From: a virus
Reading direction: 5' to 3' (one strand)
Virus record (IMG/VR): IMGVR_UViG_3300008339_000095
Location: 1-48,690 of that record
DNA: 48,690 nt
Part shown: positions 1 through 48,690 of the stretch, one piece after another
Layout of the letters: each line of letters opens with the position of its first letter
Position numbering within the stretch: the first letter of the stretch is position 1
Position numbers and translations under genes: made by a program
Notes under the pieces: model-generated
The model's database searches: none
Seen by the model: only the letters and a program-made list of their open reading frames with translations
Told to the model about the DNA's origin: nothing

Positions 1-3000
1 GGCGTCATCGGCGGAGTCGAGTACCGCAGCGACATCTTCGCCCCGAGGGCTGTCGAGAGCATCACTTTCAAGAACCCGAAGAGAGACATTAAGGGGCTGC
101 GTTGGCTGATTCGCAGGGTTCTCCAGCAGGAGTTCACGCGCACCGACAATCCTGACGGGTCCGTGGTGTTCACTCGCAAAGCCCCGGAGACGCCTGCTGC
201 GACACCCACCACTCCCACCACGGAGACTACAAGTGAACCCGTATCAACCAGTGCTGAGCAAGTTGTCTCTGGAGCAGTTGCAGGAAGCCCTGATCTGTCT
301 GTACAGCGAGATGCCGCCGAAGGACTCGGTGCTGCGGAACCTTCAGTCGGAGGAGTGGGGGGTACTGCACCTGCTGCTGAACGGGCTGCTGAACGAGAAG
401 GACGCGGCGAGCCTGCACTGACGGAAGCACCCACCGCTGTCGAGCCTGCCCAAGAAGCCCCGACCCAGACCCTATCTGAGTCCGAGCAGAGCCTCGTCCA
501 CGATCGGCTTAGCGAGACCCAAAAAGGTGTTATCGCCAAGGAGTTCGGGCAGGACTCGTACAACGACGCTGCCAAGAAAGGTTTCCTTGAAGAAGTCATC
601 AAGGGTGTCAACCAAGGCATCACGTCTGTTCGTGCCCGCCTGCGTGGCATCGTCCGTGCGATCATAGTTGGACTGCTCTCGACGGGTGCGGTGTTCAACA
701 ACTCCGCGTTCATGAACTTGAACGCGAAGCCCACGTTCGTGACTACGAAGTCCACGGTGACTACGGTTGAGGCCGACAAACCCGCCCCCCCGGCTGAAGC
801 GGCAGAGGCCATGTCCCCCGCTGCCCGCGCTACGTATGAGCGGTTCATGTTGGACAACAAGGGTATTCCGTTCATCATCGCAGACAAGCCTACGGGGCAG
901 ATCTTCCTCTTCAAAGCGGACGGGGAGTTGATCAAGTTCTTCCCCGCGCTATACGGCAAGGCTGCGGGGGATGTGCTGTCGCACCCGATAGGCCAGCAGA
1001 TGACCGGGCAGGAGATCGATCAGACTCTCGACAACGAGAAGATCACTCCCGCTGGTGACTACACCGCTGTACTAAGGCCAGAGAAGAACTTCGGGCTTGC
1101 ACTGTTTTTTCAAGACGCGCAGGGCAACCGAGGTTCGATGGCGATCCATCAGGTATATACAGGGGACATCAAGGAGCGCCGTCTTGAGCGGCTGGCTTCT
1201 GCTGACGCGACGGACAACAAGGTCTCATATGGCTGCATCAACGTCGGCGTCGATAACTGGAACAATTACATCGTACCGAATTACAGTGGGGGTGCCCGCG
1301 TAGGCGTGGTTCCGGACGAGGTGGGTGCGCTCGATAAGTTCATCCCGCCCCCGCAGATGACGGTCAAGTACACCGCACCTGAAGCGAGCGTTACGCAAAA
1401 AGTAGAGGCCTCGCCTGCACCTGATGTTCCGGGCTTGCCGAGAAAAACTGAGCGCGACAGAAATGCTCCTCAAGCCCAACGCCGTCCTAGCGCTCCGACG
1501 ACGGAGCAGAAGAAAGAGGTGGCCGATCGTGTTGCCAAACGTCTCGCCGCGAGGGGGACTCCGCGTGGGCGTAAAGGACCGTTTGGTAAAAGCAAGGTGG
1601 TCGTCAGCCCGCGCTTTAGTCCCCGTGTTGACGGGTTCATCAAGTCCATCGTCAGTCAGATCGGGCTTGGGAACACCAACATCATCGTGCTTGACAAAGT
1701 CGAGTTGGCCACCCCGGAGGCGTTGACCGCTACCGCAGACAAGTACGGCTTGTATGACGGATTCAGTGTCGAAGGGCTGGTGACGGACGCGACAAGCCCG
1801 AATACGTTTGGCGCTGTTATGCCCCTTCCTAACGGGCAGGGCTACGCCTTGTTCGTGGATTCAAACACGGAAATAAATGTTTTGCTCGAAAACATCGGGC
1901 ATGAACTTGGGCATATCGTCGAATACGAAGCGCTCAGCAACGCGGACGAGAAGACGCGGAACGCCATCTTCAATGACTATCTGGCATGGCTTTCCGAGAA
2001 CGAGGGTGAGACCACCGCCAAGTTGATCCGCAAAGTACGTGCATGGGCAACGGCGGAAGCCGATTTGTCGGACCTGTCCGAAGACATGGTGCTTAGCGAG
2101 AAAGACCAAGAGTACTTCAAGTCGTTTGCGGAGTGGTTCGCGGACAACGTAGCCAAGTGGATGACGACCAGCGAGAAGCCGCTGTCTGTCGTAGAGAAGT
2201 TCTTCTCAACTCTCGCTGCCAAACTGAAGCGGATTGCAGCCTACCTCACGGGCAAACGCCCCGAGTTCCTGCCTTCACAGGCGGTCAAGGACTTCCTCGA
2301 TGGACTAGGCACGCCTAACGATACTATGGCGGCTTCCATGATCAAGGAGGCTATGGGGTTCAAGGGTCCGCGTCCTATTTTCCCGAGCATCGAAGGGTTG
2401 AAGAACTTCTGGGATTGGTTCAGTGGGTCCAAGGTGGTGGACGAAGAGGGTCGCCCCATCATCATGTATCACGGCTCCCCGAAAGTGTTTTCGGTGTTCC
2501 GGCCCGGTGGGCGTGCAAAGGCTATTTTCTTGTCACCTGATCCGTATTTTGCTGACCGCTTTACGGTTGATGAGTACGATTACGACGTAGGCCCTATTTA
2601 CGCGGTGTACGTCAACGCCAAGAACCCGTTTGACTACGAAAATCAGCAGCATATTGCAGCACTTGAGGCCGCTCTTGCTGAAGAGTTTGACAAATCAGGG
2701 GGGAATGTCAGGGCCACCGGAGACTTTCTTAACTGGGACGAGATGGTTTCGGCTATTAAAGACGGGGATTGGCGCACTATCGAGAACCCGACAGTGCAAA
2801 AGGCGATCAAAAAGATCGGCCATGACGGCTTTTATGTGCTGGAAAGCATGTTTTCACCCCAATTAGGGGATCGCGTCGAGGCTAAAAACCTCGCTGTCTA
2901 TGAGCCTAATCAGGTCAAGTCTGCCATCGGTAACAGCGGCAAGTTCAGCCCCAAAGCCAATGACATAAGGCAGTCTCGCCGTGCGGGCCGTGCGGCGCTC

Positions 3001-5667
3001 AACAACGTCGGCGCTGCCATCAACAGTCAGCCTAGGTTCAACAACAAGACCTATATCGCTGTACGCGCTGCGTTGGACTCGACCCGTATCACGGACGCCA
3101 TGCGGTCGGCGTTGTACATGTTCACCTCGCTCCCCCAGCACGTGCAGATGTTCGCCAAGGAACTGCCCACCCTGAAGGGCCTGCTCAACGTGCTGAACGT
3201 CCGTGCCAGCGCCTTGAAGGACAGGAAGGAGGGCCTCGATCGCAACATCCGCAAGTGGAACGACGTCATCAAGAAGCACATCAAGCACAAAGATGATTTC
3301 TACGAGATCGCCCATGAATCGACGCGCTTGCAGGTCGAGTTCAACAACCAGAAGTTCGCTAGTCACCCCTTGACTCAGCGGTTCAACCGCCTGCCTACTG
3401 ATCTCCAGAAGATGTACTGGGAGATGCTGGCGAGTTACAAGGGGATGGCCGATGAATACTTGACGCTCATCTCCAAAAACTTGTCCCCGCGTGAGGCCAA
3501 CCGCTTGCAGCGTGAGATGGCGAAGAAGCGCCTGCGGGTCTACCTGCCGCTCTACCGTGAGGGGGATTACTGGCTTCGGTATCAGGACGCCAACAACGAG
3601 ACTGTGGTGCAGTCGTTCAAGTCCAACTACGAGCGTGAACTCGCTTGGAAGGAAGCGGTAGCCAATGGGGCGATGCGCGGTAGCGAGCAGATGTTCGCCC
3701 GCGTCGAGGACTTCTTCCAGAACAACGGGCCGGGCACGTTCTTCAACCGTGTGCTTGATGACCTCAAGAGCCGCAACGCCCCTGAAGCAGTCAAGCGGGC
3801 GCTGTATGAGATGTACCTTGATCAGATCCCGGCTTCGTCTGTGCGGCAGTTGTACCGCAAGCGTGACGGCTATAAGGGCTACGAGTCTGACTTGATGAAC
3901 GTGTACGCGACTGTCGCCAGCCGTATGGCGAACCAACTTACGAGTCTGGAGTACGTGCCGGAAATCGACAAGGCGTTCGATGAGGTCAAGCAAGAAGCAA
4001 AAGTCTACGCTGGTTCAGGCGCTAGCAAAAACCGTTCAGTGCCGATCCTTATCAACAACCTTGAGAAGCAGATCGAGTACCTGCGCGATCCCGGTAACGG
4101 TACGCTTGTCAACGCGCTGTCGTCTTTCAGTTACTACTGGTACATCATAGGCAACATCTCGACTGCCGTGATCAATACGACCCAGTTGCCTATGGTCGTG
4201 TACCCGATGCTGGTCGGGCGATACGGTGCGAACGCAGCAAGCGCAGCGATGACTGACGCCACCAAGCAGTACTTCAAGGGCGGTTTCGACAACGACAACA
4301 TTCCGGGCGGGGTCAAGAAGTTCCCGGCGGATTTCAGTTTCGGTATTGGATTGCCGCCCAATTCGCCGCTGGGTCGGCTGTACAAGGCTGCTGTGAGGCA
4401 GAGTGCTATCCGGCGCTCGACCGGGTACGACCTTGTGGAAGGCAGGAAGAAGAACTATGGGATGGGGGATTATGTCGGCCTGATGGCCAAGACGGAACAG
4501 ATCCTCGGATGGGTGTTCCAGAACTCAGAACGGTTCAATAGGGAAGTGACGCTGATCGCTGCGTTCAATCTGGAGATGAAGAAGAACGGAGGAAACGTAG
4601 ACAAAGCGATCTCAGACGCGATAGAACTTGTGACGATGTCTCATGGTACGGTCTTGACTGAGACCTCGCCGCGTGTGTTCCAGACAGGGTTCTTCAAGGT
4701 CGCGTTCACCTTCAAGAACTTCGCTCAGACACAGATCTACCTGCTGTCCAAGTTGTTGCGAGAGGCAGTCAGGGGAGAGACTCCCGAAGTGAAGAAACTC
4801 GCTGCCAAGCAACTCATCGGCATCTCGGCTATGTCGTTCGTGTTCGCCGGGCTGCATGGTATGCCGTTTTACAGCGCGGCTACGTTGCTTGCTGACGTCT
4901 TGTCCGACATGTTTGGTGACGACGATGACCCGTTGAAGTCGAATGAAGTCGTACGACAGTCTGTCGGGGCTTTGGCTCATAAGGGCGTGATCAATGAACT
5001 TTTTATGGCAGATTTGGCGTCCCGTACCGGGTTCAACGGGCTGCTTTGGAGGGACGACGACAAGCGTCTAGAGGAAGTAGGTCCGGTATTGTTTGCGGCA
5101 GAGCAGATCTTTGGGCCTGCTTACGCTGCTGGTATGGGGTTCTTTCGTGCGGCAAAAGACCTCGACGAAGGACATGTTGACCGGGCACTGGAAGCGGCGA
5201 CTCCTGCGGCTATCCGCAACGGTCTTAAAGCGTACCGCTTCACCGTGGACGGTGCTAAGAGCCGAAGCGGTGAGTTGATCTTCGATGACTTCAACAAGTA
5301 TGAACTCTTCATGCAGACATTGGGGTTCACCCCGGTCGAAGTGGCGCGGCGCTCCGAGTCGGCAGGGGCGCTTGCCGGTCGCATGAACAATCTCACCAAG
5401 CGCAAGACCGCGCTCCTCGACAGGCTCTATCTGGCACGTATCAACGGGGATAGGGAGGGTACGAGAGAGGCAGTTGAAGCCATCAGAAAGTTCAACCAGA
5501 ACGAGTTTGTCCGAAAGACCCGTAACGTCATCAGCAGTCAAGACATGCAAGAGTCGTTCACCAGACGGCGGAACAACACCCGCAACTCGATTTATGGCAT
5601 CAACGTGCCCGAGAGGTCCCGTCGTGCGCTGGAGGCTGACTACAAAATCGAAGATGACGAAGAGTGA
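1..5667 (+). CDS. Giant polyvalent virion-type protein, 5' end outside window
   Basis: The frame is open from base 1 to the TGA at 5667 (1888 residues visible), so the true start lies upstream; the GTG at 163 is only an internal codon. A hydrophobic segment lies near residues 215-235. A YkuD/L,D-transpeptidase-like domain follows, with the catalytic signature SYGCINV (Cys about 412) and an upstream His in MAIHQVY. A zincin-like metallopeptidase motif HELGH is at about 634-638. An ADP-ribosyltransferase-like segment of the kind seen in phage polyvalent proteins starts around residue 805 (IIMYHGSPKVFSVF, then IFLSPDPYFADRF). The C-terminal half is helical with membrane-like stretches near 1373-1405 and 1603-1625, like the large polyvalent/PLxRFG phage proteins. 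Such proteins are thought to travel in the virion and enter the host; cell-wall cleavage and host modification are inferences. Its stop abuts the convergent gene's stop with no gap. Confidence 0.85.
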   Translation, partial: GVIGGVEYRSDIFAPRAVESITFKNPKRDIKGLRWLIRRVLQQEFTRTDNPDGSVVFTRKAPETPAATPTTPTTETTSEPVSTSAEQVVSGAVAGSPDLSVQRDAAEGLGAAEPSVGGVGGTAPAAERAAEREGRGEPALTEAPTAVEPAQEAPTQTLSESEQSLVHDRLSETQKGVIAKEFGQDSYNDAAKKGFLEEVIKGVNQGITSVRARLRGIVRAIIVGLLSTGAVFNNSAFMNLNAKPTFVTTKSTVTTVEADKPAPPAEAAEAMSPAARATYERFMLDNKGIPFIIADKPTGQIFLFKADGELIKFFPALYGKAAGDVLSHPIGQQMTGQEIDQTLDNEKITPAGDYTAVLRPEKNFGLALFFQDAQGNRGSMAIHQVYTGDIKERRLERLASADATDNKVSYGCINVGVDNWNNYIVPNYSGGARVGVVPDEVGALDKFIPPPQMTVKYTAPEASVTQKVEASPAPDVPGLPRKTERDRNAPQAQRRPSAPTTEQKKEVADRVAKRLAARGTPRGRKGPFGKSKVVVSPRFSPRVDGFIKSIVSQIGLGNTNIIVLDKVELATPEALTATADKYGLYDGFSVEGLVTDATSPNTFGAVMPLPNGQGYALFVDSNTEINVLLENIGHELGHIVEYEALSNADEKTRNAIFNDYLAWLSENEGETTAKLIRKVRAWATAEADLSDLSEDMVLSEKDQEYFKSFAEWFADNVAKWMTTSEKPLSVVEKFFSTLAAKLKRIAAYLTGKRPEFLPSQAVKDFLDGLGTPNDTMAASMIKEAMGFKGPRPIFPSIEGLKNFWDWFSGSKVVDEEGRPIIMYHGSPKVFSVFRPGGRAKAIFLSPDPYFADRFTVDEYDYDVGPIYAVYVNAKNPFDYENQQHIAALEAALAEEFDKSGGNVRATGDFLNWDEMVSAIKDGDWRTIENPTVQKAIKKIGHDGFYVLESMFSPQLGDRVEAKNLAVYEPNQVKSAIGNSGKFSPKANDIRQSRRAGRAALNNVGAAINSQPRFNNKTYIAVRAALDSTRITDAMRSALYMFTSLPQHVQMFAKELPTLKGLLNVLNVRASALKDRKEGLDRNIRKWNDVIKKHIKHKDDFYEIAHESTRLQVEFNNQKFASHPLTQRFNRLPTDLQKMYWEMLASYKGMADEYLTLISKNLSPREANRLQREMAKKRLRVYLPLYREGDYWLRYQDANNETVVQSFKSNYERELAWKEAVANGAMRGSEQMFARVEDFFQNNGPGTFFNRVLDDLKSRNAPEAVKRALYEMYLDQIPASSVRQLYRKRDGYKGYESDLMNVYATVASRMANQLTSLEYVPEIDKAFDEVKQEAKVYAGSGASKNRSVPILINNLEKQIEYLRDPGNGTLVNALSSFSYYWYIIGNISTAVINTTQLPMVVYPMLVGRYGANAASAAMTDATKQYFKGGFDNDNIPGGVKKFPADFSFGIGLPPNSPLGRLYKAAVRQSAIRRSTGYDLVEGRKKNYGMGDYVGLMAKTEQILGWVFQNSERFNREVTLIAAFNLEMKKNGGNVDKAISDAIELVTMSHGTVLTETSPRVFQTGFFKVAFTFKNFAQTQIYLLSKLLREAVRGETPEVKKLAAKQLIGISAMSFVFAGLHGMPFYSAATLLADVLSDMFGDDDDPLKSNEVVRQSVGALAHKGVINELFMADLASRTGFNGLLWRDDDKRLEEVGPVLFAAEQIFGPAYAAGMGFFRAAKDLDEGHVDRALEAATPAAIRNGLKAYRFTVDGAKSRSGELIFDDFNKYELFMQTLGFTPVEVARRSESAGALAGRMNNLTKRKTALLDRLYLARINGDREGTREAVEAIRKFNQNEFVRKTRNVISSQDMQESFTRRRNNTRNSIYGINVPERSRRALEADYKIEDDEE

Positions 5668-5871
5668 TCAGCGGATGCGCCAGACCCGTACGCCTATGTG
5701 GCCTTCCTTGGCCGAGGCATAGGCTTTGACTTTGATCTGAGATACTTTTGCACGACAGTCAACCGCGTAAAGCATCTCAGCGATCTTGAGTGTGGGGACG
5801 AAGAAACTGTCCCCAACGTCCATCCCCTCAAAGGGGAAGACCCACTCAGGCTCCATCAGTCTTGTTGTCAT
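5668..5871 (-). CDS. Small hypothetical protein, 67 aa
   Basis: This is the last gene of the leftward block. It begins with ATG (MTTRLMEPEWVFPFEGMD) inside the 3' end of the primase-helicase gene, overlapping it by 26 nt, which suggests translational coupling. The sequence is mixed alpha/beta with several aromatic residues and has no motif I can assign; the segment VGDSFFVPTLKI resembles small phage proteins of unknown function that follow primases. It ends exactly where the convergent giant gene ends, and I see no terminator hairpin between them. Confidence 0.65.
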   Translation of the reverse strand: MTTRLMEPEWVFPFEGMDVGDSFFVPTLKIAEMLYAVDCRAKVSQIKVKAYASAKEGHIGVRVWRIR

Positions 5872-8662
5872 CTAGCAACTCTTTAGGGACTTCGTACTGA
5901 AATGCGTAGACGTGGATAGGAGGCGTGGTCATACCCGCCTTCCATCCGGTAGAGAGCCGCATCTTCTTCGACTCAAGGCTGACTGAAGAACGCTCCAAGG
6001 CCCGCTCAAACTCTCCTGTGCCGACGCTCTTGCTCGTCAGGAACTGCTTGAACTTGCTCTTGGCGATGTACTGGGTCGAATTGCCGATCTCCACACGGGC
6101 TACAAGTTCCCCGGTCGGCTCATTGACGAGCCTGCCTTCATCGAATATCAGGGTACCCCTGCGCCAGTGGTCGTTCAGGAACTCGCCTATGAGGCCTTCA
6201 TAGTCCGTGACGCGGTTCTTCTGAGTGTTGTCCCGTACCTTGATGGTCTCCAGAATGACCCGGTCGAAGATCCGATCGACATCGAAACTGATGATGCCGA
6301 ACTCATTGGCGATCTCGGCCCCTGCGAAGATGGCACTAAACGCAGTCTCGTAGAACCGGAACGCAGCGTTGCTTCCCAACTTGGTAGCAGTCACCCGCTT
6401 GCTCCACTTGGCGATACGCGCCCTGATCTCAGTGTCCCCGAGGGCGATGACCCTGCCTATGAAGTCCGGCCCTGCGTGGCCGTGGTTGGCGTGCAGGGGG
6501 TCGAAGATCCGCTTGCCCATCTCCATCGTGAGCGAGGGGGGCTGCATCAGGACGTACTCCAACAAGCGCATGATCTCGCCACTTGCGTTGGCCTTCTTGA
6601 CGAAGATCATGTCATATAGAGAGACATTAGATGACATCAGGCAGAGCATGGACGCGATCTCCTGCTGCTCACGCTCCGCGTTGACGGAACTCTGCATGCG
6701 CATCTTGCCCTTGCCTTGAGAGATGAGGTGGATCAGTTTCGATATCTGCTCAGGCGGCTTCTCCTGCACCTCGTCCATGCCCATGAGGATGTTCTTGAGG
6801 GACATGGCGCGGCTGTTGAAGGCGTTGTCGGTCGAGTCATACACGCTGAGCGGCTTCGGTGCGCCCCATACGGACAGCCCGGCGTAGAGCGATCCAGACT
6901 TGGCTGCGCCTGATGGCCCGGTGAAACAGAACGTCATGCCGTTCGTGGACGTGTAGCGCATAAGGGGTGAGCCGAACGACACGAACAAGCCAAACGCCTG
7001 CATCTCCAACTCGGGATGGTTCAGTTGGTTCACGCAGTCCTTCCAGACTTGGTAGTCACCCTTCGGCGTCATGAGCCTAGACACGCTGCGTATCAGGGGA
7101 CTAGATGCTGCCTTGCGCGAATTGTCCACGCCGATGATCTCGTTCTCACCGATGAGGAAGGTGTTGTCGTCCGTCCACCCCATCTGGTGGCAGATCTTGT
7201 CTGCGGCGTTCTGGCTCTGTAGGTAATGAAGCCATTTAGTCATGTATTCCACCAGTTTAGGCCACAAGGTTTGACTAGGCGGGGCGACCCCCGCCTTGCC
7301 GATGATCTCTTTCATGCTGTCAACGGACTGCGCGTCACCAGTAGAGATGTACTTCTCTCGGACCTCATGCGGCAGTTTCACGCGAACAAGAAGGATCTCG
7401 CCATCCGACTCGCCGTACATGCGCTTGACCGGATAGAACTCATTCTGCGATATGAGTATCGGCTCAGAAGCGGTCTTTTCCCCGTCGTCGCCTATTTCCG
7501 CTGGCGGGACGTAGTAGATGCCCCCGTTGCGCCCTCGGACGAAGGGGTAGACGGCTTTTGGGAAAGTTGGAACTTCTTCGGGATTCGACGCGATCCGAAC
7601 TGCGTCCTCTTCACTAATCTCCTCGGAGGGGGCGGCGACGAATCGTCGTCCAATGGCAAGGGGGTTGGTGATACGTCCTTTGAGCGGGCATCCATCACAC
7701 CCACCGGGGTTTCTCTGTTCAAAAGTCGCGCAACTATGCGGCTTGCCAAAAGTTTCATTAGCCTTCCTTATGGTGGCTTCACGGTTGTATCCAGCGTAGT
7801 CCTCAGACAGGAGATGGATAGACGTCTCCCAGTCCGTACAGTGTCGAGCGATCGACAATGCAGAATGCCATACCGGCTCAGACAGAGTCTGGGCATTTAC
7901 GATCGCGTTCTTGATCTGGTTGCAGCCCTGTCCTTCAAGGCTCTTCTCAGCGATGTCTTGGAACGTAGTCTCAAAATTGTCCAACTTGGCGATCTTGAGT
8001 GTGTCTTCGTCAAGACCTTTCGGGATGAGGTCAAGAATAGACCCGATCGAGTACTCGACTTCTCCCAAGAACGCTTTGAAGACATCGAAATCGTACTGAT
8101 GGAACTCGTCTGTGAGCAACACCGCAGGGTTCGGCGGATCGGTCTTCAGATTCAGGGTGTCCGGGCAGCGCATGATACGCGCTGCATCGGCGGTGACCAC
8201 CGGGTCGATCTTTATGTGGTCGATGCACAGTTGCTTGAACTTGTCCGCGTACGGCTTCCACTCTGAGATCGGTACATCGCGGTCAAACGGCCAGTAAGCA
8301 TGCACCCCACCACCAGAGTCCACCAGTACGGGTGGGGGGAGGTCGTTCTGCTCCACGAACGCCCGCAGGTCTGCAAGCGCCGCTTCCTTGCTCTCATACT
8401 TCTTGGGGTTGCCTGCTCCCACGTCCATATCGATGAAGAATGAACGGCAGTAAAGCGCGTTGTCAGCCCTACGGCTGTAGCCATCGAATGTACTTAGAGC
8501 GACGAACACGTTCTGCCCGCTCTGCTGGATGTCTGTGATGTTCTGTTCAAGGTCGCTTAGCGTGTCGGCAAAATGATGGTGTGTACGCCCATCACGCTCG
8601 ATGCCCACCGCACAATACACGCCCTGCGAAGGTAGTACATTCTCGTAAAATTGTTTTCGCAT
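5846..8662 (-). CDS. Primase-helicase (AEP primase + DUF927-like helicase), 938 aa
   Basis: This is a replicative primase-helicase. The N-terminal 200 residues have archaeo-eukaryotic primase (AEP) features: FFIDMDVG with Asp78 and Asp80 as metal ligands, SGGGVHAYW at 116-124 with the motif-II His, and a following DPVVTADAARIMRCPDTLN segment. A Cys cluster (C310, C321, C324, perhaps with C274) probably binds zinc. The C-terminal half has a Walker A motif GPSGAAKS (581-588) and a Walker B motif ILMGMDE (624-630), as in DUF927-type superfamily III-like helicases. The ATG start has a modest AGTAGGG ribosome site. It lies with SNF2 helicase, PolA and nuclease genes, so primer synthesis and fork unwinding are the likely roles. 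The family assignment is by motif reading. Confidence 0.88.
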   Translation of the reverse strand: MRKQFYENVLPSQGVYCAVGIERDGRTHHHFADTLSDLEQNITDIQQSGQNVFVALSTFDGYSRRADNALYCRSFFIDMDVGAGNPKKYESKEAALADLRAFVEQNDLPPPVLVDSGGGVHAYWPFDRDVPISEWKPYADKFKQLCIDHIKIDPVVTADAARIMRCPDTLNLKTDPPNPAVLLTDEFHQYDFDVFKAFLGEVEYSIGSILDLIPKGLDEDTLKIAKLDNFETTFQDIAEKSLEGQGCNQIKNAIVNAQTLSEPVWHSALSIARHCTDWETSIHLLSEDYAGYNREATIRKANETFGKPHSCATFEQRNPGGCDGCPLKGRITNPLAIGRRFVAAPSEEISEEDAVRIASNPEEVPTFPKAVYPFVRGRNGGIYYVPPAEIGDDGEKTASEPILISQNEFYPVKRMYGESDGEILLVRVKLPHEVREKYISTGDAQSVDSMKEIIGKAGVAPPSQTLWPKLVEYMTKWLHYLQSQNAADKICHQMGWTDDNTFLIGENEIIGVDNSRKAASSPLIRSVSRLMTPKGDYQVWKDCVNQLNHPELEMQAFGLFVSFGSPLMRYTSTNGMTFCFTGPSGAAKSGSLYAGLSVWGAPKPLSVYDSTDNAFNSRAMSLKNILMGMDEVQEKPPEQISKLIHLISQGKGKMRMQSSVNAEREQQEIASMLCLMSSNVSLYDMIFVKKANASGEIMRLLEYVLMQPPSLTMEMGKRIFDPLHANHGHAGPDFIGRVIALGDTEIRARIAKWSKRVTATKLGSNAAFRFYETAFSAIFAGAEIANEFGIISFDVDRIFDRVILETIKVRDNTQKNRVTDYEGLIGEFLNDHWRRGTLIFDEGRLVNEPTGELVARVEIGNSTQYIAKSKFKQFLTSKSVGTGEFERALERSSVSLESKKMRLSTGWKAGMTTPPIHVYAFQYEVPKELLDDNKTDGA

Positions 8663-8680
8663 GGATATGCCCTACTGAAA

Positions 8681-8707
8681 GAAAACGCGGGGCAGCGGCC
8701 ACCCCGC
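8681..8707 (-). terminator. Rho-independent terminator after HTH gene
   Basis: On the minus strand a GCGGGG/CCCCGC stem with a 9-nt loop is followed by GTTTTCTTTC. It lies between the stop of the HTH gene (8731) and the start of the primase gene (8662). It would stop or attenuate leftward transcription before the primase, so the primase may depend on read-through or a local promoter. Confidence 0.65.
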
Positions 8708-8730
8708 AAACTTTTGTGACCGTCAGACCA

Positions 8731-9039
8731 TCAACTGTTCCCGATCATGCCCTCCAAGAATGTCTTAGCCTCTTTGACATTCTTCGCAGGGAGCAGTCCG
8801 TTCTGCATGCCCTGCTCTACAAGGTACATGAAAGACTCTACAGTTTTATGCTTGCTCTCCCGCATGGGCTGTCCTCGGAACCATAAGTGGATCGTAGTAC
8901 GACCAACACCAAGGGCCTTGGATACGTAGGAAGCGGGGAGATTGGCCTCGACACACAAGCGCCCAAGCCGCACTCCCAACAGCGAGCCGTCAGCCTGCTG
9001 AAGTCCTATCAGCAATCTGTCGCCGTACGTACGCGGCAC
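8731..9039 (-). CDS. HTH DNA-binding regulator, 102 aa
   Basis: A helix-turn-helix is evident at about residues 36-58: LPASYVSKALGVGRTTIHLW reads as a first helix, a Gly turn and a recognition helix of the Cro/CI or MerR-like type. The start is GTG (MPRTYGDRLL), three bases after the TAA of the upstream gene, with AGAAGGG as ribosome site. The C-terminal half is helical (ESFMYLVEQGMQNGL) and could dimerise. It is the only obvious small stand-alone HTH regulator in the window and so a candidate reader of the CGTATT-N4-AATACG palindromes, although no copy lies next to its own gene. A terminator follows it. Confidence 0.75.
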   Translation of the reverse strand: MPRTYGDRLLIGLQQADGSLLGVRLGRLCVEANLPASYVSKALGVGRTTIHLWFRGQPMRESKHKTVESFMYLVEQGMQNGLLPAKNVKEAKTFLEGMIGNS

Positions 9040-9042
9040 GGC

Positions 9043-9882
9043 TTAACCCTTCTTCGACCACTTCTTGATGACATCGCTGACATCGGCGGCAGGGGCAGCG
9101 TCCTGCTTCTTGGTCTCCCGAACGACCGGCTCGGCAGGGGCGGCGACTTCTGTCACGCCCTCACCCTCGTCCTGCTGAAACACCGTCAACTTGACAGCGT
9201 TCTCCGCTGCCTTGCTGTTCTTCTGCTCCTGCACGGTCGCTACATCAGCCTCGGGTACCACTCCGACAGGCGAGAACAGCAACTTCGGCACGGGCGACTT
9301 GGTGTCGAATTGCATCTTGGTGATGACCCGACCCGCAGAGATGTTGTTGTTCGCCAACATCTGGATGTACGGACGGAACGGGAACTTGCCAGCCTCTTCC
9401 TTCCCGAAGCACGAAGTAGCCGGGAGGACCAACTGCATGACGTCGCCTTCCGGGTTGTTCGGAAGCACTACAGCCGTACGCCACGACAGGCGGCATGCAG
9501 ACCCGGTGCCAGTAGAGTGCGACCCCTTGACCGACATGGGGCACTCCTCGCAGCGGGAGGCGACGGGGGACTTGACCTCAGCATCCGGCACCTTGCCGTC
9601 GCTAGACCAACATACCGGGGCGAGTTTCTCACCTTCCTTGTACGCACCGGTGTAGTAGGTGCGACTGGCAGTGTGTGCCATCTTGACGAAGATGACGTTC
9701 ATGTGCCGGTCTTCGATCGACCCGATCTCCTTACCACCGGACATCTTGCGGAACACACCGCCCTTGATGGAGATACGCTTGGTAGCGCTTCCACCACCGG
9801 CAACAGCGCGGGTATCGTCGTCAACACCGCCCGAGATCTGGGCGAGTTCATTCTTCAAATTAGCAATGATATCGTTGCTCAT
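9043..9882 (-). CDS. Probable ssDNA-binding-type protein, 279 aa
   Basis: The N-terminal two thirds are beta-rich (KRISIKGGVFRKM, HMNVIFVKMAHTASRTYYTG) and contain a Cys set (CW..., CEECPM, ACRLSW) that could bind zinc. The final 80 residues are low-complexity (Ala, Glu, Lys, Val), ending in a short basic tail. A beta-rich core with a disordered tail, next to helicase and primase genes, fits a phage single-stranded DNA-binding protein, but I cannot recognise a diagnostic OB-fold motif and the usual acidic tip is missing. Alternatives are a recombination mediator or an unassigned replication accessory protein. The ATG has a GAGGA ribosome site. Confidence 0.5.
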   Translation of the reverse strand: MSNDIIANLKNELAQISGGVDDDTRAVAGGGSATKRISIKGGVFRKMSGGKEIGSIEDRHMNVIFVKMAHTASRTYYTGAYKEGEKLAPVCWSSDGKVPDAEVKSPVASRCEECPMSVKGSHSTGTGSACRLSWRTAVVLPNNPEGDVMQLVLPATSCFGKEEAGKFPFRPYIQMLANNNISAGRVITKMQFDTKSPVPKLLFSPVGVVPEADVATVQEQKNSKAAENAVKLTVFQQDEGEGVTEVAAPAEPVVRETKKQDAAPAADVSDVIKKWSKKG

Positions 9883-9888
9883 AAGTCC

Positions 9889-10290
9889 TCACTTACTGGA
9901 TTTACGTACTGAAACACCGTATTCACGCATCACGTTCACTCCGGGCGGAAGCCCATCGTTTTCGTGTTCTTTCATGAATTCTTTAAAGTTGCCTTGGTGG
10001 ATACGCCGCTCCAACAGGTGCGGGGCTTCGTTACCCAAGACAAACTTGTAGAAATTTTCCCAATCTTGGCAGAAGAAACGCTCGTTCAACTTGCGCATGA
10101 CTGTGCCGTGCTGCGTCTTGATACTATCAGCATTCACGGCGTTGCACATTTCGAGCATACGCGTTTCCAACTTCGCCATGTCTTCTTTCAAAGCGCTGTC
10201 TGCCAGTTCGTATTCGCGTAGCAGATTCTCGCGCCGTGAGCGTATTACTAAATACGCTTCGACCAGTTCGTCGGTATTATTCGTATTCAT
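9889..10290 (-). CDS. Helical hypothetical protein, 133 aa
   Basis: The N-terminal half is a predicted coiled coil (ENLLREYELADSALKEDMAK), followed by a compact C-terminal part rich in aromatic residues (FFCQDWENFYKFVL). I prefer the ATG at 10290 over the GTG three bases upstream because GGAGG (10297-10301 on the plus strand) is then six bases away. It overlaps the end of the SNF2 helicase gene by 14 nt and precedes the candidate ssDNA-binding gene, so it is probably a replication or recombination accessory protein. Its early codons contain a perfect copy of the CGTATT-N4-AATACG palindrome. Confidence 0.65.
   Translation of the reverse strand: MNTNNTDELVEAYLVIRSRRENLLREYELADSALKEDMAKLETRMLEMCNAVNADSIKTQHGTVMRKLNERFFCQDWENFYKFVLGNEAPHLLERRIHQGNFKEFMKEHENDGLPPGVNVMREYGVSVRKSSK
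10241..10256. repeat. 16-bp palindrome CGTATT-ACTA-AATACG, inside a CDS
   Basis: Both six-base arms are perfect. This copy is unusual because it lies within a coding region, about 34 nt after the start of the 133-aa gene, where it encodes part of AYLVIRS. It is the leftmost member of the family seen in the window. Confidence 0.8.
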
Positions 10291-11872
10291 CACTATCCTC
10301 CAACTCCTGTTTGTACAAGTCCACCAATTTTTGGTGATGATCTACCTTGCCTTGCAGCATGGAATACATCTTCTTCTCGACTTCTGACCCTCGCAGATGC
10401 ACTACAGACATCTTGTTCACTTGGCCCACTCTTTCGATGCGTGCGATACATTGCAAATACGTATCCACTGACATTACTGGAGACCAGAACACTACCGTGT
10501 CCGCAGCCGTGAGAGTGATGCCGTGCGCCGCTGACTGGGGCTGTATGACCAACACTCTAGGATCGGTGCTAGTCTGGAATCGCCCGATGATGTCGGAGCG
10601 TTGTCTTGCGGGGACGTCTCCTTTGATCGCTTCGTTCGTGATGCCGTGCTGAGTCAGGTACTCCCTGACCACGTCGATCGCGTGTAGGAAGGGGACGAAT
10701 ACTACCACTTTGTTGGTGGTCTCTTCAAGTGCTTCCTTCAGTGCGGCGAGGCGCGGCGATATGTCGAACTGCACTACGTTGTGCTTGTCGGTGTACACAG
10801 CGCCCGCAGATATCTGCAACAGTTTATTGAGTGATGCCGCTGCGTTCACAGCCGAAACTTGTTCGCCCGCTGCTTCTATGAGCAGTTGCTTTTTTAGTTC
10901 GTTGTAGTACTTCTTAGCCTGCGGAGTCAGCGGCACGTCACGGGTCTGGTAGATGATGTCTGGTAGATCGAGGCATTCCTTCTTCGTGTACCGTATCGCA
11001 GGTTGTAGCGCACGGAACACTTGATCCACAGCGTCATGCTTCGGCGTCCACTTGAACTTGCTGACCTGTACCATGATCCGATCGCGCCAAGCCGTGGAGT
11101 ACTTCGGCACCCTCATAGGGGATACCAATTTGGCTAAGCCGAACGCATCGACTGGAGACTGTGCAGCGGGGGTGCCCGTCATCATCCAAAGCCACGTGGT
11201 GGGTTCGATCAACTTGGCCAGAGTCTTCCAGCGCTTGGTACTTGGGTTTTTATATGCGTTAGCCTCATCGATGATGATCAGATCAAACCTCTTGTACAGT
11301 TGATCGATCACACTAGGTATTCCGTCATAGTTAATGATCGTGAAGTCGTACCCCTCGTTCAGTATCTTCTTGCGCTTTTCGGCTGAGCCATGTGCGATAC
11401 CGCACGTTCGGTGCATGGTGGTCTTGAATATATCAGCCTGCCATGCGGAGTACATGATGGAAAGCGGGCAGATGACCAGAACCTTCCTGATGATACCGAT
11501 GTTCATCAGGTAGTCCGCAGCCCAGATCGCTGCCGACGTCTTGCCTGTCCCTGCCTCGTTGAAGCAGAACGCCCTCTGGCGGAGACTCAAGAAGTATGCG
11601 GTCTCTCGCTGATGTTCAAACGGGGTGTAGAGTCCCGGCCACTTGTAATCCCGCTGCATGGGAGAAGGCACTTTCGGGAGATTCTGGCTCGGCATGTATT
11701 CATCCAGATAACCGACGAGCGTTTTCATCTCGTCGTGGTCCCAACACACCAGCAGTTCTTTGCTGTCTGCGTTATCGGCCAGTACTTCGCTACGCTCCAG
11801 CCGTGCCGTGATCTCTGAAGCGAAAGAATTGGACGCGGTGAACTTCACCGCCAAGTCATCGACTATGTTCAT
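10277..11872 (-). CDS. SNF2-family (SF2) helicase/ATPase, 531 aa
   Basis: All the main superfamily II motifs are visible: Walker A EAGTGKT (Lys111), DEAx-box IIIDEAN (about 199-205), motif III MTGTP (231-235), and near the C-terminus an SNF2-type motif VI, CIARIERVGQ. A Q-like FEHQRE segment precedes motif I. The length is normal for short phage SNF2 proteins, which lack chromatin-reader domains. Phage members are usually encoded beside family A polymerases and are thought to remodel or unwind DNA in replication or repair. The ATG has a weak AGGTG ribosome site; a terminator-like hairpin lies just upstream. Confidence 0.9.
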   Translation of the reverse strand: MNIVDDLAVKFTASNSFASEITARLERSEVLADNADSKELLVCWDHDEMKTLVGYLDEYMPSQNLPKVPSPMQRDYKWPGLYTPFEHQRETAYFLSLRQRAFCFNEAGTGKTSAAIWAADYLMNIGIIRKVLVICPLSIMYSAWQADIFKTTMHRTCGIAHGSAEKRKKILNEGYDFTIINYDGIPSVIDQLYKRFDLIIIDEANAYKNPSTKRWKTLAKLIEPTTWLWMMTGTPAAQSPVDAFGLAKLVSPMRVPKYSTAWRDRIMVQVSKFKWTPKHDAVDQVFRALQPAIRYTKKECLDLPDIIYQTRDVPLTPQAKKYYNELKKQLLIEAAGEQVSAVNAAASLNKLLQISAGAVYTDKHNVVQFDISPRLAALKEALEETTNKVVVFVPFLHAIDVVREYLTQHGITNEAIKGDVPARQRSDIIGRFQTSTDPRVLVIQPQSAAHGITLTAADTVVFWSPVMSVDTYLQCIARIERVGQVNKMSVVHLRGSEVEKKMYSMLQGKVDHHQKLVDLYKQELEDSDEYE

Positions 11873-11890
11873 ACTGCACCTACTAGGTTA

Positions 11891-11910
11891 AGAAAGCCCC
11901 TTACGGGGGC
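11891..11910 (-). terminator. Weak terminator hairpin before SNF2 gene
   Basis: On the minus strand GCCCC and GGGGC form a five-pair stem with a 5-nt loop, followed by TTTCTT. It sits in the 174-nt gap (11873-12046) between the HNH-like gene and the SNF2 gene. Nothing else recognisable is in that gap. The stem is short, so partial termination is likelier than full. Confidence 0.45.
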
Positions 11911-12046
11911 CAGTCGGTCAAGACTCTGCCCAACGAGGTAGGGGGCGGGCCGATCTTGACAGGCACGGTTACGCGTCATGCCAACGCGAGAAGGGCAGGA
12001 GGATGGTAGCCCTTCTTATCCTTGCACACTCATGCCTTGTGCGGAT

Positions 12047-12301
12047 TCACTTCATCGCTCCATTCGACTTGCGACGGAACGATCGGTTCTTTGATGGAGG
12101 TTCAAGCCGGGTGCCGTCACCGTTGCTGCCGCCTTTGGACAGCGCCTTGACATGGGCGATGTCCTTGCCCTTGCGGTTGATGCCCTTGGCGTCGTAACTA
12201 CGTCGGGCGCGTTGACGCTCCATGCGGTTTTCGTGTTCACCACGCTCAACCTGCTGCTTGTACTCTTTCTTGTAGGGTCTAGCCTTGTTCACGTAAGGCA
12301 T
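12047..12301 (-). CDS. Small HNH-like nuclease-family protein, 84 aa
   Basis: The first half is very basic and charged (RPYKKEYKQQVERGEHENRM). The second half carries DIAHVKALSKGGSNGDG followed by PSKNRSF, matching the common small phage HNH-like pattern D-x-D-H...LSKGG...N...NRSF. The second Asp of the usual DxDH is Ala here, and the zinc-binding Cys pairs of larger HNH enzymes are absent, so activity is uncertain. I start at the ATG with AAGGAGA upstream (MPYVNKA); a longer frame lacks a ribosome site. It sits between the RecB-like nuclease and the SNF2 gene. Confidence 0.6.
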   Translation of the reverse strand: MPYVNKARPYKKEYKQQVERGEHENRMERQRARRSYDAKGINRKGKDIAHVKALSKGGSNGDGTRLEPPSKNRSFRRKSNGAMK

Positions 12302-12302
12302 C

Positions 12303-12956
12303 TCATCTCTCCTTGTAAAAATTGCAACTACTGACTGGGCACCAACCGCACAATGGTCCGGCCTTTGCAGTCCATACGTTACTATCATATGCGATTTCAA
12401 GCCGCTTCAGATCCACCGCGAAGTGTCCCCATAGTTTGTTGGCGTCTTCTCTTTTGTACTCTTCAGGAATGAACGTGTTGTGCATCACGAACAGAAGTCC
12501 AGCCTTGATGTTCTGGACTTCCGGGAAGTGCGCGAACGTCATGATGGCCATCAACTTCAACTGCTTGGGGTCGGGGTAGCGGTTACTGCCTGTCTTATAG
12601 TCCACGATGTAGGCATCGGCCCCGTCAACGATCAGCAAATCAACGATACCTCGCACGTGCCTAGTATCGGAATCGAACGCGCACGGTACCCCCTCTGCCG
12701 TCAGGGCCATCTGGTGTTCACAGTAGCGAGTTCCGGGGATCGATAGCAGCGCGTCAAGTTGAGACTTGAATCGCTCGTAGTTCTTGAGAAGCGGCGTACC
12801 GTCGCGTACATAGTCTTCGCATGCCTTGTGAACTTCTGTCCCATACAGCATCTGCTGAGTGACTTTCTTGGTGAAGTCCTTCGCCACCTTAGTGTGGTAG
12901 TACTGCTTAGGGCAGTTGACGAAATCCTTCAGGCTGCTAAATGACCACGTGAACAT
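12303..12956 (-). CDS. PD-(D/E)XK exonuclease, Cas4/RecB-like, 217 aa
   Basis: The start is FTWSFSSLKDFVNCPKQYYH, typical of Cas4/RecB-like nucleases, with the first cluster Cys in the CP motif. The catalytic core reads GIVDLLIVDG (Asp) and YIVDYKTG (Asp-x-Lys). The C-terminus has CGWCPVSSC, which with the N-terminal Cys could hold an iron-sulfur cluster as in Cas4 and AddB. The ATG at 12956 overlaps the polymerase stop as TGATG, so translation is coupled. A 5'-3' or flap-type DNA exonuclease role in replication or recombination is inferred. The longer frame upstream lies inside the polymerase gene and is not used. Confidence 0.85.
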   Translation of the reverse strand: MFTWSFSSLKDFVNCPKQYYHTKVAKDFTKKVTQQMLYGTEVHKACEDYVRDGTPLLKNYERFKSQLDALLSIPGTRYCEHQMALTAEGVPCAFDSDTRHVRGIVDLLIVDGADAYIVDYKTGSNRYPDPKQLKLMAIMTFAHFPEVQNIKAGLLFVMHNTFIPEEYKREDANKLWGHFAVDLKRLEIAYDSNVWTAKAGPLCGWCPVSSCNFYKER

Positions 12957-14809
12957 CAACAGTCTCCGTATGACCTGCCGTACTTGGCCTCGCAGGCGAC
13001 GGGGAGGCCCGCTGCCCAACTGGGAGGAGTAGACATGGTCCCGACGATGAACGCAAGAGCCTCCGGCAACTGAGACTCCTCAACGACCACGACAGCCGCG
13101 TCATGGACGGTCAGCACCGGGCGGTACCACCTGCGCATGGCCAGCATCTGCTGCCCCACGATGATCCGGGCGAGTGCCTGCACCACGTTCTCCACGACAG
13201 CCCCGCCCCAGATGGACTGGACGCCCTTGCGCGAATCGTAGATCACCTTGCCATCCGACATCCGCAGGTTCTTGTACCGGATGTAGAGGCCGTTCGGCAG
13301 GCGTAGACCATGAGGTGTGACTTGTACAACTTTCTGTACACCCAGATAGTAGATGCCCTTTCCGGTAGGCCACGACATCATGTCTTGTAGCGCCCGGTCG
13401 CACTCCTGCCAGAGTTCCGTGATCTTGTGGTTCTCCTGCCGATACAGATTCACGATGCGCTTGCACTCGTCCTCGGGGAGATAGACGTTGATGGGCTTGG
13501 CGGTAGCAAGCGTGTGACGCAACTTGGCAGCGCCCGTACCGTACCCCAATCCCAAAATACAAGTTTTCCCTACGAACCGTTCAGCCGAGTTGTCCTTGGT
13601 GATCTCGCGCCCGTAGACCTTGCTTGCAAATATGGAGTACACATCCTGATTTGCACGGAACTGCGCCGTGACATCGTCCTGTCCGGCGAGCCAAGCCAGC
13701 ACACGGGCCTCGATCTGGCTGCTATCACAGTTGATGACGTAGTGCCCCAACGGAGCCAAGATGGCGTTCTTCAGAGCCTTCTTCTTCTTGTCCCGGCTCG
13801 GCAGGTTCTGGAAGTTGACAGCATCCTGCCCCGACCACCGTCCGGTGTGCGCCCCGTAGTACTTGAGGGGGATGGGCAGCAGCCCCTTGTTCCGCGCCCC
13901 AATGTCGATGAACCGCTCGATGCGCGACTCCTCGATGGTGGACTTGGTGCCGAGCCTCACCGCGCACAGTTGCTGCACGATGGGATCTTCATGTTCTTGG
14001 AGAGCGATGAACCCCTCGTCGTTCTTGGCGAGGGCGAAGGTCTCCTTGCCCGTCGTGAGACTGATCTTCTTGGGCGGGGTGACACCATGCTTCTCAAGTT
14101 CGGCAGCAAACTGCGGGTTGCTTGCCAGACATGCCCGGACCTCCTCGACGGTTGTGACTTCCATCGCTTCCATCAGGCCAGACAAGAGCCGCTGCTTCTC
14201 ATCGCGGACCTCCTGAAGTCGATCGACCAAGAGGGCGTCGTCCACGTGGAGTACGGGCTGGGTGTACATCCGCAGCGTCATGTCGATCAAGTCAAGTTCG
14301 TCTTGCGGGAAGTAGTCCGACAGCAGGACATTGAACAACTTGAAGGTGAGTTCGACGTCGTTGACGCAGTACCGCCCGTAGGCTGCGAGTTCCTCCGGGG
14401 TGAAGTCCTGCTTGCGCTTGCCCAACGCATCGACCACCTCGGTGCCCTTCTTGCCCAAATTGTGCCGCTCAGCGAGAGCCGCGAGTGACCCACCTGCATC
14501 CACGCCGTGTATGGCACGGGCCATGCACAGGGTATCGAAGTACATCGCCGGTACAATGCCATACTTCCACGCGAGTATCGCGCCGTCGAACATCATGTTG
14601 TGACAAAGCAGGGCAGAGTTGCCCCAGTCGATCATGGCGAGTTCGTCAGCGATGTCTTCGGTGACCCACTTGGTCGGACCGTCATCGACCTTGATGCCGA
14701 CACCGATGACCTCAAAGCGCGGGTCGTTCAGGTACTCCTCGTTGGTCTGGGTGCGGAACCCAAGGTCGTTGGCATAGTACGTCTCGAAATCAAGTGTGAT
14801 AAAACTCAT
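12956..14809 (-). CDS. polA: DNA polymerase, family A with 3'-5' exonuclease, 617 aa
   Basis: The start MSFITLDFETYYA places exonuclease motif I (D7, E9) at the very N-terminus; HNMMFDG is motif II and YGRYCVND motif III. Polymerase motif A is CDSSQIEAR (Asp362), motif B is RFVGKTCILGLGYG (Arg411, Lys415, Tyr423), and motif C is LTVHDAAV. The residue aligned with E. coli Phe762 is Leu419. Motif C has HDA where most relatives have HDE; the catalytic Asp570 is kept. There is no 5'-3' exonuclease domain. The ATG at 14809 overlaps the preceding stop as ATGA, and the stop overlaps the next gene as TGATG. This is the phage replicase. Confidence 0.95.
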   Translation of the reverse strand: MSFITLDFETYYANDLGFRTQTNEEYLNDPRFEVIGVGIKVDDGPTKWVTEDIADELAMIDWGNSALLCHNMMFDGAILAWKYGIVPAMYFDTLCMARAIHGVDAGGSLAALAERHNLGKKGTEVVDALGKRKQDFTPEELAAYGRYCVNDVELTFKLFNVLLSDYFPQDELDLIDMTLRMYTQPVLHVDDALLVDRLQEVRDEKQRLLSGLMEAMEVTTVEEVRACLASNPQFAAELEKHGVTPPKKISLTTGKETFALAKNDEGFIALQEHEDPIVQQLCAVRLGTKSTIEESRIERFIDIGARNKGLLPIPLKYYGAHTGRWSGQDAVNFQNLPSRDKKKKALKNAILAPLGHYVINCDSSQIEARVLAWLAGQDDVTAQFRANQDVYSIFASKVYGREITKDNSAERFVGKTCILGLGYGTGAAKLRHTLATAKPINVYLPEDECKRIVNLYRQENHKITELWQECDRALQDMMSWPTGKGIYYLGVQKVVQVTPHGLRLPNGLYIRYKNLRMSDGKVIYDSRKGVQSIWGGAVVENVVQALARIIVGQQMLAMRRWYRPVLTVHDAAVVVVEESQLPEALAFIVGTMSTPPSWAAGLPVACEAKYGRSYGDC

Positions 14810-15060
14810 TCTTCCACCCCAATACCATGTGCCTTCTCGATCTCCCTTGCGAAGCGCCACTTGCCTACGCCAACAGGAAGGAGGGGATTGATCCCCCTAT
14901 CGATGGCAATGAGTTCTTCGTCGGTCAGGGGCTTACGGACTGGCGGGCGTGGACACGTGTAGTGGTCCATTGTGATCGCTGCCCGAAGCGCTTGGGCCTC
15001 TTGCAGATCGGGGTGCAACAACTTCAGCGCCGCTTCAGCGGCATCGCGCAGATATGACAT
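14806..15060 (-). CDS. Hypothetical protein upstream of polA, 84 aa
   Basis: The ATG (MSYLRDAAEAALKLLH) has a strong AGGAGG site and the stop overlaps the polymerase start by four bases. The N-terminal half is an amphipathic helix. The C-terminal half contains PLTDEELIAIDRG and WRFAREIEKAHGI, phrases I have seen in small phage proteins of unknown function from betaproteobacterial phages. No catalytic motif is visible. Coupling to polA suggests co-expression rather than a known shared function. Confidence 0.65.
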   Translation of the reverse strand: MSYLRDAAEAALKLLHPDLQEAQALRAAITMDHYTCPRPPVRKPLTDEELIAIDRGINPLLPVGVGKWRFAREIEKAHGIGVEE

Positions 15061-15082
15061 CACTCTACCTCCTCTTGAAAGA

Positions 15083-15109
15083 CAGGGGCGGTGGCAGTCC
15101 CGCCCCCTG
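15083..15109 (-). terminator. Terminator-like GC hairpin, leftward
   Basis: On the minus strand CAGGGGGCGG pairs with CCGCCCCTG (one bulge), followed by TCTTTC. It lies in the 53-nt gap between the 77-aa gene and the 84-aa gene upstream of polA. It resembles the hairpins at 8681 and 11891, so the leftward operon may be stepped into several transcripts. Confidence 0.5.
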
Positions 15110-15113
15110 CGGA

Positions 15114-15347
15114 TCACATCACCCGCTTCTTGTTCATCTCCTCCAGAAGCAGCAGCACCTGCCGCACTTCCTCCGTCACCTGACGGCGGGCCTCGTCGGA
15201 GAGGTGCGACACGCGGTAGTTAAAAGACACTTTGTCATGAAAGTCCATTTTACCCTTGGCGTGTGTCACTGCCCACACAATGTTTTGAATGGTGGAAAGA
15301 ACAATGTTGTCTCTCTCACAGTGCTGGTCATAAGTCAGATTGCTCAT
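15114..15347 (-). CDS. Hypothetical helical protein, 77 aa
   Basis: The ATG gives MSNLTYDQHCERDNIVLST. The protein is mainly helical with a charged C-terminus (EVRQVLLLLEEMNKK). No domain is recognised. It lies two bases after the stop of the zinc-finger-like gene and is followed by a terminator-like hairpin, so it ends the small-gene transcript that runs from about 20 kb. Confidence 0.6.
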   Translation of the reverse strand: MSNLTYDQHCERDNIVLSTIQNIVWAVTHAKGKMDFHDKVSFNYRVSHLSDEARRQVTEEVRQVLLLLEEMNKKRVM

Positions 15348-15349
15348 CT

Positions 15350-15541
15350 TCAGTCTCCTTTGTTGTTGACACTTTTACCCATGCCGTGGAGCCACCCCTT
15401 TGTGGTCAGGGCGTATCCAGCGGCTTTCAACTCATCTTCGTTGCGGCAACGTCCGCTTATCAGTTTGTGGACACGGAACGCCTCGGGCTTGGCGAACAGC
15501 CGCTTGCATTCCTTACATCTTTTTTCTGGTTTTGGTTTCAC
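15350..15541 (-). CDS. Small zinc-finger-like protein, 63 aa
   Basis: The N-terminal part has CKECKRLF, then His25 and Cys32, giving a C-x2-C...H...C arrangement that could hold one zinc ion. The C-terminal part (AGYALTTKGWLHGMGK) is a small globular tail. It overlaps the upstream 63-aa gene by 29 nt. Such single-finger proteins are common in phage early regions and may bind DNA or host proteins; the role here is unknown. Confidence 0.6.
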   Translation of the reverse strand: MKPKPEKRCKECKRLFAKPEAFRVHKLISGRCRNEDELKAAGYALTTKGWLHGMGKSVNNKGD

Positions 15542-15704
15542 TCTTCAACCTCTGGTTTTCTGCACGTAGGCGCTTGATCTCATCATGGCATGCCCAGAGG
15601 ACGCTGCCAACGGTCAAGAACTTGAACTCGGTCGTGGTCCCGGTGTTGTTGACCTCACCCGGCAACGCACGGATCAAGTCAAGGATGTCTTCTTCAGTAC
15701 CCAT
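15513..15704 (-). CDS. Hypothetical protein, 63 aa
   Basis: I choose the ATG at 15704 (MGTEEDILDLIRALPG) because GGGGAT lies at a suitable distance; another ATG two codons upstream has the GGGG immediately adjacent. The C-terminus is a short basic coiled coil (EIKRLRAENQRLKSETKT), suggestive of dimerisation or nucleic-acid contact. It overlaps both neighbours. No family is recognised. Confidence 0.55.
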   Translation of the reverse strand: MGTEEDILDLIRALPGEVNNTGTTTEFKFLTVGSVLWACHDEIKRLRAENQRLKSETKTRKKM

Positions 15705-15948
15705 CACCATCCCCGATCAAGAAGATCGGTGTGTACTCACCGACATACGAGCCTACCACGTTGTACTCCATCCACTCGATGGCCTCTTCGTGCGTCATCT
15801 CTTGATCATGGATGAGTATCTCCACGCACTTGTTGTAGTCGTACACGGCGATCAGTTTGGTGTGTTGCCACCCAAGACCGATCAGGGCTTTCTCAAACCC
15901 ATCAGCGTACAGCGTGTTCGGATCAAGCGGTTCTTCGTCGTGGGTCAT
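15694..15948 (-). CDS. Conserved small phage protein, 84 aa
   Basis: The core FEKALIGLGWQH, AVYDYNKCVEILI, HEEAIEWMEYNVVGSYVG and TPIF is a pattern I recognise as a widespread small phage protein of unknown function. The acidic C-terminus overlaps the next gene. The ATG overlaps the upstream stop as ATGA. It is probably an early protein; no enzymatic motif is evident. Confidence 0.7.
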   Translation of the reverse strand: MTHDEEPLDPNTLYADGFEKALIGLGWQHTKLIAVYDYNKCVEILIHDQEMTHEEAIEWMEYNVVGSYVGEYTPIFLIGDGDGY

Positions 15949-16184
15949 GTTCTTTTTCTCTCAGCGTACACAACGTCAATCCCAAGTTCTTTCATCAGTT
16001 TTGCGAACCTGCACTTCTTGTCGTGCCCCATCTGGTCGTATTCGTATCGGACTTCTTTGGTGACCGGATTCCAGTAGTGCCATTCCTTGTCCGGTCTCAG
16101 TCCGCAGCACTCTTCGCATTGTCCGTTGCCCATGCTCCACTGTTTTCTGCGGAGGTACCTCTCGGTCTCTTCAGAAATTTTCAT
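15945..16184 (-). CDS. Cys-rich hypothetical protein, 79 aa
   Basis: The ATG has a GGAGGAGGAG ribosome site that is made by the Glu-rich end of the upstream gene. The sequence contains CEECCGLRP and a later CRFAKLMKEL, which could form a small zinc site. The middle part WHYWNPVTKEVRYEYD is beta-like. The longer frame upstream is only the shadow of the neighbouring membrane-protein gene. Function is unknown. Confidence 0.6.
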   Translation of the reverse strand: MKISEETERYLRRKQWSMGNGQCEECCGLRPDKEWHYWNPVTKEVRYEYDQMGHDKKCRFAKLMKELGIDVVYAERKRT

Positions 16185-16186
16185 GT

Positions 16187-16357
16187 TTACTCCTCCTCCA
16201 ACGGGTCGTTGAATTTCTTCTTGCGCTTCGGGATCGGCGGCGGCTCTTTGTCCCGGTAGAGCCAGACCACGAAGAGCGAGATGCATAGGACTGTACACGC
16301 TACGACGATCAGATCCCAGACGACGCTGAATATATGCAGCGATGTACTGTCGATCAT
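16187..16357 (-). CDS. Single-pass membrane protein, 56 aa
   Basis: ATG at 16357 has GGAGG upstream and overlaps the previous stop as ATGA. One strong transmembrane helix spans about residues 10-33 (FSVVWDLIVVACTVLCIS), followed by a Pro/Lys-rich cytoplasmic-type tail (PPPIPKRKKKF) and an acidic end. The final three Glu codons supply the ribosome site for the next gene. It could be an accessory lysis or superinfection protein; its place among early genes argues against a classical holin. Confidence 0.6.
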   Translation of the reverse strand: MIDSTSLHIFSVVWDLIVVACTVLCISLFVVWLYRDKEPPPIPKRKKKFNDPLEEE

Positions 16358-16554
16358 GATACCTCCAACTCACCGAACCAAGTCATTCCCTGCGACCATC
16401 GCAGTACGACAGGCTCTTTCTTACCGACCCAACTTCCTGCAATCGCCTGACCACAATGCCCGCAAGTCACGCGCCAGTCGTCGCCAATCTCTGCACTGAT
16501 GCGCTCGGAATTAGCCGCGAAGTCCCGCAGGAAGAAGCGGTGTAGGCATGTCAC
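16354..16554 (-). CDS. Zinc-ribbon-like hypothetical protein, 66 aa
   Basis: The protein contains VTCGHCGQAIAGSW, a CxxC knuckle, plus an N-terminal MTCLHRFF segment that may supply further ligands. It is linked to both neighbours by ATGA overlaps. No function can be assigned; zinc-binding is an inference from cysteine spacing. Confidence 0.55.
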   Translation of the reverse strand: MTCLHRFFLRDFAANSERISAEIGDDWRVTCGHCGQAIAGSWVGKKEPVVLRWSQGMTWFGELEVS

Positions 16555-16850
16555 TTGCTCCCCCTCTGCTCAATAAGATGCGCGATGTGCCCGCAAGCAG
16601 ACGCAGCGGCCTGAGCAGAATACTTCTCCATCACCATCTGCAATGCGCCGCCCACTTTGTACTGCGCGGCCTGCTCTTTTGCGATTTGTTTACACGCCTC
16701 CCGCTCGGCTGCTCGCTCGGCCTCTGCGACAAGGGCGGCGAAGCGTATCAGCGACGGATGCAAAATCCAGCGTGTCGTGCCGGAGTCGAATGTGTAGTCC
16801 ATCCGTACTCCCGCCTCCCTCGCCATGTGCATGATGTCCTCGCGTGTCAT
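16551..16850 (-). CDS. MTREDI-type small phage protein, 99 aa
   Basis: It starts MTREDIMHMAREAGVRMDY and continues with LIRFAALVAEAERAAEREAC, the layout of a widespread phage protein family that couples a short N-terminal motif to an Ala-rich amphipathic helix. The ribosome site is GGAGGACAAGAC, one of the repeated junctions of this region. ATGA overlaps join it to both neighbours. The next gene upstream shares its first five codons and the RFAALVA segment, so the two are probably paralogs. Confidence 0.7.
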   Translation of the reverse strand: MTREDIMHMAREAGVRMDYTFDSGTTRWILHPSLIRFAALVAEAERAAEREACKQIAKEQAAQYKVGGALQMVMEKYSAQAAASACGHIAHLIEQRGSK

Positions 16851-17071
16851 GTCTTGTCCTCCTTTTTGATCGCATCCACAATCCGCTGCGCTTCGTTATC
16901 CGACGCGCACAATCCATACACGATGCGACAGGCTCGGGCGTCCCGCATTGCTGCGACGAGGGCGGCGAAGCGTTGCAACGGCTCTTCAACGCCAGTCCAA
17001 GCCCATTCCTTACCGCCACACAATTCGTCCGAAACTTGATTGTAAATTCTGATAATGTCCTCGCGTGTCAT
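16847..17071 (-). CDS. MTREDI-type small phage protein, 74 aa
   Basis: The N-terminus MTREDIIRIYNQVSDEL and the segment LQRFAALVAAMRDA mark it as a paralog of the downstream 99-aa protein. It ends KKEDKT, where the last codons form the GGAGGACAAGAC ribosome site of the next gene. Starts and stops overlap as ATGA on both sides. No known function. Confidence 0.65.
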   Translation of the reverse strand: MTREDIIRIYNQVSDELCGGKEWAWTGVEEPLQRFAALVAAMRDARACRIVYGLCASDNEAQRIVDAIKKEDKT

Positions 17072-17298
17072 TTCCTATGCACTCCATTCCAACATTTAAT
17101 CAACTGGTCTTGTGCGTTAAGCAGGTTCCAGAAATCAGCATTCAGAGATAGTTCCATTCCACAATGCTCGTCTTTATCTTTAGTGCATTCGATGAAAAGT
17201 GTCTGCCAGTCTTTGCCGTAGCACTCAATAGTACCAGTAGCATCTAAACGCGCAGATGATCCACACATTGGACAAGGTAAAATTTCCTCGCGTGTCAT
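17068..17298 (-). CDS. Lar-like zinc protein with MTREE start, 76 aa
   Basis: After MTREEI comes LPCPMCGSSARL, then CYGKDW, FIECTKDKDEHCG and a closing KCWNGVH. This is the pattern of small Lar-type (restriction alleviation-like) phage proteins, which bind zinc through paired cysteines and normally begin directly with the LxPCPFCG motif. The extra MTREE matches the start of the two next genes, suggesting that the start region was exchanged between genes. Restriction alleviation is an inference; many Lar-like proteins are untested. Confidence 0.6.
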   Translation of the reverse strand: MTREEILPCPMCGSSARLDATGTIECYGKDWQTLFIECTKDKDEHCGMELSLNADFWNLLNAQDQLIKCWNGVHRK

Positions 17299-17588
17299 GT
17301 GTCCTCCTTTCTGATCCCGTGGAACCGCTCGGCGGCGCGCCAACCGTAACGAAATTCAGCGTGCCGCAGCCCCCACAAATTGTTATCCCAATACCATTTA
17401 TGCACCTGCTCATCCGTCGCAGGCTCCCGCTTGGCGTCCGGCTCCGCGAGCGCGGTAACTAGGGCAGCAAGAGCGGCGAGGGCGGCATAATCGTTGTCTT
17501 TCCAAAATTTATCTATGTTCTCAGGCAGCGCCACAAGTTTCACCAACTTCTCGGCAGCAGTGCGGGGCAGGGTGATTGTGTCGGTCAT
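17295..17588 (-). CDS. MTDxITLP-type small protein, 97 aa
   Basis: It begins MTDTITLPRTAAEKLVKLV, a start shared with the next gene upstream, then has an Ala-rich helix ending TALAEPD and a distinct C-terminal part (VHKWYWDNNLWG, YGWRAAERFHGI). The C-terminal segment is like several phage proteins of unknown function. ATGA overlaps join both neighbours. The shared N-terminus and different C-terminus suggest modular exchange. Confidence 0.65.
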   Translation of the reverse strand: MTDTITLPRTAAEKLVKLVALPENIDKFWKDNDYAALAALAALVTALAEPDAKREPATDEQVHKWYWDNNLWGLRHAEFRYGWRAAERFHGIRKEDT

Positions 17589-17887
17589 GTCTTGTCCTCT
17601 TCGTTCCCCGGTATCTGGCAATACGCTTCCCAATACCCGATGGCAATCTCTCTAGCGCGGTGCTTGTTCACGCCCTCGCGCATCAGGGTTACTGTCAGTC
17701 CATCCATCCACCATGCGGGGGTCTTGCTCTCCGGCTCCGGCTCCGCGAGCGCGGCGTCGAGGGCGTCTCGGAAGTTGTCCACATAATCATCGCAGTGCGG
17801 GCACCAATGGCGACCAGACTTTCCGCAAGTCAGCGCATCCCGCATTTCTTCGCCCACAGCGCGGGGCAGGGTGATGTGGTCGGTCAT
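17585..17887 (-). CDS. MTDxITLP-type small protein, 100 aa
   Basis: It opens MTDHITLPRAVGEEMRDAL, contains CPHCDDYVDNFRDALDAALAE with a CxxC pair, and ends with a different domain (WWMDGLTVTLMREGV, IAIGYWEAYC) before NEEDKT. It is a paralog of the downstream gene over the first half only. I use the ATG at 17887 because it follows the upstream stop by one base and is the counterpart of its paralog's start. Confidence 0.65.
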   Translation of the reverse strand: MTDHITLPRAVGEEMRDALTCGKSGRHWCPHCDDYVDNFRDALDAALAEPEPESKTPAWWMDGLTVTLMREGVNKHRAREIAIGYWEAYCQIPGNEEDKT

Positions 17888-17888
17888 G

Positions 17889-18068
17889 TCATTTCCCCCA
17901 GAACATCTCAAATGGAAAATTGCGTTCGGTGTAGTCGCGCTTTGCAAGGCTTGGCGCGTATTCCCACTTATAAAAGTCGGCCAACGGTAGCCCTCTGACA
18001 CTCGGCAGATACAACACTCGGCGGTAGCCAAGCCAGTTCATGAGATGCCACCAAATCCAACGGCTCAT
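17889..18068 (-). CDS. Short aromatic-rich protein, 59 aa
   Basis: This frame starts with an ATG that overlaps the previous stop as ATGA and ends one base before the next ATG, exactly filling the gap. The product begins MSRWIWWHLMNWLGYRR, rich in Trp and Arg, and ends NFPFEMFWGK. The Trp/Arg start suggests membrane-surface or nucleic-acid contact. It is just below common length cut-offs; its fit into the overlap chain is the main evidence that it is real. Confidence 0.6.
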   Translation of the reverse strand: MSRWIWWHLMNWLGYRRVLYLPSVRGLPLADFYKWEYAPSLAKRDYTERNFPFEMFWGK

Positions 18069-18424
18069 GGCATGTTCCTCCCGATCTCGGCAGCAGCGCG
18101 GACGATGGCGCGGCGGGTGGCGGCGCAGGGGTCTGCCTTTGGCGATTCGACAACATCAGCGGTGCGGTCGGCAGGGCGCAGGCTTTCATCTGGCAGCGTG
18201 TACCCGACGCGGATAAGGTCATCAAACAGGTCAAGGCTCATTTCGCACTTCACCGCCAACCGCAGCGCATCGCCGTCGTCGGTGAGGGGGTTCCAATATT
18301 TAACCTCGCCCCCGCCGCAAATCATCAGGCCACCATCGGGTGCAGCATCCAATTCCTTGCCGTCGGGTAGCGGCAGAATCCCCGCCGCCTTCGCTGCGAG
18401 TTCAAGCAATTCACGGTCGCTCAC
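18065..18424 (-). CDS. Conserved small phage protein, 119 aa
   Basis: The start is GTG (VSDRELLELAAKAAGI) within the repeated GGAGGTGGAGCCGTGAGC junction. The sequence then has MICGGGEVKYWNPLTDDGDALRLA, a segment found in many phage small proteins, and a C-terminal RRAIVRAAAEIG helix. No catalytic motif is known for this family. It is coupled to a micro-ORF upstream by GTGA. Confidence 0.7.
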   Translation of the reverse strand: MSDRELLELAAKAAGILPLPDGKELDAAPDGGLMICGGGEVKYWNPLTDDGDALRLAVKCEMSLDLFDDLIRVGYTLPDESLRPADRTADVVESPKADPCAATRRAIVRAAAEIGRNMP

Positions 18425-18498
18425 GGCTCCACCTCCTTTGATCCCCACGCCATAAACCTGCGCCAGACCCACGCTAGCATCCGTTCGAGTGCGCTCAC
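18421..18498 (-). CDS. Micro-ORF, 25 aa, between two cassette junctions
   Basis: A GTG start overlaps the upstream stop, and the reading frame ends with KEVEP and a TGA that overlaps the next GTG. The product (MSALERMLAWVWRRFMAW and so on) is a Trp/Arg-rich amphipathic helix. Both ends carry the same junction seen at neighbouring true genes, which argues that it is translated. It may instead be a remnant of a longer cassette. Confidence 0.4.
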   Translation of the reverse strand: MSALERMLAWVWRRFMAWGSKEVEP

Positions 18499-18722
18499 GG
18501 CCTCACCTCCTCTGCACGGGCGATGGCGGCGCGGGCGGCTTCCATGCGTTCGCCTTCGGTATGCGTCACATTGTCACCGGCAAACAAACGCAACGCCTCC
18601 AACAGATCCGCGTTCACGCTGTGCAGGCGGCGCAGTTCGGCGGCGGCTTCGGCAGCAAAAACGGAATCGCTCAACACCGTCAGCAAATGCGCCAGCCGCA
18701 GGGCTTCGGGTTGTTCGCTCAC
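18495..18722 (-). CDS. MSEQPEAL-family small protein, 75 aa
   Basis: The GTG start gives MSEQPEALRLAHLLTVL, then AAEAAAELRRLHSVNADLLEAL, an amphipathic coiled-coil-like pattern. This family is frequent in betaproteobacterial phages; its function is unknown. It ends AEEVRP at the repeated junction. The gene at 18877-19122 is a clear paralog with the same start and the same ELRRLH-VNA core. Confidence 0.7.
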   Translation of the reverse strand: MSEQPEALRLAHLLTVLSDSVFAAEAAAELRRLHSVNADLLEALRLFAGDNVTHTEGERMEAARAAIARAEEVRP

Positions 18723-18880
18723 GGCTTCACCTCCCGCGCCTTAAGCGCGATATTCACTCTCTCAAGCAAAAACAGCCACGGGAAAAGCACAGCAAGAATA
18801 ACGAAACCAATGGGGAGCAGCGCATACGCCACCGCAAAACCCACCTGCCGCCATACAAACTTGAGTTCTTCTTCTGTCAC
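18719..18880 (-). CDS. Small membrane protein, 53 aa
   Basis: GTG start and TGA stop both lie inside copies of the repeated junction. After MTEEELKFVWRQ come about 28 hydrophobic residues (AYALLPIGFVILAVLFPW), consistent with one long or two short transmembrane helices, and the protein ends KAREVKP. The frame fills the space between two annotated paralogs exactly. The role is unknown. Confidence 0.6.
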   Translation of the reverse strand: MTEEELKFVWRQVGFAVAYALLPIGFVILAVLFPWLFLLERVNIALKAREVKP

Positions 18881-19122
18881 GGCTTCACCTCCTCTGCCTT
18901 TTCGATGGCGGCAATGATGCTTTTCCTAAATGCGCTTCCCTCATGCAGAAACTCGGGTACGCCGTAGGGATGCACAAGGTTTAGCGTCCAAGCAACCACC
19001 TTCAACCTCTCCAACAGTTCCGCGTTCACCGCATGAAGGCGGCGCAGTTCGGCGGCTTCCGCTGCAAATCCCCGTGCATCCAAGCAGACTGCGTACCCAA
19101 GTGCGTCAGGTTGTTTGCTCAC
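18877..19122 (-). CDS. MSEQPEAL-family paralog, 81 aa
   Basis: It starts with GTG (MSKQPDALGYAVCL) and has AAEAAELRRLHAVNAELLERL, matching the 75-aa protein at 18495-18722 in start, helical core and C-terminal EEV-P tail. The central part differs (TLNLVHPYGVPEFLHEG). The pair, separated by a membrane-protein gene, supports duplication through the flanking junctions. Confidence 0.7.
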   Translation of the reverse strand: MSKQPDALGYAVCLDARGFAAEAAELRRLHAVNAELLERLKVVAWTLNLVHPYGVPEFLHEGSAFRKSIIAAIEKAEEVKP

Positions 19123-19346
19123 GGCTTCACCTCCCGCGCCCGAAGCATGGCAAAGTCGCGCATCGCTTCCTGCGCTCCGTAATCAAACTCATTGCGGTCG
19201 AACGGGTTGTCCGTGTACGAGGTCAACTCATACTCTGCGGTACCGCGAAGCAACGCCCCCGCAGCCCAGTCGTAGCCTGCGATGTGCAACTTCTCCTTAC
19301 GCCTTTCGGCGCGTTCGGCTCTCCACTTCCTGAATGCGGCAATCAC
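19119..19346 (-). CDS. Small hypothetical protein, 75 aa
   Basis: A GTG start gives MIAAFRKWRAERAERRKEK, a strongly basic helix, followed by an acidic, aromatic part (YELTSYTDNPFDRNEFDYG) and an ending LRAREVKP in the junction. The charge split suggests a nucleic-acid or protein-binding role. No family name is known to me. Confidence 0.6.
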   Translation of the reverse strand: MIAAFRKWRAERAERRKEKLHIAGYDWAAGALLRGTAEYELTSYTDNPFDRNEFDYGAQEAMRDFAMLRAREVKP

Positions 19347-19555
19347 GGCTTCAACTCCCGCTTGTCACGCGACCGCAGCATGGCGTCGGCGTATTGGTAA
19401 GCCTGCCAAGAAGCCGTTTCAGCGTCTAAACCGTCAACCGATATCAACCCCGCCAACGCCTGCCCCGCGAACCAGTCGCGCAGGGGGATGCCTTGCACGG
19501 CGACATGGTAGTGCGTAACCGGAGACAGCGAACTGCCGTCGTTGATGTTGCTCAT
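19343..19555 (-). CDS. LRDWFAGQAL-family small phage protein, 70 aa
   Basis: The motif IPLRDWFAGQALAGLISV followed by QAYQYADAMLRSRD is a pattern I associate with numerous phages and prophages of Proteobacteria; function is unknown. ATG start, with the upstream stop overlapping as ATGA. It ends KRELKP in a near copy of the repeated junction. Confidence 0.75.
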   Translation of the reverse strand: MSNINDGSSLSPVTHYHVAVQGIPLRDWFAGQALAGLISVDGLDAETASWQAYQYADAMLRSRDKRELKP

Positions 19556-19764
19556 CGTTGTCTCTCCATGCGCTCCATCTCACTGCTCAGGGCATCCAAG
19601 TCAGCGCGGAGGTTCTTCACAACCTCACGCAGTTCCTCCGACTCTTTGGCGTACTTGTAGCACCGCTCACGCAGTTGCCGGATCTCGGCGCGGTACTCTG
19701 TCGGAGTATGCGCCATCTTGTCCCACTCGTCATCGAACAGGTCAGGTTGATATTGCGTGGTCAT
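19552..19764 (-). CDS. Coiled-coil small protein, 70 aa
   Basis: From about residue 25 to the end the protein is a heptad-rich coiled coil (EELREVVKNLRADLDALSSE). The N-terminus QPDLFDDEWDKMAHTP is acidic. ATG follows the upstream stop by one base with AGGGGGG as ribosome site. It may oligomerise or pair with the next coiled-coil protein encoded upstream. Confidence 0.6.
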   Translation of the reverse strand: MTTQYQPDLFDDEWDKMAHTPTEYRAEIRQLRERCYKYAKESEELREVVKNLRADLDALSSEMERMERQR

Positions 19765-19765
19765 G

Positions 19766-20005
19766 TCATGCCCCCCTTGAAATGGTCAGTGCGTGTAGCG
19801 CAAGGATGATGAACGCGATGAGGGTCACGGCAAACGCGATCCCCAAGAAAATCGTGGTGCTATCTGCTTCTTCCAGCCGGTGCTTCATTTCCCGCAGTTC
19901 CATGTCCTTACGACAGATCGCATCACGCAGGTCATAGTTATCGCGCCGCAGTTCCTTGATCTCCCGGTTCTTGCGGTCGAGGGTGTATTCGCTCGGTCTT
20001 TCCAC
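19766..20005 (-). CDS. Coiled-coil membrane-anchored protein, 79 aa
   Basis: GTG start with AGGAGG upstream. Residues 10-47 form a charged coiled coil (REIKELRRDNYDLRDAI); residues about 50-73 are one transmembrane helix (TTIFLGIAFAVTLIAFII). The layout resembles small spanin-like or superinfection proteins, but it lies among early genes and has no lipobox. Function unknown. Confidence 0.6.
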   Translation of the reverse strand: MERPSEYTLDRKNREIKELRRDNYDLRDAICRKDMELREMKHRLEEADSTTIFLGIAFAVTLIAFIILALHALTISRGA

Positions 20006-20017
20006 AGTGAATCCTCC

Positions 20018-20140
20018 TTACCAATAGTCCCCACCTGTCCTCTTGCGTGAACAGGCCCAGTTGGGAGGGGGGACACGCCCCCACTCCCGTTTAGCATCGG
20101 CCTTTCGTGTGAGCCACCACCACCTGATGGCCCGGAACAT
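20018..20140 (-). CDS. Basic Trp-rich short protein, 40 aa
   Basis: The ATG overlaps the DUF3310 gene stop as TGATG, the same coupling seen at polA. The product starts MFRAIRWWWLTRKADAKREW and ends RTGGDYW; it is strongly basic and rich in Trp. It fills the gap to the next gene, leaving 12 bases for that gene's ribosome site. I found no relative from memory. Confidence 0.5.
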   Translation of the reverse strand: MFRAIRWWWLTRKADAKREWGRVPPPNWACSRKRTGGDYW

Positions 20141-20625
20141 CACGCACCCTTCCGTGTAGCGATCTCACGGTCGAGATACCACTTGGCCTTCTCAAGGTCG
20201 GTGATGGGGTCACCGTCCACCTTCTTCCCGGCACGGCTGAGGTACTTCACCACATTGCCAAGACGATAGTTGAGGTCCTTGGCTTCGATGAAGTCGATGG
20301 TCTCGATGCCCCCTGCCGTGTAGTGTGGCGGGCTGTTGACGGGGTCGATCTTCTTGTCGGTCTGGGGAATCTCAGCCTCTGCCGGGAGGTCCACCCACTT
20401 GAACATCTCACCGCTCTCACGGATGGATTCCAACTTCGTCTCTAACGGCTTCCACTCGATGCGGTTCTCCTTCTTCCCCGCCTTCTTCTTGGCGGGCTTC
20501 TTCTTGTTGGCCTTCCACCGCGTGACGTACACGTACGACTTCGACACGCCGAACTTCTTGGCCACCGTCGCAGCGTCCTGACCAGCAGCCAGAGCAGCGA
20601 GGATCTTCTCTTTCTTCGTCTTCAT
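20140..20625 (-). CDS. HTH + DUF3310 protein (T7 gp1.7-like C-terminus), 161 aa
   Basis: The C-terminal half, DPVNSPPHYTAGGIETIDFI through YRLGNVVKYLSRAGKK and DLEKAKWYLDREI, is a clear DUF3310 domain, the domain found in T7 gp1.7 nucleotide kinase. The N-terminal 40 residues (ILAALAAGQDAATVAKKFGV, then SKSYVYVTRW) are a resolvase-like helix-turn-helix followed by a Lys-rich linker (KKKPAKKKAGKK). The combination suggests a DNA-binding protein or regulated enzyme. The start is ATG, overlapping the VRR-NUC stop as ATGA. Confidence 0.85.
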   Translation of the reverse strand: MKTKKEKILAALAAGQDAATVAKKFGVSKSYVYVTRWKANKKKPAKKKAGKKENRIEWKPLETKLESIRESGEMFKWVDLPAEAEIPQTDKKIDPVNSPPHYTAGGIETIDFIEAKDLNYRLGNVVKYLSRAGKKVDGDPITDLEKAKWYLDREIATRKGA

Positions 20626-20903
20626 TTTTCCAACTCCTTGCGTAGGGTCTCTACGTTTGTTTCATCGATCACTAATGCGACTCCACCCGCCTTGCGGATG
20701 TCATCGAGGTGCTTCAACTGAAGCGCGGTGGGCTTACCACCGTTTGCCTTGCACTCTATACCATAGAATCTCCCGTTGTGACAAACCAAGTAATCAGGGA
20801 CGCCGCTGTTGCCGTAGCCCCCGGTCACTGGCATCGAATAGTACGCGCCGAGATCAAGCAGTATCTTCTTCACCTTCGCTTTGACCTTGCTCTCTGGAGT
20901 CAT
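20622..20903 (-). CDS. VRR-NUC domain nuclease, 93 aa
   Basis: The whole protein is one VRR-NUC (PD-(D/E)XK) domain: N-terminal Glu helix (TPESKVKAKVKKIL), core GVPDYLVCHNGRFYGIECKA with Asp and Glu-x-Lys catalytic residues, and the helix TALQLKHLDDIRKAGG. Stand-alone phage VRR-NUC proteins act on branched DNA or nick DNA during replication. A perfect palindrome lies 19 bp upstream of the ATG. Confidence 0.9.
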   Translation of the reverse strand: MTPESKVKAKVKKILLDLGAYYSMPVTGGYGNSGVPDYLVCHNGRFYGIECKANGGKPTALQLKHLDDIRKAGGVALVIDETNVETLRKELEK

Positions 20904-20922
20904 GTTCCCTCATGTAGCGCAG

Positions 20923-20938
20923 CGTATTATTTAATACG
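20923..20938. repeat. 16-bp palindrome CGTATT-ATTT-AATACG
   Basis: Perfect arms, located in the 41-nt gap upstream of the VRR-NUC start. It is the farthest of the start-associated copies (19 bp from the ATG). Confidence 0.85.
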
Positions 20939-20944
20939 CTGTAC

Positions 20945-21289
20945 TTAATCATAAGGTGGCTCCTTAAGCAACTTATCGACCGCTTCATCAGGCAATATCA
21001 AGATGTATTCGGTCTTGGACAACATCCACCCGATGTGCTTGCACTCCTTGGGGTACCAGATCGGGCATACATTCTTATTGACTACGGTATTCCTCCAGTC
21101 TTTCATCACCTCAAGTATCGGTTCCCAGTCAAACGCATGCACCATCGCAAGTTGTAGTCTCAGACAATCCGGCAGGTTGTCGAGCGGGAAGATACGGACT
21201 ATCGTGCCTTGTAATCCTTGTGATGGGCTGGGTTCGCTCCGAAGACCTACGCGGAGATTCCCGTCTTGTATATACGCATAGACATTCAC
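20945..21289 (-). CDS. Hypothetical protein, 114 aa
   Basis: The N-terminal part is beta-like (MNVYAYIQDGNLRVGL, GTIVRIFPLDN); the C-terminal part has CPIWYPKECKHIGWML and a helical tail. I recognise no domain. It is followed closely by the palindrome and the VRR-NUC gene, so it may be co-regulated with DNA metabolism genes. Confidence 0.55.
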   Translation of the reverse strand: MNVYAYIQDGNLRVGLRSEPSPSQGLQGTIVRIFPLDNLPDCLRLQLAMVHAFDWEPILEVMKDWRNTVVNKNVCPIWYPKECKHIGWMLSKTEYILILPDEAVDKLLKEPPYD

Positions 21290-21292
21290 GAC

Positions 21293-22276
21293 TCACCTCG
21301 GCAGGAGCAGCGTCGAGTTATCCATACTGGCCCCGATGTCTGCCCAGATCTCATGGAAGACGGAAGGGAAAAGCGCATCCGAGTTCCTGTGTGCTTTTAG
21401 CATCAGCAGAGCGTAGTCAACTTCACAACGGTACTCTTCGGGGATAGCCTCATGAGACGGGTACCACTTGGGTGCGATGTCAAACGTCGCAAGATTGTGG
21501 GTGTGATACCACGGCAGCGCGGAGCCACGCTTATAAAGATCGAGGGCTTTTACCGCACCCTCAGAACTGAGTCCGCCTAGTACCACGCCACCGTTGATGT
21601 CCGGGATATATGCCCATTTGCCGTTGCCAAACATGTCCTTGACCCGATCAACAGCCTCGTCGAACTTGGCGGTCATGTGGGTATACGCCGCGTATCTGTC
21701 CTCAAATTCGGTTCTCATATCGCATGACATTTCAGACATGGAGGCTTTACCCATCACTACGTCCGACAGGAACGCCGTGACAGGTTTGGACAGTTCGATC
21801 TCGGGACGTCGAGACACCCCGGCCCCCATAATCCTGTCTATTGACTGGTCAAGCGTATACCGCACTGCACTAGAAACACTGTGGTCTGCTTCTTTAACCG
21901 TTTCACGGATCCGATACGCGGGATGCTCTGTATCTTTAAGCAGTTTGTTACGGATGTAACCAGAACTCTTGGACTTGATCCAGCAAGCCCCGATCGCGTC
22001 TTCAGTGCTGCGTATGGGGTGACACACTTCAAATTCGTCGCCGTCGTAGGTGATAACCGCTACCATGAACCCGTTCACCGTCAGGATGTTAGCGCGATGA
22101 ACTCTACGAAAGTCTTTCGTGATCTTACCGATCCGGGTCTGCTTGTTGCATGCGCTGTAGATAGCCGCTGCGATGGGGAACAGTTGCGAAGATGCGAACT
22201 CTCGCATGGTCTCCGGGGTGTGCTGACCCTCAAGGAACATCTCTTCGATATTGAAAGCAGTCTTTGACTTGCGCAT
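21293..22276 (-). CDS. Hypothetical protein, 327 aa
   Basis: The start MRKSKTAFNIEEMFLEGQHT has AGAGGT upstream; a longer frame upstream lies over the neighbouring gene and has no ribosome site. The protein is mixed alpha/beta with segments ANILTVNGFMVAVITYDGDE, AIGACWIKSKSSGYIRNKLL and LPWYHTHNLATFDIAP, the last ending in a His-x-His-like stretch. No family can be named. It is one of the few mid-size proteins in this block, likely an early host-takeover or DNA-metabolism factor; this is only inference. Confidence 0.6.
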   Translation of the reverse strand: MRKSKTAFNIEEMFLEGQHTPETMREFASSQLFPIAAAIYSACNKQTRIGKITKDFRRVHRANILTVNGFMVAVITYDGDEFEVCHPIRSTEDAIGACWIKSKSSGYIRNKLLKDTEHPAYRIRETVKEADHSVSSAVRYTLDQSIDRIMGAGVSRRPEIELSKPVTAFLSDVVMGKASMSEMSCDMRTEFEDRYAAYTHMTAKFDEAVDRVKDMFGNGKWAYIPDINGGVVLGGLSSEGAVKALDLYKRGSALPWYHTHNLATFDIAPKWYPSHEAIPEEYRCEVDYALLMLKAHRNSDALFPSVFHEIWADIGASMDNSTLLLPR

Positions 22277-22287
22277 ATCTATACCTC

Positions 22288-22485
22288 TTAGCGTTTGTGT
22301 TGATCCGTACCGTCGAGCCACACCTCGACCCTGCCGCCCCATGCGGAGTCGGAGCCATGCTCCGTCTTGAACTCCCCGCGCTTGGCGTACACATGCCACT
22401 CCTTGCCCGTCATCCGCAGTTGCTTGTCGGTGTTGTAGTCCCATCCGTAGAACTTGGTGCGTGGTGGAAGGCATAGGGTCTTCAT
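22288..22485 (-). CDS. Small hypothetical protein, 65 aa
   Basis: ATG follows the upstream stop by one base (TGACATG). The sequence MKTLCLPPRTKFYGWDYNTD and KEWHVYAKRGEFKTEHG is beta-strand-like and polar. It could be a small single-domain binding protein; no known relative. Confidence 0.55.
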   Translation of the reverse strand: MKTLCLPPRTKFYGWDYNTDKQLRMTGKEWHVYAKRGEFKTEHGSDSAWGGRVEVWLDGTDQHKR

Positions 22486-22486
22486 G

Positions 22487-22654
22487 TCACTTCTCATCCT
22501 CTATGAATTTGAACGCTGATACATCTTTGTTCTTGACGCACTCTTCCAAATATTCGAGCAGGTCAAGTTCGACCAACTCCTTGGAGAGACCACCAGCATG
22601 CATCGTGAACGTGATGGTGTAGTCCGTGTATCCCGGTATGTAATCCTTGTTCAT
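22487..22654 (-). CDS. Small hypothetical protein, 55 aa
   Basis: The ATG overlaps the upstream stop as TGATG with GGAGGAAG as ribosome site. The protein (MNKDYIPGYTDYTITFTMHA) has two short beta strands and an acidic helix (VELDLLEYLEECV). Function unknown. Confidence 0.55.
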   Translation of the reverse strand: MNKDYIPGYTDYTITFTMHAGGLSKELVELDLLEYLEECVKNKDVSAFKFIEDEK

Positions 22655-23091
22655 CACTTCCTCCCCTCGACCTTGTTGATGGTGGCATGACATTTTTCAA
22701 TCACCGTCAACTTCTGCGGATCGATGAAATCGCGCTCAAGCATCCAGACGGCTGACTTCAATGTCTTCAACATCTCCTCGGCGTGGTCTTTCACGCTGGT
22801 CTGTCGTCTGTACGCTTCCTTGAGCAGGGTGGCGGCTTCGTCAAACCGTTCGTTGAATATGAGGGATACGAGAGTAGACGGGTTCTCCGTTGCTTCCTCA
22901 AAGGAATAATCTTTGCCCTCGGAATAGCAGATGACTGAGCCATCCAACGCCCCACTCCTCTTGTTCAGGCTGAGAGTCTTGCGCCACTCGCTGCCGTCAG
23001 GGCAGGTGACGTAGATGTTCACGTCAAGGTAGTCCATCCCGTTGTCATAGACTTCGGTGTCGATGACGCTCGTATAGGTCTTGTTGGTCAT
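22654..23091 (-). CDS. Hypothetical protein, 145 aa
   Basis: The N-terminal half is a beta-rich domain (YTSVIDTEVYDNGMDYLDV, CPDGSEWRKTLSL); the C-terminal half is helical (FDEAATLLKEAYRRQT, AEEMLKTLKSAVWMLER). ATGA overlap with the upstream gene. No domain recognised. Confidence 0.6.
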   Translation of the reverse strand: MTNKTYTSVIDTEVYDNGMDYLDVNIYVTCPDGSEWRKTLSLNKRSGALDGSVICYSEGKDYSFEEATENPSTLVSLIFNERFDEAATLLKEAYRRQTSVKDHAEEMLKTLKSAVWMLERDFIDPQKLTVIEKCHATINKVEGRK

Positions 23092-23279
23092 GACTTGATC
23101 TCCTCTTTGATTATCTCTTTGGTGCCATCGGAGTATTTCAACTCAATGCCATCCTTGATAAAGTTTTCCATCTGCTTGCCGTGGTCATCACACGCTTGGC
23201 ATAGCATCAACCCCCCAAATCCAAAGTCGATAAGTTGCGTAGAACTTTCGCCGCAAGCGATACATTTTTTCTCGCTCAT
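23088..23279 (-). CDS. Zinc-ribbon small protein, 63 aa
   Basis: Two CxxC knuckles (KKCIACGES and LCQACDDHG), 20 residues apart, form a treble-clef/zinc-ribbon site. The C-terminus is charged (GTKEIIKEEIK). ATG has GGAGGACGAAAC upstream, a variant of the repeated junction. A DNA- or protein-binding adaptor is likely. Confidence 0.65.
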   Translation of the reverse strand: MSEKKCIACGESSTQLIDFGFGGLMLCQACDDHGKQMENFIKDGIELKYSDGTKEIIKEEIKS

Positions 23280-23509
23280 GTTTCGTCCTCCTTCACATAG
23301 TATTCGGTCAGGGTCATGTCCTTCTCGACCTTGAGAAAGACAGGTCGTGCGAGGTAGTGCTTCATGACAATCCACCTTCCGGGCTTGAGAACTAACTCCA
23401 TATCGCCCTTGTTGTTCACGATCTCCCAGTAGATGAAGTTCATGCAGTTGATGTACCCACGGGTCAACTCCTCGGCCTTGGTGCGAGTGATGTACTTGGT
23501 GTTGCTCAC
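23276..23509 (-). CDS. Small hypothetical protein, 77 aa
   Basis: GTG start within a perfect copy of the GGAGGTGAAGCCGTG junction. The protein is mixed (TRGYINCMNFIYWEIV, MELVLKPGRWIVMKHYL) and ends YYVKEDET. It overlaps both neighbours by four bases. Function unknown. Confidence 0.55.
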   Translation of the reverse strand: MSNTKYITRTKAEELTRGYINCMNFIYWEIVNNKGDMELVLKPGRWIVMKHYLARPVFLKVEKDMTLTEYYVKEDET

Positions 23510-23679
23510 GGCTTCACCTCCTGAATATCCAAAGTTTCCTCGTCGTAGTCTTCATCGTCCCCCGTGTTCAGTACGGAGAACTCCTCACGCGCTATGATGT
23601 TCGCAGTGTCTGCGTCCTTGGCCTCGACCTTCAGCGTCTTGATAACGGTCGCACGGATGGTCACTTCGTAGGTCTTCAT
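23506..23679 (-). CDS. Small acidic hypothetical protein, 57 aa
   Basis: ATG gives MKTYEVTIRATVIKTLKVEA, an all-beta start, then ADTANIIAREEFSVLN, resembling small phage proteins with a ferredoxin-like or DpnD/PcfM-type fold. It ends in an acidic stretch and LDIQEVKP at the junction copy 23507-23521. Confidence 0.6.
   Translation of the reverse strand: MKTYEVTIRATVIKTLKVEAKDADTANIIAREEFSVLNTGDDEDYDEETLDIQEVKP
23507..23521 (-). repeat. Distant perfect copy of the cassette junction
   Basis: CACGGCTTCACCTCC on the plus strand is identical to the copies at 18720, 18878 and 19120, about 4.4 kb away, and again joins an E-V-K-P gene end to a GTG start. Confidence 0.85.
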
Positions 23680-23681
23680 AC

Positions 23682-23852
23682 TCAACCACTCCTCGGAAAA
23701 TACTTGTCGCCGTCTTCGTCTTCTTCCAACTCGTCCTTGGGATACCACTCGGTGTCATAGTCCCGTATCTCGACATCGACACCGTCCGGTGCCTCGATGA
23801 TCTCGGGGATGCCACCTCTGATGGTGATGATGACTCGCTTCTTGTCGCTCAT
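23682..23852 (-). CDS. Acidic small protein, 56 aa
   Basis: The frame (MSDKKRVIITIRGGIPEIIE and so on) is beta-rich at the start and strongly acidic at the end (DELEEDEDGDKYF). It fills the gap between the VWA gene and the 57-aa gene, ending two bases before the next ATG. The pattern 'VxITIRGGxPEIIE' is familiar from phage small proteins of unknown function. Confidence 0.6.
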   Translation of the reverse strand: MSDKKRVIITIRGGIPEIIEAPDGVDVEIRDYDTEWYPKDELEEDEDGDKYFPRSG

Positions 23853-23855
23853 AAC

Positions 23856-25052
23856 TCAATCCTCCACGTTGATCACGCTGCCCGAAGGCGGCGTAAAGTG
23901 TCTGTTGCCCTTGACCAACCACAGCGTCGGCACGTTGGTCTTCCAGTTGATGTTGCCCTCGACGTAGCCGTCCGTGAACACGATCATGCAGTCGGCCTTG
24001 ATGTCTCTCTCGATGATGTACTCGCTGACACAGCCCACGCGAGTGCCGCCACCGCCCATCGGCTTGAGCAGGTTCTTCAGGTTCGTATAGTCACCCTCGA
24101 ACACCTGCTCACCATGCACGTGCGTATCCCACCACAGCACACGGATGCGCTCAGGGGTCACGATGTCGCACAGTTCTTGGATACAAGCAGCCACACGTCC
24201 GATGTCATCGTTGCTGATGGAGCCAGACGTATCGATCGGCAGTACCACCTCACCGACAGTCTCGTTGATGAGTGATGGCAAGAAATGATCGTCGGCCACC
24301 CGGTGCTTGTTGAACCTGCGCCACGTCAACTCGTCCGCGCCCCGTGCATATGCACCCCAGAACTCACGTAGAGCCTCGCGCCAGTCCACCGGAGGAGCCA
24401 TCATGTCCTTGACTTGACGCGGGATCTTGGCACCGAACTTGCCAGCGAGGATGCCGCCTTGATGGATGGCATCATCGACATCGCGCTTGGCCTGCTCTTG
24501 CTGAGCCTCGGTCATCTCGTCGTGGCTGCTGCCATCATGTTCGTCAAGCGCATCGCCACGCCCGCCGCCACCACCACCACCGCCACCCTCCTGCTCCTGC
24601 TTCAAGTATTCGTAAATACGCCGGACAGACCAGCCCTTGAACATCGGGTCGTACAGCCACCCATCCCCCAACTTGACCAACGCCGGATGACTGAGATGCA
24701 GATCTTGGATGATGTCGTTCACGGCGTAGTCCATCGCCATGTTCGCAAGCCTGCCGTTCTCCTTCATCAAATCCCGGTGTCGCGGGATATGTTTCATCAT
24801 GACGTGCAGGTTCTCATGCAAGACCAGACCTGCTACCTCGGCATCGGTCAGCCGCTCAAGGAACGCTCGCCCGTATCGCTTGTTGTATCCGTCCGTGTAT
24901 GCGGTCGGGCAAGCCGCCGGGTCATCGACCACGCTCGTCTCGCCCATCAGGATGACCCCACCGTACAGGCAGGTCTCGGGGTGCTTGATCAACCGGATGT
25001 GCGCCTTCTTCAGACGCACCTCCATGCTCGCCTGTTTAAGTACTGCGTTCAT
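23856..25052 (-). CDS. Metallopeptidase-like/VWA protein, partner of MoxR, 398 aa
   Basis: The N-terminal domain has HENLH at 79-83 (HExxH pattern) in AGLVLHENLHVMMKHIPRH, as in DUF2201-type putative metallopeptidases. A 9-Gly run near 156-164 links to a C-terminal von Willebrand A domain with MIDAS motif DTSGSIS (274-280) and a later VFTDGYVEG. Directly upstream lies a MoxR-type AAA ATPase gene. MoxR-VWA pairs act as metal-dependent chaperones that remodel or activate target complexes; CobS-CobT of cobalt chelatase is a relative. No cobalamin gene is nearby, so a phage-specific target is likelier. A one-mismatch palindrome lies within the gene. Confidence 0.88.
   Translation of the reverse strand: MNAVLKQASMEVRLKKAHIRLIKHPETCLYGGVILMGETSVVDDPAACPTAYTDGYNKRYGRAFLERLTDAEVAGLVLHENLHVMMKHIPRHRDLMKENGRLANMAMDYAVNDIIQDLHLSHPALVKLGDGWLYDPMFKGWSVRRIYEYLKQEQEGGGGGGGGGRGDALDEHDGSSHDEMTEAQQEQAKRDVDDAIHQGGILAGKFGAKIPRQVKDMMAPPVDWREALREFWGAYARGADELTWRRFNKHRVADDHFLPSLINETVGEVVLPIDTSGSISNDDIGRVAACIQELCDIVTPERIRVLWWDTHVHGEQVFEGDYTNLKNLLKPMGGGGTRVGCVSEYIIERDIKADCMIVFTDGYVEGNINWKTNVPTLWLVKGNRHFTPPSGSVINVED
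24605..24620. repeat. Palindrome variant AGTATT-CGTA-AATACG in VWA gene
   Basis: One mismatch in the left arm. It lies within the coding sequence for RIYEYLK, just before the Gly run. As a coding copy with a mismatch it may be a chance match. Confidence 0.45.
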
Positions 25053-25066
25053 GTTGGTATGACTCC

Positions 25067-26143
25067 TTACGGCATCATGAGTTCAAGGTTCTTCATGCCC
25101 CACTGCTTGATGGCATCGTTCCGACTGGCAAGGCGGCTGATGCGGCCCTGCAACGACATCGTGAAGAAGCACTCCTGCACTTCCTCAGACCGGATGCGGT
25201 TGACGAACTTCATGAAGTTGCTCAGATCATCCTGAGTCTCGATGACATCGACCGCATTGAACATGGTGAGGAACAGAGCCGCCGGGTTCTCCGGCACTAG
25301 CACTCCCTCCGGGTCAGCGATGATGTTCTTGACCGGGGTCAACGCCTTGTCGAGGGTCAGGAACGCATCGAACGAATTGGCGAACGCTGCGCCACAGGTA
25401 CCAGCCAGAGCCGCCTTAGCCACAGCACGGCCCAACTTGTCGTGGTTCTCGACCACCACGTTCACCTTCGCAAGCGATCGGGGCGTGACAACAGACAGCA
25501 CCCCACGACGTGCCGGATTGAAGATCAACTCGTTGTCATCCTGCCCACCGTCGAGGTAGGACGCGAGACACCGGGGGTTCATGGCGACCCATGCGCGGAT
25601 CTTGGCTGAGATGCCATGCTGCGATGCCCACAGGTTCCACTTCACATGCCGGGGCTTGTCCACGTTGATGATCATCACGCGGTTGCCAGCATGGGCGAGC
25701 ATCGCATCGCCCACCCCGTCCGACGAATGGTTGGACGTGGCGAACACGATAGAGCCGGGCGGCAGCGCCGCATCGCCTACGGTACGCTCCAGCATCAGCC
25801 GAGTGAACAAAGTCTGAAGCAGTTTGTTCGTCTTCATGAACTCATCGAGCATGACGATCTTCGGCTTCGGGCTGTCGAACTTGAACAGCGAGGAGACGTA
25901 CGCCTCCAGAGTCTTGCTGCCGTGGTTCGGGATACGCATCACGATGTCGGACAAGTCCATCACCGGACAGTCCACGTATACGTAGTCGTACTTGTCGCCA
26001 TACAGCCGCTCCAACTCCTTCAACACGCTCGACTTGCCGATACCCGGCTCACCCTTCAGCACGACAGTCACCTCACGCCCGACCGTCATGATCAGGTTGG
26101 GGACGTCGCTCAACTCGACAGGGTCATTGATCTGAATAGCCAT
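25067..26143 (-). CDS. MoxR-like AAA+ ATPase, 358 aa
   Basis: Walker A is GEPGIGKSS (31-39), Walker B IVMLDEF (96-102) and sensor 1 IVFATSNH. The order of motifs and the VMDLSDIVMRIP segment after Walker A are typical of MoxR/CobS ATPases. These form hexamers that work with VWA proteins; its partner is the next gene downstream. The start is ATG with GAGAGGT upstream and a palindrome 13 bp away. The presumed role is ATP-driven remodelling of a viral or host complex. Confidence 0.9.
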   Translation of the reverse strand: MAIQINDPVELSDVPNLIMTVGREVTVVLKGEPGIGKSSVLKELERLYGDKYDYVYVDCPVMDLSDIVMRIPNHGSKTLEAYVSSLFKFDSPKPKIVMLDEFMKTNKLLQTLFTRLMLERTVGDAALPPGSIVFATSNHSSDGVGDAMLAHAGNRVMIINVDKPRHVKWNLWASQHGISAKIRAWVAMNPRCLASYLDGGQDDNELIFNPARRGVLSVVTPRSLAKVNVVVENHDKLGRAVAKAALAGTCGAAFANSFDAFLTLDKALTPVKNIIADPEGVLVPENPAALFLTMFNAVDVIETQDDLSNFMKFVNRIRSEEVQECFFTMSLQGRISRLASRNDAIKQWGMKNLELMMP

Positions 26144-26156
26144 ATCACTACCTCTC

Positions 26157-26172
26157 AGTATTGGTTAATACG
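26157..26172. repeat. Palindrome variant AGTATT-GGTT-AATACG before MoxR gene
   Basis: One mismatch in the left arm. It lies in the 35-nt gap between the helical 310-aa gene and the MoxR gene, 13 bp from the MoxR ATG. Confidence 0.8.
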
Positions 26173-26178
26173 CTTCTG

Positions 26179-27111
26179 TCAGATACCGAACTTGCTCAGG
26201 ATGTCATCGATGCTCTCTTTCACCACGATGCGCTTGGCATCGGAGTTCCGCAGTTGCTCGATGGTCAGGTCGCCAAGCAGCGTCTCCAACTTCACACGCG
26301 CTTCCTCAAGGCGCGGGTCTGCCGTCAGGTTGAACCCCTTGAAGGTCTGGCACAGTTCACGGGCACGCTCCAACGTGGAGTCGTACAACTTCCGACGCCG
26401 GACTTTGACCTCACCCTTCTCGTCGATGGTGGTCTCGGTCTCACAGCAGTACGAGATGGACTGCATGATCTCGACCAACTGCGTGGTCTGCTTGTTGAGG
26501 ATGTCCTCGACCAGACGCTTAGCCTGACGCTGATAGTGCTTCGCCATATCATCAGCCAAGTCCACCGCGATGGCACAGCGGAAGTCCCCGGTCGGAACCT
26601 CGCTCTGGATCAGGTCGATGGAGAACCTACCGCGCAACTCGGACACGTCGGGGTACTGCGCCCGGTCGAACATCGCACCCTGCACGAAGGCCATGTTGGA
26701 CACGATGGACGGGTACTTGTCCAAGAAGTCATCCACCAACTCATGGAACCGCTTGACGTGTTCCTGATACTCCGTGTGGAACCGAGCCAAGTTGATGACG
26801 GGCAGTAGGCGTTGCGATCCCGCCCAGTCATACGTGCATCGCTGCGACCAATTATAGATGGCCTGTCGATAGTTCAGCACCGCCTTGTGTTCGGGGTTCT
26901 TGGCGAGAAGGTTCTTGATGAACCTGCCAGCGTCCCGGTCGGCTTGCTTCGCGTTCGTGACCTCCTCGCTGATGCCACGATCTTGCACGGTGGCGTTCCA
27001 CACATGGCTCTCGATCGACACCAGCACGCATGACGATGCAAGCGATACGATGTGGTTCGGCTTGGTCAGCAACTCGTCAGCGGTCTGCGTCTCGTTCACT
27101 TCGATGTTCAT
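26179..27111 (-). CDS. Helical third member of MoxR-VWA operon (DUF3150-like), 310 aa
   Basis: Almost all helical: VSLASSCVLVSIESHVWNAT at the N-terminus, then HTEYQEHVKRFHELVDDFLD, DDMAKHYQRQAKRLVEDILN and LERARELCQTFKGFNL. Size, composition and position next to MoxR and VWA genes fit DUF3150-type proteins, which I recall near CobS-like ATPases in phages; this is from memory and unverified. It could be the substrate or adaptor of the ATPase. A perfect palindrome lies 11 bp before the ATG. Confidence 0.65.
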   Translation of the reverse strand: MNIEVNETQTADELLTKPNHIVSLASSCVLVSIESHVWNATVQDRGISEEVTNAKQADRDAGRFIKNLLAKNPEHKAVLNYRQAIYNWSQRCTYDWAGSQRLLPVINLARFHTEYQEHVKRFHELVDDFLDKYPSIVSNMAFVQGAMFDRAQYPDVSELRGRFSIDLIQSEVPTGDFRCAIAVDLADDMAKHYQRQAKRLVEDILNKQTTQLVEIMQSISYCCETETTIDEKGEVKVRRRKLYDSTLERARELCQTFKGFNLTADPRLEEARVKLETLLGDLTIEQLRNSDAKRIVVKESIDDILSKFGI

Positions 27112-27317
27112 CGCTCATCCTCCGTATTAGGTAATACGATGTTGGGTTGTCTACCATTCAAAACGTTCAGTCGGTTACGCACGTGTCTCTGCCATGCGTT
27201 CTCCGTGTATATCTTGGACTCGATCTCCCGGTATTGGTTCCACAGTTGGGCATGTCGGCGCACAGATATCTCAAGTTCTCGCGTGAGACTCTCGACCGTG
27301 TCCTCTATCTTCTTCAT
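27108..27317 (-). CDS. Coiled-coil small protein, 69 aa
   Basis: MKKIEDTVESLTRELEISVR is a coiled-coil start, followed by an amphipathic middle. Its last codons (IVLPNTEDER) are written by the palindrome at 27123-27138, and its stop overlaps the ATG of the 310-aa gene. Function unknown. Confidence 0.6.
   Translation of the reverse strand: MKKIEDTVESLTRELEISVRRHAQLWNQYREIESKIYTENAWQRHVRNRLNVLNGRQPNIVLPNTEDER
27123..27138. repeat. 16-bp palindrome CGTATT-AGGT-AATACG
   Basis: Perfect arms; the full 16-mer is identical to those at 30692 and 30938 and, inverted, at 31957 and 32702. It is embedded in the 3' end of one gene and touches the GGAGG of the next, 11 bp from its ATG. Confidence 0.9.
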
Positions 27318-27520
27318 GTCTTTCCCTTATCTTTAAGTGTCACCACGCATAGCACTTGCACCGGCCCCAACTCGTAGTCGTCCGGGTCTTTGCCCATGTC
27401 CTCAAGGTTTTGCCGGACGGTCTCGATGACAATCTCATCGAACCCCAGTGGGCATCCGTACAACTCGTCAAGGCTGTATATCAATTCGACATCGGCTCTC
27501 TCGCGTGTCTTCTCGTTCAC
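27314..27520 (-). CDS. Small hypothetical protein, 68 aa
   Basis: GTG start (MNEKTRERADVELIYSLDEL) with GTGA overlap. The body contains FDEIVIETVRQNLEDMGKDP, a helical phage-like segment, and ends VVTLKDKGKT. No known function. Confidence 0.55.
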   Translation of the reverse strand: MNEKTRERADVELIYSLDELYGCPLGFDEIVIETVRQNLEDMGKDPDDYELGPVQVLCVVTLKDKGKT

Positions 27521-27801
27521 GATTGCACCTCCACTTCCAGATACTGCACCACATAGGGATAGTCATCGTCATCCTCGTCATGGGGCGGGTGGTACCAGAC
27601 ATTCACGCACAGCACGAACTTGTCCGGCACTTCCGTATTACGCCAGAGGAAATAGTTGCACTCCCCCTTGGCTATCCATTCGTCGTCCTCATTCCTGCCG
27701 TATCTGTCCCAGTCGAGGATGACCTCACTCAGACAGCCCTCGTCAGGCAGGTTGTCGGGGTCGAAGTCCTCTTGCTTGATGATCATGTAGTTCACGGTCA
27801 C
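27517..27801 (-). CDS. Acidic hypothetical protein, 94 aa
   Basis: I choose the GTG at 27801, which overlaps the upstream stop (GTGA). The product MTVNYMIIKQEDFDPDNLPD is beta-like and acidic, with ECNYFLWRNTEVPDKFVLCV and HDEDDDDYPY. The acidic tail suggests a DNA mimic or protein-binding role, which is speculative. Confidence 0.55.
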   Translation of the reverse strand: MTVNYMIIKQEDFDPDNLPDEGCLSEVILDWDRYGRNEDDEWIAKGECNYFLWRNTEVPDKFVLCVNVWYHPPHDEDDDDYPYVVQYLEVEVQS

Positions 27802-28001
27802 GCCTTGTACCTCAGTCTCGGATACATATCTTGTGCGGTGTACTCGATGACATCCCAATTCACGCCCTCGTTGGCATCGTGGGTGAGGTGTATGCGCTGA
27901 AGCACCGCTTGTGCTTGGTCATCGGTCAGGTCGGGGCGCACTTGCTTCACATCCGCGATGTACCACCGGATGGTGATGTGGAAGGGTTCTTTCGGGTTCA
28001 T
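27798..28001 (-). CDS. Conserved small phage protein, 67 aa
   Basis: MNPKEPFHITIRWYIADVKQ, then RPDLTDDQAQAVLQRIHLTH and NEGVNWDVIEYTAQ, is a pattern common to phage proteins of unknown function. ATG has GGAGGACAAGGT upstream, a variant of the repeated junction. Confidence 0.7.
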   Translation of the reverse strand: MNPKEPFHITIRWYIADVKQVRPDLTDDQAQAVLQRIHLTHDANEGVNWDVIEYTAQDMYPRLRYKA

Positions 28002-28204
28002 ACCTTGTCCTCCGTCGCATGCTTGTGCCACATTTTTTTCGCCGCTATGTAAGCGTCCCATGCGTTATCCCGTGCCTTGATGCGGTCGGCACTTACGCCT
28101 AGCGGGTCTGCTTCATCGTTTTTGCAGATTGCATCGAGCATCCGGTACGCAGAGAGCAGCCGATATGCCGCCTCGTACAAAGCATCCAACAATTCTTCGC
28201 TCAT
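27998..28204 (-). CDS. Small helical protein, 68 aa
   Basis: MSEELLDALYEAAYRLLSAY is an amphipathic helix, followed by KNDEADPLGVSADRIKARDN. It ends HATEDKV at the variant junction. ATGA overlap with the upstream gene. Unknown function. Confidence 0.55.
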   Translation of the reverse strand: MSEELLDALYEAAYRLLSAYRMLDAICKNDEADPLGVSADRIKARDNAWDAYIAAKKMWHKHATEDKV

Positions 28205-28611
28205 GTCTTGTCCTCCTCTTTGATCTGCACATCGCAGGTCACAGTCCAGTTGACGAACTCGTACTTGTCGGGGTCGAGACTTCGGTCACGCAGTTCTCTG
28301 GCGAATGCGAGCCTGACCGCTTCGATGAAATCGCGGTTTACCCAAACAGGCACACTCCCCATCGGCACACTCAACTTGTTCGGCGCGGGGTCGGCCTCGT
28401 CCACCATGTACTCGTCGGGGTCTTCGTCCCATGTCGTCCAGTACGAGTCGCTCTCCTCGTCGTCGGTCATCTCCTTCCACTCGTCGGGGGTGATGTCCTT
28501 GTGCAAGCACTCGTCGGAGCAGTAATAGGCCATGCCACCGTCTATGCAGTAGCCCTCGTTCATGCCCTTGCCGCACTCGTCGCACTCACGGGCGTACTTC
28601 TTGTAAGCCAT
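28201..28611 (-). CDS. Zinc-binding conserved phage protein, 136 aa
   Basis: The N-terminus CDECGKGMNEGYCI then YYCSDECLHKDIT gives a four-to-five-Cys zinc site of the type found in a common phage family. A long acidic middle (MTDDEESDSYWTTWDED) and a beta-strand C-terminus follow, ending IKEEDKT, with the repeated junction GGAGGACAAGAC serving the next gene. ATG has GGAGG upstream. Confidence 0.7.
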   Translation of the reverse strand: MAYKKYARECDECGKGMNEGYCIDGGMAYYCSDECLHKDITPDEWKEMTDDEESDSYWTTWDEDPDEYMVDEADPAPNKLSVPMGSVPVWVNRDFIEAVRLAFARELRDRSLDPDKYEFVNWTVTCDVQIKEEDKT

Positions 28612-28623
28612 GTTCAGACCTCC

Positions 28624-28776
28624 TTAGAAAAACACGATGTAGGCATACGCGCCAGTCAGCGCGGCGAGCGCACCATGTACCAGCCCCCACATGTATCCGC
28701 GATTGACGTGATGCACGATGAAGTCCATCAGCAACTCCGTCTCCTGCTCGGTCAGGTGAACCTGTCTGCGTTCCAT
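28624..28776 (-). CDS. Small membrane protein, 50 aa
   Basis: MERRQVHLTEQETELLMDFI is followed by a hydrophobic helix (WGLVHGALAALTGAYAYIVF) reaching the C-terminus. The ATG has GGAGG, directly joined to a perfect palindrome 8 bp upstream. The gene fills an otherwise empty gap. It is a plausible single-pass inner-membrane protein of unknown role. Confidence 0.65.
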   Translation of the reverse strand: MERRQVHLTEQETELLMDFIVHHVNRGYMWGLVHGALAALTGAYAYIVFF

Positions 28777-28784
28777 ATGTCCTC

Positions 28785-28800
28785 CGTATTAGTCAATACG
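28785..28800. repeat. 16-bp palindrome CGTATT-AGTC-AATACG
   Basis: Perfect arms; on the minus strand its last G joins GAGGACAT then ATG, so palindrome and ribosome site abut. Confidence 0.9.
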
Positions 28801-28808
28801 CTGACGAT

Positions 28809-29180
28809 TCAGCGATACCAATAAGTCACGCCGTCGATGTCGATGGACGTCCAGTCGCCTTGCAAGTTCGCTATGGTCGCGTCCCAGTCCACGACGATGT
28901 AGGTCGGCAGGGTCGGCATGTCGCCGCAGTCATGCAGAAGTTCTTGTATGTAACTCTTGTAGTGCGAGTCCCGCACAAGCAGGTCGGGATACCAATCGCC
29001 CCGCCATTTCACATCGCCGCTCTTACTCTTGATGTTATCGAGTACGCTCAGCAGCGATAGCATCTCCTCGACCTCACCCGGCTGCATCATCCCGGACTGT
29101 TGGGCTTCCTCCAACTCCTCATACCGTTCCGTGAGACACCACACCTCGATGGTGTCTTCGGTCGTGTCCAGTACGGGCAT
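28809..29180 (-). CDS. Conserved phage protein, 123 aa
   Basis: The C-terminal half, YIQELLHDCGDMPTLPTYIV then DWDATIANLQGDWTSIDIDG, is a very common phage/prophage segment of unknown function. The N-terminal half (EVWCLTERYEELEEAQQSG) is acidic and helical and reminiscent of ArdA-like acidic proteins, but the match is too weak to name. A palindrome lies 9 bp downstream of the stop. Confidence 0.7.
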   Translation of the reverse strand: MPVLDTTEDTIEVWCLTERYEELEEAQQSGMMQPGEVEEMLSLLSVLDNIKSKSGDVKWRGDWYPDLLVRDSHYKSYIQELLHDCGDMPTLPTYIVVDWDATIANLQGDWTSIDIDGVTYWYR

Positions 29181-29181
29181 G

Positions 29182-29430
29182 TCACACCTCCACGGTGTCC
29201 GGCGTGTCCTGTCGGGGGTAGGCGCGGATATCGTCGCGCTTGAGTGCGCTCGAATAGAACCCGATCATGTAATTCACCAATTTCCAGAACTCCAATGCGT
29301 CCATCTTGGCCGTGTCGTTGTTGAGCGTGGCGAGGACGGTCACCTCGTCCCAACTCGCGTCGGCATCGCCAATGGTGTCGCTGATGTACCCGATGGTGTA
29401 AGTGCTGTTCGGTATGATTTTCGTGTCCAT
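29182..29430 (-). CDS. Small hypothetical protein, 82 aa
   Basis: ATG at 29430 (MDTKIIPNSTYTIGYISDTI) has GGAGAACGAC upstream, partly made by a palindrome copy ending 9 bp away. The protein is mixed alpha/beta with ALEFWKLVNYMIGFYSS. Function unknown. Confidence 0.6.
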   Translation of the reverse strand: MDTKIIPNSTYTIGYISDTIGDADASWDEVTVLATLNNDTAKMDALEFWKLVNYMIGFYSSALKRDDIRAYPRQDTPDTVEV

Positions 29431-29439
29431 GTCGTTCTC

Positions 29440-29455
29440 CGTATTGGTTAATACT
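29440..29455. repeat. Palindrome variant CGTATT-GGTT-AATACT
   Basis: One mismatch in the outer base of one arm. It lies 9 bp upstream of the 82-aa gene start and touches its ribosome site. Confidence 0.8.
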
Positions 29456-29456
29456 C

Positions 29457-29867
29457 TCACTCGTTACCGTCTTCGCGCTTCTTCTGGAGGCGGTACTGCA
29501 TCTGGATCTTGAGCGCGGCGCGGCGCTTGCGCCCCTCGTCCAAAATCCTGTTGACCGTGTAGATGTGGTCGTTCAAGGCGATGAGGGGTGTGGCGTAACG
29601 CCCGATGACCTCGCTCGGCTTGTCCGTGTCCTCGTAGAACAGGCAGGTCTCGTACGGGAAGGAAGACACGCCGTTCACATCCCGCGCCATGTCGTTGAGG
29701 TTCACCGTCGAGACGGTCACGCCCTCCACCCAAGTCAGCGCGATGGTCTCGGGGTGGATGAACTCCCGGAGGGACGGGCGGTACTTGCCCTTCAAGAGGT
29801 CGCCAAGACGCGCACCCCCCTTCTCATCGAACATGCTGATCTTCGGCTTCTTGTCATCGTCGTTCAT
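29457..29867 (-). CDS. Hypothetical protein, 136 aa
   Basis: MNDDDKKPKISMFDEKGGAR is acidic; the middle reads IHPETIALTWVEGVTVSTVN and YETCLFYEDTDKPSEVIG, a beta-rich domain; the C-terminus is a basic helix (KRRAALKIQMQYRLQKKRED). It lies between two palindromes, with the upstream copy 9 bp from its ATG. Function unknown. Confidence 0.6.
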   Translation of the reverse strand: MNDDDKKPKISMFDEKGGARLGDLLKGKYRPSLREFIHPETIALTWVEGVTVSTVNLNDMARDVNGVSSFPYETCLFYEDTDKPSEVIGRYATPLIALNDHIYTVNRILDEGRKRRAALKIQMQYRLQKKREDGNE

Positions 29868-29876
29868 GTCGCTCTC

Positions 29877-29892
29877 CGTATTGGCTAATACG
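29877..29892. repeat. 16-bp palindrome CGTATT-GGCT-AATACG
   Basis: Perfect arms, placed exactly between the TAG of the zinc-ribbon gene (29893) and the ribosome site of the 136-aa gene. Confidence 0.9.
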
Positions 29893-30114
29893 CTAGTGGT
29901 TGCTCCCCCGACCGGGGCGCGTTATCTGGGCTAGTAGTGTCCTGTCGGTCACCACGATGTAGTTCCCCTTGTGCATCGGGACTACCGTGTGCTTGCGCTT
30001 GCGTGCATCGGCCTCGCCACAGCGTAGGCAGGTTATGTATCCCGCCTCGACACGCTTGGCGGCGACCTGCTCCAACTGACAGGCCACGCACCACATAGAA
30101 CCCACGCCGCTCAC
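29893..30114 (-). CDS. Zinc-ribbon small protein, 73 aa
   Basis: GTG at 30114 overlaps the upstream stop as GTGA. CVACQLEQVAAKRVEAGYIT followed by CLRCGEADARKRK gives two CxxC knuckles. The basic tail fits nucleic-acid binding. The longer frame upstream is only the shadow of the next gene. Confidence 0.65.
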   Translation of the reverse strand: MSGVGSMWCVACQLEQVAAKRVEAGYITCLRCGEADARKRKHTVVPMHKGNYIVVTDRTLLAQITRPGRGSNH

Positions 30115-30341
30115 GCCTCGATGCGGTGCATCTGGCCGAGTCCGCTCAGGATGTTGAGATGCTTGGCGACCGTGTAGAGCCGCATGACCTTGCGGGGGTC
30201 GCTGAACCGGGAACGCAGGAAGGCGTAGTGCTGACTGCGCGGGAGACAGAGGAGTTCGGACGGGATGCGGATGACCCCGGTTCCTCGCGGGTGCTTGATG
30301 TAGATGTCGAAGTTCAGGTTCGGCTGCTTGGTGCTGCGCAT
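30111..30341 (-). CDS. Hypothetical protein, 76 aa; first gene of leftward block
   Basis: ATG at 30341 (MRSTKQPNLNFDIYIKHPRG) has AGAGGT upstream; a GTG 13 codons earlier lacks a ribosome site. The sequence IRIPSELLCLPRSQHYAFLR and FSDPRKVMRLYTVAKHLNIL is mixed alpha/beta. It is the first gene after the long non-coding region, so a leftward promoter should lie just upstream, but I could not identify one. Confidence 0.6.
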   Translation of the reverse strand: MRSTKQPNLNFDIYIKHPRGTGVIRIPSELLCLPRSQHYAFLRSRFSDPRKVMRLYTVAKHLNILSGLGQMHRIEA

Positions 30342-30507
30342 GATGTAGTACCTCTTGGTTTGGTTGATGCGAATAAACACCCACGCGGTGACGGCGCAGT
30401 AGTCAGACCATTCAAGAATCTAACTAACCACACCATCACCGCTAGGCTGCTCACTCGTCGGATGACGGCTTCACAGCAGTTGTAGGCAGATACTCGGGAC
30501 GGCTTGG

Positions 30508-30523
30508 CGTATTGCGTAATACG
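30508..30523. repeat. 16-bp palindrome CGTATT-GCGT-AATACG
   Basis: Perfect arms; non-coding context, about 170 bp upstream of the first leftward gene (start at 30341), where a promoter-associated operator could lie. Confidence 0.85.
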
Positions 30524-30691
30524 TAGCCTCATGTCCCTAACGCTGCCGGGTGTATGTTGCCCACCCGTATCGGCTGCGGGGCAGACCATCTAGCCGTTCA
30601 TCGCGCTTGCCGTACCCTGCGTCTACGTCCGGTTTTACAATCCACATACCGGGGTTCCGCAGTTGCCCCCCTGCTCCCGCCCCACCCAGAA

Positions 30692-30707
30692 CGTATTAGG
30701 TAATACG
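30692..30707. repeat. 16-bp palindrome CGTATT-AGGT-AATACG
   Basis: Perfect arms; the whole 16-mer is identical to the copies at 27123 and 30938. Confidence 0.85.
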
Positions 30708-30937
30708 CGCTACATGGGATTGATAGGTCACAGGTTTTACAGGCCGCTGACTACTAGGCGACTTGTCACAGTCCGCCCCTGTCGCGTTGAGGGAGTACGT
30801 CCCCGAGATATCGCGCTCTCGACCTCTTGATATGAGGCCACCGAACCTTGCCATCGGCTCGTCGCGGCTCTGTCCACCGCGCCTTCGTCCACTACCGGCT
30901 TTCGGCTTGTGGCATCGGAGACTTCCGGGTCGGGCAG

Positions 30938-30953
30938 CGTATTAGGTAATACG
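30938..30953. repeat. 16-bp palindrome CGTATT-AGGT-AATACG
   Basis: Perfect arms in non-coding DNA, 230 bp from its identical neighbour. Confidence 0.85.
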
Positions 30954-31055
30954 CTCGGCTTGCGCCATCCGTTCCTGTCCGTCCTACATAGTTAGACAGG
31001 CCAGACCGGGAAAGGTTCCGTGAATCGGTGGAAAATCGTCGTGATTCCCGAACAG

Positions 31056-31071
31056 CGTATTGGGTAATACG
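31056..31071. repeat. 16-bp palindrome CGTATT-GGGT-AATACG
   Basis: Perfect arms; lies 118 bp after the previous copy and shortly before the TTGTTCCA array. Confidence 0.85.
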
Positions 31072-31104
31072 GTCGGGCAGCGTTATAGATCCGCCAGCGT
31101 TATA

Positions 31105-31116
31105 GAACTGGCATCG
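31105..31116 (+). repeat. Isolated GAACTGGCATCG word
   Basis: This 12-mer is identical to the third unit of the GAACTGGC array at 31788-31867 but lies about 680 bp away, on the other side of the TTGTTCCA repeats. Confidence 0.6.
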
Positions 31117-31140
31117 TTGTAGCATCGAGGTGGGGGCAAG

Positions 31141-31273
31141 GGATAATGCCCGTTTGTTCCATTTGTTCCAAGTGTTCCAACGGCTAGATAGATTCTGACG
31201 GTATTAGATAATACGGTTGTTCCAAGTTTTGACAGGATAATGCTCGTTTGTTCCATTTGTTCCAAGTGTTCCA
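31141..31273 (+). repeat. Left TTGTTCCA array with 40-bp direct repeat
   Basis: A roughly 40-bp unit beginning GGATAATGCCCGTTTGTTCC is present at 31141 and, with one change, at 31235. TTGTTCCA or TGTTCCA words start at 31154, 31163, 31173, 31217, 31248, 31257 and 31267. A palindrome variant lies between the two units. Confidence 0.85.
31200..31215. repeat. Palindrome variant GGTATT-AGAT-AATACG
   Basis: One mismatch at the outer base; it lies between the two 40-bp units of the TTGTTCCA array. Confidence 0.75.
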
Positions 31274-31334
31274 AAATCGTAACGGAACTTATTCTTCAAA
31301 ATTGGGAGTGGTCGAGCGGAGGGGTGGTTTCGCA

Positions 31335-31401
31335 AGTCGTTGATTTTGTAGAGAAGAAGAAGAAGATATTGATATTATTTTATAGTAGTAGTAGTAGTAG
31401 A
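31335..31401. other. AT-rich tract with GAA and TAG triplet runs
   Basis: The tract contains a GAAGAAGAAGAAG run, an A/T stretch around GATATTGATATTATTTTATA and five TAG triplets. It lies between forward and inverted TTGTTCCA words and is the most easily melted part of the window, as expected for a DNA unwinding element. Confidence 0.55.
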
Positions 31402-31542
31402 GGGTCAAAAAAGGGCTTGTTCCACGCATAGTGGAAAATAGGGTATAACGGGGAAAGTGACCCAGTGCTTATACGTCATTAAAGATGGCCCAGAATGATG
31501 CTGCTCCTCGCCCCTTGCCCTTCCTCCCCTCTAGCCTATTTT

Positions 31543-31678
31543 TGGAACATTGGAACAAATGGAACAAAGTGCCACTTTTGCTATATAAATCAACGACATA
31601 TTTTGTTCCAACCAAAGAATTCGCTTGGAACAAATGGAACAAACTGGCACTATTTTCTGGAACAAACGGGCATTATCC
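31543..31678 (-). repeat. Right, inverted TGGAACAA array
   Basis: TGGAACAA or TGGAACA words start at 31543, 31551, 31560, 31626, 31635 and 31658. Bases 31659-31678 are the exact reverse complement of 31141-31160. One forward TTGTTCCA (31603) is interspersed. The two arms face each other across the AT-rich tract. Confidence 0.85.
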
Positions 31679-31777
31679 ATCGTTTTGGGGGATTAAGAAT
31701 CGATGCTGAGACTCACAAGGCTTCGATAAACTCTCTATAAGTCACGTTATCGTTTTGGGGGATTAAGGATCGACGCT
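31679..31777 (+). repeat. 29-bp direct repeat, 70-bp spacing
   Basis: ATCGTTTTGGGGGATTAAG opens both copies (31679-31707 and 31749-31777); they differ at two positions near the end. The repeat overlaps the edge of the inverted 20-mer at 31659-31678. Confidence 0.8.
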
Positions 31778-31787
31778 CGCCCAACGG

Positions 31788-31867
31788 GAACTGGCTTCGC
31801 ACTAAGAACTGGCTTCGTAGAACTGGCATCGCCTAGAGAACTGGCATCCGACAAGGAACTGGCCTCG
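31788..31867 (+). repeat. GAACTGGCNTC array, five units
   Basis: Units GAACTGGCTTCG or variants start at 31788, 31806, 31820, 31838 and 31856, mostly 18 bp apart (one gap of 14). The spacing is under two helical turns and the spacers vary, more like iterons or protein-binding sites than a CRISPR. Confidence 0.8.
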
Positions 31868-31922
31868 ACTGACCCGGAGGGTCAGGAGAGCCGAGCCGAG
31901 CCGCGAGGGGGGGCGAGAACGG

Positions 31923-31954
31923 CAAAACCCCCGCTAGGTTGCCCTAGCAGGGGT
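31923..31954 (-). terminator. Rho-independent terminator, leftward
   Basis: On the minus strand CCCCTGCTAGG and CCTAGCGGGG pair over ten bases with one mismatch, loop GCAA, followed by TTTT. It lies 27 bp after the stop of the 202-aa gene and would isolate that gene's transcript from the repeat region and the main leftward operon. Confidence 0.85.
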
Positions 31955-31956
31955 CG

Positions 31957-31972
31957 CGTATTACCTAATACG
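31957..31972. repeat. 16-bp palindrome CGTATT-ACCT-AATACG
   Basis: Perfect arms; the 16-mer is the exact reverse complement of the copies at 27123, 30692 and 30938. It lies between the 202-aa gene's stop and its terminator. Confidence 0.85.
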
Positions 31973-31980
31973 CTAGGCCG

Positions 31981-32589
31981 TTAGGCTTTCGCCTTCAGCG
32001 CCTTGCCCTCCGAAAGAGGCTTGCGGCAGACCGTGACGAGAGCATCCAACCCGTTCAGCAAGGCCAGCGCGGCCTTGTTGTCATGCTCGGACAGGATGAC
32101 GAGCGCGGCGTCCACCATCGCCAGAACCTTAACCGGGTCAGGCAAGGCCGGAGCCTTATCCGCCTCGACCGCATCGATGGCCTCCGGGATGAAGTCCGCG
32201 ATGTTCTGCTTCACGGACACCCGGACATAGGCTTGCATGGCCTTGCGGATGGCGGTCTGGCGCGGGTCGTATGCCTTAGCGGTCGCCTTGTCCGCCACCC
32301 AGAGGTCGAGGTCGGAACCGGTCGGCGTGTAGGACTCGGCCTCGCCGTCAGCGGCGAACTTCACCATGCGGGGCGCGGTTGTCCACGCGACCGCGAAGAT
32401 GCGGCGAGCCTTGCCGTCGAAGTCCTGCCACGCCTCCGAGTCCGTGGTGGCCTTGATGGCGGCGACCGTCGGCGCGTCCGGGAAGTAGCCCGGAATGGCC
32501 TTGCGGAGCGCGTCGCGGGCGATAGCCGCACCGGACTGACCGGCGGCGACCTCGTTGAGATAGCCGAGGGTGATAGCGTAGTCGAGCAT
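31981..32589 (-). CDS. Hypothetical early protein, 202 aa
   Basis: ATG with GGAGATTACG upstream. The protein is mostly helical and Ala-rich, with MLDYAITLGYLNEVAAGQSG at the start, a middle DSEAWQDFDGKARRIFAVAW and ending ALLNGLDALVTVCRKPLSEG. I recognise no motif. It stands alone: a terminator follows and non-coding DNA flanks both sides, each with a palindrome. It may be a first-expressed protein or a replication/packaging factor acting at the neighbouring repeats, which is only inference. A membrane role is unlikely. Confidence 0.75.
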   Translation of the reverse strand: MLDYAITLGYLNEVAAGQSGAAIARDALRKAIPGYFPDAPTVAAIKATTDSEAWQDFDGKARRIFAVAWTTAPRMVKFAADGEAESYTPTGSDLDLWVADKATAKAYDPRQTAIRKAMQAYVRVSVKQNIADFIPEAIDAVEADKAPALPDPVKVLAMVDAALVILSEHDNKAALALLNGLDALVTVCRKPLSEGKALKAKA

Positions 32590-32701
32590 CGTAATCTCCT
32601 GTGCGCCGTAGCGCGTTGTTGTTGGTTACAGTAGATTGGACAGGCCGGGGCGGGATTAGTTCCGCATCCGCTAGACTTTTTTCGATGTATTTTCGCAACA
32701 G

Positions 32702-32717
32702 CGTATTACCTAATACG
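32702..32717. repeat. 16-bp palindrome CGTATT-ACCT-AATACG
   Basis: Perfect arms; identical to the copy at 31957. It lies about 110 bp upstream of the 202-aa gene start, in a position compatible with an operator. It is the rightmost copy. Confidence 0.85.
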
Positions 32718-32866
32718 CCACACGGGGCGCGACCTCGAGCGCGGCACGCTAGGCTAGGCCGGATGCCGCCAGACGCGACCCCACCACTACCCAGCCCCCC
32801 GAAACAAAATCGGAGTCCCACAGTCTCACCTCTACACTAGGATCTGCACAAACCACCGCGTTCTTC

Positions 32867-32999
32867 CCAAGTTCCCTACATCATGTGTTAAGTTTTACCA
32901 GACTACCCCCACCCCCCTTGCTATAGAAACACCCCCCATTGCTTTTTTGGTTCCATGCCGTTTCACTTCATATATAGTGTGCGCACCTAGGGAACTTGG
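32867..32999. repeat. 12-bp inverted repeat around possible late promoter
   Basis: CCAAGTTCCCTA at 32867-32878 is matched exactly by TAGGGAACTTGG at 32988-32999, 109 bp apart. The right arm lies 12 bp before the small terminase ATG and includes its GGAAC-type ribosome site. Confidence 0.7.
32947..32978 (+). promoter_or_regulatory. Candidate rightward late promoter
   Basis: TTGGTT at 32947 and TATATA at 32971 are separated by 18 bp, upstream of the small terminase gene. The -35 match is poor, so a sigma-70 promoter is only possible; a phage-specific activator may be needed. Confidence 0.3.
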
Positions 33000-33011
33000 C
33001 CCCGTTACGCC

Positions 33012-33566
33012 ATGCACGATGTGTTGATACCTGAGATAGAAGAGAACGTACCGCTCCCTGCCAACGCAGCAGATGCCTTGCCGGACCTCACTCCCGAAGC
33101 GGAAGTTGAGATGAGGGCGAGGACCATCCGGCTTGTCTCCGAACTGACGGGGATTCCGCTGCTTGCGAACGAGGAGGACATGGAGCAGGCGAAGGCTCTG
33201 GCCCGTGCCCAACTTGAAGACCCGCATACGCGGATCGACTACAGCAAGTACCCGAACGAAACGATCGCCATGCTGGCTGGGATGGCTGCGCGGTACAACC
33301 ACATGATCGTGGATGACCTTGCGCAACTGAAACTCTACGTCATCAACAGGCTTTTTGAAGAGGCTGAGAAGGCTGACAACAGCAAGACCCGCATCGCAGC
33401 ACTTGCGAAACTTGGTGAAGTAGACGGGATCGACGCCTTCAAGAAGCGTACCGAGATGACGGTGCAGATCAAGCCGATCGAAGAGGTCGAGAAGGAGTTG
33501 CTGACGGTGCTTGAGGGCATCGAATACAGGGTCGTGGGCGAGAAAAGTGTTGCAACTGACGCCTGA
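33012..33566 (+). CDS. terS: Terminase small subunit, 184 aa
   Basis: Helical protein directly upstream of the large terminase gene. Segments PNETIAMLAGMAARYNHMIV and INRLFEEAEKADNSKTRIAA are typical of small terminase subunits in related phages; I see no classical N-terminal HTH, as is usual for this group. It recognises viral DNA and starts packaging. It begins the rightward late operon and overlaps the next gene. The ATG has only a modest ribosome site. Confidence 0.8.
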   Translation: MHDVLIPEIEENVPLPANAADALPDLTPEAEVEMRARTIRLVSELTGIPLLANEEDMEQAKALARAQLEDPHTRIDYSKYPNETIAMLAGMAARYNHMIVDDLAQLKLYVINRLFEEAEKADNSKTRIAALAKLGEVDGIDAFKKRTEMTVQIKPIEEVEKELLTVLEGIEYRVVGEKSVATDA

Positions 33567-35058
33567 AAAGGTCCAAACGCTCAAAAATGCGCTGCCTTCC
33601 ATGTCAGAGAAGGACAAACGACGTGTCGCTGACCTCCTGAAGCAGTATCAGACGCAGGTCACGCAGAAACTGGGCAAGGATTCCTTCCTCGACTTCATCC
33701 AGCACGTCTATCCGGGGTACAAAGTAGGCCCGCACCACCGGAAATTGGGCAAAATCTTTGAAGATATCGAGGCCGGACGCAAGAAAAGGGTGATCGTCAA
33801 CATCGCTCCGCGTCATGGCAAGTCCGAGATGATCTCGTACCTCGCTCCGGCGTGGTTTTTAGGCAAAAATCCGCATAAAAAGGTCATCATGGCGTCCCAC
33901 ACCGCTGATCTTGCGGTGAACTTCGGTCGCCGGGTGCGTAACCTCGTCGGTTCGGAGTCTTATCGTGACATTTTCCCGCAAGTTGAACTCCAAGCAGACT
34001 CCAAAAGCGCTTCTCGTTGGGGTACTAATTTTAACGGAGAGTACTTTGCTATTGGCGTCGGCGGCGCTCTTGCTGGTCGCGGTGCCGACCTTTTTATTAT
34101 TGATGATCCTCACTCTGAGCAAGACGCTAAACAGGGACGTGCGGACGTATTTGAGCCAGCGTGGGAGTGGTTCCAGTCAGGACCCGTCCAGCGACTGATG
34201 CCGGGTGGTTCGATCATCGTCGTGATGACCCGTTGGAGCAAATCCGACCTCACCGGCAAGATCGTGGACCACATGACCCGTGAAGACGGGGCTGATCAGT
34301 GGGAGGTCATCGAGTTTCCGGCCATTCTCAACGAGAAGCCGCTCTGGCCCGAGTTCTGGGGCATCGATGAGTTGCTCGCCAAGAAAGCCTCGATGGACGT
34401 GCGATACTGGCAGGCCCAGTACATGCAGCAGCCGACCTCTGAGGAGGGTGCCCTCATCAAGCGTGAGTGGTGGCGGGTGTGGGAGAAGGAGGACCCCCCT
34501 CCGTGCGAGCACATCATAATGACGCTCGACGCTGCACAAGAGAAGACCAACCGCTCGGACTACAACGCCCTCCTGACTTGGGGGGTGTTCTTCAACGAGG
34601 AGACCAAGAACTACAACATCATCCTCCTGAACGCGATCAAGGAGCGCCTTGAGTTCCCTGAACTGAAACAGCGGGTCTTGGAGGAGTACAAGGATTGGCA
34701 ACCCGACACCTTCGTGGTCGAGAAGAAGTCGAACGGTGCAGCGCTCTATCAGGAGATGCGCCGGATGGGCGTCCCGGTGGCTGAGTTCACGCCGGGCAAG
34801 GGACAGGACAAGATCAGCCGAGTGAATGCTGTGTCAGATCTGTTCCACTCAGGTATAGTCTGGACACCGGATCGCCGTTGGGCTTGGGAGGTAGTTGAGG
34901 AATGCAACGATTTCCCCTCGGGTACCCACGACGACTTGGTTGACGCGACGACCCTCGCCCTGATCCGGTTCAGGCAAGGAGGGTTCATCCGATTGCCGAG
35001 CGACGAGCCGGAGCCAGTGAAATGGTTCAAGAGTCATAGACGTGAGGGTTACTACTGA
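33547..35058 (+). CDS. terL: Terminase large subunit, 503 aa
   Basis: ATPase: Walker A APRHGKSEM and Walker B LFIIDDPHSE. Nuclease: TLDAAQEKTNRSDYNAL (Asp), FVVEKKSNGAALYQ (Glu) and HDDLVDATTLAL (Asp), the RNase-H-like acidic residues. It packages DNA into the prohead and cuts it. I choose GTG at 33547 (VLQLTPEKVQ), overlapping terS by 20 nt; a TTG at 33511 or the ATG at 33601 are alternatives. The stop overlaps the portal ATG as TGATG. Confidence 0.95.
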   Translation: MLQLTPEKVQTLKNALPSMSEKDKRRVADLLKQYQTQVTQKLGKDSFLDFIQHVYPGYKVGPHHRKLGKIFEDIEAGRKKRVIVNIAPRHGKSEMISYLAPAWFLGKNPHKKVIMASHTADLAVNFGRRVRNLVGSESYRDIFPQVELQADSKSASRWGTNFNGEYFAIGVGGALAGRGADLFIIDDPHSEQDAKQGRADVFEPAWEWFQSGPVQRLMPGGSIIVVMTRWSKSDLTGKIVDHMTREDGADQWEVIEFPAILNEKPLWPEFWGIDELLAKKASMDVRYWQAQYMQQPTSEEGALIKREWWRVWEKEDPPPCEHIIMTLDAAQEKTNRSDYNALLTWGVFFNEETKNYNIILLNAIKERLEFPELKQRVLEEYKDWQPDTFVVEKKSNGAALYQEMRRMGVPVAEFTPGKGQDKISRVNAVSDLFHSGIVWTPDRRWAWEVVEECNDFPSGTHDDLVDATTLALIRFRQGGFIRLPSDEPEPVKWFKSHRREGYY

Positions 35059-37607
35059 TGGCCATCGACAAGAGTCTCTACGAAGCGCCGATGGGGCTTG
35101 ACGCCCTGTCTCCCGAGCCAGCCATCGACATCCAGATCGAGGACCCGGAGGCAGTGTCGATCGGCATCGACGGGGCCATAATCGAGTTGATGAAGGATGA
35201 GCCTCGGGCGGAGGACTTCGATGCGAATCTTGCCGAGTACATGAGCGAGGGTGAGTTGCAGGGCCTCGCCACCGAGTTGGGCGGGTTCTACGACCAAGAC
35301 ATCGCTTCGCGCAAGGAGTGGCTCGACACCTACGTGGATGGCCTCAAGATCCTCGGCATCAAGTACGAAGAGCGCACCGAGCCGTGGCCGCGTGCATGCG
35401 GGGTCAACCACCCCCTCCTGATGGAATCGGCGGTCAAGTTCCAGTCCGAGACCATCATGGAGACCTTCCCGGCGGCAGGCCCGGTCAAGGCCAAGATCAT
35501 CGGCAAGGAGACCCCGGAGAAGAAGGACGCTGCGATCCGCGTTGCGGAGGACATGAACTATCAGTTGACCGAGAAGATGAAGGAGTACCGGCCTGAGCAT
35601 GAGCGCCTGCTCCTCTCGCTGTCTCTCTCGGGCAACGCCTTCAAGAAAGTCTACTTCGACCCCTCGCTCAACCGCCAGACGGCGGTGTATATCCCGGCTG
35701 AGGACATCGTCGTGCCCTATGGGGCGTCGAGCCTTGAGGCGGCGGACCGGGTCACGCACCGGATGCGCAAGACGAAGAACGAACTGCGCAAACTCCAGTA
35801 CAACGGGTTCTATCGGGACATCGACCTAGGCGATCCGGTCAAGATCCTCGATGAGGTGGAGAAGCAGAAGGCGCAGGACCAAGGCTTCTCAGCGACGATG
35901 GACGAGCGGTTCCTGCTTCTTGAGATGCACGTGAACCTCGACCTGCCGGGTTACCCGGATGTGGACAAGGACAACAACGAGACGGGGATCGCCCTTCCGT
36001 ACGTGGTGACGATCGACAAGGGCACGAACACGATCCTCGCCATCCGGCGCAACTGGCGTGAAGACGATGAACTCAAGGAGAAGCGACAGCACTTCGTCCA
36101 CTACGGGTACATCCCCGGCTTCGGCTTCTACTATTTCGGCCTCATCCATCTCATCGGTGGACACAGCAAGGCCGCTACTTCCATCCTTCGCCAACTTGTC
36201 GATGCAGGCACTCTCAGCAATCTTCCGGGTGGCCTCAAGTCACGCGGCCTGCGTATCAAGGGCGATGACACCCCGGTCTCCCCCGGAGAGTTCAGGGACG
36301 TAGATGTCCCGAGCGGGTCGATCCGCGATAACATCCTGCCGCTCCCGTACAAGGAGCCGAGCCAGACCCTCTCGATGCTGATGGACAAGATCGTGGAGGA
36401 CGGTCGCAGGTTCGCTGCGGTGTCGGATCTCAAGATCTCGGACATGTCCGCGCAGGCCCCGGTCGGTACTACGCTCGCCGTGCTGGAGCGCGTCCTCAAG
36501 GTGATGACCGCCGTGCAGGCGCGTGTCTACTACGCCATGAAGCAGGAGTTCAAACTGCTTGCGGGCATCATCCGTGACAACACCCCGGATGAGTATTCGT
36601 ACGAGCCGGAAGTGGGCGATCGGAAGGCCAAGAAGGCCGACTACGACAACGTGGATGTCATCCCGGTGTCGGACCCGAACGCGGCGACGATGTCGCAGAA
36701 GATCGTGCAGTACCAAGCGGTGCATCAACTCTCCTCGACCGCGCCGCAGATCTACAACCTGCCGTATCTCCACAGGCAGATGATCGAGACCCTCGGGGTC
36801 AAGAACGCCGACAAGATCGTGCCGCTGCCGGATGACGCCAAGCCGCGTGATCCGATCACCGAGAACATGGACGTGATGACGGGCAAGCCTGTGAAGGCGT
36901 TCATGTACCAAGACCATGAGGCGCACATCGCTGTCCACATGGCTCTCGCGCAGGACCCGAAGATCGCCCAGACGATCGGGCAGAACCCGATGGCGCAGCA
37001 GATCACGGCCTCGTTGCAGGCGCACATCATGGAGCATATGGCGTTCCAGTACCGCCGTGAGATCGAGAAGCAGTTGGGCGCTGCTCTGCCGCCCCTGCCG
37101 CAGGATGATCAGGAGGAGTACGACCTGCCGCCTGAGTTCGAGGCGCAACTCTCTCCGCTCGTCGCCGCCGCCGCAGCGCGTGTCTTGCAGAAGGATCAGG
37201 CCGAAGCGCAGGCCGCGCAGGCTCAGCAGCAGGCACAGGACCCGCTCGTCCAGATGCAGATGATGGACCTCCAGATCAAGGAGTTGGTGGCGCGGACCAA
37301 GGCCCAGCAGATGCAGATCGACGCGCAGATCAAGCAGGCTGAACAGCAGCGCAAGCAGCAGAAGGACTTGCTCGATGCAGCGGCCAAGGCTGATGAACTC
37401 GACCTTCGTAGGGCTGAGAACTCCGGTCGGCAGCAACTTCAGGCTGCGCAGATGGGCGTGGACATCCAGAAGCACAAGGCTGAACAGAGTCGCGAGGGTG
37501 TCCGCCTCGGTGTCGAGATCGGTAAGGCGAAGGAAGCCGCCGAGATCCAGCGCGAATCCGCCCGTCAGAGGGTGCAACAGCCGCCGAAAGGCGCAGGTGA
37601 AGAATGA
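35058..37607 (+). CDS. Portal protein, P22-type, 849 aa
   Basis: Large portal of the P22-like group: YEERTEPWPRACGVNHPLLM, EYRPEHERLLLSLSLSGNAF and KKVYFDPSLNRQTAVYIPAE are conserved early segments, and GYIPGFGFYYFGLIHLIGGH lies in the stem/wing region. The last 200 residues are Gln/Ala-rich coiled coil, like the P22 barrel. It forms the dodecameric ring through which DNA enters and leaves, and binds TerL and the adaptors. The start follows terL as TGATG. Confidence 0.92.
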   Translation: MAIDKSLYEAPMGLDALSPEPAIDIQIEDPEAVSIGIDGAIIELMKDEPRAEDFDANLAEYMSEGELQGLATELGGFYDQDIASRKEWLDTYVDGLKILGIKYEERTEPWPRACGVNHPLLMESAVKFQSETIMETFPAAGPVKAKIIGKETPEKKDAAIRVAEDMNYQLTEKMKEYRPEHERLLLSLSLSGNAFKKVYFDPSLNRQTAVYIPAEDIVVPYGASSLEAADRVTHRMRKTKNELRKLQYNGFYRDIDLGDPVKILDEVEKQKAQDQGFSATMDERFLLLEMHVNLDLPGYPDVDKDNNETGIALPYVVTIDKGTNTILAIRRNWREDDELKEKRQHFVHYGYIPGFGFYYFGLIHLIGGHSKAATSILRQLVDAGTLSNLPGGLKSRGLRIKGDDTPVSPGEFRDVDVPSGSIRDNILPLPYKEPSQTLSMLMDKIVEDGRRFAAVSDLKISDMSAQAPVGTTLAVLERVLKVMTAVQARVYYAMKQEFKLLAGIIRDNTPDEYSYEPEVGDRKAKKADYDNVDVIPVSDPNAATMSQKIVQYQAVHQLSSTAPQIYNLPYLHRQMIETLGVKNADKIVPLPDDAKPRDPITENMDVMTGKPVKAFMYQDHEAHIAVHMALAQDPKIAQTIGQNPMAQQITASLQAHIMEHMAFQYRREIEKQLGAALPPLPQDDQEEYDLPPEFEAQLSPLVAAAAARVLQKDQAEAQAAQAQQQAQDPLVQMQMMDLQIKELVARTKAQQMQIDAQIKQAEQQRKQQKDLLDAAAKADELDLRRAENSGRQQLQAAQMGVDIQKHKAEQSREGVRLGVEIGKAKEAAEIQRESARQRVQQPPKGAGEE

Positions 37608-37798
37608 ACCACGACAACGCTCTTGACTACCTTGTATCGAAACTCGATGAGGAGACCGCGATCGTCGTCGCGCACCTGATCCAAGGCAAGTCGGACGAAG
37701 CCGAGTACAAACGTCTTTGCGGGAAGTTACAGGGTCTTGAACTCGCAAGGAACTACATCAAAGACCTAGCAAAACGGCTGGAGGCCGCAGATGAGTAA
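37604..37798 (+). CDS. Small helical protein after portal, 64 aa
   Basis: ATGA overlap with the portal gene. The protein MNHDNALDYLVSKLDEETAI and CGKLQGLELARNYIKDLAKR is helical and typical of small proteins encoded between portal and scaffold in related phages. Role unknown. Confidence 0.65.
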   Translation: MNHDNALDYLVSKLDEETAIVVAHLIQGKSDEAEYKRLCGKLQGLELARNYIKDLAKRLEAADE

Positions 37799-38168
37799 TA
37801 TCGACATCGAGAAGACGCAGGAAGAGGCCGCGAGGGCCAAACTCCTGCCTGACCCCAAGGGCTACCATATCCTCTGTGCAATCCCGCACGTGGAAGAGGA
37901 GTACGAGAGCGGCATCATCAAGGCTGAGGACACCAAGCGGGTCGAGGAGCAGACTACGGTCGTTCTTTTCGTCCTGAAAATGGGTGATCTCTGCTACAAG
38001 GATGAAAGCCGTTTCCCGACTGGGGCATGGTGCAAGGTAGGGGATTTTGTCCTCACTCGCCCGTACCAAGGTACCCGCGTGGTCATTCACGGACGTGAGT
38101 TCCGCATCATCACCGACGACAAGGTGGAAGCGGTGGTCGATGACCCCCGTGGCATCCGTCGCGCATAA
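37791..38168 (+). CDS. GroES-like co-chaperonin, 125 aa
   Basis: The sequence LLPDPKGYHILCAIPHVEEE, then SGIIKAEDTKRVEEQ, FPTGAWCKVGDFVLTRPYQG and GREFRIITDDKVEAVV follows the GroES beta-barrel layout, including the mobile-loop SGIIKA region. Phage co-chaperonins such as T4 gp31 replace host GroES for capsid folding; its place between portal and scaffold genes fits this. The identification is by pattern only. Confidence 0.65.
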   Translation: MSNIDIEKTQEEAARAKLLPDPKGYHILCAIPHVEEEYESGIIKAEDTKRVEEQTTVVLFVLKMGDLCYKDESRFPTGAWCKVGDFVLTRPYQGTRVVIHGREFRIITDDKVEAVVDDPRGIRRA

Positions 38169-38177
38169 GGAGCAGAG

Positions 38178-39140
38178 ATGAACACTGAAGCAGAAGAGTT
38201 CAAGTTCCCTGACGAGCAGCCTGCTGACGCACCTGCTGAGAAGGTGGAGCCTGAGTTCGAGATCAAGATCGAGGACGATACCCCGCCACAGGACCGTGGC
38301 CGCGCCCCCATGCCCAAGGAGGTTGTGGAGGAGTTGGACAAGGACGACCTTGAGGAGTACTCGGATAAGGTCAAGAAGCGTCTCGGGCAGATGAAGAAGG
38401 TCTGGCACGACGAGCGCCGGGCCAAGGAAGCCGCATTCCGCGAGAAGGAGGAAGCCCTCCGGTTCGCTCAGATGCGTGAGCAGGAAATTCGCCAACTGAA
38501 ACAACGACTTGGGAATGGCGAGAAGGCGTACATCCAAGAGGTGACGAAGGCGGCTAACACCGACCTCGCTGCCGCCAAGGAGCGCCTGAAGCAGGCTTAT
38601 GACTCCGGCGATTCTGAAAAGATCACCGATGCGCAGGAAGCCCTGACCGACGCCAAGTTGAAGATCAAGCAGTACGAAAACTTCCGACCCTCTTTACAGG
38701 AAGAGGAAAGGAGTGTAGAAAATACACAACAGTACCAAGCGCCCCCGGCGCAGCCCGTTGCGGACCCAAAAGCCGAAGCGTGGCGTGCGAACAATCCGTG
38801 GTTCGGCGTGGACGAAGAGATGACCGCTCTCGCCTTGGGACTGCACGAAAAACTGGTCCGGTCCGGCGTCGATCCGCGTAGCGACGAGTACTACGACCGA
38901 GTTAACGCGACGATGAGGAAGCGATTCCCCGAAACTTTCGAGGAAGAGCAGACTCAAACGAGTGGGGCTGAAAGGCCTTCTCGCACAAAGCCAGCCAATG
39001 TAGTGGCTCCCGTTACGAGGTCTACGGCACCTCGCAAGATCACTTTGACGCCTACTCAAGTCGCTCTCGCCAAGAGATTTGGCCTGAGCAATGAACAGTA
39101 TGCCCGTGAAGTCATGAAACTGGAGAACAACAATGGCTGA
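38178..39140 (+). CDS. Scaffolding protein, 320 aa
   Basis: The protein is highly charged, with an acidic start (EEFKFPDEQPADAPAE), a long coiled coil (REKEEALRFAQMREQEIRQL) and a basic C-terminal region (FGLSNEQYAREVMKLE) that could bind the capsid. It precedes the capsid genes. Such proteins guide procapsid assembly and leave before maturation. There is no protease motif. Confidence 0.82.
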   Translation: MNTEAEEFKFPDEQPADAPAEKVEPEFEIKIEDDTPPQDRGRAPMPKEVVEELDKDDLEEYSDKVKKRLGQMKKVWHDERRAKEAAFREKEEALRFAQMREQEIRQLKQRLGNGEKAYIQEVTKAANTDLAAAKERLKQAYDSGDSEKITDAQEALTDAKLKIKQYENFRPSLQEEERSVENTQQYQAPPAQPVADPKAEAWRANNPWFGVDEEMTALALGLHEKLVRSGVDPRSDEYYDRVNATMRKRFPETFEEEQTQTSGAERPSRTKPANVVAPVTRSTAPRKITLTPTQVALAKRFGLSNEQYAREVMKLENNNG

Positions 39141-39582
39141 TAACAGACTCGCCCGTGAACTCGAAAGTCGAGAGACCGCGCAGCGCACGAAGACTTGGAC
39201 GCCCCCTCAGACCCTGCCGGACCCTGCTCCGCAGCCGGGGTGGGTGTTCCGATACATCCGGACCTCCTCGATGGGCACTGCTGACCCGTCGAACACGTCT
39301 GCAAAGTTGCGGGAAGGTTGGGAGCCTGTGAAGGCCGAAGATCATCCCGAGTTGATGCATATGTCCGACCCGAATTCCCGCTTCAAGGGGAACATCGAGA
39401 TCGGCGGCTTGCTGTTGTGCAAGGCACCCGAAGAACTGATGAAGCAGCGTGATGCTTACTACGAGCGTCAGGCCAAATCTCAGACCGAGTCCGTGGACAA
39501 CAGTTTCATGAAGTTGAACGACCCGAGAATGCCGCTCTTCAACGAGCGCCGCTCTACGACGTCGTTCGGCAAAGGCAAATAA
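39133..39582 (+). CDS. Conserved head-module protein, 149 aa
   Basis: Located between scaffold and capsid genes; overlaps the scaffold gene by 8 nt. Segments PQPGWVFRYIRTSSMGTADP, GWEPVKAEDHPELM and GNIEIGGLLLCKAPEELMKQ resemble proteins at this position in related uncultured phages. It might be a minor head or assembly factor; function is unknown. Confidence 0.7.
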   Translation: MADNRLARELESRETAQRTKTWTPPQTLPDPAPQPGWVFRYIRTSSMGTADPSNTSAKLREGWEPVKAEDHPELMHMSDPNSRFKGNIEIGGLLLCKAPEELMKQRDAYYERQAKSQTESVDNSFMKLNDPRMPLFNERRSTTSFGKGK

Positions 39583-39604
39583 ATCCACCTCTTAGGAGTA
39601 CCTA

Positions 39605-40456
39605 ATGGCTTATCCCTCTGTCGATGCCCCCTACGGGCTTAAGCCGGTCAATCTGATCGGCGGGCAGGTGTTCGCTGGCAGTACTCGGATGTACCCCATC
39701 CAGTACGGCTTCGCCACGAACATCTTCAATGGTGATTTCGTCGTCCTGTCTCGCGGGTTTGTGACCCGTGCGGCGATCGGCGCGACCACCGCTTCCAACG
39801 CTGTCACTGGCGTGTTCGTCGGCTGTTCCTACACCAATCCGATCACCAAGCAGAAGCAGTTCTCGCAGTTCTGGCCCAGCGGTACGCAGGCTGGCGATGC
39901 GGTTGCTTACGTCGTGGATGATCCGGATACGGTGTTCAAGGCGGTTGTCTGCTCGGCTACGACGGTCCTCGCTTCGGGCGCGAAGGCGCTGGTCGGCACT
40001 AACCTGTCGGCTATCGACAACGCGGCTGTTGCGTCGAGCCTCAACACGGGCAACTCGGCCAACGCTGTCCTCGCTCCGGTTGCTACCCCGGTTTCGACCA
40101 TCCTGCCGCTTCGCTGCGTCGGTGTGGTTGAGGATACCGCTTCGGTTGCCACGGGTACGGGTTCGTCCTCGGGCACGGCGATCACTCTGACTGGTTCGGG
40201 CCTCTCGGCTGCGATCCCGGTTGGTGCGAGCGTGTCGTACCTTGCGTCGAACGGCCAGATCATCGAGACCTCGTCCTTCGTGACTGCGGGCGCTTCGGCG
40301 GGTGCGACTTCGGTCACGCTCAACGCGGCGGTTGCGGTTCCGGGCGGTGTCACGGCGATCCCGGCGGCGTCCACCATCCTCTTCACTGTGTATCCGGAGA
40401 TTCTGGTCAAGATGAACGTCCTGACCCACGGCTACTACAGCAGCGTCACGGCTTAA
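39605..40456 (+). CDS. Putative head decoration/minor structural protein, 283 aa
   Basis: Begins MAYPSVDAPYGLKPVNLIGG, a start I recall from capsid-associated proteins encoded just before the major capsid gene. The body is beta-rich, Thr/Ser/Gly/Ala-rich (TASVATGTGSSSGTAITLTG), as for decoration proteins or fibers, and ends NVLTHGYYSSVTA. AGGAG lies before the ATG. Confidence 0.72.
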   Translation: MAYPSVDAPYGLKPVNLIGGQVFAGSTRMYPIQYGFATNIFNGDFVVLSRGFVTRAAIGATTASNAVTGVFVGCSYTNPITKQKQFSQFWPSGTQAGDAVAYVVDDPDTVFKAVVCSATTVLASGAKALVGTNLSAIDNAAVASSLNTGNSANAVLAPVATPVSTILPLRCVGVVEDTASVATGTGSSSGTAITLTGSGLSAAIPVGASVSYLASNGQIIETSSFVTAGASAGATSVTLNAAVAVPGGVTAIPAASTILFTVYPEILVKMNVLTHGYYSSVTA

Positions 40457-40469
40457 GGAGCAGTAGAAA

Positions 40470-41378
40470 ATGGCTATTTCACGCGCACAACTGTTGAAGG
40501 AACTGCTGCCCGGTCTGAACGCTCTGTTCGGTCTGGAGTACAAGCAGTACGGCGAGGAGCATAAGGAGATCTACGAGACTGAGACCTCCGAGCGTTCCTT
40601 TGAAGAAGAGACCAAGTTGTCGGGCTTCTCGGCGGCTCCGGTCAAGCAGGAAGGTCAGGCGATTGCGTACGACAATGCGCAGGAGGCTTGGACTGCCCGC
40701 TACAACCATGAGACGATCGCTCTCGGCTTCTCCCTCACGGAAGAGGCTGTTGAGGACAACCTGTACGACTCGCTCAGCAAGCGCTACACCAAGGCTCTTG
40801 CCCGTGCAATGGCGTACACGAAGCAGGTCAAGGCGGCTTCCGTTCTGAACTACGGCTTTTCGGCCCTTCAGACTGGCGGTGACGGCGTTCCGCTGTTCTC
40901 GGCGGCGCATCCGCTCACCTCCGGCGGTACCAACAGCAACCGCCTCACGGCTGCTGACCTCAACGAGACCTCGCTTGAGGCTGCGGTCATCCAGATCGCA
41001 GGTTGGACCGACGAGCGTGGGCTTCTCATCGCTGCGAAGCCCCGCAAACTCATCGTCCCGCCGTCCTTGATGTTCGTCGCCAAGCGACTGCTCGACACGG
41101 AACTCCGTGTTGGTACGACCGACAACGACATCAACGCGCTGAAGGCGATGGGTTCGATCCCCGGTGGCTACACGGTGAACCACTTCCTGACCGATACGAA
41201 CGCTTGGTTCCTCACGACCGACGTTCCGAACGGCATGAAGCACTTCGTCCGTACGCCGCTGGCGAACTCGATGGACGGCGATTTCGACACGGGCAACGTG
41301 CGGTACAAGAGCCGCGAGCGTTACTCGTTCGGATGGTCCGATCCGCTCGGCATGTTCGCTTCGCCGGGTTCGGCCTGA
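40470..41378 (+). CDS. Major capsid protein, 302 aa
   Basis: The sequence MAISRAQLLKELLPGLNALF, YNHETIALGFSLTEEAVEDN, GVPLFSAAHPLTSGGT and LIVPPSLMFVAKRLLDTELR matches the gpT-like (Mu-type) HK97-fold capsid family. The ending RERYSFGWSDPLGMFASPG is typical. A strong terminator follows, as for highly expressed capsid genes. Confidence 0.92.
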   Translation: MAISRAQLLKELLPGLNALFGLEYKQYGEEHKEIYETETSERSFEEETKLSGFSAAPVKQEGQAIAYDNAQEAWTARYNHETIALGFSLTEEAVEDNLYDSLSKRYTKALARAMAYTKQVKAASVLNYGFSALQTGGDGVPLFSAAHPLTSGGTNSNRLTAADLNETSLEAAVIQIAGWTDERGLLIAAKPRKLIVPPSLMFVAKRLLDTELRVGTTDNDINALKAMGSIPGGYTVNHFLTDTNAWFLTTDVPNGMKHFVRTPLANSMDGDFDTGNVRYKSRERYSFGWSDPLGMFASPGSA

Positions 41379-41388
41379 TGATCCGGGG

Positions 41389-41420
41389 GAGGGGGCTTCG
41401 GCCCCCTCTTCCTCTTTTGT
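41389..41420 (+). terminator. Strong rho-independent terminator after capsid gene
   Basis: GAGGGGGC-TTCG-GCCCCCTC, an eight-pair stem with a UUCG tetraloop, is followed by a T-rich run ending TTTTGTTCTT. It would cap high transcription of the capsid gene, leaving later genes to read-through or a new promoter. Confidence 0.92.
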
Positions 41421-41437
41421 TCTTACAGGAGTACAAC

Positions 41438-41608
41438 ATGACTGGTGAACAGATTGCAGGCATCGTCCGCGCTCTCGCTGCCTCGGTGGGCGGGTTCTTC
41501 GTTGCCAAGGGTGTGGTGGACTCGGAGACGGTTCTCGCCGTTTCGGGTGCCCTCGCCACCTTGGCTGTCGCCGCGTGGTCGGTGTGGTCGAAGCGCAAGG
41601 CCGCTTGA
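41438..41608 (+). CDS. Holin-like small membrane protein, 56 aa
   Basis: MTGEQIAGIVRALAASVGGF and ETVLAVSGALATLAVAAW are two hydrophobic helices around a short polar turn (KGVVDSE), ending with a basic tail (SKRKAA). This matches the Pam3-gp28-like family of putative phage holins as I remember it. AGGAG lies upstream. Experimental support for holin function in that family is limited. Confidence 0.6.
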   Translation: MTGEQIAGIVRALAASVGGFFVAKGVVDSETVLAVSGALATLAVAAWSVWSKRKAA

Positions 41609-41635
41609 CCTTCGTTCAGATCTAGGTAAACCCCC

Positions 41636-41678
41636 GCCGTACTGACTCGCCTAGGAGACGTTGCACAGACAGTACGGC
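41636..41678 (+). repeat. 9-bp inverted repeat in 5' leader
   Basis: GCCGTACTG (41636-41644) and CAGTACGGC (41670-41678) are exact inverses 25 bp apart, in the 94-nt gap before the next gene. The transcript could form a nine-pair stem ending 24 nt before the ATG. No T-run follows, so it is a leader structure or an operator rather than a terminator. Confidence 0.55.
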
Positions 41679-41702
41679 AACTTGTGCAAAAGGAGTCTTA
41701 TT

Positions 41703-42182
41703 ATGTCTTTCTCGACTTTCTCTGGCCCGCTTCGCTCGGGCACTGTCAAAGATGGCACCGTGGCCGCTGGCCGCAATACGGGTGTCGTCGTCCTCTCCCA
41801 GTCCTATGACACGGGCGTCGTGACTGCTGGCGTCGGCAACGTCGATGTCCAGTTCGGCAACTTGCCGCAGGGCGCTCAGATCATCGACATCGTGGTCGAT
41901 CAGGTCGTCGTTCCGGGTGGCTCGTCCACGTCCACCATCTCGGTGGGCAACGCTTCGGGCGGTGCTCAGTTGATGGCGGCTGTGGTCACCACGGCTGGCG
42001 GTCGGTTCCGTGGTACGGCGACTGCTACGACCCAACTTGCGTGGCAGACCTCGACTTCTGCTGATACGCCGCTCTGGTCGCGTTACGCGGTTGGTGCAGC
42101 GGCTGGTGTGGGCCGTGCGATCATCACGGTTGTCTACGCGCAGCGGGCGTCGGACGGTTCGCAGATCCCGGCTTCTGTCTAA
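41703..42182 (+). CDS. Beta-rich virion protein, 159 aa
   Basis: ATG at 41703 with AAAAGGAG upstream gives MSFSTFSGPLRSGTVKDGTV. The rest is Gly/Thr/Val-rich beta structure (NVDVQFGNLPQGAQIIDIVV) and ends QIPASV. It looks like a decoration or minor virion protein; its place after the capsid gene supports this. No specific family. Confidence 0.65.
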   Translation: MSFSTFSGPLRSGTVKDGTVAAGRNTGVVVLSQSYDTGVVTAGVGNVDVQFGNLPQGAQIIDIVVDQVVVPGGSSTSTISVGNASGGAQLMAAVVTTAGGRFRGTATATTQLAWQTSTSADTPLWSRYAVGAAAGVGRAIITVVYAQRASDGSQIPASV

Positions 42183-42197
42183 TCTCGGAGGACTAAC

Positions 42198-42482
42198 ATG
42201 TCCACGCAAACAGACGTCTTAGCCGCCCATACGGAGGCTACGGGGACGCTGGTGACTGGGCGGTACCGTCTGAAGGGCTATCAGGGCCTCTCGGGCGGTA
42301 CTGCGGGTGACTTCGTGTTCCGTGATGGCGGTGCGACTGGTCCGGTTCGGATGCAGTTCAACGTCCCTGCGAACACGAACAACCCTTTCTCCAACCTCAT
42401 CCCCGGCGAAGGGATCCTGTTCTACGACAGCATCCACGTCACTTTGCCGACTTCCGCGAAGGTCACGATCTTCTATGGCTAA
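42198..42482 (+). CDS. Small structural-type protein, 94 aa
   Basis: MSTQTDVLAAHTEATGTLVT and KGYQGLSGGTAGDFVFRDGG, ending TSAKVTIFYG, form a beta-rich small protein. Overlaps the next gene by 8 nt. Similar small beta proteins accompany capsid modules in many phages; role unknown. Confidence 0.6.
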   Translation: MSTQTDVLAAHTEATGTLVTGRYRLKGYQGLSGGTAGDFVFRDGGATGPVRMQFNVPANTNNPFSNLIPGEGILFYDSIHVTLPTSAKVTIFYG

Positions 42483-42729
42483 GTCACCCGCTTGGCAGAG
42501 GAAGGAAGGAAAGAACCCTGCTGGAGGATTGAACGCCAAAGGCAGGGCTTCTTACAACAAGGCGAACCCCGGCAAGCCCGGCTTGAAGCGTCCGCAGCCT
42601 GAAGGTGGCTCTCGCCGTGACTCATTCTGTGCCCGGATGAAAGGCATGAAGAGTAAACTAACGAGCGCCAAGACGGCAAAGGACCCCAACAGCCGGATCA
42701 ACAAGTCGCTCCGTGCTTGGAACTGCTGA
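42475..42729 (+). CDS. Basic small phage protein (DUF6321-like), 84 aa
   Basis: MAKSPAWQRKEGKNPAGGLN, KGRASYNKANPGKPGLKRPQ and SRRDSFCARMKGMKSKLTSA, ending SLRAWNC, resembles the DUF6321 family as I recall it. The protein is very basic and could bind DNA. It lies among virion genes, so packaging-associated DNA binding is conceivable. Confidence 0.65.
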   Translation: MAKSPAWQRKEGKNPAGGLNAKGRASYNKANPGKPGLKRPQPEGGSRRDSFCARMKGMKSKLTSAKTAKDPNSRINKSLRAWNC

Positions 42730-42730
42730 C

Positions 42731-42925
42731 ATGAAGCACGAAACAGGCGAAGTCTTAAAAGCCGGACTTGATGCGATTTCCGTTTTCACGATGCTTGGAG
42801 CGTTGTTCGATATGCTTCCCTCAGTCGCTGCGCTCTTCACTATTTTGTGGACTGGCATTCGCATCTACGAGACCGATACCGTTCAATCTATTATCAAGAA
42901 ATTCAGGAGATCCAACGATGTATAA
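42731..42925 (+). CDS. Holin-like membrane protein, 64 aa
   Basis: ATG one base after the previous stop (MKHETGEVLKAGLDAISVFT). Two hydrophobic stretches (AISVFTMLGALFDML and SVAALFTILWTGIRIYE) with a charged C-terminus (SIIKKFRRSNDV) suggest a small class II holin. Together with the 56-aa gene upstream this would make two holin candidates within 1.5 kb; no endolysin is visible nearby. Confidence 0.6.
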   Translation: MKHETGEVLKAGLDAISVFTMLGALFDMLPSVAALFTILWTGIRIYETDTVQSIIKKFRRSNDV

Positions 42926-43079
42926 GAAAGGCGCTGATGGTGTGACCCACAAGGGTAAGACCAAAGCCAAGGTCGTGAAGATGGCCTCGGGCGGTGCTGT
43001 CCGTGGCGGCGGCTGCGAGGCCAAGGGTAAGACCCGTGGCAAGATGATCAAGATGGCAGGCGGTGGGCGCTGTGCCTGA
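42918..43079 (+). CDS. Gly/Lys-rich RGGGCE protein, 53 aa
   Basis: MYKKGADGVTHKGKTKAKVV then SGGAVRGGGCEAKGKTRGKM and a repeat-like AGGGRCA. The RGGGCE-GKT-GK motif recurs at the end of the next gene. Very basic; resembles the Gly/Lys-rich small virion-module proteins of pelagiphages and cyanophages. The single Cys in RGGGCE may be functional. Confidence 0.6.
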   Translation: MYKKGADGVTHKGKTKAKVVKMASGGAVRGGGCEAKGKTRGKMIKMAGGGRCA

Positions 43080-43536
43080 GCGTCCGACATCCAAGAGGGA
43101 GATGAGCGACGAAGAGGCAGCGGCCAGAGGCTACAAGGCCTTTGACCCGCGTGACCCGAAAGAGGCCCATCTTCTTAAGCAACTTGGCATACCTTACGAA
43201 GAGATCGTCAGGATCCGTAATAATGCTGTTGTGGCGGGCAAGAAAGGACCCTATCGTGGAAGCGGCAGGGCGTTTAGAGAGCCTATTATCGGCCACGACG
43301 AAGAGAATAACTCGAAGTACTTGATCCACCCAGAAGATAGGTCTCCGCCATACAAAGGTATGGGTAGAGCGCTTGGCACATATACTCCGAAAAAGGGGCG
43401 CGATATGGTAGAGCGGACCGAGACTGTGGTGTCTCGTAAATCCTCTGGCGGCTCCGTCAAGAAGTACGCCAAAGGTGGCTCCGTCCGTGGCGGTGGCTGC
43501 GAGATGCGTGGCAAGACCAAGGGCAAGTTCGTCTGA
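43072..43536 (+). CDS. Phage protein ending in RGGGCE module, 154 aa
   Basis: The start is uncertain: GTG at 43072 (overlapping the previous stop), GTG at 43063, or ATG at 43102 (MSDEEAAARGYKAFDPRDPK). The body is charged (EEIVRIRNNAVVAGKKGPYR), and the end carries GGSVRGGGCEMRGKTKGKF, nearly the same module as in the preceding 53-aa protein. Domain sharing suggests duplication. Confidence 0.6.
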   Translation: MPERPTSKREMSDEEAAARGYKAFDPRDPKEAHLLKQLGIPYEEIVRIRNNAVVAGKKGPYRGSGRAFREPIIGHDEENNSKYLIHPEDRSPPYKGMGRALGTYTPKKGRDMVERTETVVSRKSSGGSVKKYAKGGSVRGGGCEMRGKTKGKFV

Positions 43537-43832
43537 TGAAACCTTCACGTGGTATGGGAGTCATCGCGCCGGGCAAAATCCCCCGTGCCAAACGGCGTGG
43601 TGACTCCCAGCCCGTGATCGGTACTGGCAAGCCGATCAAGACGTTCAGCAAGGGCGGCGAGAGCAAGGTCAACGAGGCCGGGAACTACACGAAGCCCGGT
43701 ATGCGTGAGAACCTGTTCAAGTCGATCAAGTCCCGTGCCGTGCAGGGTACGAAGGCAGGACAGTGGTCCGCTCGCAAGGCACAGTTGCTGGCGAAGCAGT
43801 ACAAGACCAAGGGTGGCGGGTACCGCGATTGA
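43536..43832 (+). CDS. Conserved basic phage protein, 98 aa
   Basis: TGATG coupling to the previous gene. NEAGNYTKPGMRENLFKSIK, VQGTKAGQWSARKAQLLAKQ and YKTKGGGYRD are strongly conserved-looking segments found in many marine and freshwater phages. Basic, probably DNA- or virion-associated. Confidence 0.7.
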   Translation: MKPSRGMGVIAPGKIPRAKRRGDSQPVIGTGKPIKTFSKGGESKVNEAGNYTKPGMRENLFKSIKSRAVQGTKAGQWSARKAQLLAKQYKTKGGGYRD

Positions 43833-44077
43833 AAACGCCCCAGAAATCGCTCAAGGCGTGGACTCAGCAGAAGTGGAGAACGAAAAGTGGTAAGCGCTCT
43901 TCTGACACGGGTGAGAGGTATCTTCCAGAGGCTGCTATCAAGAGCCTTTCCTCTGCCGAGTATGCCCGAACCTCCGCCGCCAAGCGTAAAGGCAAGGCGC
44001 AAGGCAAGCAATTTGTGCAACAACCCAAGGGCATTGCTGATAAAACGCGCCGCTTCCGCCAAGCGGGCAAAGAGTAA
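43829..44077 (+). CDS. DUF5872-like basic protein, 82 aa
   Basis: The only fitting start is TTG at 43829 overlapping the previous stop (TTGA). The product LKTPQKSLKAWTQQKWRTKS, KRSSDTGERYLPEAAIKSLS and GKQFVQQPKGIADKT matches the DUF5872 pattern I recall. Very basic. Rare TTG start lowers confidence in the exact N-terminus. Confidence 0.65.
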   Translation: MKTPQKSLKAWTQQKWRTKSGKRSSDTGERYLPEAAIKSLSSAEYARTSAAKRKGKAQGKQFVQQPKGIADKTRRFRQAGKE

Positions 44078-44083
44078 GAAATC

Positions 44084-44800
44084 GTGACCTACGAAACGAC
44101 AGCCTCGACCGACTTCAACCTCGACCTGAACGCCATCATCGAAGAGGCGTTTGAGCGTTGTGGTGCTGAACTTCGGACGGGCTACGACTTCCGGACTGCC
44201 AAGCGGAGTCTGAACCTGCTCCTCATGGACTGGGCGAACCGTGGCGTAAACCTGTGGACACTGGAGCAGGGCACTCATGCCCTGACCTACAACACGGGTA
44301 CCTACGACCTACCCGTGGACACGGTTGATCTTCTTGACCACGTCGTCCGTACGGGGTCAGGCACGAACCAGATCGACATCAACATCAGCCGTATCTCTTC
44401 CAGCACCTACCTCGCCATTCCAAACAAGAACGCGACGGGCAGGCCGATCCAGATCTGGATCGATCGACGTACAGGGGCTACGGACTCGACGGGCAACCCG
44501 GTCTACCCTCAGTTCGTCGTGTGGCCGAAACCCGACAACGGTACGACCTATACCCTCGTCTACACGCGGTTGCGTCGGATGTTCGACGTCGGTAACGGGA
44601 GCAACGGGCAGGACATCCCCTTCCGGTTCCTGCCCTGCATGATCGCCGGACTCGCCTACATGCTGTCCATGAAGATCCCCGGCGCGGATGCCCGGATGAT
44701 GGCGCTCAAGGCCCAGTACGACGAGGCTTGGGACTTGGCGGCTGGTGAGGACCGGGAAAAGGCCCCCGTGCGGTTCGTACCGAGGCAGAGTTTCTACTGA
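44084..44800 (+). CDS. Head-tail adaptor, P22 gp4/T7 gp11-like, 238 aa
   Basis: GTG start. DLNAIIEEAFERCGAELRTG, DFRTAKRSLNLLLMDWANRG, LWTLEQGTHALTYNTGTYDL and IPFRFLPCMIAGLAYMLSMK are the layout of the adaptor/connector family attached to P22-type portals. It probably forms the first ring under the portal. TGATG joins it to the next gene. Confidence 0.75.
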   Translation: MTYETTASTDFNLDLNAIIEEAFERCGAELRTGYDFRTAKRSLNLLLMDWANRGVNLWTLEQGTHALTYNTGTYDLPVDTVDLLDHVVRTGSGTNQIDINISRISSSTYLAIPNKNATGRPIQIWIDRRTGATDSTGNPVYPQFVVWPKPDNGTTYTLVYTRLRRMFDVGNGSNGQDIPFRFLPCMIAGLAYMLSMKIPGADARMMALKAQYDEAWDLAAGEDREKAPVRFVPRQSFY

Positions 44801-45177
44801 TGTCGAACAGGTTTGCAAGCGGCAAGAACGCCATCGCGGAGTGCGATCGGTGTGGTTTTCGCTACAAACTAAAACAGTTGAAGGGCCTCGTCATCAAGAC
44901 CAAGAACGTGAACATCTTGGTCTGTCAGTCGTGCTGGGACCCGGATCATCCGCAGTTGTCACTCGGCCTCTACCCGGTCGATGACCCGCAGGCGATCCGG
45001 AACCCGCGCCCGGATACGAGTTACTACGCGCCCGGCAATGACGGTGCGGGTGGTAGTAGAATGATCGAGTGGGGGTGGAACCCGGTAGGCGGTGCCAGCG
45101 GCATCGACAACGGTCTGACCCCGAACAGTCTGGCCCCGAAGGGCTATGTTGGAACCGTGACGGTCGTTACGACCTAG
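44800..45177 (+). CDS. Zinc-ribbon virion-module protein, 125 aa
   Basis: AECDRCGFRYKLKQLKGLVI and VCQSCWDPDHPQLSLGLYPV form a two-CxxC zinc ribbon, followed by a Gly/Pro-rich tail (YYAPGNDGAGGSRMIEWGWN). This combination recurs beside adaptor genes in related phages. Role in virion or assembly unknown. Confidence 0.65.
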   Translation: MSNRFASGKNAIAECDRCGFRYKLKQLKGLVIKTKNVNILVCQSCWDPDHPQLSLGLYPVDDPQAIRNPRPDTSYYAPGNDGAGGSRMIEWGWNPVGGASGIDNGLTPNSLAPKGYVGTVTVVTT

Positions 45178-45187
45178 GAGTATTAAA

Positions 45188-45358
45188 ATGGCGATGTCTC
45201 TCAAGAAACATGCGGCTCTTCCCGCCAGCAAGGCCCACGGCCCGAACCGGGTGAAGGGTATGAAGGCGGGTGGCCCGACCTCGGATAACCGGAAGATGTA
45301 CGGGCGCAACATGGCTAAGGTCATGAACCAGCGTAGCCCGACCCGTGGGAGGGGCTGA
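45188..45358 (+). CDS. Basic small protein, 56 aa
   Basis: MAMSLKKHAALPASKAHGPN, KGMKAGGPTSDNRKMYGRNM and MNQRSPTRGRG are basic, low-complexity segments in a frame bounded by good neighbours, with TAGGAG upstream. Such short basic proteins are common between adaptor genes. Confidence 0.6.
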   Translation: MAMSLKKHAALPASKAHGPNRVKGMKAGGPTSDNRKMYGRNMAKVMNQRSPTRGRG

Positions 45359-45359
45359 C

Positions 45360-45545
45360 ATGAAGGACTCGGGCAAGATCAAGAAGAACTCTGAGCCTAC
45401 GGGCGAGAACGGCTACCCGGCGAAGGGTGTGAATGAGGGCATCACGCGCTCCACGATGCGTGGCGGCGGCGCTGCGACGAAGGGCAAGCAGTACACCTCG
45501 CAGATCAACCTCAGCCCCAAGGTGCAGTTCAAGCACGGCTGGTAA
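45360..45545 (+). CDS. Gly/Lys-rich RGGGAATKG protein, 61 aa
   Basis: ATG one base after the previous stop (MKDSGKIKKNSEPTGENGYP). It contains STMRGGGAATKGKQYTSQIN, related to the RGGGCE modules at 43.0-43.5 kb but with Ala in place of Cys, and ends VQFKHGW. Known relatives often have an RG(C/G)GAA motif in small virion-module proteins. Confidence 0.6.
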   Translation: MKDSGKIKKNSEPTGENGYPAKGVNEGITRSTMRGGGAATKGKQYTSQINLSPKVQFKHGW

Positions 45546-45548
45546 GTC

Positions 45549-46187
45549 ATGAACTACACGCAACTTTCACAGGCCATTCAGGACTACTGCGAATCGACTG
45601 AGTCGTCGTTCGTGGCGAATATCCCTGTCTTTGTGAAGGCTGCGGAACAGCGCATCTACAACACCGTCCAGATCCCCGCGCTTCGCAAGAACGTGACGGG
45701 CACCATGACGAGCGGGACTCCGTACATGAGCCTCCCGACCGACTGGCTCGCCACGTTCTCGATCGCGGTCATCGACCCGGTGACCAACGCATACGAGTTC
45801 CTCCTGCCGAAGGACGTGAACTTCATCCGCGCTGCGTACCCCACGGTGTCCCCGAACAGCAAGCCGCAGTACTACGGTATTTTCTCACCGTACACGATGA
45901 TTGTGGGGCCGACCCCGAGCGCGAACTACCAGACCGAACTGCACTACTACTATTACCCTGAGTCCATCGTGACCGCTGGTACGTCGTGGGTCGGTGACAA
46001 TTTCGACACTGTTCTCCTGTATGGCTCTCTTCGCGAAGCCTACACTTACCTCAAGGGCGAGGCTGACATGATGGCCAATTACGAAGCCAAGTATCAGGAA
46101 GCCCTTGGTCAACTGAAGCGCCTTGGCGACGGGCTTGAACGTCAGGATGCTTACCGCAACGGTCAGGCCAGAGTACCTGTCACATGA
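45549..46187 (+). CDS. Phage adaptor/tail-connector protein, 212 aa
   Basis: MNYTQLSQAIQDYCESTESS, FVKAAEQRIYNTVQIPALRK and YMSLPTDWLATFSIAVIDPV, then LHYYYYPESIVTAGTSWVGD, match the phage adaptor family that follows P22-type portals. The C-terminal helix LGQLKRLGDGLERQDAYRN completes it. Likely the second ring between portal and tail. Confidence 0.75.
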   Translation: MNYTQLSQAIQDYCESTESSFVANIPVFVKAAEQRIYNTVQIPALRKNVTGTMTSGTPYMSLPTDWLATFSIAVIDPVTNAYEFLLPKDVNFIRAAYPTVSPNSKPQYYGIFSPYTMIVGPTPSANYQTELHYYYYPESIVTAGTSWVGDNFDTVLLYGSLREAYTYLKGEADMMANYEAKYQEALGQLKRLGDGLERQDAYRNGQARVPVT

Positions 46188-46465
46188 ACGGATTAGGCGA
46201 GATCGGAACGGTCAAGGTCTTTACCACGGTCGATCGAGGCTTCACGCCCGAAGAGATCGCGGAACGCGCCCTCGACAAAATCATCTATGTGGGTGAACGA
46301 AGCCACCCCCTTCTCCTTGAGCAGGCCCGTGCGTTCAAGGACCAACTTCGCACTGTACTCGTTCACTACCTGAAGGAAGCGCAGGACAACGAGCGGATGA
46401 CCATCACCGCCAAACTCCGCGCCTCTGGACACCACAACATCGCGGACATCCTCGGAGAACTCTGA
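46184..46465 (+). CDS. Conserved small protein, 93 aa
   Basis: ATGA overlap. FTTVDRGFTPEEIAERALDK, HPLLLEQARAFKDQLRTVLV and ASGHHNIADILGEL are helical, typical of a small protein found in this position in many phages. Function unknown. Confidence 0.7.
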   Translation: MNGLGEIGTVKVFTTVDRGFTPEEIAERALDKIIYVGERSHPLLLEQARAFKDQLRTVLVHYLKEAQDNERMTITAKLRASGHHNIADILGEL

Positions 46466-46914
46466 TGCCTATCACCCAAGCAATGGCGACCTCTTTCAAG
46501 GTCGAGATCCTGAACGCTATCCATGCATTCGGCACTACGGTCACCCGTGGCGCTACGACCCCCGATACGTTCAAGATCGCCCTATACACCTCGTCGGCCA
46601 ATCTCGATGCATCCACCACGACCTACAGCACCACCAACGAAGTGGCGACTGGCGGTGGATACACCGCTGGCGGCAACACGCTGACCACGATTGCCCCGAC
46701 CTCTTCGGGCACGACGGCGTTCCTCGACTTCAACGACACGACGTGGTCCACCTCGACCATCACGGCGAACGGTGCGCTGATCTACAACAGCACCCAGTCG
46801 AACCGTGCGGTTGCTGTGCTGGCCTTCGGTAGTGACAAGTCGTCTTCGGGTGGCAACTTCACCATCCAGTTCCCGACTGCGGATGCGTCGAACGCCATCA
46901 TCAGGATTGCGTGA
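46465..46914 (+). CDS. Virion protein, MPITQAM family, 149 aa
   Basis: MPITQAMATSFKVEILNAIH, TTPDTFKIALYTSSANLDAS, EVATGGGYTAGGNTLTTIAP and GALIYNSTQSNRAVAVLAFG is a widespread beta-rich phage structural family, probably tail or fiber associated. TGATG joins it to the next gene. Confidence 0.8.
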   Translation: MPITQAMATSFKVEILNAIHAFGTTVTRGATTPDTFKIALYTSSANLDASTTTYSTTNEVATGGGYTAGGNTLTTIAPTSSGTTAFLDFNDTTWSTSTITANGALIYNSTQSNRAVAVLAFGSDKSSSGGNFTIQFPTADASNAIIRIA

Positions 46915-47210
46915 TGCGTCAGCCCGCGATGGAATGGCGTCCGACTCTTGGTTCGTGGCTGCTCCGCGTGGAGTCGCCCATCCCTGAGTGGATGGTCAAG
47001 AGATGCGTAGACTTTATGCTCAAGGTTCAGGCCGCTCGTCGTCTGGGACTCAATCCCGGCGATACGCGGGATGACCTTGACGCAAGCGTGAAGGCCCTCA
47101 ACGAGGGTCGGGTGAGGCAATGGGCTGCGGGGCCGCAGATGGACGGCAGCGGCGACATCGAAGTGTTCCGGGCCACACAAGGCTCCGGCAAAGTAATCAT
47201 AGGAGTCTGA
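46914..47210 (+). CDS. Hypothetical protein, 98 aa
   Basis: I choose ATG at 46914 over the GTG one codon before, since it overlaps the stop. MRQPAMEWRPTLGSWLLRVE and MVKRCVDFMLKVQAARRLGL, then GDIEVFRATQGSGKVIIGV, are not recognised. It is probably a minor virion protein or assembly factor by position. Confidence 0.6.
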   Translation: MRQPAMEWRPTLGSWLLRVESPIPEWMVKRCVDFMLKVQAARRLGLNPGDTRDDLDASVKALNEGRVRQWAAGPQMDGSGDIEVFRATQGSGKVIIGV

Positions 47211-47213
47211 CAA

Positions 47214-47735
47214 ATGGCTGCGACTTGGAGAGCAACTGGCGGCGCTATCGCCTACGCGTCGAGCAAAGATATGCTCAACGTGTTCAACGGCACCGGCTCA
47301 ACGCGCATCATCCGCGTGTATCGGTGCTACTGGTTCAACAACGGCACGGCGGCGGTGACGGGTGTGCTGACGACTGCGCAGGTGCGGCGCATCACGGCGG
47401 CATCTGGTGGCACGGCGGTGACCCCGGTCAAGCATGACACCGACAGCAGCGCCCTCAATGCGAACACGACCTGCGGCACCAACCAGACCACGACCGGCTC
47501 GGATATCTTCCGCCGGTTCTTGTTCGTCAACGAAGAACCCATCGTCGGTGGTACCACTCAGGCGAACTGGCTGACTCTGGTCCCGTTCGCTGAAATCTGG
47601 AACGCCGGATACGGCGACACCAATGTGGAGCCTGTGACCTGCCGCGCCACGCAGGGTCTTCAGTTGTTCCACAGCGGCTCCAGTGCGGTCGGCACTGCCG
47701 ACCTCGAAATCGAGTTCACTGATTCGGCTTCGTAA
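47214..47735 (+). CDS. Beta-rich virion/tail protein, 173 aa
   Basis: MAATWRATGGAIAYASSKDM, RIIRVYRCYWFNNGTAAVTG and QANWLTLVPFAEIWNAGYGD, with NVEPVTCRATQGLQLF, form a jelly-roll-like pattern. The partial gene at the window's end shares the NVEP and 'high-gain' ending segments, so the two are probable paralogs. Confidence 0.65.
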   Translation: MAATWRATGGAIAYASSKDMLNVFNGTGSTRIIRVYRCYWFNNGTAAVTGVLTTAQVRRITAASGGTAVTPVKHDTDSSALNANTTCGTNQTTTGSDIFRRFLFVNEEPIVGGTTQANWLTLVPFAEIWNAGYGDTNVEPVTCRATQGLQLFHSGSSAVGTADLEIEFTDSAS

Positions 47736-47738
47736 TAC

Positions 47739-47927
47739 ATGCCTTCTTTGCGCCACAAATCCTGCGGCCATGAGTGGGTGGTGGAGCAGGAGTTGGCAGA
47801 CCGTGTTCAGCAAGATTTGAACGGCGGGGTTGGCGGCTACTCGCCGCCAATCACCTGTCCCTCTTGCAAGGTTCAAGGTCGATATGTCCGTTTCGAGGTC
47901 GTGATGGAGATTCCGCCCGATGCCTGA
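47739..47927 (+). CDS. Small zinc-ribbon-like protein, 62 aa
   Basis: MPSLRHKSCGHEWVVEQELA and PPITCPSCKVQGRYVRFEVV offer one CxxC and one C-G-H site that could bind zinc. Overlaps the next gene by 8 nt. Unknown role. Confidence 0.6.
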   Translation: MPSLRHKSCGHEWVVEQELADRVQQDLNGGVGGYSPPITCPSCKVQGRYVRFEVVMEIPPDA

Positions 47928-48690
47928 AACGTACTACCTGCGGATGAATGCGGTGGACGTGCGTCCGCTTGAGGACGCGCTGCTCGCCATCCAGAACACG
48001 GCAACGGACGCTAGAGCGTATTTCGAGGTGGTGTCGCTGCGCGTGTCGCCCGCTGCGCCGTCGTCTGGGTTCTCGTCAGGTGCGACTGCAACGGGGCGCT
48101 CTGGCCTGTTCGGCTTGTATCGTGTGAGCGCGGTGACAGGCGGCGATACGGTGACGCCGATCAGGATGGACACGGCAGATGCCGCTCTGCCTTCGCAGGT
48201 CACGGTGGCCAACAACCCGAACAGTGTGACAACGACGGCGTTGTTCCGACGCATCAACGACACGCCGAACTTTTCGACGCAGACGGCGACAGGCTTGGGC
48301 AGTCGCACCTATGGCGGGTCGATGGTCACGCATCAGAAGGCGCACTACGCGGATGTCTGGCGCGGCGGTGAGAGCGTGAATGTCGAACCCATCATCCTGC
48401 GGGCAGGTGAGGGCATCGCGCTCGTTCAAGAAGCGTTTGGTCTTCCACACTCGATGATTGTTTCAGCGGTGGTCACGAACACCGCCACGAACGCTACCTA
48501 CGTCTGCCGCTCGACCGATGTTGGCACCGACCGCACGATTGGCGGGGCGCTGTACGCCATCATGAACGGCAGTGGTTCGGGCGTTACGCTCGCGGTCAAA
48601 TTGATGTTCTTGCCGATGGACGGCGAGGCCACCCTTACTCCACCGCTGCGCCTTTGCCGGATGGACGGTATCGCGCTTGACGGCGATGCC
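47920..48690 (+). CDS. Beta-rich virion protein, 3' end outside window
   Basis: ATG at 47920 opens a frame with no stop to the window's end (257 codons). MPETYYLRMNAVDVRPLEDA, FSSGATATGRSGLFGLYRVS, TPIRMDTADAALPSQVTVAN and ESVNVEPIILRAGEGIALVQ form a beta-rich virion-protein pattern similar to the 173-aa protein two genes upstream. It is likely a tail or fiber component and probably longer. Confidence 0.75.
   Translation, partial: MPETYYLRMNAVDVRPLEDALLAIQNTATDARAYFEVVSLRVSPAAPSSGFSSGATATGRSGLFGLYRVSAVTGGDTVTPIRMDTADAALPSQVTVANNPNSVTTTALFRRINDTPNFSTQTATGLGSRTYGGSMVTHQKAHYADVWRGGESVNVEPIILRAGEGIALVQEAFGLPHSMIVSAVVTNTATNATYVCRSTDVGTDRTIGGALYAIMNGSGSGVTLAVKLMFLPMDGEATLTPPLRLCRMDGIALDGDA

Follow-up and report, generated by a model that had tools for sequence, protein, structure and literature searches.

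Introduction

In Cluster A mycobacteriophages such as L5 and Bxb1, 20–30 repressor sites are spread genome-wide, mostly off promoters, where they block elongation (PMC6550527, PMC9283540), and the repressor and the operator consensus diverge jointly between subclusters (PMC6550527). These stoperators are asymmetric 13-bp sites whose orientation follows transcription, their repressor is monomeric with two domains, and the phages are temperate (PMC9283540). Cluster K mycobacteriophages carry SAS elements, also 13-bp, asymmetric and orientated, which contain AGGAG and stand before the starts of non-structural genes, as well as ESAS elements with imperfect 17-bp inverted-repeat arms, a variable spacer and a subcluster-specific consensus; the inverted repeats were proposed to be DNA-binding sites, the binder not being identified in that paper (PMC3203893). 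In Bacillus phage SPbeta, the 15-bp repeat SPBRE was first found in silico in many intergenic regions and was later shown to be bound by MrpR, the phage's master repressor, which maintains lysogeny and whose fold is that of a tyrosine recombinase rather than a standard HTH (PMC10516654).

The window analysed here is the whole stretch of 48,690 nucleotides of IMG/VR record IMGVR_UViG_3300008339_000095, from an uncultured virus of bacteria. A preliminary description, made from the sequence alone, had listed 15 palindromes of the form CGTATT-N4-AATACG in it.

Results

All 15 listed coordinates were recovered, 11 palindromes being exact and four carrying one outer-base change. The shuffled control proposed in the preliminary description gave a clear excess, with 17 matches at up to 2 mismatches in the window compared with 0.70 expected from dinucleotide shuffles (largest count 4 in 100 shuffles); exact copies number 11 against 0 across 300 order-2 Markov sequences, and a reversed, non-complemented control pattern had 0 matches in the window. 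The reported emptiness of 1–10 kb and 33–48.7 kb was borne out by a scan of the window at ≤1 mismatch. Thirteen of the 15, lying at 20.9–32.7 kb, form a single operator family with half-sites of 7 bp each (CGTATTA and TAATACG) around a 2-bp centre, 16 bp in total, the remaining two (10241 and 24605) being intragenic. Because comparison with relatives, also proposed earlier, finds the sites kept at the same genes, the operator part of the original "phage-wide operator or start-associated element" is strongly supported, whereas "phage-wide" has to be dropped for sites confined to 20.9–32.7 kb.

The six start-associated copies, described earlier as 8–19 bp from their start codons, have gaps between palindrome end and start codon of 8 nt for the 50-aa gene (28785–28800, exact), 9 nt for the 82-aa (82/92-aa) gene (29440–29455, one outer mismatch), 9 nt for the 136-aa gene at 29457–29867 (29877–29892, exact), 11 nt for the 310-aa gene (27123–27138, exact, its placement common to all five operator types found in relatives), 13 nt for the MoxR-like AAA gene (26157–26172, one outer mismatch) and 19 nt for the VRR-NUC-like gene (20923–20938, exact). 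The palindromes adjoin the Shine-Dalgarno sequence but stop short of it, most sites being located between a stop codon and the Shine-Dalgarno sequence and several copies lying away from starts. As a counterpoint to a DNA-operator reading, sites beside ribosome-binding sites would suit a translational operator too.

Two further exact copies flank p202 (31981–32589, minus strand), the gene for a 202-aa protein that we propose as the operator-binding regulator: one at 32702–32717, 113 nt from the p202 start, in a position kept in relatives, and one at 31957–31972, directly past the stop codon and at the same location in most relatives. A terminator-like hairpin followed by a T run, read from the sequence, lies 3' of p202 (31929–31953, minus strand) at an equal distance in relatives. 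Among 39 distinct members of the p202 family, 36 have an exact palindrome 111–134 nt upstream of the gene and 29 have one ≤40 nt past the stop.

The control region contains two copies at 31200–31215 (one outer mismatch, kept in relatives L008 and L077) and 31056–31071 (from which the two following sites are spaced by 118 and 246, exactly as in L008), and encodes a large predicted structured non-coding RNA heading the leftward genes (30446–30997, minus strand). In this RNA, 80 pairs have 98.2% of cells paired, with both-side changes at 36 pairs against 3–6 when slid, and no match to Rfam was obtained. It is interrupted by three exact operators, situated at its 5' end (30938–30953), within a variable arm (30692–30707) and within an apical loop (30508–30523), the last of these missing in some relatives. 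Fifteen TGTTCCA/TGGAACA repeats are clustered between p202 and the RNA (31155–31658), and GC skew turns near 31–33 kb.

Related IMG/VR phages have sites at the same genes in the form of different 16-bp palindromes, with half-sites CGTATTA, CGTATCA, GCCATTA, GCTGAGA or CGTGACA, nearly always one type per phage, and the same genes bear a site in phages of five different codes. At one mismatch, 11 phages tested showed their own code only, except that L133 and L114 each had one foreign site. The relatives' sites are also confined, to 25.8–34.3 kb in G031 and 21.4–28.9 kb in G032. G006 and G007, mostly 87–97% identical to each other, have different operators at every one of the nine sites that correspond, 84/144 operator positions being kept against 859/1080 flanking positions. 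All close relatives are metagenomic contigs; GenBank phages gave no DNA match to the window and no homologue of p202 or the 310-aa protein, and repeated palindromes were absent from the four nearest terminase relatives over the 50 kb that were read. A p202-like gene was not found between the palindromes of the more distant phages L138–L179, where the intervals are mostly non-coding.

The two intragenic copies are probably not operators. The copy at 10241–10256, within a 134-aa gene, keeps its CGTATT arms in G032 (CGTATTTATCAATACG), whose operators are CGTATCA, so that it does not switch with the genome and is probably a coding coincidence, while the copy at 24605–24620, within a VWA-like gene, is judged to be coding by its position alone.

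Among the genes compared, p202 is the only one that changes with the operator code. Across 14 phages, p202 identity averages 55% where two phages share an operator and 18% where their operators differ (1/2000 in a label shuffle). The corresponding same/different values of five other proteins are 79/76, 74/68, 72/69, 67/64 and 76/72%; operator labels do partly track relatedness (label shuffle 49/2000 for MoxR and 28/2000 for p310). By its MoxR (85%) and 310-aa (84%) proteins, phage L129 is close to the CGTATCA phage L130, and despite this its p202 type and operator are those of the window. The 102-aa HTH protein (8731–9039), initially put forward as the binder, was set aside: in more distant relatives it is 64–68% identical whatever the operator, showing no co-variation, whereas p202 tracks the operator.

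A p202 homologue is present in all CGTATTA phages whose region was recovered. Searches of Pfam, PHROG, PDB and BFVD with p202 returned no match and detected no DNA-binding fold; its AF2 model is helical (pLDDT 90). Residues 109–129 form a long helix (IRKAMQAYVRVSVKQN; codons 32203–32265, minus strand), the proposed operator-reading helix, which is nearly invariant in CGTATTA phages, the rest of p202 being 44–71% identical, and has a different, code-specific consensus in CGTATCA and GCCATTA phages. The proteins of these three codes belong to one family (profile comparison, 99.1% and 96.9%), and the two modelled p202 types have their helix order in common. Between G006 and G007, divergence falls on the gene at the p202 position, whose products are 34% identical over 116 aa and unrelated in their N-terminal part, and the small variable genes adjoining it likewise differ; homology of these two proteins with p202 was not demonstrable (hhalign 0.3%), so the pair counts by position only.

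The CGTATT sites examined (123 exact and 31 with a single mismatch) contain 0 compensated arm changes, and 30 of the 31 single arm changes hit the outermost pair, breaking pairing freely; the CGTATC set holds one compensated pair. Positions 8/9 of the centre are complementary in just 8 of 123 sites against 39 expected. As arm changes are uncompensated, selection acts on DNA sequence, not on RNA pairing, and the RNA folding considered in the preliminary description is disfavoured as the active form. It is accordingly unlikely that the palindromes are RNA hairpins near the ribosome-binding site, p202-bound or alone, that control translation or mRNA stability: six copies do finish 8–19 nt 5' of start codons and the structured RNA holds three in its variable arms or loops, but arms that are invariant within a genome around a varying centre are opposite to the usual RNA-hairpin pattern, and neither the site 5' of the p202 gene nor that past its stop occupies a leader position.

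In G006 and G007, TATAAT sits 46 and 58 nt downstream of the operator 5' of the p202-position gene, a further point in favour of a DNA site over an RNA one. An activator could act from that position, and on one reading p202 binds the sites but activates middle/early genes, the palindromes being parts of phage-specific promoters. This reading we regard as improbable, given that TATAAT/TATACT promoter-like boxes lie ~50–65 nt upstream of two sites in the same phages and that most sites, between stop and Shine-Dalgarno, are too near the start for a promoter plus leader.

Discussion

The sites are kept and their word changes along with one gene, making the word a probable docking site of that gene's product. 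In our judgement, the 13 palindromes are probably double-stranded DNA operators of the phage-encoded p202, autoregulated and most likely lowering early transcription. Two half-sites round a 2-bp centre are the expectation for a symmetric dimer, which p202 presumably forms. It would bind the control region and the narrow intervals that separate leftward genes, immediately 5' of ribosome-binding sites, and would read the operator through the helix at residues 109–129, recognition code and protein changing in concert from phage to phage. Bound p202 would most likely block initiation and roadblock elongating RNA polymerase, resulting in less early transcription, and since its gene lies between two operators it is probably autoregulated. 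That p202 represses rather than activates is assumed from the position of the sites and from precedent.

That p202 is instead a centromere- or origin-binding protein of ParB/KorB type and the palindromes dispersed partition or replication sites is very improbable, for while there are numerous dispersed palindromes, a binder gene that looks autoregulated, a control region rich in repeats and a turn of the GC skew near 31–33 kb, the 13 records (some incomplete) show no ParB_N (PF02195, control genomes being positive) and no tyrosine integrase (PF00589), nothing in them indicates a plasmid state, and the sites are placed precisely where particular genes start and accompany these genes.

With p202 taken as the binder, a whole regulon and not a single site is re-worded in phages otherwise up to 97% identical, providing a natural data set on the joint switching of a regulator and some ten operators, a problem not easily approached in model phages. 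The case further suggests a putative family of DNA-binding proteins with no described fold, as well as a network resembling lysogeny control in phages without detected tyrosine integrase (13 records, some incomplete). We tentatively suggest that p202 may be the founder of a new sequence-specific DNA-binding family, the reading helix of which is quickly re-coded, dividing non-lysogenic phages into mutually blind regulatory types, like immunity groups without lysogeny, perhaps through conflict of co-infecting relatives.

Comparison with known systems

In the literature on operator-repressor specificity switching, nothing closer was found than the systems considered here. KorB/ParB-type systems combine dispersed palindromic operators with an autoregulated binder; such operators are shared by the present phages, but the ParB_N domain is absent from the 13 records. 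SPBRE resembles the present element in being a repeated intergenic element recognised in silico, but p202 differs from MrpR in having no similarity to the tyrosine-recombinase fold, PF00589 being absent (13 records). The Cluster K precedent invoked in the preliminary description stands in part: repeated elements immediately 5' of start codons are shared with SAS, but SAS are asymmetric, orientated, include the Shine-Dalgarno sequence and lie 3–7 bp from the start, whereas the palindromes are symmetric and end before it, and the closer part of this precedent is ESAS, with its inverted repeats and subcluster-specific consensus.

As in Cluster A, there are multiple motif copies at gene boundaries (13 here, six of them 8–19 nt before starts) outside promoters, and operator type and p202 sequence diverge jointly. 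The sites differ in being 16-bp palindromes instead of asymmetric, orientated 13-bp elements, and p202 differs from the Cluster A repressor, with its HTH and stoperator domains, in having no Pfam, PDB or BFVD match. On our best reading, dispersed-site silencing by p202 would be functionally like that by mycobacteriophage stoperators, but through palindromic sites and in phages without detected tyrosine integrase.

Palindromes in the window and its relatives

All 15 palindromes of the preliminary description are present in the window, where 17 matches occur at up to two mismatches (0.70 expected), the 11 exact copies compare with none in 300 order-2 Markov sequences, and a reversed control pattern gives zero matches; the six copies said to precede start codons were likewise borne out, with gaps of 8–19 nt. 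DNA relatives of the window were not found among GenBank phages, and many were found in IMG/VR, the close ones carrying about 8–12 copies each, in the control region and at the same genes, with control-region spacings (118, 246 and 184 bp) that are the same in the related locus L008 and in the window.

Virion genes of the window, a 48.7-kb virus record of IMG/VR, run rightward from 33.5 kb, wrapping round to 5.7 kb, and leftward from about 30 kb lie replication and early genes (PolA, SNF2 helicase, exonuclease, DUF927 primase/helicase and a MoxR/VWA pair). The C-terminal part of the 1770–1834-aa protein encoded at 355–5667 (+) matches antirestriction families of the phage DarB-like kind. The sole bacterial-genome match of the 310-aa protein, a 7.6-kb contig from an actinobacterial metagenome bin (CAIPLJ010000099.1, L193), weakly hints at a host.

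Operator types and the p202 gene

When 83 loci, several of them sharing one contig, were searched de novo for palindromes present in repeated copies, relatives turned out to carry palindromes of the same format, having CGTATCA, GCCATTA, GCTGAGA or CGTGACA half-sites and a 2-bp centre, and more distant phages to carry further ones beyond these four types; simulated sequences gave one palindrome copy, rarely two. Loci L138–L179 are such distant phages (310-aa protein about 53% identity), with their own palindromes, e.g., of CCACG/CGTGG and TTCAGG/CCTGAA types. The sites before the genes for the 310-aa protein, MoxR and VRR-NUC are kept in all or most operator types.

In the closely similar phages G006 and G007, the operator differs at all nine corresponding sites and 859 of 1080 flanking positions are the same; most of the conserved neighbouring genes have products 87–97% identical, and the product of the operator-bracketed gene, in the place of window 31981–32589 (−), is 34% identical over 116 residues only. 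This gene, p202, is found throughout the window's own phage group, where an exact palindrome lies 111–134 nt upstream in 36 of 39 distinct members (of the other three, two are cut by the contig end and one has an imperfect upstream copy) and an exact palindrome lies at most 40 nt past the stop codon in 29 of 39. In a comparison of 14 phages, the p202 proteins are 55% identical where operators match and 18% identical where they differ (label shuffle 1/2000), whereas for five other proteins of the same phages the two classes are only 3–5 points apart. Operator labels in this comparison partly track relatedness, a link broken by L129, because it combines MoxR and 310-aa proteins 84–85% identical to those of the CGTATCA phage L130 with p202 and operators of the window's CGTATTA type. 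The binder first proposed, a 102-aa HTH protein, is not supported and shows no co-variation with the operator (67–68% in two CGTATTA phages, 64–66% in CGTATCA and GCCATTA phages).

At one mismatch, 11 phages carry only their own operator type, the exceptions being L133, with one decayed CGTGACA-type site adjoining a CGTATTA site, and L114, with two foreign sites. In L133 (9659–9694) the CGTATTA operator lies immediately next to the decayed CGTGACATAAGTCACG, which resembles a relic of a previous code. L114 and L032 are one contig, whose operators are mixed, mostly CGTATCA with one CGTATTA and one CGTGACA next to a p202 with an unusual helix, and it represents a mosaic phage or a chimeric assembly. 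The operators either side of p202 in L104 (5830 and 6559) share one asymmetric change, CGTATTAACTAACACG.

Profile comparison joins the p202 proteins of CGTATTA, CGTATCA and GCCATTA phages; it does not join to them the proteins at this position in G006 and G007. Residues 109–129, a helix, are nearly invariant inside one operator type and different across types, and the p202 of L116 has a CGTATCA-type helix and a CGTATTA-type C-terminal tail. Helix order is predicted to be the same in AF2 models of two p202 types, and p202 fold searches gave no fold match. We infer that p202 would bind the operator, presumably as a dimer, and read it through helix 109–129.

DNA or RNA as the active form

To judge from the sequences, the pattern of changes in arms and centre is the one of a DNA operator recognised through its half-sites. 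The survey took in 123 exact CGTATT sites and 31 that carry a single arm change. Of these changes 30 fall at the outermost pair, and in no case has the partner base changed to restore pairing; the sole compensated pair observed belongs to the CGTATC set. The bases at the two central positions are variable and complementary in only 8 of the 123 exact sites versus 39 expected. Self-complementary central pairs are thus avoided at the CGTATT sites, which come from 14 genomes; in CGTATCA phages, by contrast, a central AT is common. In G006 and G007 the operator preceding the p202-position gene has a TATAAT 46 nt and 58 nt downstream of it, respectively, and so is probably not part of the transcript of that gene.

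Heading the leftward genes, at 30446–30997 (−), a strongly conserved stretch without coding function forms a large structured RNA of 80 pairs (98.2% paired in 22 sequences), in which 36 pairs are changed on both sides versus 3–6 with partners slid by 1–3 columns, a count biased to some degree towards the structure, which was derived from that alignment. It had no match in Rfam. Three operators fall within this region (30.4–31.0 kb), where they occupy the 5' end of the RNA or its variable arms and loops. CGTATTA and GCCATTA phages have the RNA, as does L116; a search with a model for the 5' domain hit the window and the GCCATTA phage L118, but neither G006 nor G007 nor more distant phages.

Fifteen clustered TGTTCCA/TGGAACA repeats occupy 31155–31658, near the GC-skew turn, and may mark an origin or a second control element; they are dense also in phages G003, G006, G007, G010, G025, G031 and G032.

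Proposed role and comparison with known systems

A search of 13 records, some of them incomplete, for integrases of the tyrosine type and for ParB domains gave neither, which makes a lytic life likely rather than certain. In a lytic phage the p202 network would likely serve a timed shut-off of early genes, with the exclusion of relatives bearing the same code as a possible by-product.

The leftward-gene operators lie in intergenic gaps, next to ribosome-binding sites and away from promoters, and further ones in the control region; these positions fit p202 as a repressor that would act at initiation and as a roadblock, the sign of regulation being, like the binding, deduced. The sites of the window would in this respect resemble the stoperators of L5, at which the L5 repressor acts both at initiation and as a roadblock (PMC6550527).
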